This document shows positions 1 through 47,155 of a DNA stretch of 47,155 nucleotides, one piece after another. Positions within the stretch are counted from its first letter, which is position 1; every line of letters begins with the position of its first letter. The notes below the pieces were generated by a model. The model made no database searches, was not told where the DNA came from, and worked only from the letters and a program-made list of their open reading frames with translations. Position numbers and translations under genes: made by a program. This stretch comes from a virus. Location: positions 1-47,155 of the IMG/VR virus record IMGVR_UViG_3300036766_000934. The stretch is one strand, 5' to 3'.

Positions 1-995
1 ACGACCATTGCCCCGATGTCGTACCAGTCCTCGATCAGGTATGTGTCTTTACGTGGCATTTCGTTTGCCTCCCACCTGTCAAACCACAACTTCCCCCGTT
101 TCGGCTTCGTCCGCCTGTCCTCCACCTCGACCGGCTCGAACTCGGCTTCCGGCGCCTTGATGCCGATCGGGCTGGTTCCATGATTGAAAGCGTTGCGGAC
201 CTTGATCTTCAGGTCTTCCGGCAACCACGGCGGCGAGCAGCGGTCGTTCCAGTGATCCAGCAACAGCTCCAGTGTCGTTGCTTCGCTGACGCCAAAATCC
301 TTGACGCGCGCCGCGGTGGCAAACGTATGCGTGTCGCCGCCGGCGCCCTCGACGGCTGGCTCCGCCATCCTCAGCCACTCGACTGCCCGCCTGATGGCTG
401 ATTCGTCGTCGAGTTCGACCAAAGCGGCGCCAACCTCGCTCTGCCGCCGCGTCAGAGTGGCGCCAGCCGCGCGCCGCGCCACCTCAGCCCACTCCGCTGG
501 CAAGTCCGCCAGCGCGTCCGGCGCGCTGTCGGCGCGGGCGTAGTGCCATCCGTCGATCACACTGCCCTCGCCGACGACATAGCCGCCGAGCGTCTTCAGG
601 TCGACGTTCTCGCCGAGACGTGTCTTGAACGGCACTTTGCCGTCGACCCGGAAATAGTAATGATCGCCGCGGGAAGGCGTACGTACCCGGTATGTTACCG
701 GTAGCGGCTCATCGGCCAGTTCTTCGGCCAGTCTCAGCGATTCGCGACCTTTGCGTCCGTCGCGCACGTCGACGTCGATCACCAAAACGTCCGCATCGAG
801 CGCGACGCCGATGTTGTAGGGCTGGTCCCACCCCAGGATCGGGTCCGTCCACAGGGCTTGCACGGTGAGAGGATCGGAGCTCGCTATCCGCTTCCAGTCG
901 GTTTCGAGGGCGGGGATCTTGGAGTTCGGCGCCAGCGGGAATACGCGAAAGCCCTTGGCGGCAAGGAAGACTGCTTGGTCGCGGAGTTTTGTCAA
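1..995 (-). CDS. Primase-polymerase / RepA-like ATPase, C-terminus off the left edge
   Basis: Bifunctional replication protein. Residues 1-150 form a Prim-Pol (archaeo-eukaryotic primase) domain: the metal-binding pair in VIDVDV (D74, D76), the SRGDHYYF motif (H112) and VDLKTLGGYVVGEGS (D132) are all visible in the reverse-strand translation. After a linker the protein reads YLIEDWYDIGAMVV at the window edge, the usual lead-in to the Walker A of a RepA/AAA_25-type ATPase, so a helicase domain very probably follows outside. The start is TTG at 995, chosen because AGGAG lies 7 bases upstream and no in-frame ATG exists. It is divergent from the replication operon on the other strand. The 331 residues seen are open to the left. 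Confidence 0.85.
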   Translation of the reverse strand, partial: MTKLRDQAVFLAAKGFRVFPLAPNSKIPALETDWKRIASSDPLTVQALWTDPILGWDQPYNIGVALDADVLVIDVDVRDGRKGRESLRLAEELADEPLPVTYRVRTPSRGDHYYFRVDGKVPFKTRLGENVDLKTLGGYVVGEGSVIDGWHYARADSAPDALADLPAEWAEVARRAAGATLTRRQSEVGAALVELDDESAIRRAVEWLRMAEPAVEGAGGDTHTFATAARVKDFGVSEATTLELLLDHWNDRCSPPWLPEDLKIKVRNAFNHGTSPIGIKAPEAEFEPVEVEDRRTKPKRGKLWFDRWEANEMPRKDTYLIEDWYDIGAMV

Positions 996-1066
996 ACGGC
1001 GTCTCCTCTTCGTGCGCCGGAACGGATATTTCGGACGGCACGATGTTCTCTTGTCAAACGGATTTG

Positions 1067-1082
1067 TATGTGAGAGTGTCCG
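1067..1082 (+). promoter_or_regulatory. Degenerate copy of the dispersed GTCTRA-N3-TGTG motif
   Basis: The text ATGTGAGAGTGTCC matches the second half of the genome-wide motif (TGAGAGTGT) but not the leading GTC. It lies in the divergent region between the leftward Prim-Pol gene and the rightward replication operon. The same region carries TTGTCAAACGG twice (989-999 and 1051-1061), the first copy overlapping the TTG start of the Prim-Pol gene. Promoters for both directions are expected here, but I see no convincing complete -35/-10 pair. Confidence 0.35.
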
Positions 1083-1118
1083 AAAAGCAGAACGACTGCA
1101 ACGCGGGCGTCTTACTTT

Positions 1119-1328
1119 GTGGGAACGGGAGTGACTGAATACCACATCGGCCAGCGGGTTCGTTTCGCTCCCGGCGCGTACGTTTCCGCCAGGCTGATCG
1201 ACCGGCCGGCGCGGGTTGAGAGATACGAAGAGGTCGACGAAGTCGACTATGTGATCGTGACTGTCGACGGCGTCGAACAGTGGGTGTTGCCGGGAGAAAT
1301 TCTTCCGCTGAAAAAGGAGACCGCATGA
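1119..1328 (+). CDS. Small acidic hypothetical protein, first gene of the rightward operon
   Basis: A 69-residue protein without a recognised family. It is rich in valine and acidic residues (RYEEVDEVDYVIVTVDGVEQ) and looks like a small beta-rich fold. A GTG start at 1119 gives MGTGVTEYHIGQRV; a second in-frame GTG at 1131 sits closer to the purine-rich GGGAACGGGA, so the start is uncertain by four codons. Its stop overlaps the ATG of the resolvase gene as ATGA, indicating translational coupling. It opens the long replication operon. Confidence 0.6.
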   Translation: MGTGVTEYHIGQRVRFAPGAYVSARLIDRPARVERYEEVDEVDYVIVTVDGVEQWVLPGEILPLKKETA

Positions 1329-1807
1329 AAATTCTCGCTCTCGATCTTGGCACCACCACCGGTTTTGCTTTGTCATTGTCGGGGGGCGATATCGTCTCCG
1401 GTGTCTGGAAGCTGAAAGGCGGGCGATTCGAGGGTGGCGGGATGCGTTATCTCCGCTTCCGTGGACATCTGGACGACGTCGATGCGCGCCACATTTTTTC
1501 TGATCGGGTTTACTTCGAGGCAGTTCGCCGGCACATCGGCACCGATGCCGCTCACGTTTACGGCGGACTAATGGCGACGCTGACCGCATGGTGTGAAGAG
1601 AATGCGATTCCCTACGAGGGCGTGCCGGTCGGGACCATCAAGAAATACATCACCGGTAAGGGCAACGCCGGCAAGGATTTGGTGACGGCCGCGGTGTCGG
1701 CGCTCGGCTATAAACCCGTTGACGATAATGAGGCTGATGCGATCGCGCTGTTATTGCTCAAACGGTCTGAAATGGAGATCGAGGAGCCGAAGCCTTGGAT
1801 GAGCTGA
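1325..1807 (+). CDS. RuvC-like Holliday junction resolvase
   Basis: 160 residues with the RNase H-like layout of RuvC: the first beta strand ILALDLGTTTG carries D7, RVYFEAV carries E65, and the C-terminal DDNEADAIALLL supplies D133/D134 and D138. These acidic positions are the usual metal-binding set for cutting four-way DNA junctions, so it probably resolves branched phage DNA in replication, recombination or before packaging. The ATG at 1325 follows AAAAAGGAG with good spacing; an upstream in-frame extension to 1280 lies inside the preceding gene and is less likely. The C-terminus overlaps the next gene. Confidence 0.85.
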   Translation: MKILALDLGTTTGFALSLSGGDIVSGVWKLKGGRFEGGGMRYLRFRGHLDDVDARHIFSDRVYFEAVRRHIGTDAAHVYGGLMATLTAWCEENAIPYEGVPVGTIKKYITGKGNAGKDLVTAAVSALGYKPVDDNEADAIALLLLKRSEMEIEEPKPWMS

Positions 1808-2490
1808 TGGAACGGCTGTATGAACACGCCAGAAATCGCGCCGCAACTCTTTCGGATGAGAAGGATGCCGAACTTTTGGCACACGATGCGCGAGCATTCG
1901 CCGAAGCCGCCCTCGCCGCCATCCGGCAACCGCCGAAGTTGGAGACGACGGCGGAGGAACGTGAACGCGTCGCTGCTTGGGCTGGCGATGTATCGTGGTT
2001 TCCGAATGCCGAGGTGCGCGCGCTTCTCCGCGACGTCGCCAAGCTCATCGCTCACGTCACCGGGCTTCTCTCCGCAACGAAGGAAGAAGCCCTAGCCCTG
2101 CTCGACGCCGAGGCAACACCCGTCAACTATCCGAAGCCGTTATTTTCATCGGAGGACAGGGACAGGGAGTCGCCGGGAACGGACTCCGCCTCTAACGCTG
2201 CCCCTCTACAATCTGGCCCGGCAACCTCCGGCCAAGAGCGCATCGTGCGCGCGGCTGTTATGGTCGGTGAAGCCGTTTACTCGGTGGCTCCGCCGGGTCG
2301 GCATGGTGCGGTCTTTCAGATCCTGCCGCCGACAAGCGACGATAAACTTGAGGATCAAGGCTTCTTGACAAGTACCGGTCGCTTCGTCACCCGCTCCGAG
2401 GCTCTGCGCATCGCAACCACGGCCGGTCAGATCATCCATCAATCGAGCGGGCCAAATCCAACCGAACTGTTCACGGAGGACATGTGGTGA
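1795..2490 (+). CDS. Phage protein with a C-terminal GRFVTRSEA-type module
   Basis: About 231 residues. The N-terminal 100 are helical and alanine/glutamate-rich; residues 110-150 are probably disordered; the C-terminal 80 contain HGAVFQILPP and GFLTSTGRFVTRSEALRIA, a small module I recall as recurrent in phage proteins of unknown function. The start is TTG 1795 (GAGGAG eight bases upstream) or ATG 1807, which overlaps the resolvase stop. It lies between the resolvase and the helicase, so a role in replication is only inferred from position. Confidence 0.65.
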   Translation: MDELMERLYEHARNRAATLSDEKDAELLAHDARAFAEAALAAIRQPPKLETTAEERERVAAWAGDVSWFPNAEVRALLRDVAKLIAHVTGLLSATKEEALALLDAEATPVNYPKPLFSSEDRDRESPGTDSASNAAPLQSGPATSGQERIVRAAVMVGEAVYSVAPPGRHGAVFQILPPTSDDKLEDQGFLTSTGRFVTRSEALRIATTAGQIIHQSSGPNPTELFTEDMW

Positions 2491-2509
2491 GCGACGACGG
2501 GCGGGTGAG

Positions 2510-3835
2510 TTGAACCTTTTTCCTTACCAAGTTGAGGGCGCCCGCTTCCTCGCCGAGAAGAAGCGTGCGTTGCTTGCCGACGACATGGGTTTGGGAAAGA
2601 CCGCCCAGGCGATCGCGGCGTGTGATTTAGTCGACGCCGGCATGTTTAACGTTCTGGTCGTATGCCCCGCTTCTGTTCGAGAAACTTGGCATCGAGAGTT
2701 TCGGCGTTTTGCCGGTGACAAATACCAAGCGGTCGTACTGTCCTATGACCGGATTGCGAAAGGCACATACAAGAGCAGTGTGCCAGTGCACATTGATGTC
2801 CTGATTCTGGATGAGGCCCACTACCTGAAGTCCCGCACCGCCAAGCGCACCAAAGCAATCTTTGGTCCCAAATGCGACGGCGTTGGGGGACTGGTTGAAC
2901 GGGCAAAGCACGTCTTTCTTCTCACCGGCACGCCGACGCCCAACAACCCATCGGAACTGTGGCCGATGCTGCGCGCCGTGATGCCGGACGCAATCGGGCC
3001 AGAGGGAATGAGCGCAAGAGGCGGCTGGCCAGGGACGGAAACAACTGTCTCTGTCGCCTGCGGCAAGCCCTTCTCCTACTGGCAGTACATCAACAGGTAC
3101 TGTTATCTCCGCGACAATGGTTTCGGCACCGAAATCGTTAAGGGTCGGAACCTCGACGAGCTCCGCGCGCGAATTGCGCCATACGTTCTGCGGCGCAAGA
3201 AGGCTGACGTGATGAAAGACCTTCCGCCGATTCGGTTCGACCAGATTTACCTTGAAGGCGATTTGACGCTGCCGGTCGAAGTGTTGGCGGAGGTTGAGAA
3301 CGTCGAGTGGGCGCTGGCGAACGGGGGCATCAAGGCACTGGCGAAGCTGGCGCCACACGTCGCGACGCTTCGGCGGTTGACGGGGTTGGCAAAGGTCAAG
3401 CCCGCGGTTGAATGGATCCGCGACTGGCTTGAGGCGGGCGGAAAGAAGCTGGTCGTGTTCGCGCACCACCGCAAGGTGATCGAAGGCTTGGCTGTTGGTT
3501 TGGCCCAAAACTTGTGCTGCGTGACCGGGGCAACGCCCGCGGATGAGCGACAGGACATCGTTAATCTGTTTCAATCGCGTTATGGACCTAGGATTTTCAT
3601 CGGTCAAATTCAGGCCGCCGGCGTCGGGATTACCCTTCACGCCGCGTCTGATGTATTATTTGTCGAATCTTCATGGGTGCCGGCGGACAACGAGCAGGCC
3701 GCCATGCGGATCCACCGCATTGGGCAAAAGAACGCCTGTCTGGTGCGTTTCGCAACGCTTGCTGGTTCGATTGACGAACGCATCCAGCGCGCGGTAATGC
3801 GTAAGACCGCCGACGTCGCCAAACTGTTCAACTGA
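2510..3835 (+). CDS. SNF2-family DEAH helicase/ATPase
   Basis: 441 residues with the superfamily 2 SWI2/SNF2 motif series: Walker A in DDMGLGKTAQA (K30), Walker B DEAH at 101-104, motif III LLTGTP at 138-142, and C-terminal motifs AGVGITLHAAS and QAAMRIHRIGQ. Such short SNF2 proteins are common in phage replication modules that also carry DUF2800, DUF2815 and a family A polymerase, as here, and act as DNA translocases. The apparent start is TTG at 2510, giving MNLFPYQVEG, which fits the family's usual N-terminus (PYQ.EG). The upstream gap is only 19 bases. Confidence 0.9.
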   Translation: MNLFPYQVEGARFLAEKKRALLADDMGLGKTAQAIAACDLVDAGMFNVLVVCPASVRETWHREFRRFAGDKYQAVVLSYDRIAKGTYKSSVPVHIDVLILDEAHYLKSRTAKRTKAIFGPKCDGVGGLVERAKHVFLLTGTPTPNNPSELWPMLRAVMPDAIGPEGMSARGGWPGTETTVSVACGKPFSYWQYINRYCYLRDNGFGTEIVKGRNLDELRARIAPYVLRRKKADVMKDLPPIRFDQIYLEGDLTLPVEVLAEVENVEWALANGGIKALAKLAPHVATLRRLTGLAKVKPAVEWIRDWLEAGGKKLVVFAHHRKVIEGLAVGLAQNLCCVTGATPADERQDIVNLFQSRYGPRIFIGQIQAAGVGITLHAASDVLFVESSWVPADNEQAAMRIHRIGQKNACLVRFATLAGSIDERIQRAVMRKTADVAKLFN

Positions 3836-3849
3836 GAGGACCAAGGAAA

Positions 3850-4647
3850 ATGAACCGAATCTCCATCGCGACATGTCTGTCTGCTTTCGTGCTTTTCGTG
3901 CTTGCCACGGCCGGCAACGCCTTCGCCGGGTGGTCGATCGACGACATGAACACGCAGATCGACCAGACCAATTTCATCGTCAACGCTGGCTGTTCGGGCA
4001 CTCTGATCAATCTGCGGAACCATTACATCCTGACGGCGAGCCACTGCGTTAACGTGCAATACGAGAGCTACGACCGCGAGACGGTCGCCGAGGACGGCAC
4101 CATCAAAACCGAGAAGGTTCGCCGGGTGAAACCTGGTGCGGTCAAGCAGGTGCTGTTCGACGCCTCGCTGGACGTTCGTGAGACCACCTACCGCACGAAG
4201 TTAATCGCCGTCGACACGACGCGTGACTTGGCGGTGGTGCAGACGGTTTCGCTTCTTCCCAACACGCGGGCGGCGAAATTGGAATGCGTCGACAACAAGG
4301 AACGCCGCGGCAGCGTCGTCTTCATCGTCGGCAATCCGCTCGGCCTCTACTCGAGCGTCGTTCAGGGCATCGTGTCGAGTACACAGCGCAGTTACGAGCT
4401 GCTGCAGTTCGGCACCGACGACGTGCAGACACAGCCGTTAATGCAGGTTTCCGGTGGTGTTGTCGGCGGCAACTCCGGCGGCGCCGTGTACAACCAGGAT
4501 GGCAATTTGATCGGCGTCTCGGTGCTGGCGCACAAGGTCAACGAAGTTCTTGGCTTCGCTGTCCCGCTCGACGTCATCAAGGCGTTTCTGAAAGACAAGA
4601 AGCTCGATGGTATTTTTTCTTACTGCGACCAAATAGAGAAGAGGTGA
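3850..4647 (+). CDS. Secreted trypsin-like (S1/HtrA-like) serine protease
   Basis: 265 residues. Residues 1-26 are a classical signal peptide (hydrophobic core LSAFVLFVLAT, cleavage likely after AGNAFA). The mature part shows a chymotrypsin-fold triad: H65 in LTASHC, D126 in TTRDLAVV and S209 in GGVVGGNSGGAV. No PDZ domain follows, so it is a bare protease domain, closest in look to DegP/HtrA peptidase cores. C48, C66, C146 and C258 could form disulphides in the periplasm. The ATG follows an AAGGA box. Its position inside a DNA replication operon is odd: target and timing are unknown. Phage-encoded exported proteases might act on host envelope proteins or in superinfection control, but this is inference. 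Confidence 0.85.
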   Translation: MNRISIATCLSAFVLFVLATAGNAFAGWSIDDMNTQIDQTNFIVNAGCSGTLINLRNHYILTASHCVNVQYESYDRETVAEDGTIKTEKVRRVKPGAVKQVLFDASLDVRETTYRTKLIAVDTTRDLAVVQTVSLLPNTRAAKLECVDNKERRGSVVFIVGNPLGLYSSVVQGIVSSTQRSYELLQFGTDDVQTQPLMQVSGGVVGGNSGGAVYNQDGNLIGVSVLAHKVNEVLGFAVPLDVIKAFLKDKKLDGIFSYCDQIEKR

Positions 4648-4650
4648 AAC

Positions 4651-5145
4651 GTGGAAATCAACATCAGCATAAATGCTCCGTGCGCCGAGGAAGTCCTTTG
4701 GCAAATGCGTAAGTTTCTTCAGGGAGAAAGTGGTAAACCCGCCGGTGTGTCCGCCGAGCAGTTTTCGTCAACGTCGACGAAATCATTCGAACCCGAAATC
4801 GTTCCTCCCGCCAAGAAGCGTGGCCGCGGGCCGGCGAAGGTCAAAGCCGAAGACGTCGTCGACGTCGCTCCCAATGGCGATCCAGTCCTGCACGACGCCG
4901 ATGTTGTTGTCGAGGCCGCTCGCGCGGCGACGCCGACCACCCTTCCCTCGTCCGAGGGGCCGAAGCACGATGCGACTCGCCAGGCGGCGATCGCCTACAA
5001 CGCCAAATTCGGCAACGACAAGCTGATCGAACTCCTGAAGAAGTTCAAGAACGCCGACGGCAAGCCGTGCTCGGGGCCGCGCGAGCTGTTCCGTGCCGGC
5101 CACGCAGACGCGTTCATTGCGCGGGTAGAGGAGGAGTTGGCGTGA
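4651..5145 (+). CDS. Hypothetical protein with a disordered centre
   Basis: 164 residues starting at GTG 4651, with GAGGTG just upstream. The first 30 residues are ordered (EINISINAPCAEEVLWQMRK), the middle (about 40-110) is Ala/Pro/Lys-rich and probably disordered with a basic patch KKRGRGPAKVK, and the last 50 (YNAKFGNDKLIELLKKF to the end) form a compact helical module. I recall similar tails in phage proteins next to DUF2800 nucleases but cannot name a family. Its stop overlaps the next GTG as GTGA, so the two are probably made together. Confidence 0.6.
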   Translation: MEINISINAPCAEEVLWQMRKFLQGESGKPAGVSAEQFSSTSTKSFEPEIVPPAKKRGRGPAKVKAEDVVDVAPNGDPVLHDADVVVEAARAATPTTLPSSEGPKHDATRQAAIAYNAKFGNDKLIELLKKFKNADGKPCSGPRELFRAGHADAFIARVEEELA

Positions 5146-6314
5146 CCGCCCGTCCTCACGCCAAACTGGCGCCTTCCGCGGCGCACCGGTGGATCAACTG
5201 CCCCGGCAGCATCCGCCTGTCGGAGGGGATCGAAGAGAAGTCTTCGGTCTTCGCCGACGAGGGTACAGCCGCGCACGAACTGGCGGAGTGGTGTCTTTCC
5301 TCGTTCAAAGACCCGGCCACTCGCTTCGGCGACTTCATCACTGTCAACGGATGTGATTTCGAAATCGACGAAGAGATGGTGGACTCAGTCCAACTCTACG
5401 TCGAGACGGTCAAGTCCCTGGTCGAACCCGGCGACGAAGTCGAATACGAAGCCAAACTGGATCTTCGCCACATCCCCGGCATGGGCTTCGGCACCGGCGA
5501 CGCCACCATCTTCAAGCCGAAGAAGCGCCGGCTGGTTATCGTCGACCTGAAGTACGGCAGGGGTGTTCCGGTCTTCGCCAAGGATAACCCGCAACTGAGG
5601 CTCTACGCGGTCGGCCTGGCGCAGCGATATCACAACCGCGGCATCGACTGGATCGAGTGCATTATCGTTCAACCTCGCTGCTCCCAGATCGGCGACATCG
5701 TGCCCGGTGTCAGAAAACCCGACCTCATCGAAGCCGTCGACCTCGTCGAGTTTCGCGTCGAAGTCGAACGCGCCGCCGCGGCAACGATGGCGCCGGACGC
5801 TCCCTTGAACCCTGGCGACTGGTGCCGGTTCTGTCCGGCCGCGCCGACGTGTCCCGCACTTAGGGAGAGGGTTCTTGCCGTGGCCGAGATGGAGTTTGGG
5901 GAACCACCGAAGGTAGATTCGCTGACCTTGGATAAGATGGCGTTCGTGTTGCGCGAGGCCGGCATCGTCAAGGACTGGCTGAAGCGGGTTGAGGAGCGGG
6001 CGCACCAGATGGCGCGCGACGGCAATCCGCCGACCGGCTTCAAGTTGGTGGCGTCGCGAGCGACGCGGAAGTGGAAGGACGAGGCCGCAACGGTGACGTA
6101 CCTTGGCGACATTCTCGATTTGACGGAAGACCAGATTTACGTCGAGCCGAAGGTGCGGTCCCCGGCCCAGATCGAGAGGATCATCGGCGTGAAACGCAAG
6201 GGCGAGATCATCGGATTGGTTGTGTCGAAGTCGAGCGGAACCATCCTGGTTTCGCAAGAGGATCCCCGGCCGCCGGTGAAGGTGGACGCAGAAGAGGAGT
6301 TTGAAAATGCCTGA
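5142..6314 (+). CDS. DUF2800 family PD-(D/E)XK nuclease with a likely Fe-S cluster
   Basis: 390 residues from GTG 5142. It opens with APSAAHRWINCPGS and ADEGTAAHELAEW, hallmarks of the DUF2800/Cas4-like nucleases. The nuclease core is visible as GTGDATIF (D120) and LVIVDLKYG (D135, K137). C20 together with C228, C231 and C237 in WCRFCPAAPTCPAL match the four-cysteine iron-sulphur arrangement of Cas4/AddB-type nucleases. It is expected to process DNA ends in phage recombination or replication. It precedes DUF2815 by one small gene, the typical pairing in phage replication modules. A longer frame to 5067 lies inside the previous gene and is rejected. Confidence 0.85.
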   Translation: MTARPHAKLAPSAAHRWINCPGSIRLSEGIEEKSSVFADEGTAAHELAEWCLSSFKDPATRFGDFITVNGCDFEIDEEMVDSVQLYVETVKSLVEPGDEVEYEAKLDLRHIPGMGFGTGDATIFKPKKRRLVIVDLKYGRGVPVFAKDNPQLRLYAVGLAQRYHNRGIDWIECIIVQPRCSQIGDIVPGVRKPDLIEAVDLVEFRVEVERAAAATMAPDAPLNPGDWCRFCPAAPTCPALRERVLAVAEMEFGEPPKVDSLTLDKMAFVLREAGIVKDWLKRVEERAHQMARDGNPPTGFKLVASRATRKWKDEAATVTYLGDILDLTEDQIYVEPKVRSPAQIERIIGVKRKGEIIGLVVSKSSGTILVSQEDPRPPVKVDAEEEFENA

Positions 6315-6516
6315 AGAACAACCCGCCGTCCCACCCATCGCCCTTCAGCTCGGCGCCGACCGTCAGAACGGTGTCGTTGTCCTGAAAATGGGTGGTTTCG
6401 TCCAGACCGTTAACTCCGCTACGGCGCGGGCGTACGCGATCGGTCTGATCCACGCCGCCGAGATTGCCGGGTTGCCGAAGATCGAGGAGGACGAAAAGAT
6501 TGGCTTGACCGAATAG
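6307..6516 (+). CDS. Small hypothetical protein between DUF2800 and DUF2815
   Basis: 69 residues from ATG 6307, preceded by GAGGAG and overlapping the DUF2800 stop. The middle reads QNGVVVLKMGGFVQTVNSATARAYAIGLIHAAEIAG, a beta hairpin followed by a helix, which I do not recognise as a named family. The stop at 6514-6516 abuts an exact copy of the dispersed motif, so this may be the last gene before a regulatory checkpoint in the operon. Confidence 0.6.
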   Translation: MPEEQPAVPPIALQLGADRQNGVVVLKMGGFVQTVNSATARAYAIGLIHAAEIAGLPKIEEDEKIGLTE

Positions 6517-6531
6517 TCTGATTGTGTGCTA
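6515..6531 (+). promoter_or_regulatory. Exact copy of GTCTRA-N3-TGTGC
   Basis: AGTCTGATTGTGTGCTA follows the stop of the small gene and precedes the DUF2815 gene by about 50 bases, in the only sizeable gap of the replication operon. A TTGACC at 6505-6510 could be a -35 with TAAACA (6530-6535) as a weak -10, 19 bases apart. It could therefore be an internal promoter, an operator, or both. Confidence 0.55.
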
Positions 6532-6540
6532 AACATGCTT

Positions 6541-6558
6541 CGCGTCTGACAAGACGCG
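6541..6558 (+). promoter_or_regulatory. Perfect hairpin in the DUF2815 leader
   Basis: CGCGTC-TGACAA-GACGCG forms a six-base-pair stem with a six-base loop, 25 bases before the GTG of the DUF2815 gene. No run of T follows, so an intrinsic terminator is unlikely; an RNA-level control element or protein site is possible. Confidence 0.4.
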
Positions 6559-6583
6559 AACCCAAGATGGAGCAAGAGATCCA

Positions 6584-7174
6584 GTGAAAGACAACGTCGC
6601 ATACATTCACGAGAAAACCGGGAACCTGATGACGCCGAAGTGCCGCATGGCGTGGTCGTCGCTTTTGGCCCCGTCCAGAATGAAGAATGACGACGGTGAA
6701 GCGAAGCACGACGTCACCATTCTCATTCCCAAGGACGCTGACATTACCGTGCTCAAGAAGGCGGCCACGGAGGCTGCCGAGGAGAAGTTTGGCGTCAAAG
6801 CGAAGACTTTAACCCTTCGTTCGCCATTCCGCAAAACCGAGGGGAAGGACAGTCTCGCCGATCTCGCCGAGGACTTCCCCTTCTACATCACGGCGCGCAG
6901 CAAGGACCGGCCCGGCGTGGTTGGCCCAAACGGCAAGGCGGTCGACGATCCCGAGCAAATTTATCCCGGCCGATGGGTGCGGGCATCGATCCAGGCATTC
7001 GGCTACGACACCAAGGGCAACAAAGGCGTCTCGTTCGGACTACAGAACGTGCAGTTGCTCGACCATGACGACCCGCTCGCCATCGGCGGCAGTCGCGTTT
7101 CCGCGGAGGCCGAATTCGACGCCGTCGAAGGCGCCGGCGACGAGACCAAGTCGTCCGACGCGCTGTTCGAGTAG
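6584..7174 (+). CDS. DUF2815 family, probable single-stranded DNA-binding protein
   Basis: 196 residues from GTG 6584. The sequence follows the DUF2815 pattern: a conserved start with TPKCRMAWSSLLAP, a charged centre with KHDVTILIPKDAD, then QIYPGRWVRASIQAFGYD and KGVSFGLQNVQLLDHDDPL, and an acidic tail ending DALFE. The acidic C-terminus is what single-strand binding proteins use to recruit partners. DUF2815 is usually found with DUF2800 and a family A polymerase, exactly as here, and is regarded as the module's single-strand binding protein. It has its own leader with a motif copy and a hairpin, suggesting separate regulation. Confidence 0.8.
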   Translation: MKDNVAYIHEKTGNLMTPKCRMAWSSLLAPSRMKNDDGEAKHDVTILIPKDADITVLKKAATEAAEEKFGVKAKTLTLRSPFRKTEGKDSLADLAEDFPFYITARSKDRPGVVGPNGKAVDDPEQIYPGRWVRASIQAFGYDTKGNKGVSFGLQNVQLLDHDDPLAIGGSRVSAEAEFDAVEGAGDETKSSDALFE

Positions 7175-7180
7175 CGTTCG

Positions 7181-7282
7181 ATGGATGACCTCGCCGCCGT
7201 TTTGATATTCATTCTCGTCCTCGCGGGGCTGACCGCACTTCCCACAGTCGGCTTGCTCTACTTGGTCGGCGCCCTTACTTGA
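7181..7282 (+). CDS. 33-residue single-span membrane peptide
   Basis: A very short frame, MDDLAAVLIFILVLAGLT and on to VGLLYLVGALT, almost entirely hydrophobic, so one long or two tightly packed membrane segments. It starts six bases after the DUF2815 stop and its stop overlaps the next TTG start as TTGA, which supports translation. No family is recognised. An inner-membrane peptide in an early operon could affect host membrane functions, but nothing more can be said. Confidence 0.5.
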   Translation: MDDLAAVLIFILVLAGLTALPTVGLLYLVGALT

Positions 7283-7500
7283 CTGATCGCCCGTTCGAGA
7301 AGGTGCGTTACCTCGATGACGTCGAGTTCCACCTTCTCGAACGGGCGCTGGTCAGGCTGGAAGATGAAAAACTGACCGACGACGAATACCAGTTCGCCGA
7401 CGACCTCGGTCGGCGGCTGATCGATTACGGCAGGCGCACGATCGTAACCGGCCGGCAGTGGCAGAAAATGGAACGCTTGAAGGAGAAATATCTTGACTGA
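7279..7500 (+). CDS. Small helical hypothetical protein
   Basis: 73 residues, TTG start overlapping the previous stop. Strongly charged and helical: VEFHLLERALVRLEDEKLTDDE, then FADDLGRRLIDYGRRTIVTGRQWQKMERLKEKYL. The tail resembles the 'RQ.E.L..L...Y' ends of small phage regulatory or anti-host proteins, but I cannot assign a family. It overlaps the GapR-like gene by eight bases. Confidence 0.55.
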   Translation: MTDRPFEKVRYLDDVEFHLLERALVRLEDEKLTDDEYQFADDLGRRLIDYGRRTIVTGRQWQKMERLKEKYLD

Positions 7501-7768
7501 CCAACCGGAAGTTATCGGCAAGAACACCCGCATCGGCGACAACGTCAAGGGCATCGTGTCGCAGATCATCGCAACCGAGCGCGAGAAGAAGGGCGTCCAG
7601 ACCGACATCGACGAAATCTATGCCGCGGCTAAGGAGGCCGGTTTCAGCGTCAAGGCGCTCCGCAAGGCGGTTCACCGTGCGATGCTGCCGCCGACCAAGC
7701 GCGAGGACGAGGACAAGATATCCGAGCTGGCCGACCTATACGGTCATGCTTTCAACGCCCTGGACTGA
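7493..7768 (+). CDS. GapR/DUF2312-like nucleoid protein
   Basis: 91 residues from TTG 7493, with AAGGAG eight bases upstream. The middle matches the GapR pattern: a helix ending ERE.KKGVQTDIDEIYAAAK followed by EAGFSVKALRKAV, then a short C-terminal helix ending ELADLYGHAFNALD. GapR of Caulobacter encircles overtwisted AT-rich DNA ahead of moving polymerases and helps topoisomerases; the family is restricted to Alphaproteobacteria and their phages as far as I know. A phage copy in a replication operon suggests management of supercoiling during phage replication, or interference with the host protein. Assignment is from sequence pattern, the function is inferred. Confidence 0.75.
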   Translation: MTDQPEVIGKNTRIGDNVKGIVSQIIATEREKKGVQTDIDEIYAAAKEAGFSVKALRKAVHRAMLPPTKREDEDKISELADLYGHAFNALD

Positions 7769-7780
7769 GGCTAGGGCGCC

Positions 7781-7984
7781 ATGCACGTCGTCCAGCGGGT
7801 GTATCGGACCAAGTCCAAGGGAACGCGTTCGACGACGTACCGCTACGTCGAAGTGAGGGTGTCGATGACCGAACAGACGAAAGCAAGAGTGAAAGCGCGG
7901 GCGAAGCGGGAGGAAAAGACGATGGCGGGACTGGCGCGAAACTACATACAGCGGGGCTTGGCTTTAGTTGACCCCACGTTTTAA
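7781..7984 (+). CDS. Small basic protein, ribbon-helix-helix-like
   Basis: 67 residues from ATG 7781. A beta-like stretch (TYRYVEVRVSMTEQ) is followed by two helices, KARVKARAKREEKTMAGLARNYIQRGL, the order expected of a CopG/Arc-type DNA-binding fold, though the fit is by eye. High Arg/Lys content supports nucleic-acid binding. The next gene overlaps its end. Confidence 0.5.
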   Translation: MHVVQRVYRTKSKGTRSTTYRYVEVRVSMTEQTKARVKARAKREEKTMAGLARNYIQRGLALVDPTF

Positions 7985-8171
7985 CGAGTGCATCCAGCGC
8001 GCTCACGCCAGCGGTTACAAGGTCGGCCCGATGACCGAGCGGCCGGACGGCAAGTGGCGGGTCTACCTGCAGAAGGGATCCGAGAACATGGTTCACGCCG
8101 AGGATGCCGATCTTGAAGTGTCGTTTGAGAAGGCGCTGGCGCTGATCGAGCCGGTCGCGGTGTTCGATTGA
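7968..8171 (+). CDS. Hypothetical protein upstream of the C5 methyltransferase
   Basis: 67 residues if it starts at TTG 7968, 17 bases inside the previous gene; an in-frame ATG at residue 22 is the alternative. Content such as GKWRVYLQKGSENMVH and a helical end VSFEKALALIEPV looks like a folded small protein. Its stop overlaps the methyltransferase TTG as TTGA. No family recognised. Confidence 0.5.
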   Translation: MTPRFNECIQRAHASGYKVGPMTERPDGKWRVYLQKGSENMVHAEDADLEVSFEKALALIEPVAVFD

Positions 8172-9298
8172 ATTGGTACAACGAAAATGGCCCATACGCC
8201 GCCGCCTGGCTTCGCAACCTCATCGTCGCTGGACACATCGCGCCGGGCGACGTTGACGAGCGGAGCATCGTTGACGTGCGATCCGACGATCTCGCCGGAT
8301 ATGTCCAATGCCATTTCTTCGCCGGCATCGGCGGCTGGTCCCACGCCCTTCGTCTCGCCGGATGGCCCGACGACAGACCTGTTTGGACAGGCAGTTGTCC
8401 TTGCCAGCCGTTCTCGACGGCGGGCAAGCAGAAAGGCTTCGCCGACGAACGGCACCTCTGGCCTGAATTCAGGCGACTTATCGCCGAGCGGTTGCCTTCA
8501 GTCGTCTTTGGAGAACAGGTTGCGAGCGCGATTGACTGGCTCCGACTTGTGCGAAGTGATCTGGAAGCCTTGGGCTACGCCGTGGGGGCAATGCCTATCG
8601 AAGCCGCGAGCGCGGGTGCGGACCATCTCAGAGACCGGTTCTGGTTTGTGGCCGACCGCAAGGGCGAACAAGTGGGGACCGCCGGACAGTCACGGCAACG
8701 TGGCGATGTGGGCGACGATCCGGACGAGCGACGGGGAGAAGGGCGGCCCGAACATGGCGTTCGGAGCTGGCGGGACGCCTCTACCTGCACAAGCCGCGCA
8801 ATCCCGGATGGCCGCGACTTGGCCAAGTCCCGGCTCGCAAATCAGCGGGGACACGACGGAGGTCCACGAAGCGAGGCAGTTGCGAGTTGTGGCGAAACAC
8901 GGGCGGCGAATGGGGACGCCTCTGACGGTCCACGCCCAAGTAGCGGCGGCGACATGGCCAACCCCGAAAGCACAACGGCCCGAACAGGAAACGACCTTTT
9001 CGCGCGGCAACCCGACGCTTGGTCTGGCCGCAACATGGGGGACGCCGCGTGTGGGGAACGGCGGGAACGGGAATGCGGATCGGGCGGCGAACGGCCGCTC
9101 ACGGCCAGAGGACCAAGCGCGGATTATCACTGGGTCGCCGGTGCTGACGGAAAGGCGCGGCGCGTTAAACCCGGAATTCGTTTGTTGGCTCATGATGTTC
9201 CCGCCCGAGTGGCTAAGTTGCGCGCCTTTGGCAACGCCATCGTCCCGCAGGTTGCCGCCGAGTTCATCGTCGCCTATCTGGATGGATTGAATGTCTGA
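8168..9298 (+). CDS. C5-cytosine DNA methyltransferase
   Basis: 376 residues from TTG 8168. C5 methyltransferase motifs are clear: motif I HFFAGIGGWSHAL (F51-G56), motif IV GSCPCQPFS with catalytic C79, a GEQV (115-118) in place of the usual ENV, motif VIII-like RDRFWFVA, and motif X-like RAFGNAIVPQVAAEF. It methylates cytosine in host or phage DNA, a usual phage defence against restriction. Residues 160-330, where the target-recognition domain should be, are unusually low in hydrophobics and rich in Arg/Gly/Asp. The same bases also code for a second open frame, 8187-9290. The motifs make this frame certainly real. Confidence 0.9.
   Translation: MNWYNENGPYAAAWLRNLIVAGHIAPGDVDERSIVDVRSDDLAGYVQCHFFAGIGGWSHALRLAGWPDDRPVWTGSCPCQPFSTAGKQKGFADERHLWPEFRRLIAERLPSVVFGEQVASAIDWLRLVRSDLEALGYAVGAMPIEAASAGADHLRDRFWFVADRKGEQVGTAGQSRQRGDVGDDPDERRGEGRPEHGVRSWRDASTCTSRAIPDGRDLAKSRLANQRGHDGGPRSEAVASCGETRAANGDASDGPRPSSGGDMANPESTTARTGNDLFARQPDAWSGRNMGDAACGERRERECGSGGERPLTARGPSADYHWVAGADGKARRVKPGIRLLAHDVPARVAKLRAFGNAIVPQVAAEFIVAYLDGLNV
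8187..9290 (+). CDS. Candidate overprinted protein in the +1 frame of the C5 methyltransferase
   Basis: A 367-residue frame, ATG 8187, uninterrupted across almost the whole methyltransferase gene in another frame of the same strand. It has its own organisation: a Ser/Thr/Arg-rich start, an ordered part with SGCLQSSLENRLRARL and VIWKPWATPWGQCLSK, repeated Trp-Pro elements (LWPTARANKWG, TWPSPG, TWPTPK, TWGTPR) and a C-terminal LNPEFVCWLMMFPPEWLSC. From memory the WPTP repeats and LNP..WLMGYPPEW ending recur in phage and prophage proteins annotated as hypothetical or methylase-associated. No convincing ribosome site precedes the ATG. It could instead be a by-product of GC-rich codon bias. Confidence 0.4.
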   Translation: MAHTPPPGFATSSSLDTSRRATLTSGASLTCDPTISPDMSNAISSPASAAGPTPFVSPDGPTTDLFGQAVVLASRSRRRASRKASPTNGTSGLNSGDLSPSGCLQSSLENRLRARLTGSDLCEVIWKPWATPWGQCLSKPRARVRTISETGSGLWPTARANKWGPPDSHGNVAMWATIRTSDGEKGGPNMAFGAGGTPLPAQAAQSRMAATWPSPGSQISGDTTEVHEARQLRVVAKHGRRMGTPLTVHAQVAAATWPTPKAQRPEQETTFSRGNPTLGLAATWGTPRVGNGGNGNADRAANGRSRPEDQARIITGSPVLTERRGALNPEFVCWLMMFPPEWLSCAPLATPSSRRLPPSSSSPIWMD

Positions 9299-9626
9299 AA
9301 AAGCGCAAAAGTCGCTTCTTCCCGCCGACGCCAAGGCGCGCAAGGGCATCCCGATTTTCACGGGGGTTCTCGACTACTTCCCGCTTGCGATCGCTGAAAT
9401 CGCGAAAGTCTCGGTGGCCGGCAACGACCAGCACAATTCCGGACAGCCGCTTCATTGGGCGCGCGAGAAGTCGACCGATCACGTCGACACCGTAGGCCGT
9501 CATTTGATGGAGCGCGGCGGCTTCGATGTGGACGGACAGCGGCATAGCGCCAAGGCCGCGTGGCGCGTCCTGGCTCTTCTGCAGACCGAACTCGAGGATG
9601 CGGCGAAGGAACGGAGTTCCAAATGA
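9291..9626 (+). CDS. DUF5664-like protein (dATP/dGTP diphosphohydrolase N-terminal type)
   Basis: 111 residues; ATG 9291 overlaps the methyltransferase stop. Features of the family are GIPIFTGVLDYFPLAIAEIAKVS, NSGQPLHWAREKSTDH and DTVGRHLMERG near the middle, followed by SAKAAWRVLALLQTELE. I recall these as DUF5664, listed as the N-terminal domain of dATP/dGTP diphosphohydrolases, MazG-like helical enzymes that trim purine nucleotide pools. Here the domain stands alone, next to a DUF4406 protein, so a role in nucleotide-pool management is plausible; catalytic activity cannot be judged from sequence. Confidence 0.7.
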   Translation: MSEKAQKSLLPADAKARKGIPIFTGVLDYFPLAIAEIAKVSVAGNDQHNSGQPLHWAREKSTDHVDTVGRHLMERGGFDVDGQRHSAKAAWRVLALLQTELEDAAKERSSK

Positions 9627-10030
9627 AAATCTACCTCGCCGGCCCCATGCGGGGCATCCCCGAATTCAACTTCCCCGCCTTCCACGAAGTCGCGGCGCTG
9701 CTGCGTCGGGGTGGACACGATGTTTTCAGCCCGGCGGAGCGCGACATCATCCGCCACAGTGGCGTCGACATCTCCAAGGGCAACGTCACCGGCAACGAAG
9801 CGGAGGCGTCTGACAAACACGGCTTCAACATTCGCGAAGCTTTTGCCGAGGACGCCGAGTTCATATGTCGGCACGCCGAAGTCATCGCTCTGTTACCTGG
9901 TTGGGAGACCAGCAGGGGCGCCAAAGCCGAGCTCGCGCTTTCCCAGGCGCTCGGGCATGAGGTGTGGCTGCTCACCATAACCCTCTACGGGTGGGTCGTT
10001 CATCCGCCGGACTTCGTGGGGTCGGCGTGA
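9623..10030 (+). CDS. DUF4406 / nucleoside 2-deoxyribosyltransferase-like protein
   Basis: 135 residues from ATG 9623, overlapping the previous stop as ATGA. It begins MKIYLAGPMRGIPEFNFPAF, the standard opening of DUF4406 and related nucleoside deoxyribosyltransferase-like Rossmann proteins, and contains DAEFICRHAEVIALLPGWE followed by SRGAKAELALSQALG, matching the 'SRGA.AE...A...G' signature that carries the catalytic Glu in the family. It could act on deoxynucleoside monophosphates. An upstream extension to 9560 lies in the previous gene and is rejected. Confidence 0.75.
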   Translation: MKIYLAGPMRGIPEFNFPAFHEVAALLRRGGHDVFSPAERDIIRHSGVDISKGNVTGNEAEASDKHGFNIREAFAEDAEFICRHAEVIALLPGWETSRGAKAELALSQALGHEVWLLTITLYGWVVHPPDFVGSA

Positions 10031-11349
10031 GCATAGAGATTCTGCAAGGAGACTGTCGCGAGGTTCTGGCGGGGATGCCGGCGGACAGCGTCGATGCTGT
10101 CGTGACCGATCCGCCGTATCACCTGCTTTCTACGGTCAAGCGATTTGCCGCGACCGCGATGGACGACGATACGCAAACCAGTCAACGCGGACGCGACGGC
10201 GCGGATGGATATGCGCGCCTGTCTCGCGGCTTCATGGGGAAGATGTGGGACGGCGGCGATGTGGCGTTTCGGCCCGAGACGTGGGCTGTGGTTATGCGTG
10301 TGCTCAAGCCGGGCGGCCACATACTCGCGTTCGGGGCGCCGAAAAACGTTCATCGGCTGACGTGCGCGATCGAGGACGCCGGCTTCGAAATCCGCAATTG
10401 CGTGATGTGGCTGTTCGGGAGCGGATTTCCGAAATCGCATAACGTCGCCAACTCTATCGACAAGAAATTGGGACAACCGGATCGCGGGCACCGCATCGCG
10501 ACTGCCAGTCGTTACCATCCTGACGGTACTCTTGAGCCGAATGGCGAGGCGTTTCCCGCATACGAGGCCCGGACAGATGCAGGCAAGCCTTGGGGGGGTT
10601 GGGGCACCGCCCTCAAGCCCGCCTATGAGCCGATCATCCTCGCCCGCAAGCCGTTGATCGGAACCGTCGCAGAGAACGTTCTGGCGCATGGCACCGGGGC
10701 GCTGAATATTGACGGGTGCCGAGTTGCGACAAACGGGCCTTCTCCGACGGCGGCGCGTCGCGCCAGCGCGCGTCAGAACGATTGGGACGCGACGGCAAAT
10801 GGGATGAAGGCGGCGGAGTCCGACGCGAAGGGTCGCATCCAACGCAGAGGCAATCCCGAGACGTTCAAGCAAGAGCGACCCTCGGAACAACTCGGCCGCT
10901 GGCCCGCCAACGTGCTTCACGACGGCAGCGAGGAAGTGCTGGCGGCGTTTCCTGACGCGCCCGGTCAGCAGCGTAAGGTCGGTCCCGAGCATGGCGACAA
11001 GGATAGCGTTAATACATACGGCGACTACGGCCCGCGGCAAGCTTTTGAACCAAGAAACGATTCCGGTTCCGCCGCTCGCTTTTTCTACTGCGCTAAAGCT
11101 GGCAAGAAAGATCGCAACGGGTCCAAACACCCGACCGTCAAGCCGATCGCGCTGATGCGCTACCTTTGCCGCCTCGTCACGCCGCCGGGCGGCACGATCC
11201 TCGACCCGTTCGCCGGCACCGGGACGACCGGTCAGGCCGCGCTCGAGGAAGGCTTCAACGCCGTCCTGATCGAGAAAGAGGATGAGTACGTCGCGGACAT
11301 TCGTCGGCGCTTCAACACAGAGGCGCCGGCTCTGGCGAGGTTCGATTGA
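10027..11349 (+). CDS. Amino (N4/N6) DNA methyltransferase, DPPY type
   Basis: 440 residues from GTG 10027 (GTGA overlap with the previous stop). The catalytic motif DPPY lies at 28-31 and the SAM-binding DPFAGTGTTG at about 393-402; catalytic-before-SAM order is that of beta-group amino-methyltransferases. The middle carries GGHILAFGAPKNVHRL and KPAYEPIILARKPL, typical of phage and prophage enzymes of this type. Residues 230-330 form a charged insertion that probably contains target recognition. The product is N6-methyladenine or N4-methylcytosine; the sequence alone does not decide. The 3' end overlaps the Dam remnant. Confidence 0.88.
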   Translation: MSIEILQGDCREVLAGMPADSVDAVVTDPPYHLLSTVKRFAATAMDDDTQTSQRGRDGADGYARLSRGFMGKMWDGGDVAFRPETWAVVMRVLKPGGHILAFGAPKNVHRLTCAIEDAGFEIRNCVMWLFGSGFPKSHNVANSIDKKLGQPDRGHRIATASRYHPDGTLEPNGEAFPAYEARTDAGKPWGGWGTALKPAYEPIILARKPLIGTVAENVLAHGTGALNIDGCRVATNGPSPTAARRASARQNDWDATANGMKAAESDAKGRIQRRGNPETFKQERPSEQLGRWPANVLHDGSEEVLAAFPDAPGQQRKVGPEHGDKDSVNTYGDYGPRQAFEPRNDSGSAARFFYCAKAGKKDRNGSKHPTVKPIALMRYLCRLVTPPGGTILDPFAGTGTTGQAALEEGFNAVLIEKEDEYVADIRRRFNTEAPALARFD

Positions 11350-11483
11350 TCACCCTTGCCCCGAAAGACAACAAGTTTCACGTCGGCAATGGCGATGACG
11401 GAAAGCATTATTGGTTGACGCCGCCGGACCTGTACGCCGATCTTGACGCAGAGTTTCACTTCGTTTTGGAGCCTCCAAAGTGA
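11346..11483 (+). pseudogene. N-terminal remnant of a phage Dam-type adenine methyltransferase
   Basis: 45 codons from TTG 11346, ending at TGA 11481-11483 and overlapping the polymerase GTG. The peptide contains HYWLTPPDLYADLDAEFHF, which is the characteristic N-terminal motif of phage Dam proteins (PF05869 type), where TPP and the following 'ALDAEF.FDLDPCP' lead into the SAM-binding core. The rest of that protein is absent: the frame stops shortly after FHFVLEPPK. It is therefore probably a decayed gene start, or a short peptide still translated for coupling to the polymerase. A different methyltransferase lies after the polymerase. Confidence 0.55.
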
Positions 11484-13483
11484 CCACCCTCATGATCGAC
11501 TTCGAATCCCGCTCTACCGTCGACCTCAGCAAGACCGGCGTCTATCCCTACGCGGAGAATCCAGACACCGATGTCTGGTGCGCCGCGTGGGCGATCGACA
11601 ACGAAGCGGTCCAGCTCTGGATCCCCGGCGAGCCATGCCCGTCACGCCTTGTTGAACATGTCGCCGAGTGTGGCTTGCTCGCCGCCTGGAACGCTAATTT
11701 CGAAATCGCCCTGTGGAAGCACATCCTGCACCCGCGCTACGGCTGGCCGTTGCCGGACCTCTCTCAGTGGCGTTGTAGCATGGTCATGGCTTACGCTATG
11801 TCCCTCCCCGGTGCGCTTGAGAACGCCGCCGGCGCAGTCGGCCTCGACATCGGCAAGGATATGACCGGCCGTCGGCTGATGCTCGCGATGAGCCAGCCTC
11901 GGCGCCCGCGCAAGGACGAGCCGGATGGCCTTTACTGGTGGGATGACGAGGACCGAAGGTCACGGCTCTACGCCTACTGCAAGAACGACGTGGAAGTGGA
12001 GCGCGCCATCCGGTCCCAGCTGGTGGCGTTGCGGTCGTCCGAGCAAGCGCTTTGGCATCTCGACCAGAAGATCAATGGCCGTGGCGTCTACGTCGACAAG
12101 GTTCTCTGCCAGCGGGCCAAGGCGGTCGTGGCGCACGTCACCAAGCGGCTCAACGCCGATATGGCACGCGTCACCGATTACGCCGTCACCGCCTGCAGCA
12201 ACATCAACAACCTGAAAACGTTCGTGCGCTCCAAGGGCGTTGACACGGAAGCCTTGGACAAGGAGGCTCTTGCCGAACTGCTGAAGGGTCCGTTGCCGAC
12301 CGGCGTTCGTGAGGCGTTGGAACTTCGCCAGGAGGCCGGCAAAGCGTCGGTCGCCAAGATCGAAGCTTTACTTAACGGCACGTCGGCCGACGGCCGCGCC
12401 CGCGGGCTATTGCAGTTCCACGCCGCTAACACTGGTAGATGGGCCGGGCGTCGCTTTCAGCCGCAGAACATTCGTCGGCCGAGCGAAGAGACCGATGTCG
12501 ACGCGGCAATCGAGATCATTCTGTCGCAGCCGCCGGCGGAGGCGGCGGTGCTGCTGGAATGTCTCTATGGACCGCCGCTGACGATCGTGAGTGACTGTCT
12601 GCGAGGGATGATTAAGGCGTCGCCGGGGAGAAAGCTGGTGTCGGCCGACTTCTCCAATATCGAGGGGCGAGTACTGGCGTGGCTGGCCGGCGAGCGCGGC
12701 AAGCTCGACGCCTTCGAGGCGTACGACCGCGGCGAAGGACCGGACCTCTACAAGGTCATGGCCGGGTCGATCCTCAATAAGCAGCCGAACGACATCACCA
12801 AAGACGAGCGCCAGGCATACGGAAAGGTGCCGGAACTAGCGTGCGGGTATCAAGGCGGCGTCGGCGCCTTTCAGACTATGGCGCACACCTATGGAGTTAA
12901 GATCGAGGATGTGCGGGCCGAGCTGATCGTTCAGCGCTGGCGAGCAGCCAACCCGAACATCAAGCAATACTGGCGCGACCTTGAGGACGCTTGTTTCGGA
13001 GCCGTAACGAATCCCGGTTCGCTGCAAATCGTCCGTAACGTCAAGTTCAAGGTCGTCGGCTCCTTCCTGTGGATGCAACTGCCATCCGGTCGCGCCATCT
13101 GCTTCCCATACCCGGCGATCGTCTGGAAGGAGATGCCGTGGCTCAACGAAGATACCGGCATGCCAGCGCGACGCCAGGTGGTGTCGTTCAAGGGCGTTAA
13201 TTCGTACAGCCGCAAATGGGAGACACAATATCTCTACGGCGGGAAAGAAGCTGACTATGCCACGCAGGGCACTGCGCGCGATCTTCTGGCGGCGGCAATA
13301 GTGCGTGTCGAGGCGCACGGCTACCCTGTAATTCTTACGATTCACGATGACGCTTTGGCCGAGCCTAAGAAGGACTTCGGCAGCGCCGAGCAGTTCGAAG
13401 AACTCATGATTGAACTGCCGCCGTGGGCTGCCGGCCTGCCGGTGGCGGCCGAGGCGTGGGAAGGTGAGAGATACAGGAAATGA
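11480..13483 (+). CDS. polA: Family A DNA polymerase with 3'-5' exonuclease domain
   Basis: 667 residues from GTG 11480. The exonuclease domain shows Exo I MIDFES (D7, E9), Exo II-like WNANFEIALWK (N73, E75) and Exo III YCKNDVEVE (Y166, D170). The polymerase domain shows motif A VSADFSNIEGR (D390), motif B RQAYGKVPELACGYQGG (R444, K449, Y457) and motif C LTIHDDALAE (H622, D623, D624). Motif C has HDD where HDE is usual. No 5' nuclease domain is present. This is the replicative polymerase of DUF2800/DUF2815-type modules, presumably primed by the Prim-Pol protein. Confidence 0.93.
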   Translation: MTTLMIDFESRSTVDLSKTGVYPYAENPDTDVWCAAWAIDNEAVQLWIPGEPCPSRLVEHVAECGLLAAWNANFEIALWKHILHPRYGWPLPDLSQWRCSMVMAYAMSLPGALENAAGAVGLDIGKDMTGRRLMLAMSQPRRPRKDEPDGLYWWDDEDRRSRLYAYCKNDVEVERAIRSQLVALRSSEQALWHLDQKINGRGVYVDKVLCQRAKAVVAHVTKRLNADMARVTDYAVTACSNINNLKTFVRSKGVDTEALDKEALAELLKGPLPTGVREALELRQEAGKASVAKIEALLNGTSADGRARGLLQFHAANTGRWAGRRFQPQNIRRPSEETDVDAAIEIILSQPPAEAAVLLECLYGPPLTIVSDCLRGMIKASPGRKLVSADFSNIEGRVLAWLAGERGKLDAFEAYDRGEGPDLYKVMAGSILNKQPNDITKDERQAYGKVPELACGYQGGVGAFQTMAHTYGVKIEDVRAELIVQRWRAANPNIKQYWRDLEDACFGAVTNPGSLQIVRNVKFKVVGSFLWMQLPSGRAICFPYPAIVWKEMPWLNEDTGMPARRQVVSFKGVNSYSRKWETQYLYGGKEADYATQGTARDLLAAAIVRVEAHGYPVILTIHDDALAEPKKDFGSAEQFEELMIELPPWAAGLPVAAEAWEGERYRK

Positions 13484-14007
13484 GCCTCCGTTTCGCGCGT
13501 GTTTGGGCCATGCCGTCCTCGGAAACATTTAGCGTCAAGCCCATCCGTGAGCTTATCGAACGCTACATTTTTGAAGGCGAGTGGGTTGATCCATTTTGTC
13601 GGGACAGCATCTTCAAATCGCGCTGTCGTTACACAAACGATCTCAATCCGAAGTTTGCTGGCACCCACAACATTGACGCACTGGATTTTCTGAAATCTTT
13701 TGCGACGGAGAGTATCGACGGCATTTTGTTCGATCCGCCCTTCTCGCCCCGCCAGGTCAAGGAAGCCTATCAAGGCTTTGGTCCTGCCGACACTACGCGG
13801 CGGTTTTATAGCGATCGTAAATATGAAGCGGCGCGCATTCTGAAGCCTAATGGCGTCGCCATTGTGTGCGCGTGGAACTCGCTTGGTCTCGGTATCAAGA
13901 ACGGAATGCGGATGGAAGAAATTCTGCTCGTCAATCACGGCGATCAGAACGATACGATAGTCACCGTCGGAAGAAAGCAATCAATCTCTCAAGCGATGGC
14001 GGCGTGA
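13480..14007 (+). CDS. DPPF-type DNA adenine methyltransferase
   Basis: 175 residues; ATG 13480 overlaps the polymerase stop as ATGA. EWVDPFCRDS (D37) resembles a SAM-binding motif I, and ILFDPPFSPRQVKEAYQGFG carries the catalytic DPPF at 85-88. The wording DPP(Y/F)SPRQ..E.Y is one I associate with small phage adenine methyltransferase-like proteins found beside family A polymerases. The C-terminal part (GVAIVCAWNSLGLGIKNG) completes the fold. It is short for a methyltransferase and has little room for target recognition. Confidence 0.8.
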   Translation: MSLRFARVWAMPSSETFSVKPIRELIERYIFEGEWVDPFCRDSIFKSRCRYTNDLNPKFAGTHNIDALDFLKSFATESIDGILFDPPFSPRQVKEAYQGFGPADTTRRFYSDRKYEAARILKPNGVAIVCAWNSLGLGIKNGMRMEEILLVNHGDQNDTIVTVGRKQSISQAMAA

Positions 14008-14285
14008 CCTCCCTCTTCGACCTAACCAGCAAACTCCGCGCCGCGGGCCTCTACGAAGCCGCGGACGGCCTGCAGCACGCGGTCTACGCACTCGATCCGA
14101 ACGGCGATTTCGTTGGCTCGTTAACGCATCTTAACGCCGTTCTCGCGGTCTGCCAGCGGGTCTACAGGGACACCCTGGATGCCCCCCTGGTGTCTCCAGC
14201 GGTGGTGCCAGCCATCCGGCCGCCGGAACCTGTTAGACTGCACCACCGGGTGCCGGGACAGCCCGAGCCGCCGGAGGCAGCGTGA
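14004..14285 (+). CDS. Hypothetical protein, helical with a proline-rich tail
   Basis: 93 residues from GTG 14004 (GTGA overlap). The first 65 residues are helical with leucine/alanine periodicity (SLFDLTSKLRAAGLYEAADGLQ), the tail after residue 65 is Pro/Val-rich and likely disordered. No family recognised. Its stop overlaps the following GTG, so it belongs to the same operon. Confidence 0.55.
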   Translation: MTSLFDLTSKLRAAGLYEAADGLQHAVYALDPNGDFVGSLTHLNAVLAVCQRVYRDTLDAPLVSPAVVPAIRPPEPVRLHHRVPGQPEPPEAA

Positions 14286-14497
14286 AGCGTCGCAGCGAAT
14301 GGTGGGATGAGGATGCGCAGCCGGACCTCACCACCGGCGCATACGCGACCGGGTTCGAGCACGCACCGGTGTCTGACGAAGACCTGCCCGAAAAACGGCC
14401 CATTGGGTTTGTGGACTGTGGGGCGTTACGCGCCATTGGTTGTCTGAAAAGTCAGACAAAACGTAAGCACAAGTCGCGGAAACGCAAGACTTCGTAG
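14282..14497 (+). CDS. Last small gene of the rightward early operon
   Basis: 71 residues from GTG 14282. The N-terminal two thirds are acidic (RRSEWWDEDAQPDLTTGAYATG, EHAPVSDEDLPEKR), the C-terminus is highly basic (KRKHKSRKRKTS). An 8-base palindrome lies within its last codons, and the attachment site begins 16 bases after its stop. Unknown function; position could suggest it was truncated or extended by the attachment region. Confidence 0.45.
   Translation: MKRRSEWWDEDAQPDLTTGAYATGFEHAPVSDEDLPEKRPIGFVDCGALRAIGCLKSQTKRKHKSRKRKTS
14440..14459. promoter_or_regulatory. Perfect palindrome built from the TGTCTGA half-site
   Basis: TTGTCTGA-AAAG-TCAGACAA, eight-base arms around a four-base centre, inside the end of the preceding gene. 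Each arm contains the first half (GTCTGA) of the dispersed motif, so it may be a symmetric binding site for the same protein, or a transcription-terminating hairpin for the early operon (A/T-rich sequence follows). Confidence 0.45.
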
Positions 14498-14514
14498 TTC
14501 ACACTCTCAGACAC
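14498..14514 (-). promoter_or_regulatory. Exact copy of GTCTRA-N3-TGTG, left of attP
   Basis: On the minus strand, GTGTCTGAGAGTGTGAA. It touches the left end of the attachment core and points leftwards, opposite to the copy at 14600-14616 on the other side. Confidence 0.5.
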
Positions 14515-14564
14515 ACCGCCCTTTCACGGCGGGAACAGGGGTTCGATTCCCCTTGGGCGCGCCA
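14513..14564 (+). other. attP core: 3' two-thirds of a tRNA-Glu(TTC) gene
   Basis: The sequence is the tRNA-Glu anticodon arm through CCA: stem CCGCC (14516-14520), loop CTTTCAC with anticodon TTC (14523-14525), GGCGG; T arm AGGGG-TTCGATT-CCCCT (14537-14553); acceptor strand TGGGCGC, discriminator G and CCA ending at 14564. The 5' part (acceptor 5' strand and D arm) is missing: upstream bases are unrelated. A partial tRNA with phage genes on both sides, next to an integrase, is what an attP identical to the host tRNA 3' end looks like; integration would restore the host gene. Confidence 0.85.
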
Positions 14565-14599
14565 GCGTAACTCCCGACGTTTTATAGCGGATTTTGGCT

Positions 14600-14616
14600 T
14601 GTCTGAGGGTGTGCGA
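14600..14616 (+). promoter_or_regulatory. Exact copy of GTCTRA-N3-TGTGC, right of attP
   Basis: TGTCTGAGGGTGTGCGA on the plus strand, 36 bases after the CCA of the attachment core, pointing towards the integrase 3' end. With the copy at 14498-14514 it brackets attP. Confidence 0.5.
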
Positions 14617-14636
14617 CCCGAACGAATCAGGACTTT

Positions 14637-14657
14637 GGTGCGCTATATGGTGCGCTA
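14637..14657 (+). repeat. Direct repeat GGTGCGCTA, possible integrase arm site
   Basis: GGTGCGCTA occurs at 14637-14645 and 14649-14657 with a 12-base period, between attP and the integrase stop. Closely spaced short direct repeats beside a core are typical of integrase arm-type binding sites; this is inferred from position only. The rest of 14565-14770 holds no gene I can support. Confidence 0.35.
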
Positions 14658-14770
14658 CGATGTTCCGAAAACGTACCAAACAAGCATAACGAGCAGGGTG
14701 CCGAGAACCACCCACCGCGTTGCTGTCCACAGAACTGCAACAAAAAGCAGCAGGAGATTTCCGAGAAATG

Positions 14771-15832
14771 TCATCCTGCCTTCTCTTTCGTTGCCAGAAA
14801 TTCAGGGTCAAAATGACCATACACCCGTTCGACCGTGGCTTGGGTGTCGCCGAGCAGCTTGGCGACCTTCCACAGCGGCTCGCCAGCCATCAGGAGGTGT
14901 GAAGCGCGGCTGTGGCGCAGCATGTGCGGGTGGGCGTCCACGTCAAGCACAGCCGCCGCCAGGTCGACGAAACGCTTGTAATAACTGATTCCGCTGTCGA
15001 AGAGACGAGTTCCATTACCTTCCATTAGCCTCCGCACGGCCGCTTCCATTTCCGGGTAGATCGGCACCACCGGCTTGCGTTTGCGGGTCACACGGCCTTC
15101 TGGCGGCATCAGGCTGATGCGTCCGCGCTCGAGATCGACCTGAAACCTAGTCAGGTTCTCGATCGCCCGGCGCCTAGCGGCCGTGTAGTAGGCGAGGATG
15201 ATGAATTCCTTGAGCGGGCTGTTCGCCGCGGCGATTAAGGCGCCTACCTGCGCCACGGTAAGCCACTCGACGCTGTCGTGGCGCGTCTCGGCCGGCAACT
15301 CGACCCTGCAGGCGCCCTCTACTCGTCCGAATTTGACGTTGTGGTTGAACGTCGCCACCAAGCAGTTCAATTCCCGCCGGATGGTCGAGTCCGACCCGCA
15401 TCCGTCCTTGCGCCGGGATCCGCCACCGATCACGCCCGTGCGGCGTGCGTCGACGTAACCGCGGCTCTCGGCCGGGCCGATCGACGTGATCTCCCTGTCG
15501 CCGAAACCGGCTTTCAGGTGGACGATAATGCCCTTCTGGCGTCCGGCGTCGGCCACCAGCGGTCTGCCGCGGTCATCGGTGCGCTCGCAGTGCTCGGTCC
15601 AATAGAAGTCAAGGGCGGTGTTGACGGTCAGTCCAGCGGACTTGGGGCCGTCACCCATGCGGGGAGTGCCCCCGACGAGCCACCGGCCGAACGCGAGGGT
15701 GGCTTCAACACTATTACGCGTCTTGAGGCTTTGTCGCCGGGTGCGTCCAACTTTAGCGTCGTACCAATTGGCGTAGTAGAAGCCGTCCTCGCGGATGTCG
15801 AGCCACGGAATGTCCCTGCGTGGTCGTGGCAT
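14771..15832 (-). CDS. int: Tyrosine site-specific integrase
   Basis: 353 residues. The catalytic domain shows the first Arg in YYTAARRRAIENL, a Lys-rich beta turn VTRKRKPVVPI, the HMLRHSRASHLL box (H303, R306) and the nucleophile Y338 in TVERVYGHF. The usual second His before the Tyr (LGH) is replaced by Asp (LLGDTQ), as in some family members. The N-terminal 60 residues read as an arm-binding domain with YYANWYD and RRQSLKT. Its stop lies about 200 bases from the attP core. The ATG overlaps the upstream excisionase-like frame, so the two are translationally linked. Confidence 0.92.
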   Translation of the reverse strand: MPRPRRDIPWLDIREDGFYYANWYDAKVGRTRRQSLKTRNSVEATLAFGRWLVGGTPRMGDGPKSAGLTVNTALDFYWTEHCERTDDRGRPLVADAGRQKGIIVHLKAGFGDREITSIGPAESRGYVDARRTGVIGGGSRRKDGCGSDSTIRRELNCLVATFNHNVKFGRVEGACRVELPAETRHDSVEWLTVAQVGALIAAANSPLKEFIILAYYTAARRRAIENLTRFQVDLERGRISLMPPEGRVTRKRKPVVPIYPEMEAAVRRLMEGNGTRLFDSGISYYKRFVDLAAAVLDVDAHPHMLRHSRASHLLMAGEPLWKVAKLLGDTQATVERVYGHFDPEFLATKEKAG

Positions 15833-15987
15833 GTCTCCTTGAACTCCTTTATGGCGGTGTCTTCGTAACGCGCCTGACCGCCGGGGGTAATGTAGGACGG
15901 CACGATCTTGTTCTCGCGCCGCCAGCGGGCCAGCGTCCGCGATGTGACGCCAAGCTCGCCGGCGGCCTGTTTACATGTCAAGAGCAT
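15628..15987 (-). CDS. Helix-turn-helix (MerR/excisionase-like) protein running into int
   Basis: The first 52 residues, with LLTCKQAAGELGVTSRTLARWRRENK and then ITPGGQARYEDTAIKEF, are a winged helix-turn-helix of the MerR/Xis type, suitable for an excisionase or recombination directionality factor. The frame continues past the integrase ATG (15832) in another frame to 15628, giving 119 residues, of which the last 67 are Ser/Thr/Pro-rich and may merely shadow the integrase. Its ATG directly follows the repressor stop (TGAATG). A frameshift joining it to the integrase would be possible. Function inferred from fold and position. Confidence 0.65.
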   Translation of the reverse strand: MLLTCKQAAGELGVTSRTLARWRRENKIVPSYITPGGQARYEDTAIKEFKETCHDHAGTFRGSTSARTASTTPIGTTLKLDAPGDKASRRVIVLKPPSRSAGGSSGALPAWVTAPSPLD

Positions 15988-16404
15988 TCAGTCCTCTCTG
16001 TCGTGCAGAAGCTCTAGGATCTTGTAGGCGATGCTCAAAGGCACCTCCTGGTTGAGCCGGATCCACGCCCGGCTTTTGCCAACCTGTTTAAGGTTGAGCG
16101 TGCTGGTCTCGTCCATTGGTTCGTTAAGCATCCCGCCCCGCTCCGGCATCAGGTCTGTCGCAGGCACGCCGAGCGCCTTGGCGAGGGCCGCCAGTTGTAG
16201 CGGAAGAGGGGACGACGTCCCCTTCTCGTACTTTGAAATGTTGTCGCGCCCGAACACGTTCGACGAAGTGTGCATGGCTGCGCGCCTGGCGAGCTCGGAT
16301 TGAGACCAGCCTTTGTTGACCCTCAGCGTTGTGAGCCGGCGCGCGAACGCCTTTCGCTGTTCATCTTCCCGCAGTACCGCTTGACGCCGTGCCGGTTTAC
16401 GCAT
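15988..16404 (-). CDS. XRE-family repressor
   Basis: 138 residues from ATG 16404, which has GAGGAG seven bases upstream; a GTG at 16434 would add ten residues. Residues around 20-75 are a Cro/C1-type helix-turn-helix: FARRLTTLRVNKGWSQSELARRAA, then RDNISKYEKGTSSP and LAALAKALGVPATDLMP. The C-terminal half (WIRLNQEVPLSIAYKILELL) is short with no peptidase motif, so it is not a LexA-type self-cleaving repressor. It heads the leftward repressor-xis-int operon and is the best candidate lysogeny regulator; it could be the protein that reads the dispersed motif. Confidence 0.85.
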   Translation of the reverse strand: MRKPARRQAVLREDEQRKAFARRLTTLRVNKGWSQSELARRAAMHTSSNVFGRDNISKYEKGTSSPLPLQLAALAKALGVPATDLMPERGGMLNEPMDETSTLNLKQVGKSRAWIRLNQEVPLSIAYKILELLHDRED

Positions 16405-16466
16405 CCCCGTCTCCTCTACTCCCCGATTATTCACTTTGGCATCCTTTCAACCCCCGCCCCGTTTTT

Positions 16467-16481
16467 CCTACAAATCAGACA
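16467..16481 (-). promoter_or_regulatory. Degenerate motif copy overlapping the repressor promoter
   Basis: On the minus strand TGTCTGATTTGTAGG. It keeps GTCTGA but has GTAG where TGTG is expected. It starts inside the -10 element of the repressor promoter, a place from which a bound repressor would block its own transcription. Confidence 0.45.
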
Positions 16482-16506
16482 TAGTGTAGCAAAGTGCATA
16501 CCACAA
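16478..16506 (-). promoter_or_regulatory. Predicted promoter of the repressor operon
   Basis: On the minus strand TTGTGG (-35, 16501-16506) and TATGTC (-10, 16478-16483) are separated by 17 bases. It lies about 75 bases upstream of the repressor ATG and just downstream of the bidirectional terminator. Between 16435 and 16597 there is no gene; the stretch holds this promoter and the terminator. Confidence 0.55.
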
Positions 16507-16548
16507 GGCGGTTCCCAAACAAAGTTCTATTTTTCCACAATAAACGCA

Positions 16549-16576
16549 AAAACGCCGCGAAGAGTCGCGGCGTTTT
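16549..16576. terminator. Bidirectional intrinsic terminator after the lysis genes
   Basis: AAAACGCCGCGA-AGAG-TCGCGGCGTTTT is a perfect 12-base-pair stem with A and T runs at the ends, so it can stop transcription from both sides. It ends the leftward late transcript after the o-spanin gene and insulates the repressor promoter from it. Confidence 0.9.
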
Positions 16577-16597
16577 GTTAACCACTTGGCGCGTGGG

Positions 16598-16795
16598 CTA
16601 TGTCCAGCAGCCGAGGTTCTGGCCGGTGCGATTGTGGACCCGGATCTGGCGTTTCGTGAGACCGGTGTCGTTGCGGCCGGAGTAGGTGATTGGCACCCAG
16701 GAGCGACAAACGGTCTTACTTGCAGTCGCGGTCAAACCGGTCGAGACACACCCGGCGAGCAGAACCGCCAGGGCGAGGGGGATCAGGAGCAACAT
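16598..16795 (-). CDS. o-spanin (Rz1-like outer membrane lipoprotein)
   Basis: 65 residues from ATG 16795. It begins MLLLIPLALAVLLAGC, a lipoprotein signal with lipobox LAGC (lipidated C16), followed by a short polar tail ending NRTGQNLGCWT. Small size, lipobox, and partial out-of-frame overlap with the upstream inner-membrane gene match the outer spanin of two-component spanins. It is unusually poor in proline for an Rz1 protein. A longer in-frame start to 16942 lies within the i-spanin gene and is less likely. It is the last gene before the terminator. Confidence 0.7.
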   Translation of the reverse strand: MLLLIPLALAVLLAGCVSTGLTATASKTVCRSWVPITYSGRNDTGLTKRQIRVHNRTGQNLGCWT

Positions 16796-17075
16796 CGTGT
16801 GGGACCGCCAATTCCGCCTCGTCTCTCGCCTTAGCTCCTCTAACCACCATAGCTTTCTCCTCGGCGTTCCACCGCGCTTGAATGTATTGCTTCCCATCGT
16901 GAACTCCCGTTGTGTAAAGGACGAATCCGACGACGGCGGCAACGATCAGGGTCAGTGCTGTTTTCTTGAACGTGGTCAGGAACAGGAGCGCCAGCGCCGC
17001 CGCCAGAATGGTCGCACCTATTCCATATTTCCAGACAAAAGGCCAGACAAAAGAGACAATTCCGACAATGCTCAC
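16716..17075 (-). CDS. i-spanin-like / holin-like inner membrane protein
   Basis: 119 residues from GTG 17075, overlapping the endolysin stop (GTGA). Two membrane segments (about 15-34 and 38-57, GIGATILAAALALLFL and ALTLIVAAVVGFVLY) are followed by a charged periplasmic helix with ARWNAEEKAMVVRGAKARDE and a C-terminus ending RRVCLDRFDRDCK. The tail resembles inner spanin/Rz-like proteins of alphaproteobacterial phages, while two transmembrane segments are more holin-like; it may serve as either. Its last 80 bases overlap the o-spanin gene. Confidence 0.6.
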   Translation of the reverse strand: MSIVGIVSFVWPFVWKYGIGATILAAALALLFLTTFKKTALTLIVAAVVGFVLYTTGVHDGKQYIQARWNAEEKAMVVRGAKARDEAELAVPHDVAPDPPRPGGSARRVCLDRFDRDCK

Positions 17076-17836
17076 GCGGCTTTTCTCGCCTTGTTGATGA
17101 ACAGGTACAGGACCGCTAGGACGCCGACGACAACGGCGAAAGCAAGCGCGTAGGCCAACGGGCCGCTGACGCCGCCGAAGCCCATAACCGCGGTTCCGCC
17201 GGCGGTGCCATAGCCGACGATGGCTTCCGGCGTGGTGTAGGGGTTGGGCTTCGCCTCGGCCGCGATCGGCGCGTCCGGTTTGATCTCTTCCACGGGTGGT
17301 TTTGCGGTGTTGAGCGGAATCGCCGCGACCGCTCGCGCGTAGTACGCCTTGCGATCGGCGAGGCCGTTCTGTCCGCCGTTGACGATGCGGGTGATCTGGA
17401 CGATGTCGTCGCGGTCGGCCCACGCGTTCAACCCACGCGCCTTCCAGTATTCGCACGCGATTCTGACGGATACCGTCGGGCTGGATGCGAGTTTTGGGTT
17501 GGCGACGAGATCGACGCCAATCTTCTTGCCGTAGGCGGCGTAGTTGGCCCGTCCGGTCAGCATGAAAATGCCGCGGCCCTTGTATTTGACGCCGTCGCCG
17601 GGGTTGACGTTGCCGAGGTCTTTCCGGCCCTCGTACGCCTTGCCGGAAGCGTACTCCGCGAGGACGGTAAAGCCATCGGTCTCATGCGCCGCCTGCGTAA
17701 GGAAGTGACGGAGCCGGGGGGCCGAGACGATGCCGTACTGCGGCAGATAGAGGTTGAACGGATCGATCAGGTCCGCCAAGAGCCACGCGGCTCCTTTCGG
17801 GGCAATCTTCTTCAGTTGCGCGAGTGTGACTGTCAT
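17072..17836 (-). CDS. GH19-type endolysin with a C-terminal membrane segment
   Basis: 254 residues from ATG 17836, overlapping the upstream stop as ATGA. The catalytic domain is a glycoside hydrolase family 19 lysozyme: RLRHFLTQAAHETDGF with catalytic E52, and GVKYKGRGIFMLTGRANYAAYG. After a Pro/Ala linker (about 185-215) the C-terminus has a long hydrophobic helix (LAYALAFAVVVGVLAVLYLF) and a basic end KARKAA, so the enzyme is probably membrane-anchored. It degrades peptidoglycan at lysis. No signal peptide is seen at the N-terminus. Confidence 0.88.
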   Translation of the reverse strand: MTVTLAQLKKIAPKGAAWLLADLIDPFNLYLPQYGIVSAPRLRHFLTQAAHETDGFTVLAEYASGKAYEGRKDLGNVNPGDGVKYKGRGIFMLTGRANYAAYGKKIGVDLVANPKLASSPTVSVRIACEYWKARGLNAWADRDDIVQITRIVNGGQNGLADRKAYYARAVAAIPLNTAKPPVEEIKPDAPIAAEAKPNPYTTPEAIVGYGTAGGTAVMGFGGVSGPLAYALAFAVVVGVLAVLYLFINKARKAA

Positions 17837-20196
17837 TGCTTTTCCTGTTTCTGCTGCGCCTCGTCCTGGCCGTACTGGATGGCGGCCAGGATCTCGTTGA
17901 GCTTCGCGTTCCACGCCGGCCCTTGAACCTCTTTGACCGGCCGAAGAAGCAGGTGCTCCGCGAGATCGGGGTCAAACCACATCCGGTCCATGACACGGGC
18001 GATCTTGTGCTCCATCGTCATGTTTTTTAGCCCCGGCGTCAGAGCCAGAGCTTGTTTTAGCCGGAACATCATCATGCCGGAATGAACGGCGCCGTATTTG
18101 AACATCAGTGCCGTGCCGAGAGCTTTGCCTGCTGTCCCGCCGAGAAGAGAGGCGTTTTCAACCGTGGGGGATCCGATGCTGGCTGTGTTTTCAAGATTGG
18201 TAAAAGGCTTCAGCGCGGCGTGAGCCTGGCGAAGGACGCTCATCTTTTCCGGCCCCATTACTGCGGCGAGGGCGTCTTCGTGCTGCTTGAAAACCTTGTC
18301 CAGTTGCGCGAAAGACACCGGTCCTTCCGGTCCAGCGGTTGATGCTCTGGTTGTCGCCGTCACTTTGTTCATCAAAACGTCGGCGACAGCTGCCCGCCAG
18401 CCACGTTGTGCGACGGGATCCCTGAAGAGCATCGCGTTGATATGCTGAAGTTCTTTTTCGCTGCCGTAAGCGTCTCCGGTGAGTATTCTTTTCGCGACGT
18501 TGGCGGGTTCGCCATTGGTGGCTTCCAACAGCTTTTGCGCGGTCGTGTTTTCTCTGACCACGTCCATGGGAACACTGCCTTCCTTGTATTTTTCAAGGTA
18601 CTTGCCAAACTCCGGCGCGACTCGGTTGATCTCGGCGTCAAGGGCGTTGAGAACGGTGACGAGTTCTTTTTTCGCGTAGCGACCGGTTGGTGTTTCGGTA
18701 CGGCCCGCAAGAACATCCCGAATCGCTTTACGGGTTTCGTAGAGACCGGAAACCGAGGTATCGAGTTCTTTGGTTCCCGCTTTGTTGAGCATGGCTCGCG
18801 CCTGGGTAAGCGCGCTGACGACCGCCGGACGCTTGTCTGCGGCCAGCATGGAATCAATCAGATCGGCCACCGGTTGCGGATTAACGACCGCGCCGGACGC
18901 TTCCGCCTGTTTCAGCAGCGGCAGCGCCGTGGCGTCGCGTTCGGCGGCAAGGCGAACACGTTCCGCCTCGATCGCGGGGGCGACAGTGCTCTGATCCGCC
19001 CCAGGATCCTTCAGGCTGGTTACTTTCTCCTGTGCGAAGCCTTTTACGGCCTGATCGCGCTCCATGAACGGTACGGGATCGCGCAGCCGTGCTCCGCGCT
19101 CGCTCGCCACCAGACCGATGTCGTTGGAACCGAGTCCAGACGTGGGTGGGGGCGCTCCCGCGGCTCTTGCTCCCGCAACCTGTTCGCTCAGAGTTGACGC
19201 TGCCGCTTGCGGGTCGGTAGCCCCCGCCTGCACACGACGGGCGGCTTCTTCCATCACACGGCGGCTGGTCGGCAAAAGCGTGTTGGGGTCGGGTCTGACG
19301 CCTCGCTCGGGCAACAAGCCCATAAACGAATCCAACGCCTGTTTCGGCGCGCGAACCATGCCGGCCCCTGTCATGCCTGCGGCGCCTCCGCCCATTGTCG
19401 CGGCGGTAGCGATAAGCGCGTCGGCGAGCGGATTTCCTGTCTTGTTTTTCTCCGCCACGTCCAACGCGGCGCCGGCACCCGCGCCCCCACCAACATCGCC
19501 AATAACTGTTTTTCCAGGGCTTTGCAGGTATGGCAGCACAAACTTGTCGTAGAATTTGCTTGAACCACCGGCCAGCAATTCAGGGCCACGCTTGAGCGCC
19601 AGCTCGGCGAGGCCGCTTCCGATGGAACCCATTTCCGTGCCGAACTGGTCCATCTTGTAAACGGTTTGCTCGCGGGGGGTCATGCCGCTTTGCGGAATGC
19701 GGTTGAATCCGAAAGCGTCGGCAGCACCTCCAACTGTATTGGAGATGGCGTCTCCCATCCCGACCGGCCAGCGGGCATTGGGCGGGACATCGGGGACACG
19801 GAAAGGAATTCCTTGTCCGCCGGCAGCTTTCAGCCCCCAATCCGCCGCGGCGATCGGGGCGTTTAGTAACTTGGGTCCGACGTCCAGCGGAAAGTTGAGC
19901 AGCGTGGACGCAAGGTCTGGCAAAAAGCCCACCGCGTTCGCCAAACCGCTGCCGGCGCCTTGAGCGGAAATCTTCAAGGCACGGACAAGAGGGCTGTCCA
20001 GCTGCGTTTGCTCGACGGGTGCGTGCTTGAACGGGCCGTTGGGGTCGCTGCTCGCCGGCGCAAAGCTATCGGATGGCGGCGGCTTGTTGCCGAGGTCAGG
20101 CGCGGTGCCCTGGTCGATGATGTGGCGAATTTCATCGTCCGTGGCGTCGTCGGGAACGATGATGTGACGACCTTCAAAGTTGATTACACGGGCCAT
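17833..20196 (-). CDS. Large internal virion / DNA ejection protein candidate
   Basis: 787 residues; the ATG at 20196 gives MARVINFEGRHIIVPDDATDDEIRHII, a motif common at the start of phage structural proteins. The 150-380 region is Gly/Ala-rich and amphipathic (GAGSGLANAVGFLPDLAST, GGGAGAGAALDVAE), able to insert into membranes; the rest is long helical and coiled-coil sequence. It occupies the last structural position before the lysis genes, as the large ejection proteins (gp15/gp16) do in T7-like phages. No lysozyme motif is visible. A longer frame to 20505 has no supporting signal. Exact function is inferred. Confidence 0.65.
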   Translation of the reverse strand: MARVINFEGRHIIVPDDATDDEIRHIIDQGTAPDLGNKPPPSDSFAPASSDPNGPFKHAPVEQTQLDSPLVRALKISAQGAGSGLANAVGFLPDLASTLLNFPLDVGPKLLNAPIAAADWGLKAAGGQGIPFRVPDVPPNARWPVGMGDAISNTVGGAADAFGFNRIPQSGMTPREQTVYKMDQFGTEMGSIGSGLAELALKRGPELLAGGSSKFYDKFVLPYLQSPGKTVIGDVGGGAGAGAALDVAEKNKTGNPLADALIATAATMGGGAAGMTGAGMVRAPKQALDSFMGLLPERGVRPDPNTLLPTSRRVMEEAARRVQAGATDPQAAASTLSEQVAGARAAGAPPPTSGLGSNDIGLVASERGARLRDPVPFMERDQAVKGFAQEKVTSLKDPGADQSTVAPAIEAERVRLAAERDATALPLLKQAEASGAVVNPQPVADLIDSMLAADKRPAVVSALTQARAMLNKAGTKELDTSVSGLYETRKAIRDVLAGRTETPTGRYAKKELVTVLNALDAEINRVAPEFGKYLEKYKEGSVPMDVVRENTTAQKLLEATNGEPANVAKRILTGDAYGSEKELQHINAMLFRDPVAQRGWRAAVADVLMNKVTATTRASTAGPEGPVSFAQLDKVFKQHEDALAAVMGPEKMSVLRQAHAALKPFTNLENTASIGSPTVENASLLGGTAGKALGTALMFKYGAVHSGMMMFRLKQALALTPGLKNMTMEHKIARVMDRMWFDPDLAEHLLLRPVKEVQGPAWNAKLNEILAAIQYGQDEAQQKQEKQ

Positions 20197-20200
20197 GTTT

Positions 20201-21922
20201 CTAAATCTTGTAGCTAAACGTTTTACCGGAAGGTGTCGTGTAACTTCCCACTCCGGTCGAGTAGTTGACAGAGTACTTTGTTCCGCCCGGCGATGTGCCG
20301 CTCTTGACAGCCGGGTTGGAATACGAAGATGAACTTGATTTTGACACGACCGGTGCGACAGTCTTCGGCGCGACCGGTTTGGGCGCGACATAGACAGACG
20401 CGGTCGGTTTGGGGGCGACTGGTAGCGGGGCGGACCCGAAACCCAATGCCGGGCCGAAGGGGCCTTGATACTGCGGCACGGGAGCCGGCGGCACATAGCG
20501 CCCACTGATCGAGTTGGTGAACAAATCGGCGGCAGACGATGCCGGAGCCGGCTTAGGCGTGGCTGCCGGCGGCACGTAGCGTCCGCCGGTCGATGCGGCG
20601 GACGAAAAGATATCCGCTATCGAATACGATGACGGCTTGTATGTCCGCAATTTCGACGCCGCTCGTGATCCGATGGTCGGAGATGGCTTTGGCTGAGGAC
20701 TTGCCGCGGCCGGCGCGACGGTGAACAGCTTCATCAAATCGTCGAGTGCGGAACCAGTTACGCCGGCTTTCCCTGCCGCTTCTCGATATCTCTGCTCCGC
20801 CGTGGACTGCGAGACGATCGCGTCGCGGTTCCGGTACGTCTCCATCAGATTATCAAGCGCAGGACCGGTGACGCCGGAGGCGATCGCCGCGTCTCTGTAT
20901 CTCTGCTCGGCGCTTACCGCGGCCGAAGGAGGAACGTATCGGCCACCGATCGACGTCGGAACCGAAGGCACTGACGACGTGGCCGGCCGTGGCGTAGGCA
21001 TCGGAACCTGACTGCCGGGAAGCGCCGCGCCAGGCGCGCTCAAGGCCGCGACAACGCTCCCGCGGGCGGCTTCGGGGATGGCGGCGAGCAGGGCCGAGTT
21101 GCCGCGGAGGTTGGCCGCGAGCTGGTTGGCGAGAGCCGGCTGCGTTTTGGCGAAATTCGTGAAGTAATCCGTCAGCGGGCCGGCGCGGAGCATCATCATC
21201 AAAGCGTTGCCGCCGAGGGCATCGTTGGCGGCAGAACTCAGTGCCGCCGGATCACCGGCGAGTACCGCCTTGATGACCGCATCACCGCCTGGTGCCTGCG
21301 GCGACGGCGGCACGGCATAATCCGGCCGAGAGCCGGGAATGCCCAACGGCGGAACCGGCGCTGTACCGGATGAACGATCAAGCTGGTCAAAAAGAAGCGG
21401 GCCGGGGGTTTCTGGTGACGGACGCAGCCGCGGTTCTGGCACTTGACTGGCGGGAAGATACCCTTGCAGGCCCGACGCCGCCGCGGCAGCCTTGGCGGCC
21501 GACGTCGGACGCGGAACAGCACCGTTGGCGAGAGCAGTTCTTATCTGGTCCAGTGAGTACGGCTGGGAGCCGTTCTCGTGCCGAATCATCGCCGCGACGA
21601 ACTGGACGTCATCGTTCATGTTTGCATCGACGAACGAAAACGGATCGTTGACGCCGACACCCATGCCGCGCGCAACCGCGTTGGCATAAGACGACACATT
21701 GTTTTCGAACGCCGGCGCCCATCTGTTGATGCGCTCTTGCGGAGTGCTTAATCCGTGTTTTGTCTCATACTGCGTCTGCAACGCTTGCAGAGCGGCGATG
21801 CCTTTTTCCGGCGTCGGGAAGACCGCGAAACGGCCATCGCTTCCCGTCGCACCCTGCGAGCGGGCGAAGGGGCCGTACTCGATGTTGCCGGGATTGTTGT
21901 TGCGGATGCCGCGGGAAGTCAC
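20201..21922 (-). CDS. Virion-associated lysozyme/transglycosylase with repeat-rich tail
   Basis: 573 residues from GTG 21922. It starts TSRGIRNNNPGNIEYGPFAR, the recognisable opening of phage structural peptidoglycan-degrading proteins, with the domain extending to about residue 120 (QFVAAMIRHENGSQ). The remainder is Ala/Pro/Ser-rich and repetitive: RYVPP occurs four times, three of them as GGRYVPP or SGRYVPP after a spacer, and a helical unit AEQRYRDAA.ASGVTGPALDNLM occurs twice. This is an ejection-type protein that probably opens the cell wall during DNA entry. The C-terminus (SPGGTKYSVNYSTGVGSYT) is beta-rich. Confidence 0.75.
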   Translation of the reverse strand: MTSRGIRNNNPGNIEYGPFARSQGATGSDGRFAVFPTPEKGIAALQALQTQYETKHGLSTPQERINRWAPAFENNVSSYANAVARGMGVGVNDPFSFVDANMNDDVQFVAAMIRHENGSQPYSLDQIRTALANGAVPRPTSAAKAAAAASGLQGYLPASQVPEPRLRPSPETPGPLLFDQLDRSSGTAPVPPLGIPGSRPDYAVPPSPQAPGGDAVIKAVLAGDPAALSSAANDALGGNALMMMLRAGPLTDYFTNFAKTQPALANQLAANLRGNSALLAAIPEAARGSVVAALSAPGAALPGSQVPMPTPRPATSSVPSVPTSIGGRYVPPSAAVSAEQRYRDAAIASGVTGPALDNLMETYRNRDAIVSQSTAEQRYREAAGKAGVTGSALDDLMKLFTVAPAAASPQPKPSPTIGSRAASKLRTYKPSSYSIADIFSSAASTGGRYVPPAATPKPAPASSAADLFTNSISGRYVPPAPVPQYQGPFGPALGFGSAPLPVAPKPTASVYVAPKPVAPKTVAPVVSKSSSSSYSNPAVKSGTSPGGTKYSVNYSTGVGSYTTPSGKTFSYKI

Positions 21923-23289
21923 TACGGCCCCCGCTGTAGCGTTCCGTCAGGACCGCGAATCCAGTTCTCCTCACCGCCGGGAGCGGCGGCCGGCGCACCG
22001 GGGCGGCCGAGTGCTTCGTCAACGACGCCTTGCCGGAGGCCAAGCATTTCGCGGAGGGCTTGCAACTTGGCGAGCGACTTCTGCTGGCTCCCGAAAATCT
22101 CGTCTGGCTTGCCGACGACGCTTTGGATGATTTCCACGTCCTTGTCGCTGATGCCGCGGCCCTGCTGCCCGGCAAGAGCCGAAGCGGCCGAGTAGACGAG
22201 GAGATCGTATGCCGTCTGCAGTTTCGGCAGGTTCGGGTCGAAATTGAACAGTCCCGAAAGGACGGATGGATTGACGCCATGCTCGACCGCGCTTTGCTTA
22301 GTCGCGTCGACCGCCTCCTGGAGGCCGGTGTAGCCCATGCCTTGCGCGATGTTGCCGGCCAGTTGCCCGACGTCCTGCGTAAGACCCTTTGCAATGGCTG
22401 TGGCGCCGACGTTCGCTGCGTTCTGTTTGACCAGGTTCTCGACGTAGTTGAGCAGCGGTTCGAACTGCTTGTTCGAGAAGTCCTGGCTCTGCACCTGCGT
22501 TTGCATGGCGGTGGTCAGGCCGGTGTCGCTGGTACTGCCTTGAATGGTGCCGATGTGTCCGCCGGGGGCCAGATGGGCGCCGGTCCGCGCGTCGGTGACA
22601 CCATCGTAGGTCATGGATACCGTGCCATCGGGTGAGATGTAGTTGTGCGGCGTCGGACTGTGACTGGCGGCGTCCGTGCCGAGGTAGCGGCTCTTCGCCG
22701 GCGACAGCGCGTCGAGGTTCGACCAGTTGTTGCCGGCCATCGTGCCTTGCTGTTCGGTATTCGACAGGATCGGCGCGACGCCGGTGTTGAACGCATCCGC
22801 GGTCGGCACGAACGCCGGCTTGCCGTCGACAAGCGCCGACTGCGGCTTCAGATTGAATTGACGTGCGCTCTCGAACACCGTCGCGGCGGATTGACGCTCT
22901 CGCCGCGCCTGGTCGGCCGTGAAGCCAGGACCGGTGCTGCTGTACGCGTCGCCAGCTCCGGTCTGCGCATTAACCGTGCGCGGGTCCATCGGACCAAAAG
23001 CGTTGGCAACGCCATAGCGTTCGAGATTGGCGAGATCCTGCGGGCTGTAATCCCCCAACACCGCGCTCGACATCGCGGCGCCGCGGTCGAAACCGGGTGT
23101 GCCGATCCGTCCGGCGTTGCTCGACAGAGATTCCGTTCCCTCGCGCTTCATCTTGAGCGCGAGCGCCTGTTCGGCCTGCGCGATCTTCTGCGCGTTCGTC
23201 GGCCCCGACAACATCGTCTGCGTCAGGTTCGCCAGCGCCTCGCCGATCGGCGAGCTGTAGTTGTACGGATTTGGAAGGGTGTAGGCCAT
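21922..23289 (-). CDS. Internal virion protein candidate
   Basis: 455 residues from ATG 23289. Gln/Ala-rich helices (NAQKIAQAEQALALKMKREG) alternate with Gly/Ser/Thr stretches; the 330-420 region is a long helical part. A short segment SPDGTVSMTYDGVTDARTG could be a beta insertion. It lies in the run of four overlapping genes between the gp13-like protein and the endolysin, where T7-like phages keep internal core proteins (gp14-16). Named by position only. Confidence 0.6.
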   Translation of the reverse strand: MAYTLPNPYNYSSPIGEALANLTQTMLSGPTNAQKIAQAEQALALKMKREGTESLSSNAGRIGTPGFDRGAAMSSAVLGDYSPQDLANLERYGVANAFGPMDPRTVNAQTGAGDAYSSTGPGFTADQARRERQSAATVFESARQFNLKPQSALVDGKPAFVPTADAFNTGVAPILSNTEQQGTMAGNNWSNLDALSPAKSRYLGTDAASHSPTPHNYISPDGTVSMTYDGVTDARTGAHLAPGGHIGTIQGSTSDTGLTTAMQTQVQSQDFSNKQFEPLLNYVENLVKQNAANVGATAIAKGLTQDVGQLAGNIAQGMGYTGLQEAVDATKQSAVEHGVNPSVLSGLFNFDPNLPKLQTAYDLLVYSAASALAGQQGRGISDKDVEIIQSVVGKPDEIFGSQQKSLAKLQALREMLGLRQGVVDEALGRPGAPAAAPGGEENWIRGPDGTLQRGP

Positions 23290-23972
23290 CAGTAGACGAA
23301 CCCCTGTGACGCCGTGGTCGGGTTCCAGAGACCGGCGGCTTTGGTCGGCATAGAGAACGGAGACACCCCGCCCCCGCCCGCGAAGCCGGTCGCGTTGCCG
23401 GCAAAGGTCAGCAGGTCGCCAAGCCCGGACGGCGGCCGCCATGCGTTGTTGTAGTTGACCTGCTGCTCGAGGTTGCCAACCTGCGCGCTGTTGCGCGACA
23501 GGTCGTTGATTACGCCGAGGTTCAAGCCAGCATCGTTCAACGCCGCACGATTGGCGACGCCGTAATTGTCCCATCCGGTAAGGTCGGCGAGATTTCCGGT
23601 GCGTTCCGTGTTTCTCGCGAACACGTCGGCGATCTTCTTCACCTCCGCCCCCTTAGTGTAATCGCTCGCAAGGTTCGTGCCGATCGTGCCGACGTCAGCC
23701 ATCGTCGGTGCATTGCCGGAGAACAGCACGCCGGCGTCGGTTTGACCGCCCGCAAGCCGGGCCGCTTGCGCGTCCGGGGCGAAGCCGCCGACCGAAGTGT
23801 CGAAGATGGCCCCCGTCTGTCCCTGGTAGCCGTGCTGGCGCGCGACCTCGGCGGTGGTCGCGGCGTTGCGCGCATTGATCATGCGTTTCGTGTTGGCGGC
23901 GTTCTCCGAACCGGAGACCACTTGACCGGCGGCGCCGAGACCAAGACCGAGGATGGTGAGTGGATCACACAT
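23289..23972 (-). CDS. Internal virion protein candidate with membrane-active N-terminus
   Basis: 227 residues from ATG 23972. MCDPLTILGLGLGAAGQVVSG followed by NAANTKRMINARNAATTAEV resembles the N-terminal segment of gp14-like internal virion proteins, which insert in the outer membrane in T7. The rest is Gly/Asn/Ala-rich helical sequence. It shares one base with both neighbours' coding frames, so the group is co-translated. Confidence 0.6.
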   Translation of the reverse strand: MCDPLTILGLGLGAAGQVVSGSENAANTKRMINARNAATTAEVARQHGYQGQTGAIFDTSVGGFAPDAQAARLAGGQTDAGVLFSGNAPTMADVGTIGTNLASDYTKGAEVKKIADVFARNTERTGNLADLTGWDNYGVANRAALNDAGLNLGVINDLSRNSAQVGNLEQQVNYNNAWRPPSGLGDLLTFAGNATGFAGGGGVSPFSMPTKAAGLWNPTTASQGFVY

Positions 23973-24592
23973 CAGTTCACCGAATTCCGGCCGGAACTCG
24001 TCCCGCCGTAGTAGCCTGGCTGGATTTGCTGCCAGTACTGCATCGGAATCTGGTTGCCGGCTCCGGCCTGGTAAGCGCCGTAGGAATTGATGACGCCGGC
24101 GAAAAGATCGGCGAGCGGGCTGTAGACCGGCGGCGTCATCAGCGCGCCGACGCTGCCGGCGGCGCCCTGCGCGGCGAGCGTCGGGTCGGCCGAGACGGTG
24201 TTCTGATTGTAGAGGGTGTGCTTGTTCTGCTCGACGTTGCTGCGAAGACCGGCCGTGGCAGCATTGGCGTTCGACGCCAGTTCGTCGCGCCGCTGACCGA
24301 GCTGGTCGATCAGATCGGCGAAACGCGTCTGACCGGGAGTGCTGTTGAGCGTGCCCTTGCGCGCGAGGTCGTAGCGGAGATCGCGTTTGGTGGTGCCAAA
24401 CTGCTTGTCGATCTGCGGGTTGTAATAGCCGAGATAGTCGTTCTGGTACTTCTGAAAAAACGCCGGATCGAAGGCGGAGAATGCCGTGTCGATCTTGCCT
24501 TGCCCGGTCAGGATGTTGGCTTGTCGAGCTTGTTCCTCCTGACGGGCGATCTCCGCCGAATGATCGACGGGGGGCATACTTGGGCCACACAT
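23972..24592 (-). CDS. Internal virion protein, gp14-like position
   Basis: 206 residues from ATG 24592. It begins MCGPSMPPVDHSAEIARQEEQARQ and continues with a helical, Gln-rich body (QIDKQFGTTKRDLRYDLARKG). The final 60 residues are Tyr/Gln/Gly-rich. Similar proteins sit directly after the nozzle and gp13 genes in temperate podophages I remember. It is the first gene after a 217-base gap that holds a hairpin and repeats. Confidence 0.55.
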   Translation of the reverse strand: MCGPSMPPVDHSAEIARQEEQARQANILTGQGKIDTAFSAFDPAFFQKYQNDYLGYYNPQIDKQFGTTKRDLRYDLARKGTLNSTPGQTRFADLIDQLGQRRDELASNANAATAGLRSNVEQNKHTLYNQNTVSADPTLAAQGAAGSVGALMTPPVYSPLADLFAGVINSYGAYQAGAGNQIPMQYWQQIQPGYYGGTSSGRNSVN

Positions 24593-24668
24593 CTGCGAGG
24601 GAATTCAAACGTCAGGGGGCCGGAACGGCGACCTCCGGCAGATACGACCAGTTTGGCCAGTGTAGATG

Positions 24669-24686
24669 GGTTTGTCTGGTTTGTCT
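24669..24686. repeat. Tandem 9-base repeat GGTTTGTCT in a late intergenic region
   Basis: Two adjacent copies of GGTTTGTCT, the second running into TTGTCTAATC. The element recalls the TGTCT half of the dispersed motif. On the minus strand TTAGAC and TACACT, 18 bases apart, could be a promoter for the leftward internal virion genes. The gap 24593-24809 contains no gene I can support. Confidence 0.35.
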
Positions 24687-24699
24687 AATCGACGAAATC

Positions 24700-24725
24700 G
24701 GCCGGGAAAGCGTCCTTTCCCGGCC
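24700..24725. terminator. Strong 11-base-pair hairpin, terminator candidate
   Basis: GGCCGGGAAAG-CGTC-CTTTCCCGGCC is a perfect stem between the gp13-like gene and the next structural gene. It lacks a clear T run on either side, so it may be a leaky terminator or a processing/stability hairpin that sets the ratio of tail to internal proteins. Confidence 0.55.
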
Positions 24726-24806
24726 TTAACGGAGGTCCGTGCACCGGGGCGTTTAACTCTTGCACCCGCCGTTAATCAAACAACCAGGCCGCTCCGAAGC
24801 AAAAAC

Positions 24807-24821
24807 TGTCTAAACTTGTGC
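24807..24821 (+). promoter_or_regulatory. Exact copy of GTCTRA-N3-TGTGC at a gene end
   Basis: TGTCTAAACTTGTGC on the plus strand, overlapping the last codons and stop of the leftward gp13-like gene. It matches the copies at 38801 and 41840 most closely (TGTCTAAAGTTGTG) but points rightwards, against the direction of transcription. Confidence 0.4.
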
Positions 24822-25214
24822 CTTCGTCTTGTCAAGCACGAACCGGTCCTCCTCCGGCGTTCCCCCGAGCAGCCGCATCCACTTCTGAATGTCGGGATTC
24901 GGCGAACTGGCCTCGATCCGCGTCGCCCCTAAATCGTTGAAAAGCAAAGGAATTAAGGTCTCCCTGGCGAAGCGCGTGACGAGCGCGAACACCTTTCGAA
25001 AGTCCGCGGTGTGGAAGCAGTAAGCGTGCCAGACGCCAGGTGCGTCCTCTTCGACCCCGAATACCGCTACAGGGACGTCCGCCCACGCCACCCACACCAG
25101 TTCCGGCCGCGCCATCACGAGACGGGTGATCTCGACCGGGTCGCCGATTTCATTAACAGCTCGTTGTCTGACGTACAGAACCGTGTCCCACGTCGGTTCC
25201 GCGAGATGCATCAC
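24810..25214 (-). CDS. gp13-like internal protein with a GNAT-type fold
   Basis: 134 residues from ATG 25214 (or ATG 25211). A run of beta strands and helices (WVAWADVPVAVFGV, GVWHAYCFHTADFRK, NDLGATRIEASSPNPDIQKWMRLLGG) follows the acetyltransferase-like pattern of the T7 gp13 family encoded after tail tubular protein B. Its start overlaps the stop of the nozzle gene, so the pair is co-expressed, as in T7-like phages. Enzymatic activity is not implied. Confidence 0.65.
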   Translation of the reverse strand: MMHLAEPTWDTVLYVRQRAVNEIGDPVEITRLVMARPELVWVAWADVPVAVFGVEEDAPGVWHAYCFHTADFRKVFALVTRFARETLIPLLFNDLGATRIEASSPNPDIQKWMRLLGGTPEEDRFVLDKTKAQV

Positions 25215-28015
25215 TCGTCCTCTTTCCGATAATGGATTTGCACCGACGAAATCCCCGCCGATCCAGCCCGCTCGCAGAGCAGCTTCAGGGCGATAACGGT
25301 GGTGTTGCCGGACAGGTTGACGTCGAGTTCGTTGAACGTGGTCTTGACCACCGTTCCGATGTTGATGGTGCGCTCCTCGTTGTTCGGATCGTACAGAACC
25401 TCAACCTGCCAACTGTTGAAGCACGAGATGTCGAACCCGTTGAATTCCTTGAACGTCGCCGGCGTGCCGGCGGACAAGAACGGCAGCTCGACCAAGCAGG
25501 ACGATTCCCCCTCCCCCGGATATTCATTGCCAGAAAGACCGCCATAAAGAAATATTGTGTCGCCTGCGCGCACGAACATTTTCTTCTGCGCTCGAGCGAA
25601 CGCTTCGATCGTGTCGCTGCCGAATTCGGTCGGCTCGTAGTACGACCACGCTGAAACCTTGGAGCCGGGGAAAAATGACAGGATAAAAATGGTCCCGCCG
25701 GCGGCCATCCACAGCCGACCGTCCTGCGGCTCGATAGCGCCGATGGCATCGAGCAATGTTTGCGGGGCCAGTTCCGCCAGACGCTCCTTCACAAAATCGT
25801 CGATCGCGTTGCCTACGTCCGAAATGAACGGCGCGTTCGACGCATCGCGAGCACGCAACGACCTGATGCCGGACGTGTCGATGTAGAACACGTCGTTATT
25901 GCCGTAGCGGACGACCGCGGCGGGCGACCCGGTGCCGGTGTTGTCGAGCGTGTCCGTAAGGGCAAAGTTGGCGGGGTCCGGGTCCAGAAACCATAGCGTG
26001 ATGAACGACGCGCTGATGACTGCCGCAAGGTTCTGGTAGCGCGTCGCGACCACGAGATTGTCAGTTCCCTCGGTCTCCTGCGCCATGTCGAGGAAGCCGG
26101 CGTCTGCACCTACCGTAACGTTGTCGGGATCCCAAATCATCGCATCGGCAAGGCTACAGTACCGCCATAGCGTTCCCGCCGGCGACCACACCCGCTGCTT
26201 GTCGATGTAAAGGGACGTTCCCATCGCGCTCGACAGGCCGGTAACTAGGTAGTCGGTGTCGTTGACAGTGACGGTGAAGCTGTCCCCCGACTCGATTACG
26301 CCGGAGACCGTTACCTTCTTCACCTGAGCCACGGCCTCGGTGGCGTCGACACCGCCGGTAATCGTCGCGTCCGCCGTGACCGCAACGCTGCCGCCAACGG
26401 TGACGACGACTGTGTGCGTGTTAACGCTGTCGCCGGTGCCGGGGGCGGCTGCAAGCGTAACGACCGCGTCAACCGTACTCGCCGAGTACCCGTGAACAGC
26501 CGTGCCGTTGTTGACCTGCGTGGCGACACGGATGGCTGTGGCGGCGTTCGACGCGTTCCAGTCGACCGGCTCCGCGAGGATTTCAACATCGTTGACCTTG
26601 ATCGAACTGACGGTGTCGGTGCCGGGATTGAGTGTGCCGTCAGTGATTTCGATGTCGGCGGTCGCCAAAACCTCCACGACGCCCGCCACGTTTGCCACCA
26701 CGTTCGTATTGGCAATCGTTCCGCCAACCGTAACCGTGTCGATCGTAAATGCGGTCCCCGGAACGCGCGCCGTGATACGGACTTCCGCGCCAAACACCAG
26801 CGATTCTACGTCGGCATCGCCGGACAGCTTGACCGCAAGACGCGAAGCTGCCGCCTCGATCGTCACGGCCGCTGCCACCGCAGCATCCCAATCGATCACA
26901 CGAACGCCGTTGTAGAAATGGAAGATGTTGCCATCGTTGTATTCGACGACGACGTAAAGAAGCCCCTGGAACGACTTCACATCAAGGATTTTGACGAGGT
27001 CTGCGTGCAACCCCCCGGCCAACACCCCGGCGCCGAAAGACCCCTGCGCCATCGTTTCGGTAGTTGTGATGGTATTCCCAATCGTGCCGCCGGCTTTCGC
27101 CGTCAGCGTCATCGTGCCGTCGGCATTGTCTGTCGCGGAAACGTCTTCGTTAAGCGTCATCGCGGCGGCATAGTTGGTGCCCGCGGTCGCCCCAAGATTG
27201 ATGGCCGCCGTCAGATTGGCGATGCTTGCCAATCGGTCAGCGCCAATCTTGACGTTGCCGTTCACATTGGTAAGCGTGGTCTGGAAAGTGTAGACCTTGC
27301 CACCGATCGTAACCGTCTCGGTGTCGGCAGCATTCTGAGCAGCCGTGATGGTCAGCGTACCCGTCGCTTTTACCGTCGCGCCACCGGTCATCGTGGCCGC
27401 GGCAAACGACCCCTGCGCCAAAGTCTCTGTAGTATTGATGCCGTCGCCGCCCGAGCCACCCGCTTTGGCTGTGAGCGTCATTGTGCCGTCGCCGTTGTCG
27501 GTGGCGTAAGCGACAGTGTTTCGTGTCATCAGCATCGCGTAATCGGTGCCCGCTACCCCGCCAAGAGTGTTGATGGCAGCCGTCAGATTGGCAACACTTG
27601 CCAACCGGTTAGCACCGATGTGGACGTTGCCATCAACATTGGTGAGCGTGGTCTGAAACGTGTAGACCTTCGCGCCGATCGTCACCGTCTCGGTGTTGGC
27701 GGCGTTCTGACCGCTCACGATGGTAAACGTGCCGCTTGCGTGGCCGGGCTGAAGCCGCTGGTACTGCACCCCGACAGGAGTGGTCGCGGCCAAATCATCC
27801 GAGCCAAACACATAAAGCTGACCACGGAGAGACGCGAGACCACGGGTGCCGGCGGAAAGCGTGAAGATCGACGAGAACTTCTTGCGGCGCTCGATGTCGC
27901 CGCCGCGGGTGATGTGCCCGTCCTTCAGTGTCCAGAGCGCGCCAGGAGTCCCCGCCACCCGCTTACGGGTGCGGTTCATGCCGGGGCGAAAATCGTCGAT
28001 GCTGATGTAGGCCAA
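25211..28015 (-). CDS. Tail tubular protein B (nozzle), enlarged by repeated domains
   Basis: 934 residues from ATG 28015, longer than T7 gp12 (about 790). The N-terminus reads ISIDDFRPGMNRTRKRVAGTPGALWTLKDGHI, and the C-terminal third (from about 600, DKQRVWSPAGTLWRYCS to VDPDPANF-like NAFALTD and WSYYEP) has the nozzle beta-propeller look. Residues about 95-335 are a tandem duplication of a beta-rich domain, and 380-580 add two further valine/threonine-rich beta domains. It forms the tip of the short tail and channels DNA. It follows tail tubular protein A. Confidence 0.82.
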   Translation of the reverse strand: MAYISIDDFRPGMNRTRKRVAGTPGALWTLKDGHITRGGDIERRKKFSSIFTLSAGTRGLASLRGQLYVFGSDDLAATTPVGVQYQRLQPGHASGTFTIVSGQNAANTETVTIGAKVYTFQTTLTNVDGNVHIGANRLASVANLTAAINTLGGVAGTDYAMLMTRNTVAYATDNGDGTMTLTAKAGGSGGDGINTTETLAQGSFAAATMTGGATVKATGTLTITAAQNAADTETVTIGGKVYTFQTTLTNVNGNVKIGADRLASIANLTAAINLGATAGTNYAAAMTLNEDVSATDNADGTMTLTAKAGGTIGNTITTTETMAQGSFGAGVLAGGLHADLVKILDVKSFQGLLYVVVEYNDGNIFHFYNGVRVIDWDAAVAAAVTIEAAASRLAVKLSGDADVESLVFGAEVRITARVPGTAFTIDTVTVGGTIANTNVVANVAGVVEVLATADIEITDGTLNPGTDTVSSIKVNDVEILAEPVDWNASNAATAIRVATQVNNGTAVHGYSASTVDAVVTLAAAPGTGDSVNTHTVVVTVGGSVAVTADATITGGVDATEAVAQVKKVTVSGVIESGDSFTVTVNDTDYLVTGLSSAMGTSLYIDKQRVWSPAGTLWRYCSLADAMIWDPDNVTVGADAGFLDMAQETEGTDNLVVATRYQNLAAVISASFITLWFLDPDPANFALTDTLDNTGTGSPAAVVRYGNNDVFYIDTSGIRSLRARDASNAPFISDVGNAIDDFVKERLAELAPQTLLDAIGAIEPQDGRLWMAAGGTIFILSFFPGSKVSAWSYYEPTEFGSDTIEAFARAQKKMFVRAGDTIFLYGGLSGNEYPGEGESSCLVELPFLSAGTPATFKEFNGFDISCFNSWQVEVLYDPNNEERTINIGTVVKTTFNELDVNLSGNTTVIALKLLCERAGSAGISSVQIHYRKEDE
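27011..27733 (-). repeat. In-frame tandem duplication inside the nozzle gene
   Basis: Two units of about 117 residues (residues 95-212 and 219-335), period about 124 codons. Both contain TETVTIG.KVYTFQTTLTNV, then GNV.IGA.RLAS.ANLTAAIN, DGTMTLTAKAGG and TTET.AQGSF. Identity between the units is high, also at DNA level, indicating a fairly recent duplication or recombination-driven exchange of the domain. Confidence 0.8.
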
Positions 28016-28021
28016 GGGGGT

Positions 28022-28717
28022 CTAGCGCCCCGATACGCGAACCACCGCACCGCGACGCAAGCCGTGATCAACGGCGCCAAGCCCGATACGCACAAACCCG
28101 GAGGCGCCCTGCGAACGACCCTTGACGCGGACCAGCCGGGCAGCGAGCGCGATCTGCTTTTCCAGCTTGGTCTCCTTGTTCGTCTCGAGCGAGATCGCCG
28201 CGGTCAGGACAACAATGTTGTCGTCGAGCCTGCAAAGATCGGCGTCATCGACAAGCTGCTGGAACTTGGTGATGCCGACGAACTGAAGCGCCTGCGTGTT
28301 GCTCGCCGGGATCGGCCAGACCTCGATCATTTCTTTTGTGGTTTGCCACCGCACGTCCCACTTGGACACCGGGTCGCCGCGGACGTCGGCCTCGGAATCA
28401 TACTCCGCGTATTCCTCGAAATCGATGCCGCGAGTGATCGGGATGGGAAGACTGCTCTGCCAGACGACGACCTTTTCCAGACGATCGAAATCCATGTCGT
28501 CGGGGAAGTCGTAGTACCGCTCGCCGGCGGACAATGTGATGCGCGCGAATACCTGGCGAAGGTGCGGCCAGTCGTACTCGTCGTAAAGGGATTCGTACGC
28601 GCGACCGATCGCCTGCTGGATCGACGGCAGGTCGGCCGCGCGGACGCCGGGATCGTTGTTCCGGCGGAGCTCGGCGCGAACGTCGGAAATCAGTTGGGTA
28701 AACTGTTTTCTGCGCAA
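28022..28717 (-). CDS. Tail tubular protein A (adaptor)
   Basis: 231 residues from TTG 28717, giving a start with FTQLISDVRAELRRN. The body matches the gp11-type adaptor: DLPSIQQAIGRAYESLYDEYDWPHLR, FARITLSAGERYYDFPDDMDFDRLEKVV and KWDVRWQTTKEMIEVWPIP. It joins the portal to the nozzle. A longer frame to 28819 lies inside the preceding gene and is rejected; there is no strong ribosome site, and the start codon comes one base after the upstream stop. Confidence 0.85.
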   Translation of the reverse strand: MRRKQFTQLISDVRAELRRNNDPGVRAADLPSIQQAIGRAYESLYDEYDWPHLRQVFARITLSAGERYYDFPDDMDFDRLEKVVVWQSSLPIPITRGIDFEEYAEYDSEADVRGDPVSKWDVRWQTTKEMIEVWPIPASNTQALQFVGITKFQQLVDDADLCRLDDNIVVLTAAISLETNKETKLEKQIALAARLVRVKGRSQGASGFVRIGLGAVDHGLRRGAVVRVSGR

Positions 28718-28718
28718 A

Positions 28719-29081
28719 CTAGTCCACCAGTGCGGTCTTCTCGACCTTCGTGCGCACCGGCTTCGCCGACGCGTCGGGGACTTCGTCGGGGAGCCGTTGC
28801 GGCAGATCCGCCGTGTCATGCCCGAACATGCCGCGCAGCATGTCCATCCGCGGCTTCAGCGCCTCGGCGGTGAGGGTGTTGATGTTGGCATAAATGCCGT
28901 AGAGGCGCTGCCGCTCCTGCAGATGAGGGCGCTGTTCCTCGCCGACCGGCGCGATGTTGACCACGGCGTCCTCGCCGTGAAGGGCGCGAAGGATCATTAC
29001 CTCGGCTGCGGTGATCGAGTGTTTGTTGACCTCGTTGGCGACCGAGCCGTTGAGGCGGACTTTTGCATCATAAAGTTGCAT
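28719..29081 (-). CDS. Hypothetical structural-region protein
   Basis: 120 residues from ATG 29081. It contains a start reading MQLYDAKVRLNGSVANEVNK and an ITAAEVMILRALHGEDAV stretch, and a Pro/Lys-rich C-terminus. Proteins with this start are common between capsid and tail tubular A genes of podophages, and I recall no firm function. The start lies 14 bases inside the HNH gene, suggesting that the endonuclease gene was inserted next to it. Confidence 0.6.
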   Translation of the reverse strand: MQLYDAKVRLNGSVANEVNKHSITAAEVMILRALHGEDAVVNIAPVGEEQRPHLQERQRLYGIYANINTLTAEALKPRMDMLRGMFGHDTADLPQRLPDEVPDASAKPVRTKVEKTALVD

Positions 29082-29427
29082 GGTTGGTACCCTGTTTTTG
29101 TCCGGCTATGTAATCCGCCGCCGTTTGAAGAAGTTCCGTATCGTCTTTGAAACGACCAAGTCCAAGATTGCAATCGCTACAAAGTAAACCCCGCACCCTG
29201 CCGGTTGCGTGGCAATGATCGACATGAAATCTACCGCGTCCGCCAGGAGTATCTGTTCGACAAATCGCGCATTTACCGCCCTGCCTTTCCAGCATCGCGT
29301 CTATCTGCGCGATAGTCAGGCCAAATTTACGCCGCATGTGACCCGCACGCGCCAGCACGCGATACTTGTCGATGTTGGCGGAATAATACTCGGCCGCGTA
29401 CCGCGCCTTGGTGCTCTCTTGGGACAT
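29068..29427 (-). CDS. HNH endonuclease VII-like homing endonuclease
   Basis: 119 residues from ATG 29427. The zinc-binding HNH of the recombination endonuclease VII group is clear: KCAICRT, then FHVDHCHATGRVRGLLCSDCNLGLG with the DH of the active site and Cys pairs. The 50-residue N-terminus is helical and basic (MRRKFGLTIAQIDAML). Free-standing enzymes like this spread by cutting phage DNA lacking them. A second relative lies between portal and terminase genes. Confidence 0.85.
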   Translation of the reverse strand: MSQESTKARYAAEYYSANIDKYRVLARAGHMRRKFGLTIAQIDAMLERQGGKCAICRTDTPGGRGRFHVDHCHATGRVRGLLCSDCNLGLGRFKDDTELLQTAADYIAGQKQGTNHATL

Positions 29428-29430
29428 TCT

Positions 29431-29514
29431 TCAGGAAGTATATTCCATGAGGAGCGGCCAGACCCACTTTCCGAAGGCTATTCCAGCCACGAAACCAACT
29501 GCGAAAGCTACCAT
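29431..29514 (-). CDS. 27-residue membrane peptide
   Basis: MVAFAVGFVAGIAFGKWVW and PLLMEYTS, a single hydrophobic helix with GxxxG spacing. It lies between the decoration-protein gene and the HNH gene. No clear ribosome site precedes it. Such peptides occur at this place in podophages and are sometimes holin-like; here the evidence is only composition and position. Confidence 0.35.
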   Translation of the reverse strand: MVAFAVGFVAGIAFGKWVWPLLMEYTS

Positions 29515-29558
29515 CAGACACCATCCGTAACTGCGACGCCGATATTGACGTCTTGGGA

Positions 29559-29583
29559 AGAAGCGGGCTTGTGACCCGCTTCT
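29559..29583. terminator. Hairpin after the decoration-protein gene
   Basis: AGAAGCGGG-CTTGTGA-CCCGCTTCT, nine base pairs, 14 bases beyond the stop of the leftward decoration-like gene; on the minus strand it is followed by TTCC, a weak T tract. It probably attenuates transcription after the highly expressed capsid genes. Confidence 0.6.
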
Positions 29584-29596
29584 CAGTTGTTCGTTA

Positions 29597-30643
29597 TTAG
29601 CTCGGCAGGAGCGGGATCGTGTACCAGGTGGTCGTGTCGATCGCGACGAAAATGGCGGGGATGAGACCCGACGCCAAATTCATCACGGTATCCGCGCCGA
29701 GCGCATTTATGGCATCGCCCGAGAACGGGTAAATCTTCGCGATACCATTAGTCGTACCCTTGACGATGACGACCGAGCCAGCGGTGGCCGCAGGAAGTTT
29801 CCAGCCAAGAGCATTGTTCGCGCCGGTAATGACAGTGAAACCAGCCACGAGAGCCGCCGCATCACTTTGCTGCGACCCTGCACCGGCCACCGGAGTCTGA
29901 ATCGGGATTCGGAACATCGTTGTGAACTGCTCGATGCCGGCGTGCGTTTCCGCGCCCGAATGAGTCTCGATACCAGAGTGCGTTTCCGCACCCGAGTGGG
30001 TCTCGATGCCAGCGTGGGTCTCAGCGCCAGAGTGGGTTTCCGCACCCGAGTGAGTCTCGACGCCCGCGTGTGTTTCAGCGCCCGAATGTGTCTCAACACC
30101 GGAATGCGTCTCGGCACCGGAATGCGTCTCGGCACCGGTGTGAACGTGCGCTTCGGCAGTCGTCTTGACGCCGGTGACGGTCTGAGCCGTCGCCAGGGTC
30201 ATCAAAGTGTCGGTACCGCCAAGCACCGGGATATGCAGATCGCGATTTCCGGTCTCGTTGCCAGGCAGAATCCTGACGGCGTGGGAGTCGTTGGAGTCCG
30301 ACAGACTGAGATCGCCGGTGACGAGAACGTCGCCTTCGAACTCGGTGTTATCGGCTACCGAAGCATCAAACACCGCCTCCACCAGCGAGACCTTGACCAC
30401 CGAACCAGCGGGGATCGTGGTGGACGCTTGATAGACGATGTGGATGTCGTCGCCGGTGTCGTCGAACGTCAGCAAGAATGAGCCGGCGCCTTGCAGATAA
30501 AGACGCTGATGCGCCTCTACCCACATTGTTGCACCGGTGGATCGATACGACGCCGCCGTTTTGCCCGATGCGTAATCGATCCCGATAGTGCCGTTGTCCG
30601 CAACTGCCGCCGCGGGAGCGAGTTCGTAGATTTCTGTGCTCAT
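29597..30643 (-). CDS. Capsid decoration / head fibre-like protein with hexapeptide repeats
   Basis: 348 residues from ATG 30643. The N-terminal 150 residues are beta-rich (YRSTGATMWVEAHQRLYLQG, FLLTFDDTGDDIHIVYQ). Residues 168-239 are twelve hexapeptide units of the type H-S/A-G-A/V/I-E-T. The C-terminal 100 form another beta domain (GWKLPAATAGSVVIVKGTTNG) like those of head decoration or fibre proteins. Lying directly after the major capsid gene, it is probably a capsid-surface protein. The repeat resembles neither collagen nor a known heptad coiled coil. Confidence 0.65.
   Translation of the reverse strand: MSTEIYELAPAAAVADNGTIGIDYASGKTAASYRSTGATMWVEAHQRLYLQGAGSFLLTFDDTGDDIHIVYQASTTIPAGSVVKVSLVEAVFDASVADNTEFEGDVLVTGDLSLSDSNDSHAVRILPGNETGNRDLHIPVLGGTDTLMTLATAQTVTGVKTTAEAHVHTGAETHSGAETHSGVETHSGAETHAGVETHSGAETHSGAETHAGIETHSGAETHSGIETHSGAETHAGIEQFTTMFRIPIQTPVAGAGSQQSDAAALVAGFTVITGANNALGWKLPAATAGSVVIVKGTTNGIAKIYPFSGDAINALGADTVMNLASGLIPAIFVAIDTTTWYTIPLLPS
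29927..30142 (-). repeat. Twelve 18-base repeats coding HxGxET hexapeptides
   Basis: The array is exactly 216 bases, 12 units of 18. Position two is Ser or Ala (once Thr), position four is Ala, Val or Ile. Ala/Ile variants recur every second or third unit, indicating expansion by whole-unit duplication. The unit ends at IEQF. Confidence 0.85.
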
Positions 30644-30652
30644 TGTTCGCTC

Positions 30653-31699
30653 CTATGCGATCGAGTAGACGCCGTGGACGTTGCGCTTGTTGCAAACAAG
30701 CCCACCCATCCAGGTCTTCGCGCGGTAAAACACGTACTTGTTCTCGGGCCGCGCCGGGTTGTGACGTTTCATGTTTTCGCCGTCGATGACCTTCACCTTG
30801 ATGTGGCGCATGTCGAAGACGTGCAAGAACTTCGACCGGCCAAGGTCGTCGAGCGTCGGGTCATACTGAATGTTGTTGCCCTTGAACGAGATGTCGGCCA
30901 TGCCGGTGTCGGTCTTGCCCTTGGACATGAAACCGTCCATCGAATACGTGCCGGCAGAACGCAGTTCTTTCTCGAGGGCTTCGATGAGGTCGGAGCCGGC
31001 GAGCCACAGCTTCGGATTTCCGCCGTAGCGGCGAAGCTGGCGGTATTCCTTCTGCAGCTTGGTCGTCACGACCATGTTGGCCGGAGTGCCCGCGTTGAGG
31101 CCCAGCGACGCGCGGTTACGCCAGGCGGTGTTCGCCGACTGATCAACGCCGCCGACGACGGTTGCCGTGGTCGGATCATCGAGAATGATCGACGCGATGC
31201 CGGGGACCAGCTTCGGATCACTTGAGCCATCGGCCCAATACATTGCGTTGAAGCCGCGGTCGGTGCCCTCTTCGAGGTCGTCGAATTTGTCCTCGAGGAT
31301 GTTGACCAGAGCGGTGAGCTCGCGGTCAGAGTGCTCCGACGTGTTCTTGCCGGTGACGCTGTCCGTGACGGAAATGCCGTCGATCGCCAGCTCGTGCATC
31401 GAGAACTGGATACCGGCGTGAATCAGCTTCCACGGGTAATTGTAGCGCCGGGCGTTGACCGGGTTCGCGTAACCGACGGAGTCGTCGTTCACGAAGCCCT
31501 GAATACTGGTCGTGTAATCGAACTTGATGGGGCCGGACAGGGTATCCTTGCCGCCTGGGAAAGTGGATTCGGTCTCGCGCAGCGCCTTCAGAAACGGTTT
31601 GTCCTGTAGCGTCTGCGGCTCGACCTTGCGCCTATCGAGAAAGAATTCGAGTGTCGAATTCGCGATATTCTCGACTTCGGCAAGAGTGAAGTCTGCCAT
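30653..31699 (-). CDS. Major capsid protein
   Basis: 348 residues from ATG 31699. The protein is uniformly ordered with no signal or membrane segment. Typical capsid features are an N-terminal helix (DFTLAEVENIANSTLEFFL), an E-loop-like stretch with GPIKFDYTTSIQGFVNDDSVGY, PWKLIHAGIQFSMHEL, and near the end RHIKVKVIDGENMKRHNP and YRAKTWMGGLVCNKRNVHGV. The order scaffold then capsid then decoration supports the call. It belongs to the HK97-fold capsids of podophages with portal-scaffold-capsid order, by resemblance. Confidence 0.85.
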   Translation of the reverse strand: MADFTLAEVENIANSTLEFFLDRRKVEPQTLQDKPFLKALRETESTFPGGKDTLSGPIKFDYTTSIQGFVNDDSVGYANPVNARRYNYPWKLIHAGIQFSMHELAIDGISVTDSVTGKNTSEHSDRELTALVNILEDKFDDLEEGTDRGFNAMYWADGSSDPKLVPGIASIILDDPTTATVVGGVDQSANTAWRNRASLGLNAGTPANMVVTTKLQKEYRQLRRYGGNPKLWLAGSDLIEALEKELRSAGTYSMDGFMSKGKTDTGMADISFKGNNIQYDPTLDDLGRSKFLHVFDMRHIKVKVIDGENMKRHNPARPENKYVFYRAKTWMGGLVCNKRNVHGVYSIA

Positions 31700-31716
31700 T
31701 TACGTCCTCTGCGGGA

Positions 31717-32766
31717 TCAACCGGTCTTGAGCGCGGCCCTTGCTGCTTCCAGCATGGTTGTAGGCTTCGCCGTCGATCGGTTTGAAGCAGCATCCGTCAC
31801 CGCTTTTACCTCCCGCTTCCGTGGGACCAGCGCCTTGAAATCGGCGTTGATTTCCGCCAACGCCTTTTCGGCGATTTCGACGGCCTCGGCTGCGTTCGGG
31901 GGCGTGCCTCGCTCGTGGAGCGCGACTTTGATCGCCCGCATGACGTGCGGCTGCTTCAGTTTCCAGTCTGGATCCGCTTTTTCCTTGGAGGCTTCCCACC
32001 CGGAGACTTTTGCCCGAACCTCGTCGACCAGTTCGCGGTTCACCGTCTGTTGACGAAACTGCGTTTCACGCTCACTTGACCGGTTCGCCCGCTGCTCTGC
32101 GATCGCCGCATTGGTGCGGGCTTCCGCGAGTGCTTTGGCGTCCGGCGCCGTAATCAGACCCTTGTTGACTTTGTCCTGCAGGTCATCCGGCAGGATGTCC
32201 CCAAACATGCGTTGAAGCTGCTCGAAGACAGGTTTGATCTGATCGTACGCTTTGCGCGGGTCTTGCTTGAGATTCTTGCCGATTTCGAAGAGTTGGTTGA
32301 CCTCGTCGGGGACGAGACCCGCTTCCTGGACGAACCGAACAACTTTATCGAACTGTTCCGCCGCGGGGCGAAGGTGTTCGATCTCTCTGTCGCGTTCCGC
32401 CCGCTCTGCGAGCAGGCTGTCGATCCGCTTCTTCGTCTTCGGCTTAAGCCGGGAGAGTTCCTCTTCAGTCAGTTCGTCCGATTCCGCTTCCGGCTCGCCG
32501 CCTTCCTTGGCAGGCTCCTCGGTCTTGGCTTCGGACTTTGGATCCGGTTCGTCGGACTTGGGCGTTTTGTCCGTTTTAGGCGCCAACGCGGCCTTAACAG
32601 CCGCAAGCATGTCGCCTTTTTCGCCCTTGGCTTCAGGTTTACCTTCCGGCTTGCCTTCCACCTTGTCCGCGGGTGACGGTTCCGCAGGGGTATCTTTTAC
32701 GTCCTTGGTCTCAACTTCCCCTTTCGGGGCGTCTTCGACCTTATCGGTCGGTGACGATTCCGACAT
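31717..32766 (-). CDS. Capsid scaffolding protein
   Basis: 349 residues from ATG 32766, highly charged and predicted largely helical. The first 110 residues are Lys/Glu/Pro-rich and disordered (GKPEGKPEAKGEKGD, EPDPKSEAKTEEP), the centre is coiled coil (KKRIDSLLAERAERDREIEHLRP), and the C-terminus is basic (VPRKREVKAV, TTMLEAARAALKTG), as expected for a capsid-binding scaffold. Located between portal and capsid, the standard place. Confidence 0.8.
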   Translation of the reverse strand: MSESSPTDKVEDAPKGEVETKDVKDTPAEPSPADKVEGKPEGKPEAKGEKGDMLAAVKAALAPKTDKTPKSDEPDPKSEAKTEEPAKEGGEPEAESDELTEEELSRLKPKTKKRIDSLLAERAERDREIEHLRPAAEQFDKVVRFVQEAGLVPDEVNQLFEIGKNLKQDPRKAYDQIKPVFEQLQRMFGDILPDDLQDKVNKGLITAPDAKALAEARTNAAIAEQRANRSSERETQFRQQTVNRELVDEVRAKVSGWEASKEKADPDWKLKQPHVMRAIKVALHERGTPPNAAEAVEIAEKALAEINADFKALVPRKREVKAVTDAASNRSTAKPTTMLEAARAALKTG

Positions 32767-32794
32767 GCAGCGTCTTCCTCTCGATTAAAGAGGA

Positions 32795-32825
32795 CGCAAC
32801 ATTTGCACAAAAAGATACAATCTGT
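32795..32825 (-). promoter_or_regulatory. Possible late promoter / degenerate motif upstream of the scaffold gene
   Basis: On the minus strand TTGACA is followed by a T-rich spacer and TTGTGCAAATGTTG. The 14-base string TTGTGCAAATGTTG occurs again at 38795-38808 upstream of the terminase-region genes. The stretch 32767-32861 has no gene; this signal would start the scaffold-capsid transcript. Confidence 0.45.
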
Positions 32826-32861
32826 CAAACCGACGAAACTAAACGCCTCCGCCGCGCAAGA

Positions 32862-34970
32862 TCATTGCGCTGGCGCACCCGGAGCGGGCGCGGGAGCCGG
32901 ATAAGCCGGCTGCGCCCCCGGCTCGTTACCGCCGGGCTGCGGTTGATTGTTTCCGCCTTGCGGCCCCTGCGCGGCTGGTCCGCCAAGAGGCGGAGGCGGC
33001 GTTCCGGCCAGGGAATTGAGCGCCGCGATCGACGGCATCCCCTCGGCGACGCCTTCCTCGAGATCGATGTCGAGTAGATCGAGCGCCTTCTTGACAAACG
33101 GAATTGGGTTAACGCCGGGCAGTTGGATGAGGTACGGTGCCGCGCGTTCGAAGTCGGCCAGCTTCGCCGCCTTGTTTGGACGACCGCTCGACCCGGCTTC
33201 GATTTCCAGAAGCAGGTCTTTGACGATCTCTTCGCGAGTCGGCGCCTGCGCCGGCCAGACGGCACCAGGGCCGGCAATCTCACGCACGGTGTCGATCGAC
33301 AGTTCGAGAAGCATCAACTGACCCATGCCGCGGGCGAGCTGCGTGAGCATGGTGTCGAGATCGTCCACATTGTCGGCGCTCGCCGACATGCGGCTGTTCT
33401 CGGCGATGCTGGTTTCCGTCGCCGTGGCGCCGGAGACGCCGCCGAGATTGGCCTCCTGGGATCCGACGGCACGCATGATGTCCTGAAACACCGTCTCGGT
33501 CTCGTAGAGCGATGGATCGATGTTGGCGACCGGAACGCGCTGCAAGACCTTTTCGATGTCCTCCCCCGGCAGAAGCGCGGAAATTTCGATGATGGTGTGC
33601 GCCGGCGAAGTCGACAGCGCGTCCTTATCCACCTTCTCAAGTTTGCCCTTGACCGTCGCGTACCGCGGCCGCGCCGAAATACGATGCTCTCGCCTCCCCT
33701 GCCCCGCGCTGTTGTAATCGCGCTGCATGTGTCTCGCCATCCAGACGTCGGACGGCGGGAACAGTTGTTCCTCACTCTCGATTTCGTTAAACACGAGCGG
33801 AAACAGGGTCCAGAACCGCTCGATTTTCACGTCTGGCTCGTAAGGTTCTTTCAGGAAGTCGGAATAGCCTTCACAGACGGTCAAGCACTGGCCGTTACTC
33901 TTGTCCTGAATTTCCCAAATGCAGGCTTCCTCTACCTTCTGGCCATCGGCCTTGACGCCCTCATCGGGCGTGTATGCCTTGAATTGCCCCGTCTTGAGGC
34001 TGACGCCGTAAGTCTCCTGGACATCGTCAGGTTCCATGTGAAATTCATGCGTCACCCACCGGGCGCCGGTGAACGTCTTTAGGTGCCGACACCGCTTGTC
34101 GGGGGTGATGTCGGTGGCCCGCGGAAACGACAGAGTCGGCCCCTCTCGAGCAATGATCTCGACCTTTTGCTGCAGGTCAGCCACCAGAAGGCGCAATTCC
34201 TCTGCCTTGGCGCTCTCCTTCTCAACATCCCCGGCCTTCATCTGCGCCATCAGGACTTCGATGCGCGCGATCTGATCGGTGGCGTCGGCGATACGCCCTT
34301 CGATGTCAGCGTCCTTCTTCAGTTGCCGCTGAAAACCTAGTTGAATATACGACACACCGCATACCTTGGCGCGGCGAACCATTCCCTTGATCTGCTCCTT
34401 GTAGCCGTTGTCCTGCTCATCAAGATAGTGCGCGAACAGCAGCTCCATCGTCTTCGCAAGACGGTCGTACATCAAAAGCTGCTGCTTGGCTTGCTGTACC
34501 TCCTGCAGCAGCGCAATCGCTTGCGGATCGATCGGCGCGGGAACAAGCGCGCCGGACAGCGGGTCGACGATCGGCGGTGCAATTTGTGCCTGCTGGACCG
34601 CCATCTCCGCCTGTTGAAGGCTTTGCGGATCCCCGTCCCAAATCTGATAGAGCAGCTTTTGCTTCTTCTTGGCAACGGACTTCGGATTCCTGGCGTAAAG
34701 CGTCGCAACGGCCTGATTGATGTGCCGATTGATAACCGGCACGATGTAATTCTCGTTGTCGACCCACTCCTTCTCGTCGGTCCCGTCAGCTGCGATCTTC
34801 ATGCACGTCCGCATCCGCTTAAAAGCGGGTTCGAAGTGCTTCTTGTCAGCCTTGACCCGCGCGATCCACTTCTTGACGAGCGCGGCACGCGCCGGATCGA
34901 CCTCTTTGTCGTCGACCGTCACCGAGTTCGGGGCGTTCGTTTCCGAGGTTTCGCTTACGTAATCAGACAT
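32862..34970 (-). CDS. Portal protein
   Basis: 702 residues from ATG 34970. Recognisable parts are RMRTCMKIAADGTDEKEWVD, NENYIVPVINRHINQAVATLYARNPK near the N-terminus, a helical stem region in the middle, a loop ending LPGEDIEKVLQRVPVANIDP, and VGSQEANLGGVSGATATETSIAENSRMS, typical for podophage portals. A 60-residue coiled coil (QIARIEVLMAQMKAGDVEKESA) and a Pro/Gly/Gln-rich tail are added. It forms the dodecameric DNA gate at one capsid vertex. Confidence 0.85.
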   Translation of the reverse strand: MSDYVSETSETNAPNSVTVDDKEVDPARAALVKKWIARVKADKKHFEPAFKRMRTCMKIAADGTDEKEWVDNENYIVPVINRHINQAVATLYARNPKSVAKKKQKLLYQIWDGDPQSLQQAEMAVQQAQIAPPIVDPLSGALVPAPIDPQAIALLQEVQQAKQQLLMYDRLAKTMELLFAHYLDEQDNGYKEQIKGMVRRAKVCGVSYIQLGFQRQLKKDADIEGRIADATDQIARIEVLMAQMKAGDVEKESAKAEELRLLVADLQQKVEIIAREGPTLSFPRATDITPDKRCRHLKTFTGARWVTHEFHMEPDDVQETYGVSLKTGQFKAYTPDEGVKADGQKVEEACIWEIQDKSNGQCLTVCEGYSDFLKEPYEPDVKIERFWTLFPLVFNEIESEEQLFPPSDVWMARHMQRDYNSAGQGRREHRISARPRYATVKGKLEKVDKDALSTSPAHTIIEISALLPGEDIEKVLQRVPVANIDPSLYETETVFQDIMRAVGSQEANLGGVSGATATETSIAENSRMSASADNVDDLDTMLTQLARGMGQLMLLELSIDTVREIAGPGAVWPAQAPTREEIVKDLLLEIEAGSSGRPNKAAKLADFERAAPYLIQLPGVNPIPFVKKALDLLDIDLEEGVAEGMPSIAALNSLAGTPPPPLGGPAAQGPQGGNNQPQPGGNEPGAQPAYPAPAPAPGAPAQ

Positions 34971-34973
34971 TTT

Positions 34974-35456
34974 CTATATTTCCGACAGTTTGGACGCGCG
35001 AAGATACGCCGCGCCCCGCTCTAGAGTTTTAGGGTTATCCTTGGCCAAACCCAAAATCACGTTACACGGATGGCTCAGAATACCACGAACCCTCTTAGTG
35101 TTGTGGCAGTGATCCGTGTTCCACCCGTTCACTCCTTTCGGCTCGTCTGAACCACAGCACGCGCAGACTCGCCCCTGCGCCTCAAACATCGCGTCCCACT
35201 GGTCTTCCGTGAGACCGTAAAACTTCTTGAGCCAATGACGCCGGTTGAGCGCGCGATGCTTATCAGGATTAGCTTTCTTCCAACGCTTTTGGTACGCATA
35301 TCTTTCTTCGCGATTAGCCTTCGCCCGCGCGCGACCGTCTGCAATCACTTTCTCACGATTAGCCGCATACCACATCCTGCCCCGTTCGCGCTGCCGCTCT
35401 CGGTTCTTGACGTACCACTCACGCTGATACGCTCGCTTTTCTTCTTGCGACTTCAC
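34974..35456 (-). CDS. HNH endonuclease VII-like homing endonuclease, second copy
   Basis: 160 residues from GTG 35456, which overlaps the terminase stop; longer versions to 35522 read into the terminase gene and are rejected. The long N-terminus is basic coiled coil (KRAYQREWYVKNRERQRERGR, repeated 'KANRE..YAYQK' pieces), typical of DNA-binding extensions in this group. The nuclease part has VCACCGSDEP, WNTDHCHNTKRVRGILSHPCNVILG with active DH. It sits between terminase and portal, a favoured homing target in phages. Confidence 0.85.
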   Translation of the reverse strand: MKSQEEKRAYQREWYVKNRERQRERGRMWYAANREKVIADGRARAKANREERYAYQKRWKKANPDKHRALNRRHWLKKFYGLTEDQWDAMFEAQGRVCACCGSDEPKGVNGWNTDHCHNTKRVRGILSHPCNVILGLAKDNPKTLERGAAYLRASKLSEI

Positions 35457-37114
35457 CACCCTGCAATCGCCTTCTTCGATGCGTCGCGACGAGCCTTTGC
35501 TCGCGATTGAGCCAGTATCCATTGGATACTGCCGACCGCCACAACCTTGTCGTCTACCATCGGTTCTTTTTCGCCGGAGATTTCCTTCGTCAAACCTTGC
35601 CCGATGTGAGCGAGGACGTCCACAAAATCGTCATGAGTGCCGAACGGAAATTGAAGAATCTGTTTCCTAGCAGCAGGCCACCACGGAGCGAATGCCGGAA
35701 AGAAAACCTTCTTCATTGACATACGTCCTTGGATTGATCGAGCGCGCGTCCGCTTGTCTTTCGATGGCACCACCGGGTCAATCGTGATGTACGTACCGGT
35801 TTCATTCATGCGGCGGTACAAAAATGGCCCGAAGCTCTTACTTATGAGGTCCGACTCCATCCAGAAAATAAGCGGCTTGTGCGTTTTAAACTGGTACAAA
35901 AGCTCGTCCACGGTGCGCAGGGTATCCATCCTGTCGATCACCCAATCCGGGCGAATCCAGATGTTATCTTCACTGTCGATCTCGACGCAGCCAATCACCG
36001 TCGAGTCGGCTTTCTCCTTTGTCGAGACCGCATGATCGGAAGCGCCATATGTTCTGGTGTGCTTCGGGATGTCATCGATCGAATGGTATTCTTGAATCCA
36101 CTCGGCCTTGAAGAAATCGCCATCCTCCGGCGCCGGCTGACCCATGCGCAGCGCGCCGAAGCCGCGCTTGTCGAGCTGCTTCTGCCGAGCCAAAAAGGGA
36201 AAGTCGAATTCTTCCGGCCACAACGTCGCGATCGGTTTCGACCCAAACTGCTCAATCACCAGCGGGTCGGTCTGCACCTCGAGCGAAAGTCCAAGCGCCT
36301 TCGCCAGATCGGGATCCTCGATAACCGCCGGCAGATTGATATACGTCCACTCGCTCGCGACGCCACGATAACGCTTGTTGCGCTCCGGGTGGTCGGGGTC
36401 GCAGAGCCGACCAATCAAATCGTCCTCCGACCACCGGGTGTGAACGACGACGATCGCGCCGCGCTTCCTGATGCGGGTGTTGACAACCTTGGTGAACCAG
36501 TTCCAGACACGCTCGCGGTACGCCTCAGACTGCGCGTCGTCGTCGTTGCGAATCGGGTCGTCGATCAGGAACACGTCCGCCGGCTTGCCGGTACCGGAAC
36601 CGCCAACGCCTATAAACGCGGTCTTGCCGCCGAGCGTCGTGATGAGTTCGGACTTGTTGGCGCCGCCACGGCGCAGTTTGTGGTTTGGAAACACCTGCCG
36701 GTGAAAATTGGCGTTAACCAGGGAACGCACGTCGTCGCCAAACGTGTTGGCGAAGTCCTGGTTGTAGGCGCCAACCATGATGTTCATGCGCGGATTACGA
36801 CCCTGCATCCACGCCGGACCGGCGCGCGTAAGCACCTGCGATTTCCCGTACTGCGGCCCAATCGAAATGGCGACGCGCTTCATCTCGCGCTTGTCGACCT
36901 TCTGCATGATCTGGCAAAGCAACTTCGCCTGCGGCGTCGGCTGGTAGAGCGACAGTTCCGCGTCGTCCGGGTCGTTGGGATCCGGCATGGATAGCGCGCA
37001 ATATTGCAGCAGGTCGTCGTGGGCGCGTTGAACGGCGTCGAGCCGCCGTGCGGCTTTCAGAAGATGCTTGCGCTGCGCGATGTCCGCGCGCAGTTTGTCG
37101 TCGATATCCGTCAC
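35453..37114 (-). CDS. terL: Terminase large subunit
   Basis: 553 residues from GTG 37114. The ATPase part has a Walker A variant SIGPQYGKSQ (86-92) and Walker B FLIDDP (D185, D186) after GVGGSGTGKPADV; the coupling motif and HTRWSEDD follow. The nuclease part has GASDHA, ESDLIS and FPFGTHDDFVDVLAHIGQG, with the acidic residues of the RNase H-like fold. It pumps DNA into the capsid and cuts it. The sequence resembles T7/P22-independent podophage terminases with a 'phage uncharacterized protein' type C-terminus. The putative small subunit is far away at 45277. Confidence 0.93.
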   Translation of the reverse strand: MTDIDDKLRADIAQRKHLLKAARRLDAVQRAHDDLLQYCALSMPDPNDPDDAELSLYQPTPQAKLLCQIMQKVDKREMKRVAISIGPQYGKSQVLTRAGPAWMQGRNPRMNIMVGAYNQDFANTFGDDVRSLVNANFHRQVFPNHKLRRGGANKSELITTLGGKTAFIGVGGSGTGKPADVFLIDDPIRNDDDAQSEAYRERVWNWFTKVVNTRIRKRGAIVVVHTRWSEDDLIGRLCDPDHPERNKRYRGVASEWTYINLPAVIEDPDLAKALGLSLEVQTDPLVIEQFGSKPIATLWPEEFDFPFLARQKQLDKRGFGALRMGQPAPEDGDFFKAEWIQEYHSIDDIPKHTRTYGASDHAVSTKEKADSTVIGCVEIDSEDNIWIRPDWVIDRMDTLRTVDELLYQFKTHKPLIFWMESDLISKSFGPFLYRRMNETGTYITIDPVVPSKDKRTRARSIQGRMSMKKVFFPAFAPWWPAARKQILQFPFGTHDDFVDVLAHIGQGLTKEISGEKEPMVDDKVVAVGSIQWILAQSRAKARRDASKKAIAGW

Positions 37115-37297
37115 TTAATCGCCCGGCATGACAATGGGTTCTTGAAGCCCGTCCATAAATCGCTTTGTAACTTCCCAAACAAATTCCCTGTCCATCAGAC
37201 CAGCGTCAACGGACCTGACGTGCCGGGCCAAGATGGACGCCAGACGAACTCGCTGCGCCAGACGCAACTCTTGAACGGCTGTTCTCAGTTCGGTCAT
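37115..37297 (-). CDS. Small protein next to the terminase
   Basis: 60 residues from ATG 37297, entirely helical (LRTAVQELRLAQRVRLASILARH, EFVWEVTKRFMDGLQEP). Its stop overlaps the terminase start and its start overlaps the metallophosphoesterase stop, so it is part of the packaging operon. It could be a small accessory of the terminase; no family recognised. Confidence 0.55.
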   Translation of the reverse strand: MTELRTAVQELRLAQRVRLASILARHVRSVDAGLMDREFVWEVTKRFMDGLQEPIVMPGD

Positions 37298-38517
37298 GCC
37301 GCCTCGTCCAGAATGGCGGTTCGCACCCGACCGATTTCGCCGAAGTCCCGGTGGTAGGTGATCGCCTGCAACGACCGGCCGGACAGATAACCCTTACCGA
37401 AATGCCATGCATCAAGGGGGATCGGCGCCTGATGCGTCTCACAGATAACGCCCTCGTCCTCCGTCGCCGTCTTAGCGGAGTGGTGCAGATGGAATCCGTG
37501 GCAATAGCGGAACTTCGTCGCGCCCCAATCCTCGGCACGACGGTGCGCCATGATCGACGGCATCTTCCCGATCTTGACGGTATGGCCGTGCGTGGCGCCC
37601 AACAGCACTTTGCCAAAGCGGAACCAAAAGAACAGGCTCGGATCCACGTCAACAGTGACGCGCGGCTCGTCGCGGAACCAGGCCAACAGAAAATAACCAA
37701 TCGCCACCGACGTGTCCTCGTCGTGATTGCCGGGCAGGATGCGCACGGTGACATGCCGGTGCCGGGCGAGCGCGGAATATATCGTGCGAACCGCCATGCG
37801 GGTGATCGTCTGCAGCACCTTCGGATAGCGCCCGTCGACGTCCTGCGGCGTACCGGCCGTCGTTTCGTTGAGCTGGCTGTCGCTATGCATCAGATCGCCG
37901 CCGCCAAGTACGATCGCTTCCGCCGACGCCGGCGAGCGGACGATGACGTCCCTAATGCCGTTACCGATCACTCGTTCGGCGATTTTCAAGTCCCAATTCT
38001 GCTCAACCTCCGACGCCCAGGCAAACATTCCAACGTGCCAGTCGTTCACCGGAATCAGCGTCAGAAGATCGGTGTCGATCGCCTTCGGAGCTTTGATCGA
38101 CTTCGCCGGTTTGACGTCGACGAACGCGTTCTTGATCCACTCAACCAAAGTGGTCGGGTCGAACACGCCCTCTTTCGTCTTGACCCACTTAACGATCTCG
38201 CGCCCGTCGGGATCGAGAAGCGCCGACACGCCCCTGATGACGTGACCGTTCGGCACGACAAACTCCCCGCCGCGGTCCTGTCTTTGCTGAATGCTCCGGC
38301 CAGCGGGGCCGTCCGTCACCTGCGAGATGCGGAACCCCGGCATCGCCGGCGCCACATCGAGCAGCATCCCGCGTTCCGCCGCCCGACGAAGACGGTTTGC
38401 GAGTGTCCCTCGCGGGATTCCTAACTGTCCGGCCGCAAGGGTCTGGTTGCCGCCTGCCTCCAAATACGCCTTGGCGGCTTTCGCCGCGAGGTCGTCAGAC
38501 AGTGGGAGACTTGACAC
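37294..38517 (-). CDS. Helix-turn-helix / calcineurin-like metallophosphoesterase fusion
   Basis: 407 residues from GTG 38517. Residues 10-50 are a helix-turn-helix of terminase small subunit or Fis/resolvase type (AAKAYLEAGGNQTLAAGQLG, PRGTLANRLRRA). From about residue 150 comes a metallophosphoesterase: DWH (D159, H161), GGGDLMHSD (D208, H211), LPGNHDE (N264-D266) and THGH (H310, H312), all metal ligands of the calcineurin-like fold. Related fusions precede terL in podophages and are sometimes called phosphoesterase or oxidoreductase. A DNA-binding nuclease or phosphatase role in packaging is an inference. Confidence 0.8.
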   Translation of the reverse strand: MSSLPLSDDLAAKAAKAYLEAGGNQTLAAGQLGIPRGTLANRLRRAAERGMLLDVAPAMPGFRISQVTDGPAGRSIQQRQDRGGEFVVPNGHVIRGVSALLDPDGREIVKWVKTKEGVFDPTTLVEWIKNAFVDVKPAKSIKAPKAIDTDLLTLIPVNDWHVGMFAWASEVEQNWDLKIAERVIGNGIRDVIVRSPASAEAIVLGGGDLMHSDSQLNETTAGTPQDVDGRYPKVLQTITRMAVRTIYSALARHRHVTVRILPGNHDEDTSVAIGYFLLAWFRDEPRVTVDVDPSLFFWFRFGKVLLGATHGHTVKIGKMPSIMAHRRAEDWGATKFRYCHGFHLHHSAKTATEDEGVICETHQAPIPLDAWHFGKGYLSGRSLQAITYHRDFGEIGRVRTAILDEAA

Positions 38518-38799
38518 TCAGCTGTTTCCCCGCACCGCGTCGTACAACCGATCGAACTGCTTCATAATCCGTTCCTCCAAGTCCTTGATGACCGAGAAAG
38601 TCACGTATTCACGCGCAGCACGTTCCCTGAATTCGCTGATTTCGATGTGAGCGTCATCCGCCCGCTTCTTGGCTTCGTCCGCCATTACCGCGTTGGCTTT
38701 CGACCGGCCTTCGGCGCGCACCGCCCAGGCGACGATGCCAACGCCGGCGGAGAGAAAGGCAAGAATGACGTACGCGGCATTCCAGTCGACAGTCAACAT
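38518..38799 (-). CDS. Membrane-anchored coiled-coil protein
   Basis: 93 residues from ATG 38799, or 95 from GTG 38805. One membrane helix (AAYVILAFLSAGVGIVAWAV) is followed by a charged coiled coil (MADEAKKRADDAHIEISEFRERAA, LEERIMKQFDRLYDA). The plan resembles i-spanin or DUF1515-like phage membrane proteins. No ribosome site precedes either start; instead the dispersed motif ends two or three bases before the ATG. Confidence 0.55.
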   Translation of the reverse strand: MLTVDWNAAYVILAFLSAGVGIVAWAVRAEGRSKANAVMADEAKKRADDAHIEISEFRERAAREYVTFSVIKDLEERIMKQFDRLYDAVRGNS

Positions 38800-38800
38800 T

Positions 38801-38816
38801 TGCACAACTTTAGACA
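38801..38816 (-). promoter_or_regulatory. Exact copy of GTCTRA-N3-TGTGC at the start of the packaging operon
   Basis: On the minus strand TGTCTAAAGTTGTGCA, immediately followed by AATG, the start of the membrane protein gene. The same arrangement recurs at 41840. Upstream TTGACC and TTGATC are possible -35 elements. A protein bound here would block the packaging/terminase operon. Confidence 0.55.
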
Positions 38817-38940
38817 GATCAAGTGGTTGAGGTCAAATCTCACACCCATTCTTCCTGACCGATGTGGTCGCTACCCGAATGAAATCTTGGCCGGAGGCAG
38901 AGGTTTTCATCGGCAGGACGCTCCAAAAAATACGTCCTAC

Positions 38941-38993
38941 CTTTCTAGGTGCGAGGGCTTAACACACGGCTAGAAAGAGCGGCCTACGGCCGC
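38941..38993. other. Stem-loop structures in a gene-free stretch
   Basis: CTTTCTAG (38941-38948) pairs with CTAGAAAG (38970-38977), with GTG and CAC inside, and is followed by GCGGCC-TAC-GGCCGC (38979-38993). The region 38806-39048 has no gene I can support. It follows the stop of the leftward fibre-associated gene and could be a terminator without a T tract, or a small structured RNA. Confidence 0.4.
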
Positions 38994-39048
38994 CGCGATG
39001 ATGCTGGCGTGGGGCATGACAACTCCGGGATGGTGGACTAAGACAAAA

Positions 39049-39969
39049 CTAACCGGCGTCATAAGCTTGTGACGGCGGCGTGAAGTCCGTCGTCCACCGG
39101 GCGATGTCTTTGGAGACTCGCACTTCATCTATCCATCCATTGAGATACTTATCAGCCGCATTAAAATGGCCTTTGCCGAAATCAAGAGTTGCGGATAAGT
39201 CGGGTAGCGTGCCAATCGCTGTAAGTGTCGTTAAACTATATGCAATACCATCTTTATATATTGCCAATGACGAACCGTTGCGAACAACTGCAAGATGATA
39301 CCATGTGTTGGCTGATAACCCCGGTGTTGCCGTATAATGGGCGACGTACGAACCAGCAGAGAGGGCATAGAATGTAAGCGAGCCGGTATCGACATTAAGT
39401 TCCATCCTGTTCGAGTCACTCACATATTGTTGAAATATTGCAATATCTGTTGGTATACTGGGGAGGCGTATCCAAAAATCTATTGTGAAATTTCCGCTCC
39501 CGAATGCCCAATCAGCGCTATCGGGAGTGCTTAGATAATCGCCAGTCCCATCAAACAACGCACTGGCTCCACCAAATTTGCTCTGCGCCGTATCGATCTG
39601 TGCGTTGCCATTGGCAGTGACCGTCTTTGCACCCGCCGAACTGTCGGTGAAGGCGGTCGAAGCGTCTGCGCCATCGCAGTGGAGGAGCAGCTTTGTGAAG
39701 GCGTCGTTGCCGCCGATGCCACCTCCCACCCCAAACCCGATGAGCTGATTAACCATCAGCATCGCCAGAGTGGGCGGAAACTTCACCACGAAAGCGTTGG
39801 CGACCTGTTCCTTGGTCAGCACGCCGCGACGGAGTAGATCGGCAAGTGCCGCGCGCCGTTCCTGCCGCGACGCCGGCAAGTAGCCCGGAGTGAGCAGCCG
39901 CGCGTCGACCGGCCGGATGATCGCCGGCCGCGGCGGGAAACAGATCGGGGGAAGGTCGGCGGGAAACAT
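39049..39969 (-). CDS. Tail-associated adhesin with a LamG/concanavalin-like domain
   Basis: 306 residues from ATG 39969; the ATG overlaps the preceding stop. Residues 1-95 contain CFPPRPAIIRP and helical packing segments (RRAALADLLRRGVLTKEQVANAF). From about 110 to the end runs a LamG-3 type lectin domain: LLLHCDGADASTAFTDSS, FGGASALFDGTGDYLSTPDS, NFTIDFWIRLP, NTWYHLAVVRNGSSLAIYKDG, LNGWIDEVRVSKDIARW. It probably binds host sugars. GC content over 39100-39500 is visibly lower than the surroundings, consistent with an acquired receptor-binding domain. Confidence 0.78.
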   Translation of the reverse strand: MFPADLPPICFPPRPAIIRPVDARLLTPGYLPASRQERRAALADLLRRGVLTKEQVANAFVVKFPPTLAMLMVNQLIGFGVGGGIGGNDAFTKLLLHCDGADASTAFTDSSAGAKTVTANGNAQIDTAQSKFGGASALFDGTGDYLSTPDSADWAFGSGNFTIDFWIRLPSIPTDIAIFQQYVSDSNRMELNVDTGSLTFYALSAGSYVAHYTATPGLSANTWYHLAVVRNGSSLAIYKDGIAYSLTTLTAIGTLPDLSATLDFGKGHFNAADKYLNGWIDEVRVSKDIARWTTDFTPPSQAYDAG

Positions 39970-40352
39970 CAGAGTCGCGCCTTCAACGCCGCGCGGAATT
40001 GAGCCGCCGTGATCGCGGCCTTGCCTTCCAGCGCCCGCAGCCGGTTTTCGTGATCGAACAAAACCTTGAAGGCAAGCACATCGAAGCGGTCGAGTGTGGA
40101 TTCCTTCTCGGCGTCGATACCGGCGGCCAGTTCGGGCGCCGTCTTGTCCCTCATCGTCCACACCCGCGTCACCCGCGCCGCCTCGACGGTGACGACCGGG
40201 CCAGTCTGGACTTGCGTCGCCGGATCGAACGGCGGGTTTGTTTCTTCGACGGGCAACCAGCGCCAACCGGGCTTGGTCTGCACGGTTGGATCGATATTCG
40301 ATGCGAAGCGGTCGATCACATCGACTGACGAGACGAGGGCGTGTTCAGTCAT
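39969..40352 (-). CDS. Tail fibre assembly/accessory protein
   Basis: 127 residues from ATG 40352. KPGWRWLPVEETNPPFDPATQ and VVTVEAARVTRVWTMRDKT are typical of small phage tail assembly proteins in the XkdW/DUF4376-like style, followed by a helical half (AELAAGIDAEKES, RLRALEGKAAITAAQF). It sits between the fibre and the lectin-domain protein with overlapping start/stop codons, suggesting a chaperone or connector. A longer frame to 40472 reads into the fibre gene and is rejected. Confidence 0.65.
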   Translation of the reverse strand: MTEHALVSSVDVIDRFASNIDPTVQTKPGWRWLPVEETNPPFDPATQVQTGPVVTVEAARVTRVWTMRDKTAPELAAGIDAEKESTLDRFDVLAFKVLFDHENRLRALEGKAAITAAQFRAALKARL

Positions 40353-41839
40353 CAGCTTGCGTCTTTCAAAGCCGTGGTAGTGAACAGCAGCTTGATCCCG
40401 TGCAGCCGGGCATCGACCGCCATCGTGTCTCCGGCATCCGCAACCGTTCGGTTCAACTGGAACATCACCCAATCGCCTGCGGCGGGAGTGCCGGCTATCG
40501 TAATCGCCGATGAGGTCGGGCCAACGTAAACGTCATCCGTGGTGCCGCCGGTATCGACGGAAGTCTGCGCCGTGCCGAACGCCACGTCACCGGCGTCGTC
40601 ATTGCTGCACGCCACTCCCGCCAGACCGAACGCCACGCCGAAATTCGTTGTCGTTGCCGGATGCGACCAAATCGGCGCGAAACTCACCGTGCCTTCGTCC
40701 CAACTCTCCGGGAACATGAAGGCGAACTGCACGAACTCCTGGGTCGTCGTGTCGAAATCTTTCGTGACGAACATATTCTTGTTCGACGACTTTTCGATTG
40801 ACCCGGCCGCCGCGCCGTTCGTCGTGCGCGACACCATCGCTCCGGCGGGGATGATGATGGTCTGCAGACCGTAAGGCGTGTTCCAGGCCGGATCATCCGC
40901 CCCCATCGTCAGGACTTGACCAGCGGTGCCCTTTGCCAGCCGATCCGGCACCGTCGCATTGCGGAAGATGATGTCGCCGCGCGTGGTGAGCAGACTTGCC
41001 GCAATCGCACCCGTCGCCGAGTAGAGCGTGTCGAAGTAGGCCTTGAGCGTCGCCTTGACGTTCGCCCAGGTGAGAACCTTGACGGCGAACGAAGCGACAC
41101 TGTCGAGCAGGCCGAATTCATCGGCATCAACCGGCGTCGTCTTGCCGGCAACCCCGTGAATCGACGAGGCAACATTCGTCGCGTCGGTCACATCCGCGGA
41201 AGCTTCGATGCCACCAAGTTTCGACCCCTGCGCCGTCGTGAATGCCGCCGTCGTATCGTCCAGAACAGTCGCGTGCGCCTGCACACTGCCGCCGATGTCC
41301 GCATCCTTGAGTATCGTCGCGTCAGCCGGCTCGTACACGCCGCTGTGATTGTGCGCCGCGTCCGCCGGCGCAAACCCCGCCGTCTTGACGTCGACGCCAC
41401 CAGTGCCGTCCCACACCACCGCGTGCCCGTCGGTGACGGCTGTCGCCGGCGAAACGACATTGCCGGCGCCAGCGCCATCCAAACCGGGCATACCCTGAAT
41501 ACCTTGAATGCCCTGAATGCCCTGCGGACCTTGCGCCCCCACGGCGCCAGCAGCACCAGTGGCGCCAGTAGCACCAGTGGCGCCAGTAGCACCAGCCGGA
41601 CCCGGCACGCCGAGCTCCGCAACCACATCCGGCGCGAGCTGATCCAGCCCGATGACCGCGTTCGCGATCAGGCCGTCGGCACGCGTGAACCGCTTCAGAA
41701 ACTCGACGATCTCGCCAACCGAAACCTCGACAAGATTGCCGTCCGCGTTAACCTTGTCGCCGGGCAGCGGGCGCGTCGGGTTGGCGTTCTGGTAGCTCTG
41801 GTAGTCGAACTGACGAGTGTATTTCGTCGGATAAGGCAT
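40352..41839 (-). CDS. Tail fibre 1 with collagen-like repeats
   Basis: 495 residues from ATG 41839. The first 75 residues (FDYQSYQNANPTRPLPGDKVNA, RADGLIANAVIGLDQL) are a T7 gp17-like attachment domain shared with the second fibre gene. Residues 77-127 are a collagen-like Gly-X-Y run (GPAGATGATGATGATG, GPQGIQGIQGIQG). The rest alternates helical shaft and beta domains, ending in a 150-residue beta-rich tip. It is the host receptor-binding fibre. It begins its own transcription unit, marked by a motif copy over the start. Confidence 0.85.
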   Translation of the reverse strand: MPYPTKYTRQFDYQSYQNANPTRPLPGDKVNADGNLVEVSVGEIVEFLKRFTRADGLIANAVIGLDQLAPDVVAELGVPGPAGATGATGATGATGAAGAVGAQGPQGIQGIQGIQGMPGLDGAGAGNVVSPATAVTDGHAVVWDGTGGVDVKTAGFAPADAAHNHSGVYEPADATILKDADIGGSVQAHATVLDDTTAAFTTAQGSKLGGIEASADVTDATNVASSIHGVAGKTTPVDADEFGLLDSVASFAVKVLTWANVKATLKAYFDTLYSATGAIAASLLTTRGDIIFRNATVPDRLAKGTAGQVLTMGADDPAWNTPYGLQTIIIPAGAMVSRTTNGAAAGSIEKSSNKNMFVTKDFDTTTQEFVQFAFMFPESWDEGTVSFAPIWSHPATTTNFGVAFGLAGVACSNDDAGDVAFGTAQTSVDTGGTTDDVYVGPTSSAITIAGTPAAGDWVMFQLNRTVADAGDTMAVDARLHGIKLLFTTTALKDAS

Positions 41840-41855
41840 TTCACAACTTTAGACA
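41840..41855 (-). promoter_or_regulatory. Exact copy of GTCTRA-N3-TGTG at the tail fibre 1 start
   Basis: On the minus strand TGTCTAAAGTTGTGAA followed directly by ATG of tail fibre 1. It shares 14 consecutive bases with the copy at 38801. No Shine-Dalgarno box is visible, so transcription and translation start here in an unusual way or use weak signals. Confidence 0.55.
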
Positions 41856-41882
41856 AACAAGGGACAAGGGGTCAAATTCCGG

Positions 41883-41911
41883 TTGACAATTCTCGGTCTC
41901 GCGCCTACGTC
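41883..41911 (+). promoter_or_regulatory. Sigma70-type promoter of the rightward moron
   Basis: TTGACA (41883-41888), a 17-base spacer, and TACGTC (41906-41911), seven bases before the ATG of the secreted HExxH protein. A consensus -35 with host-type spacing and orientation opposite to the late genes is what a moron expressed from the prophage would have. The leader would be very short or nearly absent. Confidence 0.6.
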
Positions 41912-41917
41912 AACGAC

Positions 41918-42298
41918 ATGAAAAGGATTCTCGCAGCACTAGCTCTTGCACTCGTGGCCTCCGTCGCTGCGGCGGAAGGAACGCACACCATAGCCGGAAT
42001 CGAGTGGCGAAAAACCACGCCGGCCGAAGCGCACGCAGTCTCGGCTATAGGTCTGCCCCCGGCCCGTTACGACCACTTCAACCCCGACGTCGAAATCGTC
42101 CGCGTTCCCGCCTCCGCGATGGGAATCACCTGTCGCGGCCTGTTCGGTGGATCCGGGCGGAAACCGCCCTCGGCCTGTACGTTCCTCGGGCCGCCCCGCT
42201 GCCAGATAATCCTCCCAACCGAAAGCCCGATGCTCGCAGTCCTGCTCCGGCACGAAATGGGCCACTGCAACGGATGGACTGGCGACCATCCCAATTAA
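41918..42298 (+). CDS. Secreted putative zinc metallopeptidase (HExxH), moron
   Basis: 126 residues from ATG 41918. Signal peptide KRILAALALALVASVAAA, then a small domain with four cysteines (C68, C84, C91 and C112 by count) and an HEMGH motif in LLRHEMGHCNGWTGDHPN near the C-terminus. HExxH is a zinc-binding active-site motif, and 'HE(I/M)GHCNGW' is an ending I recall from other phage-encoded exported proteins. It is the only rightward gene within the leftward late region, has its own promoter, and its stop overlaps the stop of the convergent fibre gene. It may change host envelope properties of lysogens; no experiment supports this. Confidence 0.75.
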   Translation: MKRILAALALALVASVAAAEGTHTIAGIEWRKTTPAEAHAVSAIGLPPARYDHFNPDVEIVRVPASAMGITCRGLFGGSGRKPPSACTFLGPPRCQIILPTESPMLAVLLRHEMGHCNGWTGDHPN

Positions 42299-43101
42299 GC
42301 TCCGAGCCGGCCGCGCGTAGCGTTAAACAAATCCATCAACTGCGCGGCGGTCAATGCGACACCCTCCCACGCACACGCCACAGCCTCGCGCGATCCATTT
42401 GTGAAGGGCGGAGTTCCTACGCCATTATCGCCGGCGGCACCTAACTGAACAGGATAGCTGGCACTTCCTGAAGCGGGCGATGTGTAGGCTGCGGCTTTTC
42501 CTGTCTCTTGCACCGCGTTAATTTGCATAATTCCGCTATTGACACTGGCTTCGTCCAAAGAAACCGCGATGAAACTCCATGCATTGGTTGTAACCAATGC
42601 GGTGCTAATCATGCTTAACGCCGCTACTCCGCTGCCATTACACGCACTGAACAACAATCCGCCCGCCACTCTGACGGCAAAGTGAAATCCTGTGTTGCTG
42701 ACGCCGCCAGCACTGTCGCCAAAAACGATTTGAGAAACGCCAAGGGGCCAACGACCCCACGCAACTAACGTGAATTTGGCGCTGTCTTTGTGAATGTTCT
42801 GCATCCACGTTTCGTTGGCAGAATCGTAGGTGAAGAAATCCCCGCCATCGAAGTCCCAATACTCAGCCGACGACAACCCGCCGGCGGAACCGTTAAAAGT
42901 TGGGTCGCTGGCCTGCGCCGCAGATGTCGTGCCACGGTTGAAGTCGTAGCCGCTGCCAGAGAGGTCGAGCCACGATTGACCGCTCGAGTACGACGAAGCG
43001 TCGCCGGCATCGAGACAGAGTTTCAGACCGGATGTGAGGCTAAGAGCATTGATTGCACCAATCGCCCCGTAATTCAGCCCGCCCATGATGAGACCTGTCA
43101 T
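42295..43101 (-). CDS. Second tail adhesin with concanavalin-like domain
   Basis: 268 residues from ATG 43101, overlapping the fibre 2 stop. The protein has a lectin-like layout: GLKLCLDAGDASSYSSGQSW, LDLSGSGYDFNRGTTS, YWDFDGGDFFTYDSANETWM, FTLVAWGRWP, AWSFIAVSLDEASVNSG and an end motif AACAWEGVALTAAQLMDLF. These elements follow the LamG/concanavalin pattern of phage and bacterial surface proteins. It is functionally equivalent to the lectin protein at 39049 but clearly divergent. Confidence 0.72.
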   Translation of the reverse strand: MTGLIMGGLNYGAIGAINALSLTSGLKLCLDAGDASSYSSGQSWLDLSGSGYDFNRGTTSAAQASDPTFNGSAGGLSSAEYWDFDGGDFFTYDSANETWMQNIHKDSAKFTLVAWGRWPLGVSQIVFGDSAGGVSNTGFHFAVRVAGGLLFSACNGSGVAALSMISTALVTTNAWSFIAVSLDEASVNSGIMQINAVQETGKAAAYTSPASGSASYPVQLGAAGDNGVGTPPFTNGSREAVACAWEGVALTAAQLMDLFNATRGRLGA

Positions 43102-44246
43102 CAGATGAGCGTCCGCGTCCACTTGAGCGAGAACGAGAAGTCAACACACGACGCGTTGGCGCTGATTGTGACGACAATGTCATCGCCGGCAACAAAAACG
43201 TTGTTGGATGCTTGCGCCTGCGATTGCTCGGCGGACGAAACGGCGTTGGCGGCCCCGCCAAGAGCGGTCGTGTTGATCTTGAAAGTCGCGGTTGCGGTGC
43301 CGGAGACGCACTTGGTCGTCGCTTCGGTAATCATCCCGCCTTCGGTTGCCTTGAGAACCAGCGTGTAGCTACGATTGCTCAAGGATCCCAGGATGGCGCC
43401 GTAAAACGGCTCTGCGGTCTGTGAGCGTGCGGCAGCCGAGAGCGTCACGCGCTGCGCGGCGGCATCGGCGTCATCGAGAAGCGCCCTCCCCGCGGCCGTC
43501 AAAGCAATCTGCTCTGGCGCCCCACCAGCCACCGAACCAAGAAGTTTGTTCGCTGAAAGATTCTGAATCTTCGCCAGGGTAATAGCCGCATCCGGTATCT
43601 TTGCCGATGTGACGGCTTCGTCGGCGATCTTGGCGGACGAGACCGCGTTGGTCGCGATCTTGCCGGAGGTGACAGCCGCGGCGGCAATCTTGTCCTCGGT
43701 GACGGCGCCATCGGCGAGTTTTTCGCTCGTAACAGCGTTCGCGGCGAGCCTGGCGGAGTTGACGGCAAGAGTTGCTATCTTGGCGGCCGTGACGGCGCCG
43801 TCGGCCAGCTTCGGCGTCGTGACGTCGCCGTCGTTGAGCACCAGCGGGTCGAACGCGCCGAGGAAATCGGCGAGGAAAACCCACTGCCCGGCGGCCAGAT
43901 CGGTTGCGAAGTCAGCCCCGGAGGTGTGATCTTCCAACGCGCGGTAGAAATTGGCGCCGTTGAAGACGGTGTCGCCCATGAAATGCACAGTGGTTGCCGA
44001 CCACGCCGTCGGCGGGTTGATGCCGATCTCTAACGCGGCGGCGAGCTGATCCGGGCCTATGCTTGCGTTGGCGATGGCTCCGTCGGCGCGCTGGATGAGC
44101 GCGAGGTTTGCTAAAAGTTCATCTAAAGAAACTTTAATGGCGTTGAATTCGGCGTCGAGATCCGCGCCGGTGTACGGCTTCGCCGGGTTCGCCTGCGCGA
44201 TCAGCGTGAAGCTGTTCTGGCGGTCGTAGGGGGTGGGCTGCGGCAC
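43101..44246 (-). CDS. Tail fibre 2 with octapeptide-like repeats
   Basis: 381 residues from GTG 44246. The attachment domain (residues 1-72: ANPAKPYTGADLDAEFNAIKV, RADGAIANASIGPDQLAAAL) is paralogous to that of fibre 1. Residues 140-235 are repeats of about eight residues such as DGAVTAAKIATLAVNSARLA, forming a beta-helical shaft. The C-terminal 100 residues are a beta-rich tip (SYTLVLKATEGG, ATATFKINTTALGG). The start has no strong ribosome box. It heads the leftmost-reading transcript from the 44247-44596 gap. Confidence 0.8.
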   Translation of the reverse strand: MPQPTPYDRQNSFTLIAQANPAKPYTGADLDAEFNAIKVSLDELLANLALIQRADGAIANASIGPDQLAAALEIGINPPTAWSATTVHFMGDTVFNGANFYRALEDHTSGADFATDLAAGQWVFLADFLGAFDPLVLNDGDVTTPKLADGAVTAAKIATLAVNSARLAANAVTSEKLADGAVTEDKIAAAAVTSGKIATNAVSSAKIADEAVTSAKIPDAAITLAKIQNLSANKLLGSVAGGAPEQIALTAAGRALLDDADAAAQRVTLSAAARSQTAEPFYGAILGSLSNRSYTLVLKATEGGMITEATTKCVSGTATATFKINTTALGGAANAVSSAEQSQAQASNNVFVAGDDIVVTISANASCVDFSFSLKWTRTLI

Positions 44247-44596
44247 GGCTTCTTAGGAATCGATTGGCCAGCCGGCGGCGAAACGGCGGTGCGCGCGGTA
44301 GAAGGGCGCTCTGCCGGGCGTGCGTGCCGCCCAGCAGAGTCGCTTTTCGGCCTGCACACGCAGACCTCGTGGGCTAAGCCCGCGACCACACTAGCACGGC
44401 GTCTGATTTGTTGCCAAGTGAGCAGCGGCGGTGTAGGGTGAATCGTTCGTCGGGGCTTTTCTCCTTTCTCCCCGCGGACGGCCCCCGTGAGCGCGGTGTA
44501 CCTCCCCGTCCCAAGACGCTCCGGGGGCCACAATCCTCACGTCACGCGAAGGCCCGGTCGTTTCGGCGGCCGAGCCAATTTCTCAAACGAGGTACG
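44247..44596. other. 350-base structured intergenic region
   Basis: Divergent region between tail fibre 2 (leftward) and a methyltransferase (rightward); no protein frame here convinces me. It holds a long hairpin, CTCTGC-C-GGGCG-TGCGTGC-CGCCC-A-GCAGAG (44309-44339), a second one CGTGGGC-TAA-GCCCGCG near 44370, and a degenerate motif copy GTCTGATTTGTTGC at 44401-44414. It may hold a small RNA or nested promoters for both directions. Confidence 0.5.
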
Positions 44597-45169
44597 ATGC
44601 GCTTCGCTTATGCCGACCCGCCCTACCTCGGCTGCGGCAAACTCTACTCGGCGCACCACCCCGACGCTCTCGACTTCGATGATCCTGAGACCCATCGTCG
44701 TTTGATTTCGCGCCTTGGCGACGAATTCCCCGACGGATGGGCCTTGAGCGCCTCCGAACCGTCTCTTCGTGTGTTTCTGCAGATGTGCCCATCCGACGTG
44801 CGCGTAGCATCATGGGTGAAGCCCTTCGCGTCCTTCAAACCAGGCGTTGGAGTGGCCTATACGTGGGAGCCGGTGCTGTTCCGCGGCGGACGTAAGGTGT
44901 CCCGGGACCAGCCTACGCGACGGGACTGGCTCGCCGAAAGCATCACGCTTCGAAAAGGGCTGACCGGCGCGAAACCCCCACGATTCTGCCGGTGGATTTT
45001 CTCGCTTTTGAACGCGGACGCCGACGATGATCTGGTTGACCTATTTCCGGGAACCGGAATCGTTGGAGCCACTTGGAAATCGTGGCTGGCGCTGGATTGC
45101 CCCGTCGAAATAGGCGGAAACAAGAAAGCGGACAAAGCGTCAAAACCGATTTCCAGAGCCGAAAATTAG
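44597..45169 (+). CDS. DPPY-type DNA methyltransferase
   Basis: 190 residues from ATG 44597, with a GAGG box upstream; the longer frame from 44408 lies in the structured gap and is rejected. It begins MRFAYADPPYLGCGKLY, placing the catalytic DPPY at 7-10. The SAM-binding motif LVDLFPGTGIVGATW follows near residue 152, so the order is catalytic before SAM (beta-like). WPKPF-like VASWVKPFASFKPGVGVAYTWEPV is typical of phage adenine methyltransferases. It is a third amino-methyltransferase, rightward and isolated. Confidence 0.8.
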   Translation: MRFAYADPPYLGCGKLYSAHHPDALDFDDPETHRRLISRLGDEFPDGWALSASEPSLRVFLQMCPSDVRVASWVKPFASFKPGVGVAYTWEPVLFRGGRKVSRDQPTRRDWLAESITLRKGLTGAKPPRFCRWIFSLLNADADDDLVDLFPGTGIVGATWKSWLALDCPVEIGGNKKADKASKPISRAEN

Positions 45170-45257
45170 CGAAAGCACATCCGAGGTTCGGCGCACGCGC
45201 GAGCCGCCCCCCGTCCCCGGGGTGCCACCCCCGCCGGTGCTGGCGCCGCGGACGATA

Positions 45258-45292
45258 CCGCCTGAATAAGGCGGGGTTAGTCTAGCAACCCC
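45258..45292. terminator. Paired hairpins between convergent genes
   Basis: CCGCCT-GAATA-AGGCGG (45258-45274) and GGGGTT-AGTCTAGC-AACCCC (45273-45292) overlap. They lie beyond the methyltransferase stop and over the stop of the leftward small terminase gene, so they can terminate both. T tracts are short. The gap 45170-45276 contains no gene. Confidence 0.45.
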
Positions 45293-45801
45293 CTAGCTTC
45301 TGGCGTGCGATCACCCTCGTTTGGTGTGCTATCCGGCGCGCTAACGACCGGAGTTGCCCTCGCCATCAGCTCGCTTTCAAACCGCTCGATCTCCTGCGAG
45401 TGCCGGTCCAGGTATGCCTTTAGCTGCTCCGTCGTCATGCCGGCGAGATCATCGGTCGTTTCGGCCCCGGAACGATTCTCCTTTTGGCCGTAGCCAGCGG
45501 CACCGAGCAAAATCCTAATCACGACTGCTTTTGTCGGGTTTCCTGTTGTATCACTCTGTAACATTTCGTGAGCAACACGCAAAGCCAGGGGCGCCGATTC
45601 TGTCTCGAGAACCCGCTCAATCTCAGCACCAATCGCATCTCTTATCTTTGGGTTATGGGCGAAGCGCCAGGCGATATCCTCGGCCGCCTCATAGCCCGCA
45701 GCTCGTGCAGCATCAGGTGCCGTAGACCCGCGCGCCACAGCACGCACAAAAACCAACTGTTGCGTGTTTAACCCATCTTGCACTACCGGTAAGCGAGTCA
45801 T
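45277..45801 (-). CDS. terS: Terminase small subunit candidate
   Basis: 174 residues from ATG 45801. LNTQQLVFVRAVARGSTAPDAARAAGYE is the helix-turn-helix opening of many small terminase subunits ('Q..FV.......A..AA..AGY'), followed by an oligomerisation-like helical part (AAEDIAWRFAHNPKIRDAI, RVAHEMLQSDTTGNPTKAVV) and a disordered acidic tail. It recognises packaging sites for TerL. It is more than 8 kb away from terL and transcribed on its own, unlike the usual adjacency. Confidence 0.75.
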   Translation of the reverse strand: MTRLPVVQDGLNTQQLVFVRAVARGSTAPDAARAAGYEAAEDIAWRFAHNPKIRDAIGAEIERVLETESAPLALRVAHEMLQSDTTGNPTKAVVIRILLGAAGYGQKENRSGAETTDDLAGMTTEQLKAYLDRHSQEIERFESELMARATPVVSAPDSTPNEGDRTPEARGLLD

Positions 45802-45803
45802 CC

Positions 45804-46001
45804 TTGGCTCAGCCCTTCCTTCACGTCATCATCGAAACCGAGCACTGTCTGCCGCTTGGTCGACCGCGAAAAGTCGAATCAGCCGGCACGATCGACCTGC
45901 TCAATCCCGCATACGGACTGGTCGACGTCGACGCTCGAGTACCAATCGAGCTCGCCAAGGCATTCCTGCGGATGCATCAGGCGTACAAATCAGCCCTCTA
46001 G
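45804..46001 (+). CDS. Small hypothetical protein divergent from terS
   Basis: 65 residues from TTG 45804, only two bases away from the terS start on the other strand. The peptide (PFLHVIIETEHCLPLGRPRK, VPIELAKAFLRMHQAYKSAL) looks like a mixed beta/alpha small protein. Its ribosome site would have to lie in terS; no clear one is visible. Supported by composition only. Confidence 0.4.
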   Translation: MAQPFLHVIIETEHCLPLGRPRKVESAGTIDLLNPAYGLVDVDARVPIELAKAFLRMHQAYKSAL

Positions 46002-46031
46002 GATACTGATCGGCGCCGGCAATCGCTGGCG

Positions 46032-46070
46032 TCGATCACGCTTTCGTGAACATCGATCACTTTTTCGTGA
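46032..46070. promoter_or_regulatory. Two tandem palindromic operators with 21-base period
   Basis: TCGATCACGCTTTCGTGA (46032-46049) and TCGATCACTTTTTCGTGA (46053-46070) match at 16 of 18 positions and start 21 bases apart, i.e. two helical turns. Each is an inverted repeat (TCAC-n6-GTGA). This is the arrangement of cooperative dimeric repressor sites, upstream of the rightward accessory operon. Confidence 0.7.
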
Positions 46071-46073
46071 TAT

Positions 46074-46089
46074 GCGCATAATCAGACAA
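46074..46089 (-). promoter_or_regulatory. Degenerate motif copy facing left
   Basis: On the minus strand TTGTCTGATTATGCGC, keeping GTCTGA and ending TGCGC instead of TGTGC. It lies directly after the tandem operators and points away from the accessory operon. Confidence 0.4.
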
Positions 46090-46096
46090 TATGTAC

Positions 46097-46133
46097 TTGT
46101 CGCCCGTCTGAGAGTGTGCATATTAACAGACGG
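46097..46133 (+). promoter_or_regulatory. Promoter of the accessory operon with an exact motif copy
   Basis: TTGTCG (46097-46102) and CATATT/ATATTA (46119-46125) form a -35/-10 pair with 16-17-base spacing. Between them lies an exact motif copy, CGTCTGAGAGTGTGCAT (46105-46121), so its occupancy would block RNA polymerase. CCGTCTG (46104-46110) and CAGACGG (46127-46133) also form an inverted repeat around the -10. Confidence 0.6.
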
Positions 46134-46154
46134 AAGAGACAAAGGAGAATCTCT

Positions 46155-46316
46155 ATGACAACCCACCTCACAATCCAAGGCTACGTCGTAGGCCCGATTT
46201 GGCAACCCGGGTTCGACAACTGTTTCAAGCCCTTCACCTACGACGTCCAACCAGACGAACCCGGCACGCTGCGCGATCATGTGCTGAAAAGTCTAATAAG
46301 GAGAACCCCCAAATGA
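46155..46316 (+). CDS. Small accessory protein 1
   Basis: 53 residues from ATG 46155, with AAAGGAG seven bases upstream, a strong ribosome site. THLTIQGYVVGPIWQPGFDN followed by a polar half looks like a small beta protein. Unknown function. It is the first gene of a rightward operon of very small proteins behind the operator/promoter region at 46032-46133, a setting often used for early host-takeover or lysogenic accessory genes. Confidence 0.6.
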   Translation: MTTHLTIQGYVVGPIWQPGFDNCFKPFTYDVQPDEPGTLRDHVLKSLIRRTPK

Positions 46317-46537
46317 CACATGAATTCAAATGCGCCGCGGCCCTCGAGCCAGGCGACCTGGTTGACCTCGAGGATGACCCCTACGCGGATCCCAAGCGCG
46401 ATCACGTCGAATACCAGTTCAAACTCGCCACGGTCTATCAGGCCGAGTACGAAGCGCCCGATTGCGTCGTCGTCGATTTCGACGCAACGACCGTCGGCTT
46501 TCCCCCGGACCATCGCGTGATCGTGGTGACACCATGA
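46313..46537 (+). CDS. Small accessory protein 2
   Basis: 74 residues; ATG 46313 overlaps the preceding stop as ATGA and has AAGGAG upstream. The protein is acidic, with ALEPGDLVDLEDDPYADP and DCVVVDFDATTVGFPPDH, a beta-rich pattern with many Asp. No family recognised. Confidence 0.6.
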   Translation: MTHEFKCAAALEPGDLVDLEDDPYADPKRDHVEYQFKLATVYQAEYEAPDCVVVDFDATTVGFPPDHRVIVVTP

Positions 46538-46758
46538 AGCGCCTCACAATCGTGCTTGAACACGATGGCGCTTCACCGCCGACACGATTCGACGCCACCT
46601 TGACCGATGATGGCGACGTGTGGTGCCGCTTTTGCGACAACCGCCAGAGCTGGTACGCCGGCAATCGCCAAGCGGTACTTGGCGCCGTCATAGACCTTAA
46701 GTTGGAGATCGACTCTTACGTCACCGATCTCCTCAATCTCTCCAAGGTGCCCGCATGA
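46534..46758 (+). CDS. Small accessory protein 3
   Basis: 74 residues; ATG 46534 overlaps the preceding stop. RLTIVLEHDGASPPTRFDATL is followed by DGDVWCRFCDNRQSWYAG, whose Cys-x2-Cys could bind zinc although a second pair is lacking, and a helix AVLGAVIDLKLEIDSYV. Unknown function. Confidence 0.55.
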   Translation: MKRLTIVLEHDGASPPTRFDATLTDDGDVWCRFCDNRQSWYAGNRQAVLGAVIDLKLEIDSYVTDLLNLSKVPA

Positions 46759-46832
46759 CCCACGTCCTCGGCACCCTGGTCCGCTATGCCTTGCTCGCAT
46801 CGCTGATCACTTACCTTGCTTGCAACGTCTGA
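46755..46832 (+). CDS. 25-residue membrane peptide
   Basis: MTHVLGTLVRYALLASLITY and LACNV, a single membrane helix. Its start overlaps the preceding stop (ATGA), which supports real translation. It precedes the pentapeptide-repeat gene by 13 bases. Confidence 0.45.
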   Translation: MTHVLGTLVRYALLASLITYLACNV

Positions 46833-46845
46833 AAAGGAGAAAACC

Positions 46846-47155
46846 ATGCAAACCTCAGTCGATTTCGACATTCTGTCCCGCAAAGGAAAAGTCCTGCTAA
46901 AAACCGGCGCGGACCTGGCCGGCGCGGACCTGGCCGGCGCGTACCTGGCCGGCGCGGACATGGCCGGCGCGGACCTGACCGGCGCGAACCTGGCCGACGC
47001 GAACCTGGCCGGCGCGAACCTGGCCGGCGCGTACCTGGCCCGCGCGGACCTGGCCCGCGCGAACCTGGCCGGCGCGAACCTGACCTGCGCGAACCTGGCC
47101 TACGCGAACCTGGCCCACGCGGACCTGGCCGGCGCGTACCTGGCCGGCGCGAACC
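46846..47155 (+). CDS. Pentapeptide-repeat protein, C-terminus off the right edge
   Basis: ATG 46846 with a strong AAAAGGAG site. After 20 ordinary residues (QTSVDFDILSRKGKVLLKT) the protein consists entirely of pentapeptides of the A(D/N)LxG type, at least 16 units before the window ends. Such sequences form a right-handed quadrilateral beta-helix that can mimic DNA; Qnr and MfpA use this to shield or inhibit gyrase. A phage product could act on host gyrase or on DNA-binding defence proteins; this is inference from the fold. Confidence 0.85.
   Translation, partial: MQTSVDFDILSRKGKVLLKTGADLAGADLAGAYLAGADMAGADLTGANLADANLAGANLAGAYLARADLARANLAGANLTCANLAYANLAHADLAGAYLAGAN
46906..47155 (+). repeat. 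15-base coding repeats of the pentapeptide gene
   Basis: About 17 units of 15 bases of the form GGCGCGRACCTGGCC continue to the window end. Units differ mostly in the first codon (Gly, Asp, Arg, Cys, Tyr or His) and the third (Asp, Asn or Tyr). Near identity at DNA level, including wobble bases, shows recent expansion, so unit number may vary between phages. Confidence 0.85.

Follow-up and report, generated by a model that had tools for sequence, protein, structure and literature searches.

Regulation by one repressor through dispersed asymmetric operators is already known from phage P1 and the Cluster A actinobacteriophages. The C1 repressor of P1 has 22 asymmetric 17-bp operators, which are dispersed over the genome and each act locally (PMC8546580). 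L5-type phages carry about 24–30 asymmetric sites; from one relative to the next, their motif changes along with the repressor, a protein made of a helix-turn-helix (HTH) and a C-terminal domain (PMC6550527, PMC9283540); the stoperators of Cluster A predominantly face one way (PMC6550527). XRE repressors of the 434/P22 type (HTH_3/HTH_31) rely on a few palindromic operators within a single switch region. The half-site of the 434 operator is TTGT/ACAA-like.

The 47,155-nucleotide stretch of viral DNA analysed here (the window) carries an asymmetric motif, GTCTRA-N3-TGTG, that very probably serves the phage's own XRE repressor (15988-16434) as its dispersed operator; the repressor would silence many promoters separately. 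By analogy, P1 C1 is the closest functional parallel, with putative asymmetric operators, recognized here by sequence comparison, at many separate promoters. Unlike in P1, the protein is a 148-aa XRE repressor of an integrating podovirus-like phage, and the operator core, TTGTC, is often arranged head-to-tail; P1 C1 is larger and is not known to be XRE-like. Because the repressor here is a small XRE protein, we claim functional likeness to P1 C1 only, not descent. With the Cluster A phages (L5/Bxb1) the system shares many dispersed asymmetric sites (11–23 here, about 24–30 in L5-type phages), co-divergence of motif and repressor, and an HTH plus C-terminal domain. Unlike in Cluster A, where most sites have no promoter association and share a predominant orientation, promoter regions are favoured here and the orientation bias is weak, and no Stoperator-domain structure was among the fold and sequence matches listed for this repressor. 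The HTH fold and a TTGT/ACAA-like half-site are shared with 434/P22-type repressors, but the sites here are many and asymmetric.

An asymmetric motif repeated in the window

All seven exact copies of GTCTRA-N3-TGTG described in the initial annotation are present, against 0.13 expected by dinucleotide shuffling (maximum of two in 100 shuffles); only their left ends had been placed one to two bases too low, and Table 1 gives the corrected coordinates. Read backwards, the pattern had no match in the window. As the pattern had been picked after sight of the sequence, the test was redone pattern-free. In an exhaustive gapped-word search of the window's non-coding DNA the top word was CACAnnnnnAGAC, which is the same motif on the other strand; its score was 18.2, compared with a best score of 15.1 over 300 Markov-2 shuffles of that DNA. 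The motif is asymmetric, its best correlation with its own reverse complement being 0.25 (0.82 for a control palindrome). An Rfam search of the window gave no match.

The placement of the copies, said earlier to be mostly intergenic or at gene edges, was borne out: seven of seven are intergenic or no more than 20 bp from a gene edge, DNA that makes up 16% of the window, and six of seven are non-coding under strict gene boundaries. One-mismatch copies were modestly more frequent than chance over the whole window (10 versus 3.3). A low-threshold (broad) weight matrix drifted in several genomes and was replaced by a stricter one. A TGT-anchored seed matrix found only six non-coding sites in the window because some copies start with AGT or CGT, and the stricter matrix was therefore used for the window; fitted, like each per-genome matrix, to the same sites that it scores, it gave 11 non-coding matches.

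Among the degenerate copies proposed earlier, those at 16464-16484, 32806-32818, 44401 and 46075 are plausible by weight matrix, the second and fourth matching as strongly as the exact copies; the one at 1067 is weak, and 1109 is a one-mismatch copy. The copy in the repressor promoter region (16464-16484) scored 20.8 bits under the broad matrix and less than 13 bits under the stricter matrix. The palindrome reported at 14440 is exact (TTGTCTGAAAAGTCAGACAA). A small ORF with a Shine-Dalgarno sequence begins at 46155, near the 46106-46118 motif. A further candidate at 9299, probably a chance match, overlaps the gene 9291 start codon (ATGTCTG).

Table 1 Candidate operator sites and features of the lysogeny module in the window
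Feature	Sequence	Position	Strand	Context
Exact motif	GTCTGATTGTGTG	6516-6528	+	Ahead of SSB gene 6584-7174
Perfect inverted repeat	TTGTCTGA-AAAG-TCAGACAA	14439-14458		Two half-sites head to head
Exact motif	GTCTGAGAGTGTG	14500-14512	-	Immediately left of attP
attP core		14513-14565		tRNA 3' end-like; 88–91% identity to bacterial records
Exact motif	GTCTGAGGGTGTG	14601-14613	+	Right of attP; orientation opposite to 14500
Tyrosine integrase		14771-15832	-	
Excisionase-like MerR/HTH_17 protein		15806-15987	-	
XRE repressor, 148 aa		15988-16434	-	HTH (HTH_31) plus conserved C-terminal strand-strand-helix of no assigned family
Degenerate motif	TGTCTGATTTGTAG	16464-16484	-	Repressor gene promoter region
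Degenerate direct repeat	TTGTCTGG-TTTGTCTAA	24672-24690 (approximate)	+	Upstream of 23972-24577 (-) operon
Exact motif	GTCTAAACTTGTG	24808-24820	+	Upstream of 23972-24577 (-) operon
Degenerate motif	GTATCTTTTTGTG	32806-32818	-	Upstream of scaffold/capsid operon 31717-32766 (-); 23 bits
Exact motif	GTCTAAAGTTGTG	38803-38815	-	Directly upstream of gene 38518-38799; 27 bits; TTGACC at 38831-38836
Exact motif	GTCTAAAGTTGTG	41842-41854	-	Directly upstream of fibre gene 40352-41839; TTGACC at 41870-41875
Degenerate motif	GTCTGATTTGTTG	44401-44413	+	Upstream of fibre gene 43101-44246 (-); broad weight matrix
Near-exact motif	GTCTGATTATGCG	46075-46087	-	Divergent junction of late (-) and early (+) genes; 24 bits
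Exact motif	GTCTGAGAGTGTG	46106-46118	+	Same divergent junction, between TTGTCG and CATATTAA

Motifs of related phages at shared boundaries

At the DNA level, megablast found no close relatives of the window. Its major capsid protein belongs to the podovirus capsid family NF033394 (271.9 bits, cut-off 80). Searching bacterial genomes with the capsid protein gave no match, and searching viral contigs with the integrase or the single repressor sequence gave nothing or one weak match; a repressor alignment search found homologues in named bacterial hosts; the viral repressor loci number 142. The phage family includes prophages of named alphaproteobacteria (Mycoplana, with the isolate Mycoplana azooxidifex DSM 100211, and Chelatococcus, with Chelatococcus caeni DSM 103737), and the window virus is temperate and probably has an alphaproteobacterial host. 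Rhizobium phage RHph_N65 and Microcystis phage Mae-Yong1326-1 belong to the same family, have a homologous repressor (30–41% identity) and carry repeated TTGTAGGT and TTGTCCTG words of their own. Our literature search found no paper on RHph_N65, and the term 'operator' does not occur in the Mae-Yong1326-1 paper.

A literal search found exact GTCTRA-N3-TGTG absent from the four closest relatives. Alone, this would have pointed to non-conservation; a genome-specific search reversed that. In de novo searches, about 20 related temperate podovirus-like phages each had their own dispersed asymmetric motif built on TGT[CAT] (the sites of G1 and G9, for example, are TTGTCGGGTTTGTCGG and TGTAGNGAACTGAGAGA), often as a head-to-tail repeat TGT...TGT with a spacing of 9–10 bp. 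These motifs, with their invariant TGT core, scored 17–42 against a null maximum of 15.6 in 132 shuffles. The word searches were restricted to non-coding DNA, as codon-periodic words dominated the whole-genome versions. No motif stood clearly above the null in about half of the more distant relatives (G24, G35, G36, G44, G47, G49 and others). Words made of a Shine-Dalgarno sequence plus ATG ranked first in several distant relatives and were left out of the operator count.

The motifs of close relatives coincide at gene boundaries more often than under random placement (70 versus 18.7 ± 7.6, p = 0.0005), with the capsid operon, the fibre operon, the repressor's own promoter and SSB among the co-occupied boundaries. 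A relative's own motif occurs at the SSB boundary (6516) in 3/6 testable close relatives, at the 24808 boundary in 4/10, at the scaffold/capsid boundary (32806) in 8/10, at the fibre boundaries of 41842 and 44401 in 2/2 testable and 7/10, and at the repressor promoter in 5/8; where the window has the 24672-24690 repeat, relatives carry CGACAAACCCGACA. Conservation at the same boundaries, on which the initial annotation had staked its reading, holds for the positions and not for the motif sequence.

Repressor covariation and promoter context

The repressor gene lies in a lysogeny module, with the xis-like gene and the integrase gene directly downstream. Its product matches HTH_31 (40.4 bits, cut-off 27) and HTH_3 (37.7 bits, cut-off 23) in Pfam. 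Profile matches include the 434 and P22 C2 repressors, and fold matches 3vk0, C.BclI and 434; no Cluster A repressor was among the 60 sequence and 50 fold matches listed against PDB. In an AF2 model the helices are confident and the C-terminal part forms a short strand-strand-helix. The invariant residues Q45, S46, R63, S67 and Y69 are located in the predicted HTH, which fits the invariant TGT core of the putative operators.

Of 64 trinucleotide anchors, non-coding words anchored on TGT were the best at tracking repressor divergence with terminase (TerL) controlled (partial r = 0.405, p = 0.0005), and remained so when near-duplicates and the repressor neighbourhood were dropped (0.338; median anchor 0.08; p = 0.0005). 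The repressor predicts the motif better than the integrase, polymerase, capsid or terminase does, and the 31717 scaffold gene ties with it (0.57 versus 0.56); this covariation is correlational, and shared ancestry contributes partly to it. Because dozens of related viruses have differing motif versions at shared boundaries, which change in step with the repressor, we favour the operator reading, and the earlier proposal of a dispersed XRE repressor operator gains support from sites that keep their boundaries in relatives and vary with the repressor, not the backbone.

The same comparison bears on two other candidate binding proteins. Copies 14500 and 14601 lie on either side of the attP core, in agreement with the earlier description, and are oppositely oriented; they could be integrase/excisionase arm sites, the remaining copies being unrelated chance or secondary matches. 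This is highly improbable, as most copies are far from attP and the integrase tracks the motif less well than the repressor (0.44 versus 0.56; integrase given repressor 0.09). A host regulator might bind instead, and alphaproteobacterial LexA also uses direct repeats; the motif, however, differs sharply within one phage family, at shared positions, and follows the phage repressor, which leaves this reading with almost no probability.

A subset of the sites has a promoter-like setting. TTGAC occurs at −10/−9 from TGT in 17 sites, including in the window 6505-6510 (TTGACC, −35-like, at the fixed −10 register relative to the 6516 motif) and 32823-32828 (−35 TTGACA, beside the 32806-32818 motif), and exact TTGACA lies near 32 of 198 sites against 9.8 expected. 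Some sites sit in the spacer in fixed register, with a −35 TTGAC on one side and a presumed −10 on the other. Density is 3.96 sites/kb in divergent, 2.05 in tandem and 0.85 in convergent intergenic DNA. Orientation is weakly biased, with 104 sites facing with and 77 against the downstream gene in 14 genomes.

The location upstream of operons could also point to a role as promoter or activator element specific to the phage, served by a dedicated sigma factor, RNA polymerase or activator; at the 38803 and 41842 copies, which abut start codons, TTGACC lies 16 nt upstream of TCTAAA. We consider this very unlikely, given that the motif varies along with the repressor and is found within ordinary-looking sigma-70-type promoters, between −35 and presumed −10 in several genomes. 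Copies are also seen beside repressor promoters and attP, and a scan of 40 window proteins found neither a phage RNA polymerase nor a sigma factor.

True stoperators, at which the repressor would use the same sites mainly to block elongation, as in L5, rather than initiation, would account for sites that are numerous, dispersed and in part not obviously promoter-linked: the attP-flanking pair, the 24808 copy, which opposes local transcription, and the 14439-14458 repeat, which follows a GGCGTTACGCGCC hairpin closing the replication operon (in relative G001 this hairpin is also present, and after it comes that phage's own site, TTGTCCGGTTTGTCGG). Yet divergent regions have the greatest site density and convergent regions the least, a subset of sites lies at fixed register behind the −35 TTGAC, and the orientation bias is weak, in contrast to Cluster A, where one orientation predominates. 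The L5 analogy drawn in the initial annotation is thus unlikely to hold.

Putative operators and immunity

Under the operator reading, each copy would be an asymmetric site of ~14–17 bp, with an XRE-type TTGTC half-site and, roughly one helical turn downstream of it, a second contact; in the window, this second contact resembles a degenerate head-to-tail repeat (TTGTCTRA-NN-TTGTG). In a lysogen, the repressor would occupy about a dozen sites at operon promoters (SSB, capsid, fibre, early and its own gene) and around attP, blocking initiation promoter by promoter with no single master switch. Repressor and operators would diverge together over the phage family, giving genome-specific immunity types. 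We infer direct binding, repression, the head-to-tail geometry and immunity grouping by this repressor from sequence. Weak points of the operator reading are the degenerate window copy at the repressor's own promoter and the orientation of the 24808 copy.

Most likely, the motif set represents the switches through which the repressor keeps the virus silent and determines its immunity type. More tentatively, with the odds somewhat against it, it may belong to an undescribed, widespread immunity system of temperate podovirus-like phages. In such a system, a ~150-aa XRE repressor would read ten to twenty-odd dispersed sites head-to-tail, or as a monomer with the C-terminal strand-strand-helix as a second reading head, and site sequences would diversify with the repressor into dozens of heteroimmune groups on one backbone, the operators remaining fixed in place.

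If true, the design known from P1 and Cluster A arose on a small XRE repressor in another phage family. As sites keep their positions but change in sequence along with the repressor, the family would hold dozens of natural repressor-operator pairs. It makes testable how a phage alters ten to twenty operators without loss of lysogeny, and how asymmetric sites are recognized by XRE proteins. Operator sets would also predict mutual immunity among phages of the family.

A dispersed motif in the window

The initial annotation described seven exact copies of an asymmetric motif, GTCTRA-N3-TGTG, and all seven are present in the window, 1–2 bases higher than first given. By chance 0.13 copies would be expected, and the motif read backward, as a control, had 0 matches in the window. 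That pattern had been picked with the sequence in view, so gapped words in the non-coding part of the window were also searched exhaustively, with none specified beforehand. The same motif, CACAnnnnnAGAC, ranked first with a score of 18.2; the 300 second-order Markov shuffles averaged 10.3 and reached 15.1 at most. All seven exact copies lie inside, or at most 20 bp from, non-coding DNA (16% of the window); with strict gene boundaries, six of the seven are non-coding. Gene calls came from a simple model made for this analysis. A weight matrix gave 11 non-coding and 2 coding matches, compared with about 1 in random sequence. It recovered degenerate copies at 32806-32818 (capsid operon) and 46075, and a looser matrix also picked up those at the repressor promoter (16464) and the fibre operon (44401).

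The window, a virus record of 47,155 bp, encodes a capsid protein of podovirus type (family NF033394; score 271.9 bits, cut-off 80), terminase, portal, replication genes (helicase, A-type polymerase, exonuclease, SSB) and a minus-strand lysogeny module.

Features of the window; fractions give the relatives that carry their own motif at that boundary
Feature	Position	Strand	Remarks
XRE protein (repressor)	15988-16434	-	lysogeny module; own promoter region, 5/8
xis-like protein	15806-15987	-	lysogeny module
Integrase	14771-15832	-	lysogeny module
attP core	14513-14565		beyond integrase; resembles tRNA 3' ends
Capsid operon	31717-32766		8/10
Fibre gene	43101-44246		7/10
Operon	23972-24577		4/10
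SSB	6584-7174		3/6
Fibre gene	40352-41839		2/2
Hairpin, then perfect inverted repeat	14422-14458		GGCGTTACGCGCC, then TTGTCTGAAAAGTCAGACAA; replication operon end; relative G001 has the same hairpin, then its own operator repeat
Three separate DNA methyltransferase-like genes	8187-9290, 9964-11349, 13480-14007		replication region
18-nt repeat series	29930-30178		within gene 29597-30643 (weak match to tail protein family), adjoining capsid gene
15-nt tandem repeats	46859-47143		up to contig end; resemble pentapeptide-repeat proteins
Two promoters with common 39-bp block	38803-38836, 41842-41875		TTGACC 16 nt before TCTAAA; motif abuts start codon, no Shine-Dalgarno in between; possibly leaderless transcripts

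Genome-specific motifs at shared boundaries

Searches with the capsid protein and the repressor recovered a large phage family. Two members are annotated phages, Rhizobium phage RHph_N65 (N65) and Microcystis phage Mae-Yong1326-1; there are also prophages in named alphaproteobacteria, including Mycoplana azooxidifex and Chelatococcus caeni, whose stretches are those of viral contigs G021 and G022. Mae-Yong1326-1 (L077, OP028995.1; 71.8% GC; recorded host Microcystis aeruginosa) grouped with the alphaproteobacterial prophages (capsid 40%, repressor about 30% identity); since it belongs to their family, its cyanobacterial host record looks odd and may need rechecking.

The window's GTCTRA-N3-TGTG is absent from its four closest relatives, which have a different but related signal at the same upstream places: TTGTCGGGTTTGTCGG in G001, TTGTCTGGTTTAG in G002 and TTGTCGGGTTTAG in G003 and G004. 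Upstream of the G003 capsid operon stands TTGACA-AT-TTGTCGGGTTTAGCGA-TATAGT, where the motif would occupy the spacer of a putative -35/-10 promoter. A de novo search of each genome's non-coding DNA separately, with no prior pattern, yielded one dispersed motif in each of about 20 genomes (scores 17 to 42; the highest score among 132 shuffles was 15.6). The sequences differ, and nearly all begin with TGT: TGTCTGA in the window, TGTCGGG in G1, TGTCTGG in G2, TGTCCTT in G6, TGTnGAAAC in G7, TGTAG..AACTGAGAG in G9, G10 and G15, TGTnGGATT in G18, TGTTGnnAGTTG in G22 and G23, TGTAGGT in N65 and G41, and TGTCCTG in Mae-Yong1326-1. In cross-scans the matrices were mostly specific to their own genome, with overlap among the closest (G1-G2-G4, G9-G10-G15). 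About half of the distant members gave no clear motif in this search, perhaps because it has truly been lost, because their non-coding DNA is short, or because the search lacked power. All the motifs are non-palindromic: the correlation of each with its own reverse complement peaks at 0.12-0.6, and a control palindrome gives 0.82. Head-to-tail repeat sites occur in the window, G1, G14, G21, G33 and G45, and a second TGT lies at +9 in 44/200 sites and at +10 in 23/200, against a background of about 5, partly built into the motif definitions.

Across 11 relatives, we compared own-motif sites upstream of orthologous genes with random non-coding placement. Co-occurrence was 70 against 18.7±7.6 (p=0.0005): positions are conserved at the same boundaries, and the sequence is genome-specific. 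All six leading boundaries have an exact or degenerate copy in the window. Exact TTGACA lies near 32 of 198 sites (9.8 expected), and at 17 sites, including window 6505-6510 and 32823-32828, TTGAC stands 9-10 bases ahead of TGT in fixed register. Site density is highest in divergent regions and lowest in convergent ones.

Covariation with the repressor

We aligned 40 repressors and described the non-coding DNA of 36 genomes by the words over-represented after each trinucleotide. TGT was the best of 64 anchors, with a partial correlation with repressor identity, terminase identity removed, of r=0.405 (p=0.0005); with terminase identity given the repressor, the value was 0.118. It still ranked first without near-duplicates and repressor-near DNA (0.338; median anchor 0.08; p=0.0005). 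Of 17 other gene families, the scaffold gene alone drew level with the repressor (0.57 versus 0.56) and the rest predicted less well; the neighbouring integrase reached 0.44 against the repressor's 0.56. Shared ancestry may partly lie behind the correlation.

The repressor's AlphaFold2 model (mean pLDDT 79, pTM 0.53) has a confident helix-turn-helix, to which solved-structure matches (C.BclI, 434, P22 C2) are restricted, a disordered linker (100-110) and a C-terminal strand-strand-helix. No Pfam family matches the conserved C-terminal part, whose tail, VWLRVNQ.V....ALKI..LL (window 15994-16100, minus strand; predicted strand-strand-helix), is in 40/40 aligned repressors. Residues Q45, S46, R63, S67 and Y69 are invariant across 62 homologues, a pattern consistent with recognition of the invariant TGT.

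Relation to known operator systems

The reading best supported by these sequence comparisons is that the motif forms a dispersed operator set of the repressor. One repressor would act at many operators, each shutting one promoter. Phage P1 C1, with 22 asymmetric operators (PMC8546580), has this layout. Cluster A phages, like this family, have many sites whose motif diverges along with the repressor (PMC6550527). Unlike Cluster A sites, which are mostly off promoters and predominantly in one orientation (PMC6550527), the present sites lie mainly in promoter regions, with orientation 104 to 77. The stoperator label of the initial annotation is therefore unsupported, although roadblock action may occur at attP and operon ends (14439-14458). 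Its proposal that the XRE repressor acts at the motif fits the comparative data. A search of open-licence papers turned up none that describes operators in this phage family.

Follow-up and report, generated by a model that had tools for sequence, protein, structure and literature searches.

The closest structural counterparts of the phage protein described here are the serine proteases HtrA, DegP, DegQ and DegS, which share with it the fold, the catalytic triad and export to the periplasm. Members of its own family have been annotated in phages, as PHROG 9683 'protease' and as the 'putative serine protease' of Sulfitobacter phages pCB2047-A/C and NYA-2014a. The Sulfitobacter proteins contain a signal peptide and the triad, and their identity to our protein is 26–27% over 84–90% (tblastn) or 31–34% in alignments; their genes are located four genes after the endolysin gene and before a phrog_704 exonuclease gene. 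In the literature searched, no paper on the function of this phrog_9683-like exported-protease family was found. Remote matches confined to the peptidase domain (best E 2.5e-12) were obtained with anti-phage trypsin-like peptidases, namely RT-Protease_XI, LmuA, Avs1b and LypA/LypC of CARD-NLR-like systems. The first three occur as parts of larger multidomain proteins (profile lengths 425–1924), and a peptidase within a multidomain layout is also described for LypA/LypC (PMC13236601).

In this work we analyzed a protease gene from a 47,155-base virus record of IMG/VR, the whole of which is called the window below. Its product differs from HtrA/DegP/DegQ/DegS in having no PDZ domain, in a cysteine pair beside the catalytic histidine and in the N-terminal motif W....MN..IDQTNF. 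Unlike the anti-phage peptidases it is a predicted stand-alone exported enzyme, and only its peptidase stretch was matched in PADLOC; unlike the Sulfitobacter phage copies, it is encoded in an early operon. As judged from sequences and a structural model, the family is a known protease fold in a phage-borne, exported, PDZ-less form.

The protease gene and its operon

An earlier note on this DNA described an exported trypsin-like protease gene inside a DNA replication operon, between genes for an SNF2 helicase and a DUF2800 nuclease. The ORF was present as described, with an ATG start and AAGGA just upstream of it. The gene is tightly packed in the replication operon, with 14 bases after the SNF2 gene and 3 bases before the next gene; its third-position GC is 0.79, similar to the 0.65–0.79 of the neighbours. 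The features of the window are as follows (evidence in parentheses):

2510..3835, plus strand: SNF2-type helicase, upstream operon neighbour of the protease (Pfam, PHROG)
3850..4647, plus strand: predicted exported PDZ-less HtrA-type serine protease, S1 fold, 265 aa (sequence, Pfam, PHROG, model)
3850..3930, plus strand: predicted signal peptide, residues 1–27, ending AFA before G or AFAG before W (sequence and family comparison rather than a dedicated predictor)
3931..3933, plus strand: Trp28, first or second residue of the predicted mature chain (kept in 40/46 members with this column)
4042..4044, plus strand: catalytic His65 (LTASHC), flanked by Cys48/Cys66 (sequence and family alignment)
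4225..4227, plus strand: catalytic Asp126 (RDLAV) (sequence and family alignment)
4474..4476, plus strand: catalytic Ser209 (GGNSGGA) (sequence and family alignment)
4651..5145, plus strand: 164-aa ORF directly downstream of the protease, without family match (Pfam, PHROG)
5142..6314, plus strand: DUF2800 / RecB-like nuclease; gene-caller start, longer ORF version 5067–6314 (Pfam, PHROG)
6584..7174, plus strand: Enc34-type ssDNA-binding protein (Pfam, PHROG)
11480..13483, plus strand: DNA polymerase A (Pfam, PHROG)
16598..17914, minus strand: lysis cassette of the window phage, with endolysin at 17072–17914 and Rz-like spanins within 16716–17456 and 16598–16942

Thus, the SNF2 gene does lie upstream, and the DUF2800 gene does not directly adjoin the protease gene, the 164-aa ORF being located between them. 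A similar-looking ORF was recognized by eye and position at the same place in relatives; tblastn returned none.

The window phage is temperate, with integrase and repressor-like genes at 14.8–16.4 kb and with replication genes on the plus strand at 1–14 kb. No protease gene was found in its lysis cassette. Operon packing and strand suggest that the protease is expressed early, and a search for a promoter of its own (a weak test) revealed no promoter-like sites in 2000–7500.

Fold, catalytic residues and export

Residues 48–223 of the window protein matched Pfam Trypsin_2 above its curated cut-off (E=3.3e-21), and matches were also obtained with Trypsin (1.1e-10) and with PHROG 9683 'protease' (1.8e-22). 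The complete triad was found exactly at the numbers given earlier, H65/D126/S209. An AlphaFold2 monomer model built with 16 family rows had a pLDDT of 83.1 and a pTM of 0.79. Among the matches listed by Foldseek for this model were 50 PDB chains, all of them HtrA-type protease domains, with DegS-deltaPDZ as the top match among those listed (E 3.9e-14). VIA-align gave a Z of 25.4 to DegQ, Rv0983 and DegP (for DegQ, rmsd 2.3 over 186 aligned residues). The His-Asp-Ser order within a two-barrel fold places the protein, by sequence and model, in the chymotrypsin fold (Trypsin_2 / clan PA, family S1). It is well supported by the model that the fold is that of an HtrA/DegP protease domain.

The protein stops 11 residues past the aligned protease domain, which ends at residue 254 of 265, so there is no PDZ domain, as the earlier note had maintained; nor was PDZ among the Pfam hits. 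The window protein therefore has the HtrA protease domain and not the C-terminal PDZ domain of HtrA proteins. Its scores with NCBIfam HtrA-type models were 32–81 bits, compared with cut-offs of 250–800 (81 bits against 416 for the HtrA/DegP-type model TIGR02037). For want of a PDZ regulator the enzyme is probably constitutively active, and perhaps forms an HtrA-like trimer.

In trypsin proper, which is specific for Arg/Lys, the S1 pocket has an Asp at its base, six positions ahead of the catalytic Ser. In the family alignment this column contains Gly in the window protein and Asp in one of 48 members. Since Gly rather than Asp is located six residues before Ser209, a trypsin-type preference for Arg/Lys is not expected, and 'trypsin-like' is accurate for the fold only. 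The window protease would probably prefer a small or aliphatic P1 residue and not cleave after Arg/Lys.

To judge how widespread such proteins are, 50,697 named phages were searched with the window protease by tblastn. Only nine records were found at E<=1e-3 (six Sulfitobacter, one Microcystis and two half-length Staphylococcus matches), consistent with the rarity that had been supposed. A scan of IMG/VR with the single protein gave nothing; the family was reached through alignments alone, built stepwise. Counting the window, L002 and L004, it comprises 48 loci from IMG/VR and two named phage groups, which form 37 clusters at 90% identity. Remote matches with 24–31% identity (L204, L205, L206; L045–L048 and their repeats L069–L072) were left out of the 48. 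Two weak signals, of 18 bits in L155 and of 27.7 bits in record G039, were likewise excluded from the family.

Loss of triad residues in relatives and a cytoplasmic product had been named as the observations that would speak against the proposal. In rows with the respective column, the triad was invariant (H 47/47, D 48/48, S 48/48), as were Cys48 (46/46) and Cys66 (47/47). The N-terminal signal varies in its letters across the family. Nevertheless, when a crude rule of a hydrophobic stretch plus AxA was applied to 35 cluster representatives (two truncated ones excluded), 32 passed. One of those that passed, L193, did so through an over-long start with no hydrophobic stretch. The AxA part was failed by L040 and L186, whose N-termini are hydrophobic, and by L188, where the end was set by default. 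The window protein has a hydrophobic N-terminus ending in AFA before GW. Because both catalysis and export appear to be conserved, an active exported enzyme is favoured. Export of the window protease to the periplasm by a Sec-type signal is well supported by sequence comparison; together with the mature N-terminal Trp, C48/C66, the triad and the absence of any further domain, it matches the phrog_9683-like exported proteases. Cys48 and Cys66 may form a disulphide beside the active-site His.

A scan of genome contigs with a single pattern gave eight partial matches, none of them over the N-terminal part, in Oscillospiraceae, Acidimicrobiales/Acidimicrobiia, another actinobacterium, Planctomycetota and Patescibacteria. 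As this pattern matches only 9 of the 48 known members, we make no claim that bacteria lack the family. Weak, HtrA-like matches only were found in plasmids. A polA search of the protease carriers, run without a positive control, was empty.

Genomic position in relatives and across the family

We then compared 114 loci of related replication modules (L005–L038, L081–L160), picked by SNF2 and DUF2800 and containing some contigs twice; matches to both were present in 61 of them. No clear family protease was found in any of the 114, the L155 match being the only signal, and Trypsin_2 (PF13365) was found in none of 15 whole records of relatives. The family profile matched two of 20 records, namely G024, put in as a known carrier, and the weak match in G039. 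The protease is also absent from the slot after SNF2 in the named phages RHph_N65 and Mae-Yong1326-1. In these two and in L005–L009 this slot contains one or a few small ORFs followed by the nuclease, with a different ORF occupying it in L008. As the contents differ and the protease is missing in relatives, we regard this as a variable slot in which the protease is carried as cargo. Its position in the window phage is thus incidental, an accident of insertion, and the protease does not belong to the replication machinery. The significance attached earlier to this position was not borne out, the more so as the family appears commoner beside lysis genes.

The context was scored on one representative of each of the 36 other clusters by PHROG and similarity (L004 by annotation), for chosen neighbours only:

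Endolysin within five genes, 15/36: L166, L171, L173, L175, L183, L184, L188, L189, L190, L192, L193, L194, L002/L201, L203, L004
Holin-like gene four genes away, 1/36: L170
Replication or nucleotide genes, 8/36: L163, L180, L185, L187, L191, L196, L198, L202
Head genes, between portal and scaffold, 2/36: L162, L164
Unplaced, 10/36: L161, L040, L172, L178, L181, L182, L186, L195, L199, L200

In L196 one neighbour also has a weak resemblance to endolysins (1.2e-4); among the unplaced clusters, L195 and L200 are near a terminase gene and L186 is near a weak one. The counts indicate that the family is found beside lysis genes more often than in replication/nucleotide modules; as the seed proteins for finding lysis genes came partly from the same neighbours, there is no clean background rate, and the share of lysis placements is indicative only. 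The window itself does not follow this arrangement, met in 15–16 of the 36 other clusters: its lysis genes are at 16.6–17.9 kb on the other strand. A tree was built from 35 rows, excluding two truncated ones, and 27 of these rows had a context label; it required at least nine context changes, so the protease gene has often moved between modules. In this tree the window falls together with L040, L161 and L162, which all lack a lysis placement; several branches are long, making the deep joins unsure.

A natural comparison is provided by G024 (IMGVR_UViG_3300037440_000441, 48,162 bases), a relative of the window phage according to ruvC (63% identity), DUF2800 (45% by tblastn, 50% in a second comparison), the ssDNA-binding protein (38%), polA (49%), tail (46%) and integrase (42%). 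Here a family protease gene is located directly before the endolysin gene; its product is about 33% identical to the window protease and belongs to another clade. Searching with the protease revealed nothing in the early region of G024, and the family profile found only the lysis-cassette copy in the whole record. Sequence comparison thus indicates that related phages gained such proteases separately and placed them in different modules. This suggests that the exported protease itself has been selected for, and not one moment of expression.

These placements bear on several alternative functions. The copies of L162 and L164 are located where a head-maturation (prohead) protease might be encoded. 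Such a role is highly improbable: both members also keep signal peptides, the fold is HtrA-like, scaffold genes are present and the placement differs in most carriers. A prohead protease would be cytoplasmic and encoded among head genes; the window protein has a signal peptide and is encoded in a replication operon.

Processing of a co-exported phage protein, for example of a membrane-held (SAR) endolysin that would be released or activated, is suggested by L173, L175 and L194, where the protease gene is directly upstream of genes for SAR-like endolysins (N-terminal hydrophobic stretch, by eye). However, the adjoining endolysins are of different types (phrog_7, 315, 1224, 465), which argues against a specific substrate, and the window endolysin gene is about 13 kb from the protease gene on the other strand. 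We regard this role as improbable.

Superinfection exclusion or receptor removal, in which the exported enzyme, made early or from a prophage, would trim an outer membrane receptor or periplasmic partner and so bar other phages, seems unlikely, if less so than processing. It is consistent with the conserved export signal, with integrases and repressors in the window and several carriers, and with early placement in 9 of 37 clusters. However, the gene is in a lysis cassette in 15–16 of the 36 other clusters, which would probably express it late, at a time at which exclusion would be of little use. In addition, a study of a Sulfitobacter pair describes each lysogen as resistant to its own phage type only and killed by the other, and the lysogen of the protease-carrying phage A as showing no broad exclusion (PMC7305329).

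Finally, the integrases of carriers and the accessory, itinerant distribution of the gene would fit a lysogenic-conversion or nutrient gene, the secreted protease benefiting the lysogen or supplying amino acids. Against this, the window gene is packed in an early operon, from which no expression would be expected in the prophage, and the promoter search, weak as it is, revealed no separate site. This explanation appears as improbable as processing. The roles suggested in the earlier note, namely removal of receptors, exclusion of superinfecting phages and activation of a further exported protein, are all possible, and none is singled out by the results.

Several observations on neighbouring genes can be added. 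In 5 of the 36 other clusters the protease gene is followed, at a distance of one or two genes, by a gene for a phrog_704-like 'DNA repair exonuclease' or, in L190, for a phrog_221 metallo-phosphoesterase (L002:8612–9763; L166:9177–10238; L004:6715–7944; L203:8883–10106; L190:8789–9742); the phrog_704 gene of the window is at 37294–38517 (minus strand), 33 kb from the protease. A phrog_298 (RecB/Cas4-like) exonuclease gene precedes the protease by one to two genes in three clusters (L180:1934–2614, L185:4121–4783, L196:573–1274), and in the window a RecB-like nuclease gene follows it. The terminase large subunit gene is one to three genes from the protease in L173, L175, L194, L171, L195 and L200. 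L041:7613–7849, on the same contig as L051/L163, contains a short GGNSGGALYN copy downstream of an intact protease, amid shuffled pieces of neighbouring genes, and is either an assembly chimera or a recombination scar.

Putative role of the exported protease

The explanation that we tentatively prefer, giving it slightly less than an even chance, is that of an itinerant, exported, PDZ-less HtrA-type accessory protease that cleaves host periplasmic or envelope proteins and thereby helps infection or lysis. According to gene packing and strand, the window protease would be made together with the replication proteins from the early operon. It would then be exported by the Sec pathway and lose its signal peptide, a step well supported by sequence and family conservation, leaving an aromatic residue at the new N-terminus. 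In the periplasm the Cys48–Cys66 disulphide would form, and the enzyme, probably active without regulation and perhaps trimeric, would cut host proteins there or in the envelope. The envelope might thus be weakened or remodelled, or periplasmic factors hindering the phage removed, favouring infection and release; it is the recurrent adjacency to lysis genes in relatives that suggests an enzyme acting on the outer layers of the host. Counting against this explanation, the window and 8 of the 36 other clusters have the gene in replication/nucleotide modules and two have it among head genes, so neither the timing nor the lysis link is uniform, and the nearest clade of the window (L040, L161, L162) has no lysis placement. 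Many carriers contain integrases, and a lysogen function is also possible.

A broader proposal, which we consider doubtful, is that of a phage-specific class of periplasmic proteases, repeatedly acquired by unrelated phages in early or lysis modules. By taking apart host envelope proteins, they would add a third, proteolytic arm to holin/endolysin and spanin in lysis or takeover. The usual three-layer lysis scheme, with outer-membrane disruption by spanins and disruptins, has been described (PMC9239132), and the protease could be an auxiliary to it. Over-activated DegP is reported to inhibit growth (PMC7529758); for the window protease this is an analogy only. In the literature searched, no secreted phage protease is described in outer-membrane disruption, nor is the recurrent lysis-gene adjacency noted, which is of more interest than the early-operon location. 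The family offers a defined candidate, a single gene whose catalysis can be tested through S209A. Cultured hosts exist for known carriers (Sulfitobacter sp. CB2047, Microcystis), so that phage periplasmic proteolysis is accessible to direct study.

Two other assignments were considered and rejected. A general role as spanin substitute was discarded for the window and L055, both of which have Rz-like genes. The 2700-fold induced pepG of the Sulfitobacter study is SUAG_00073 (PMC7305329); the protease is SUAG_00063.

It can also be mentioned that the window contains two ORFs of 376 and 367 aa, at 8168–9298 and 8187–9290 (both plus strand), which overlap almost totally in different frames. By eye, the first has a cytosine-methyltransferase-like start; the second resembles a phage protein (LNPEFVCWLMMFPPEWL). 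Dual coding or a frameshifted pair is possible.
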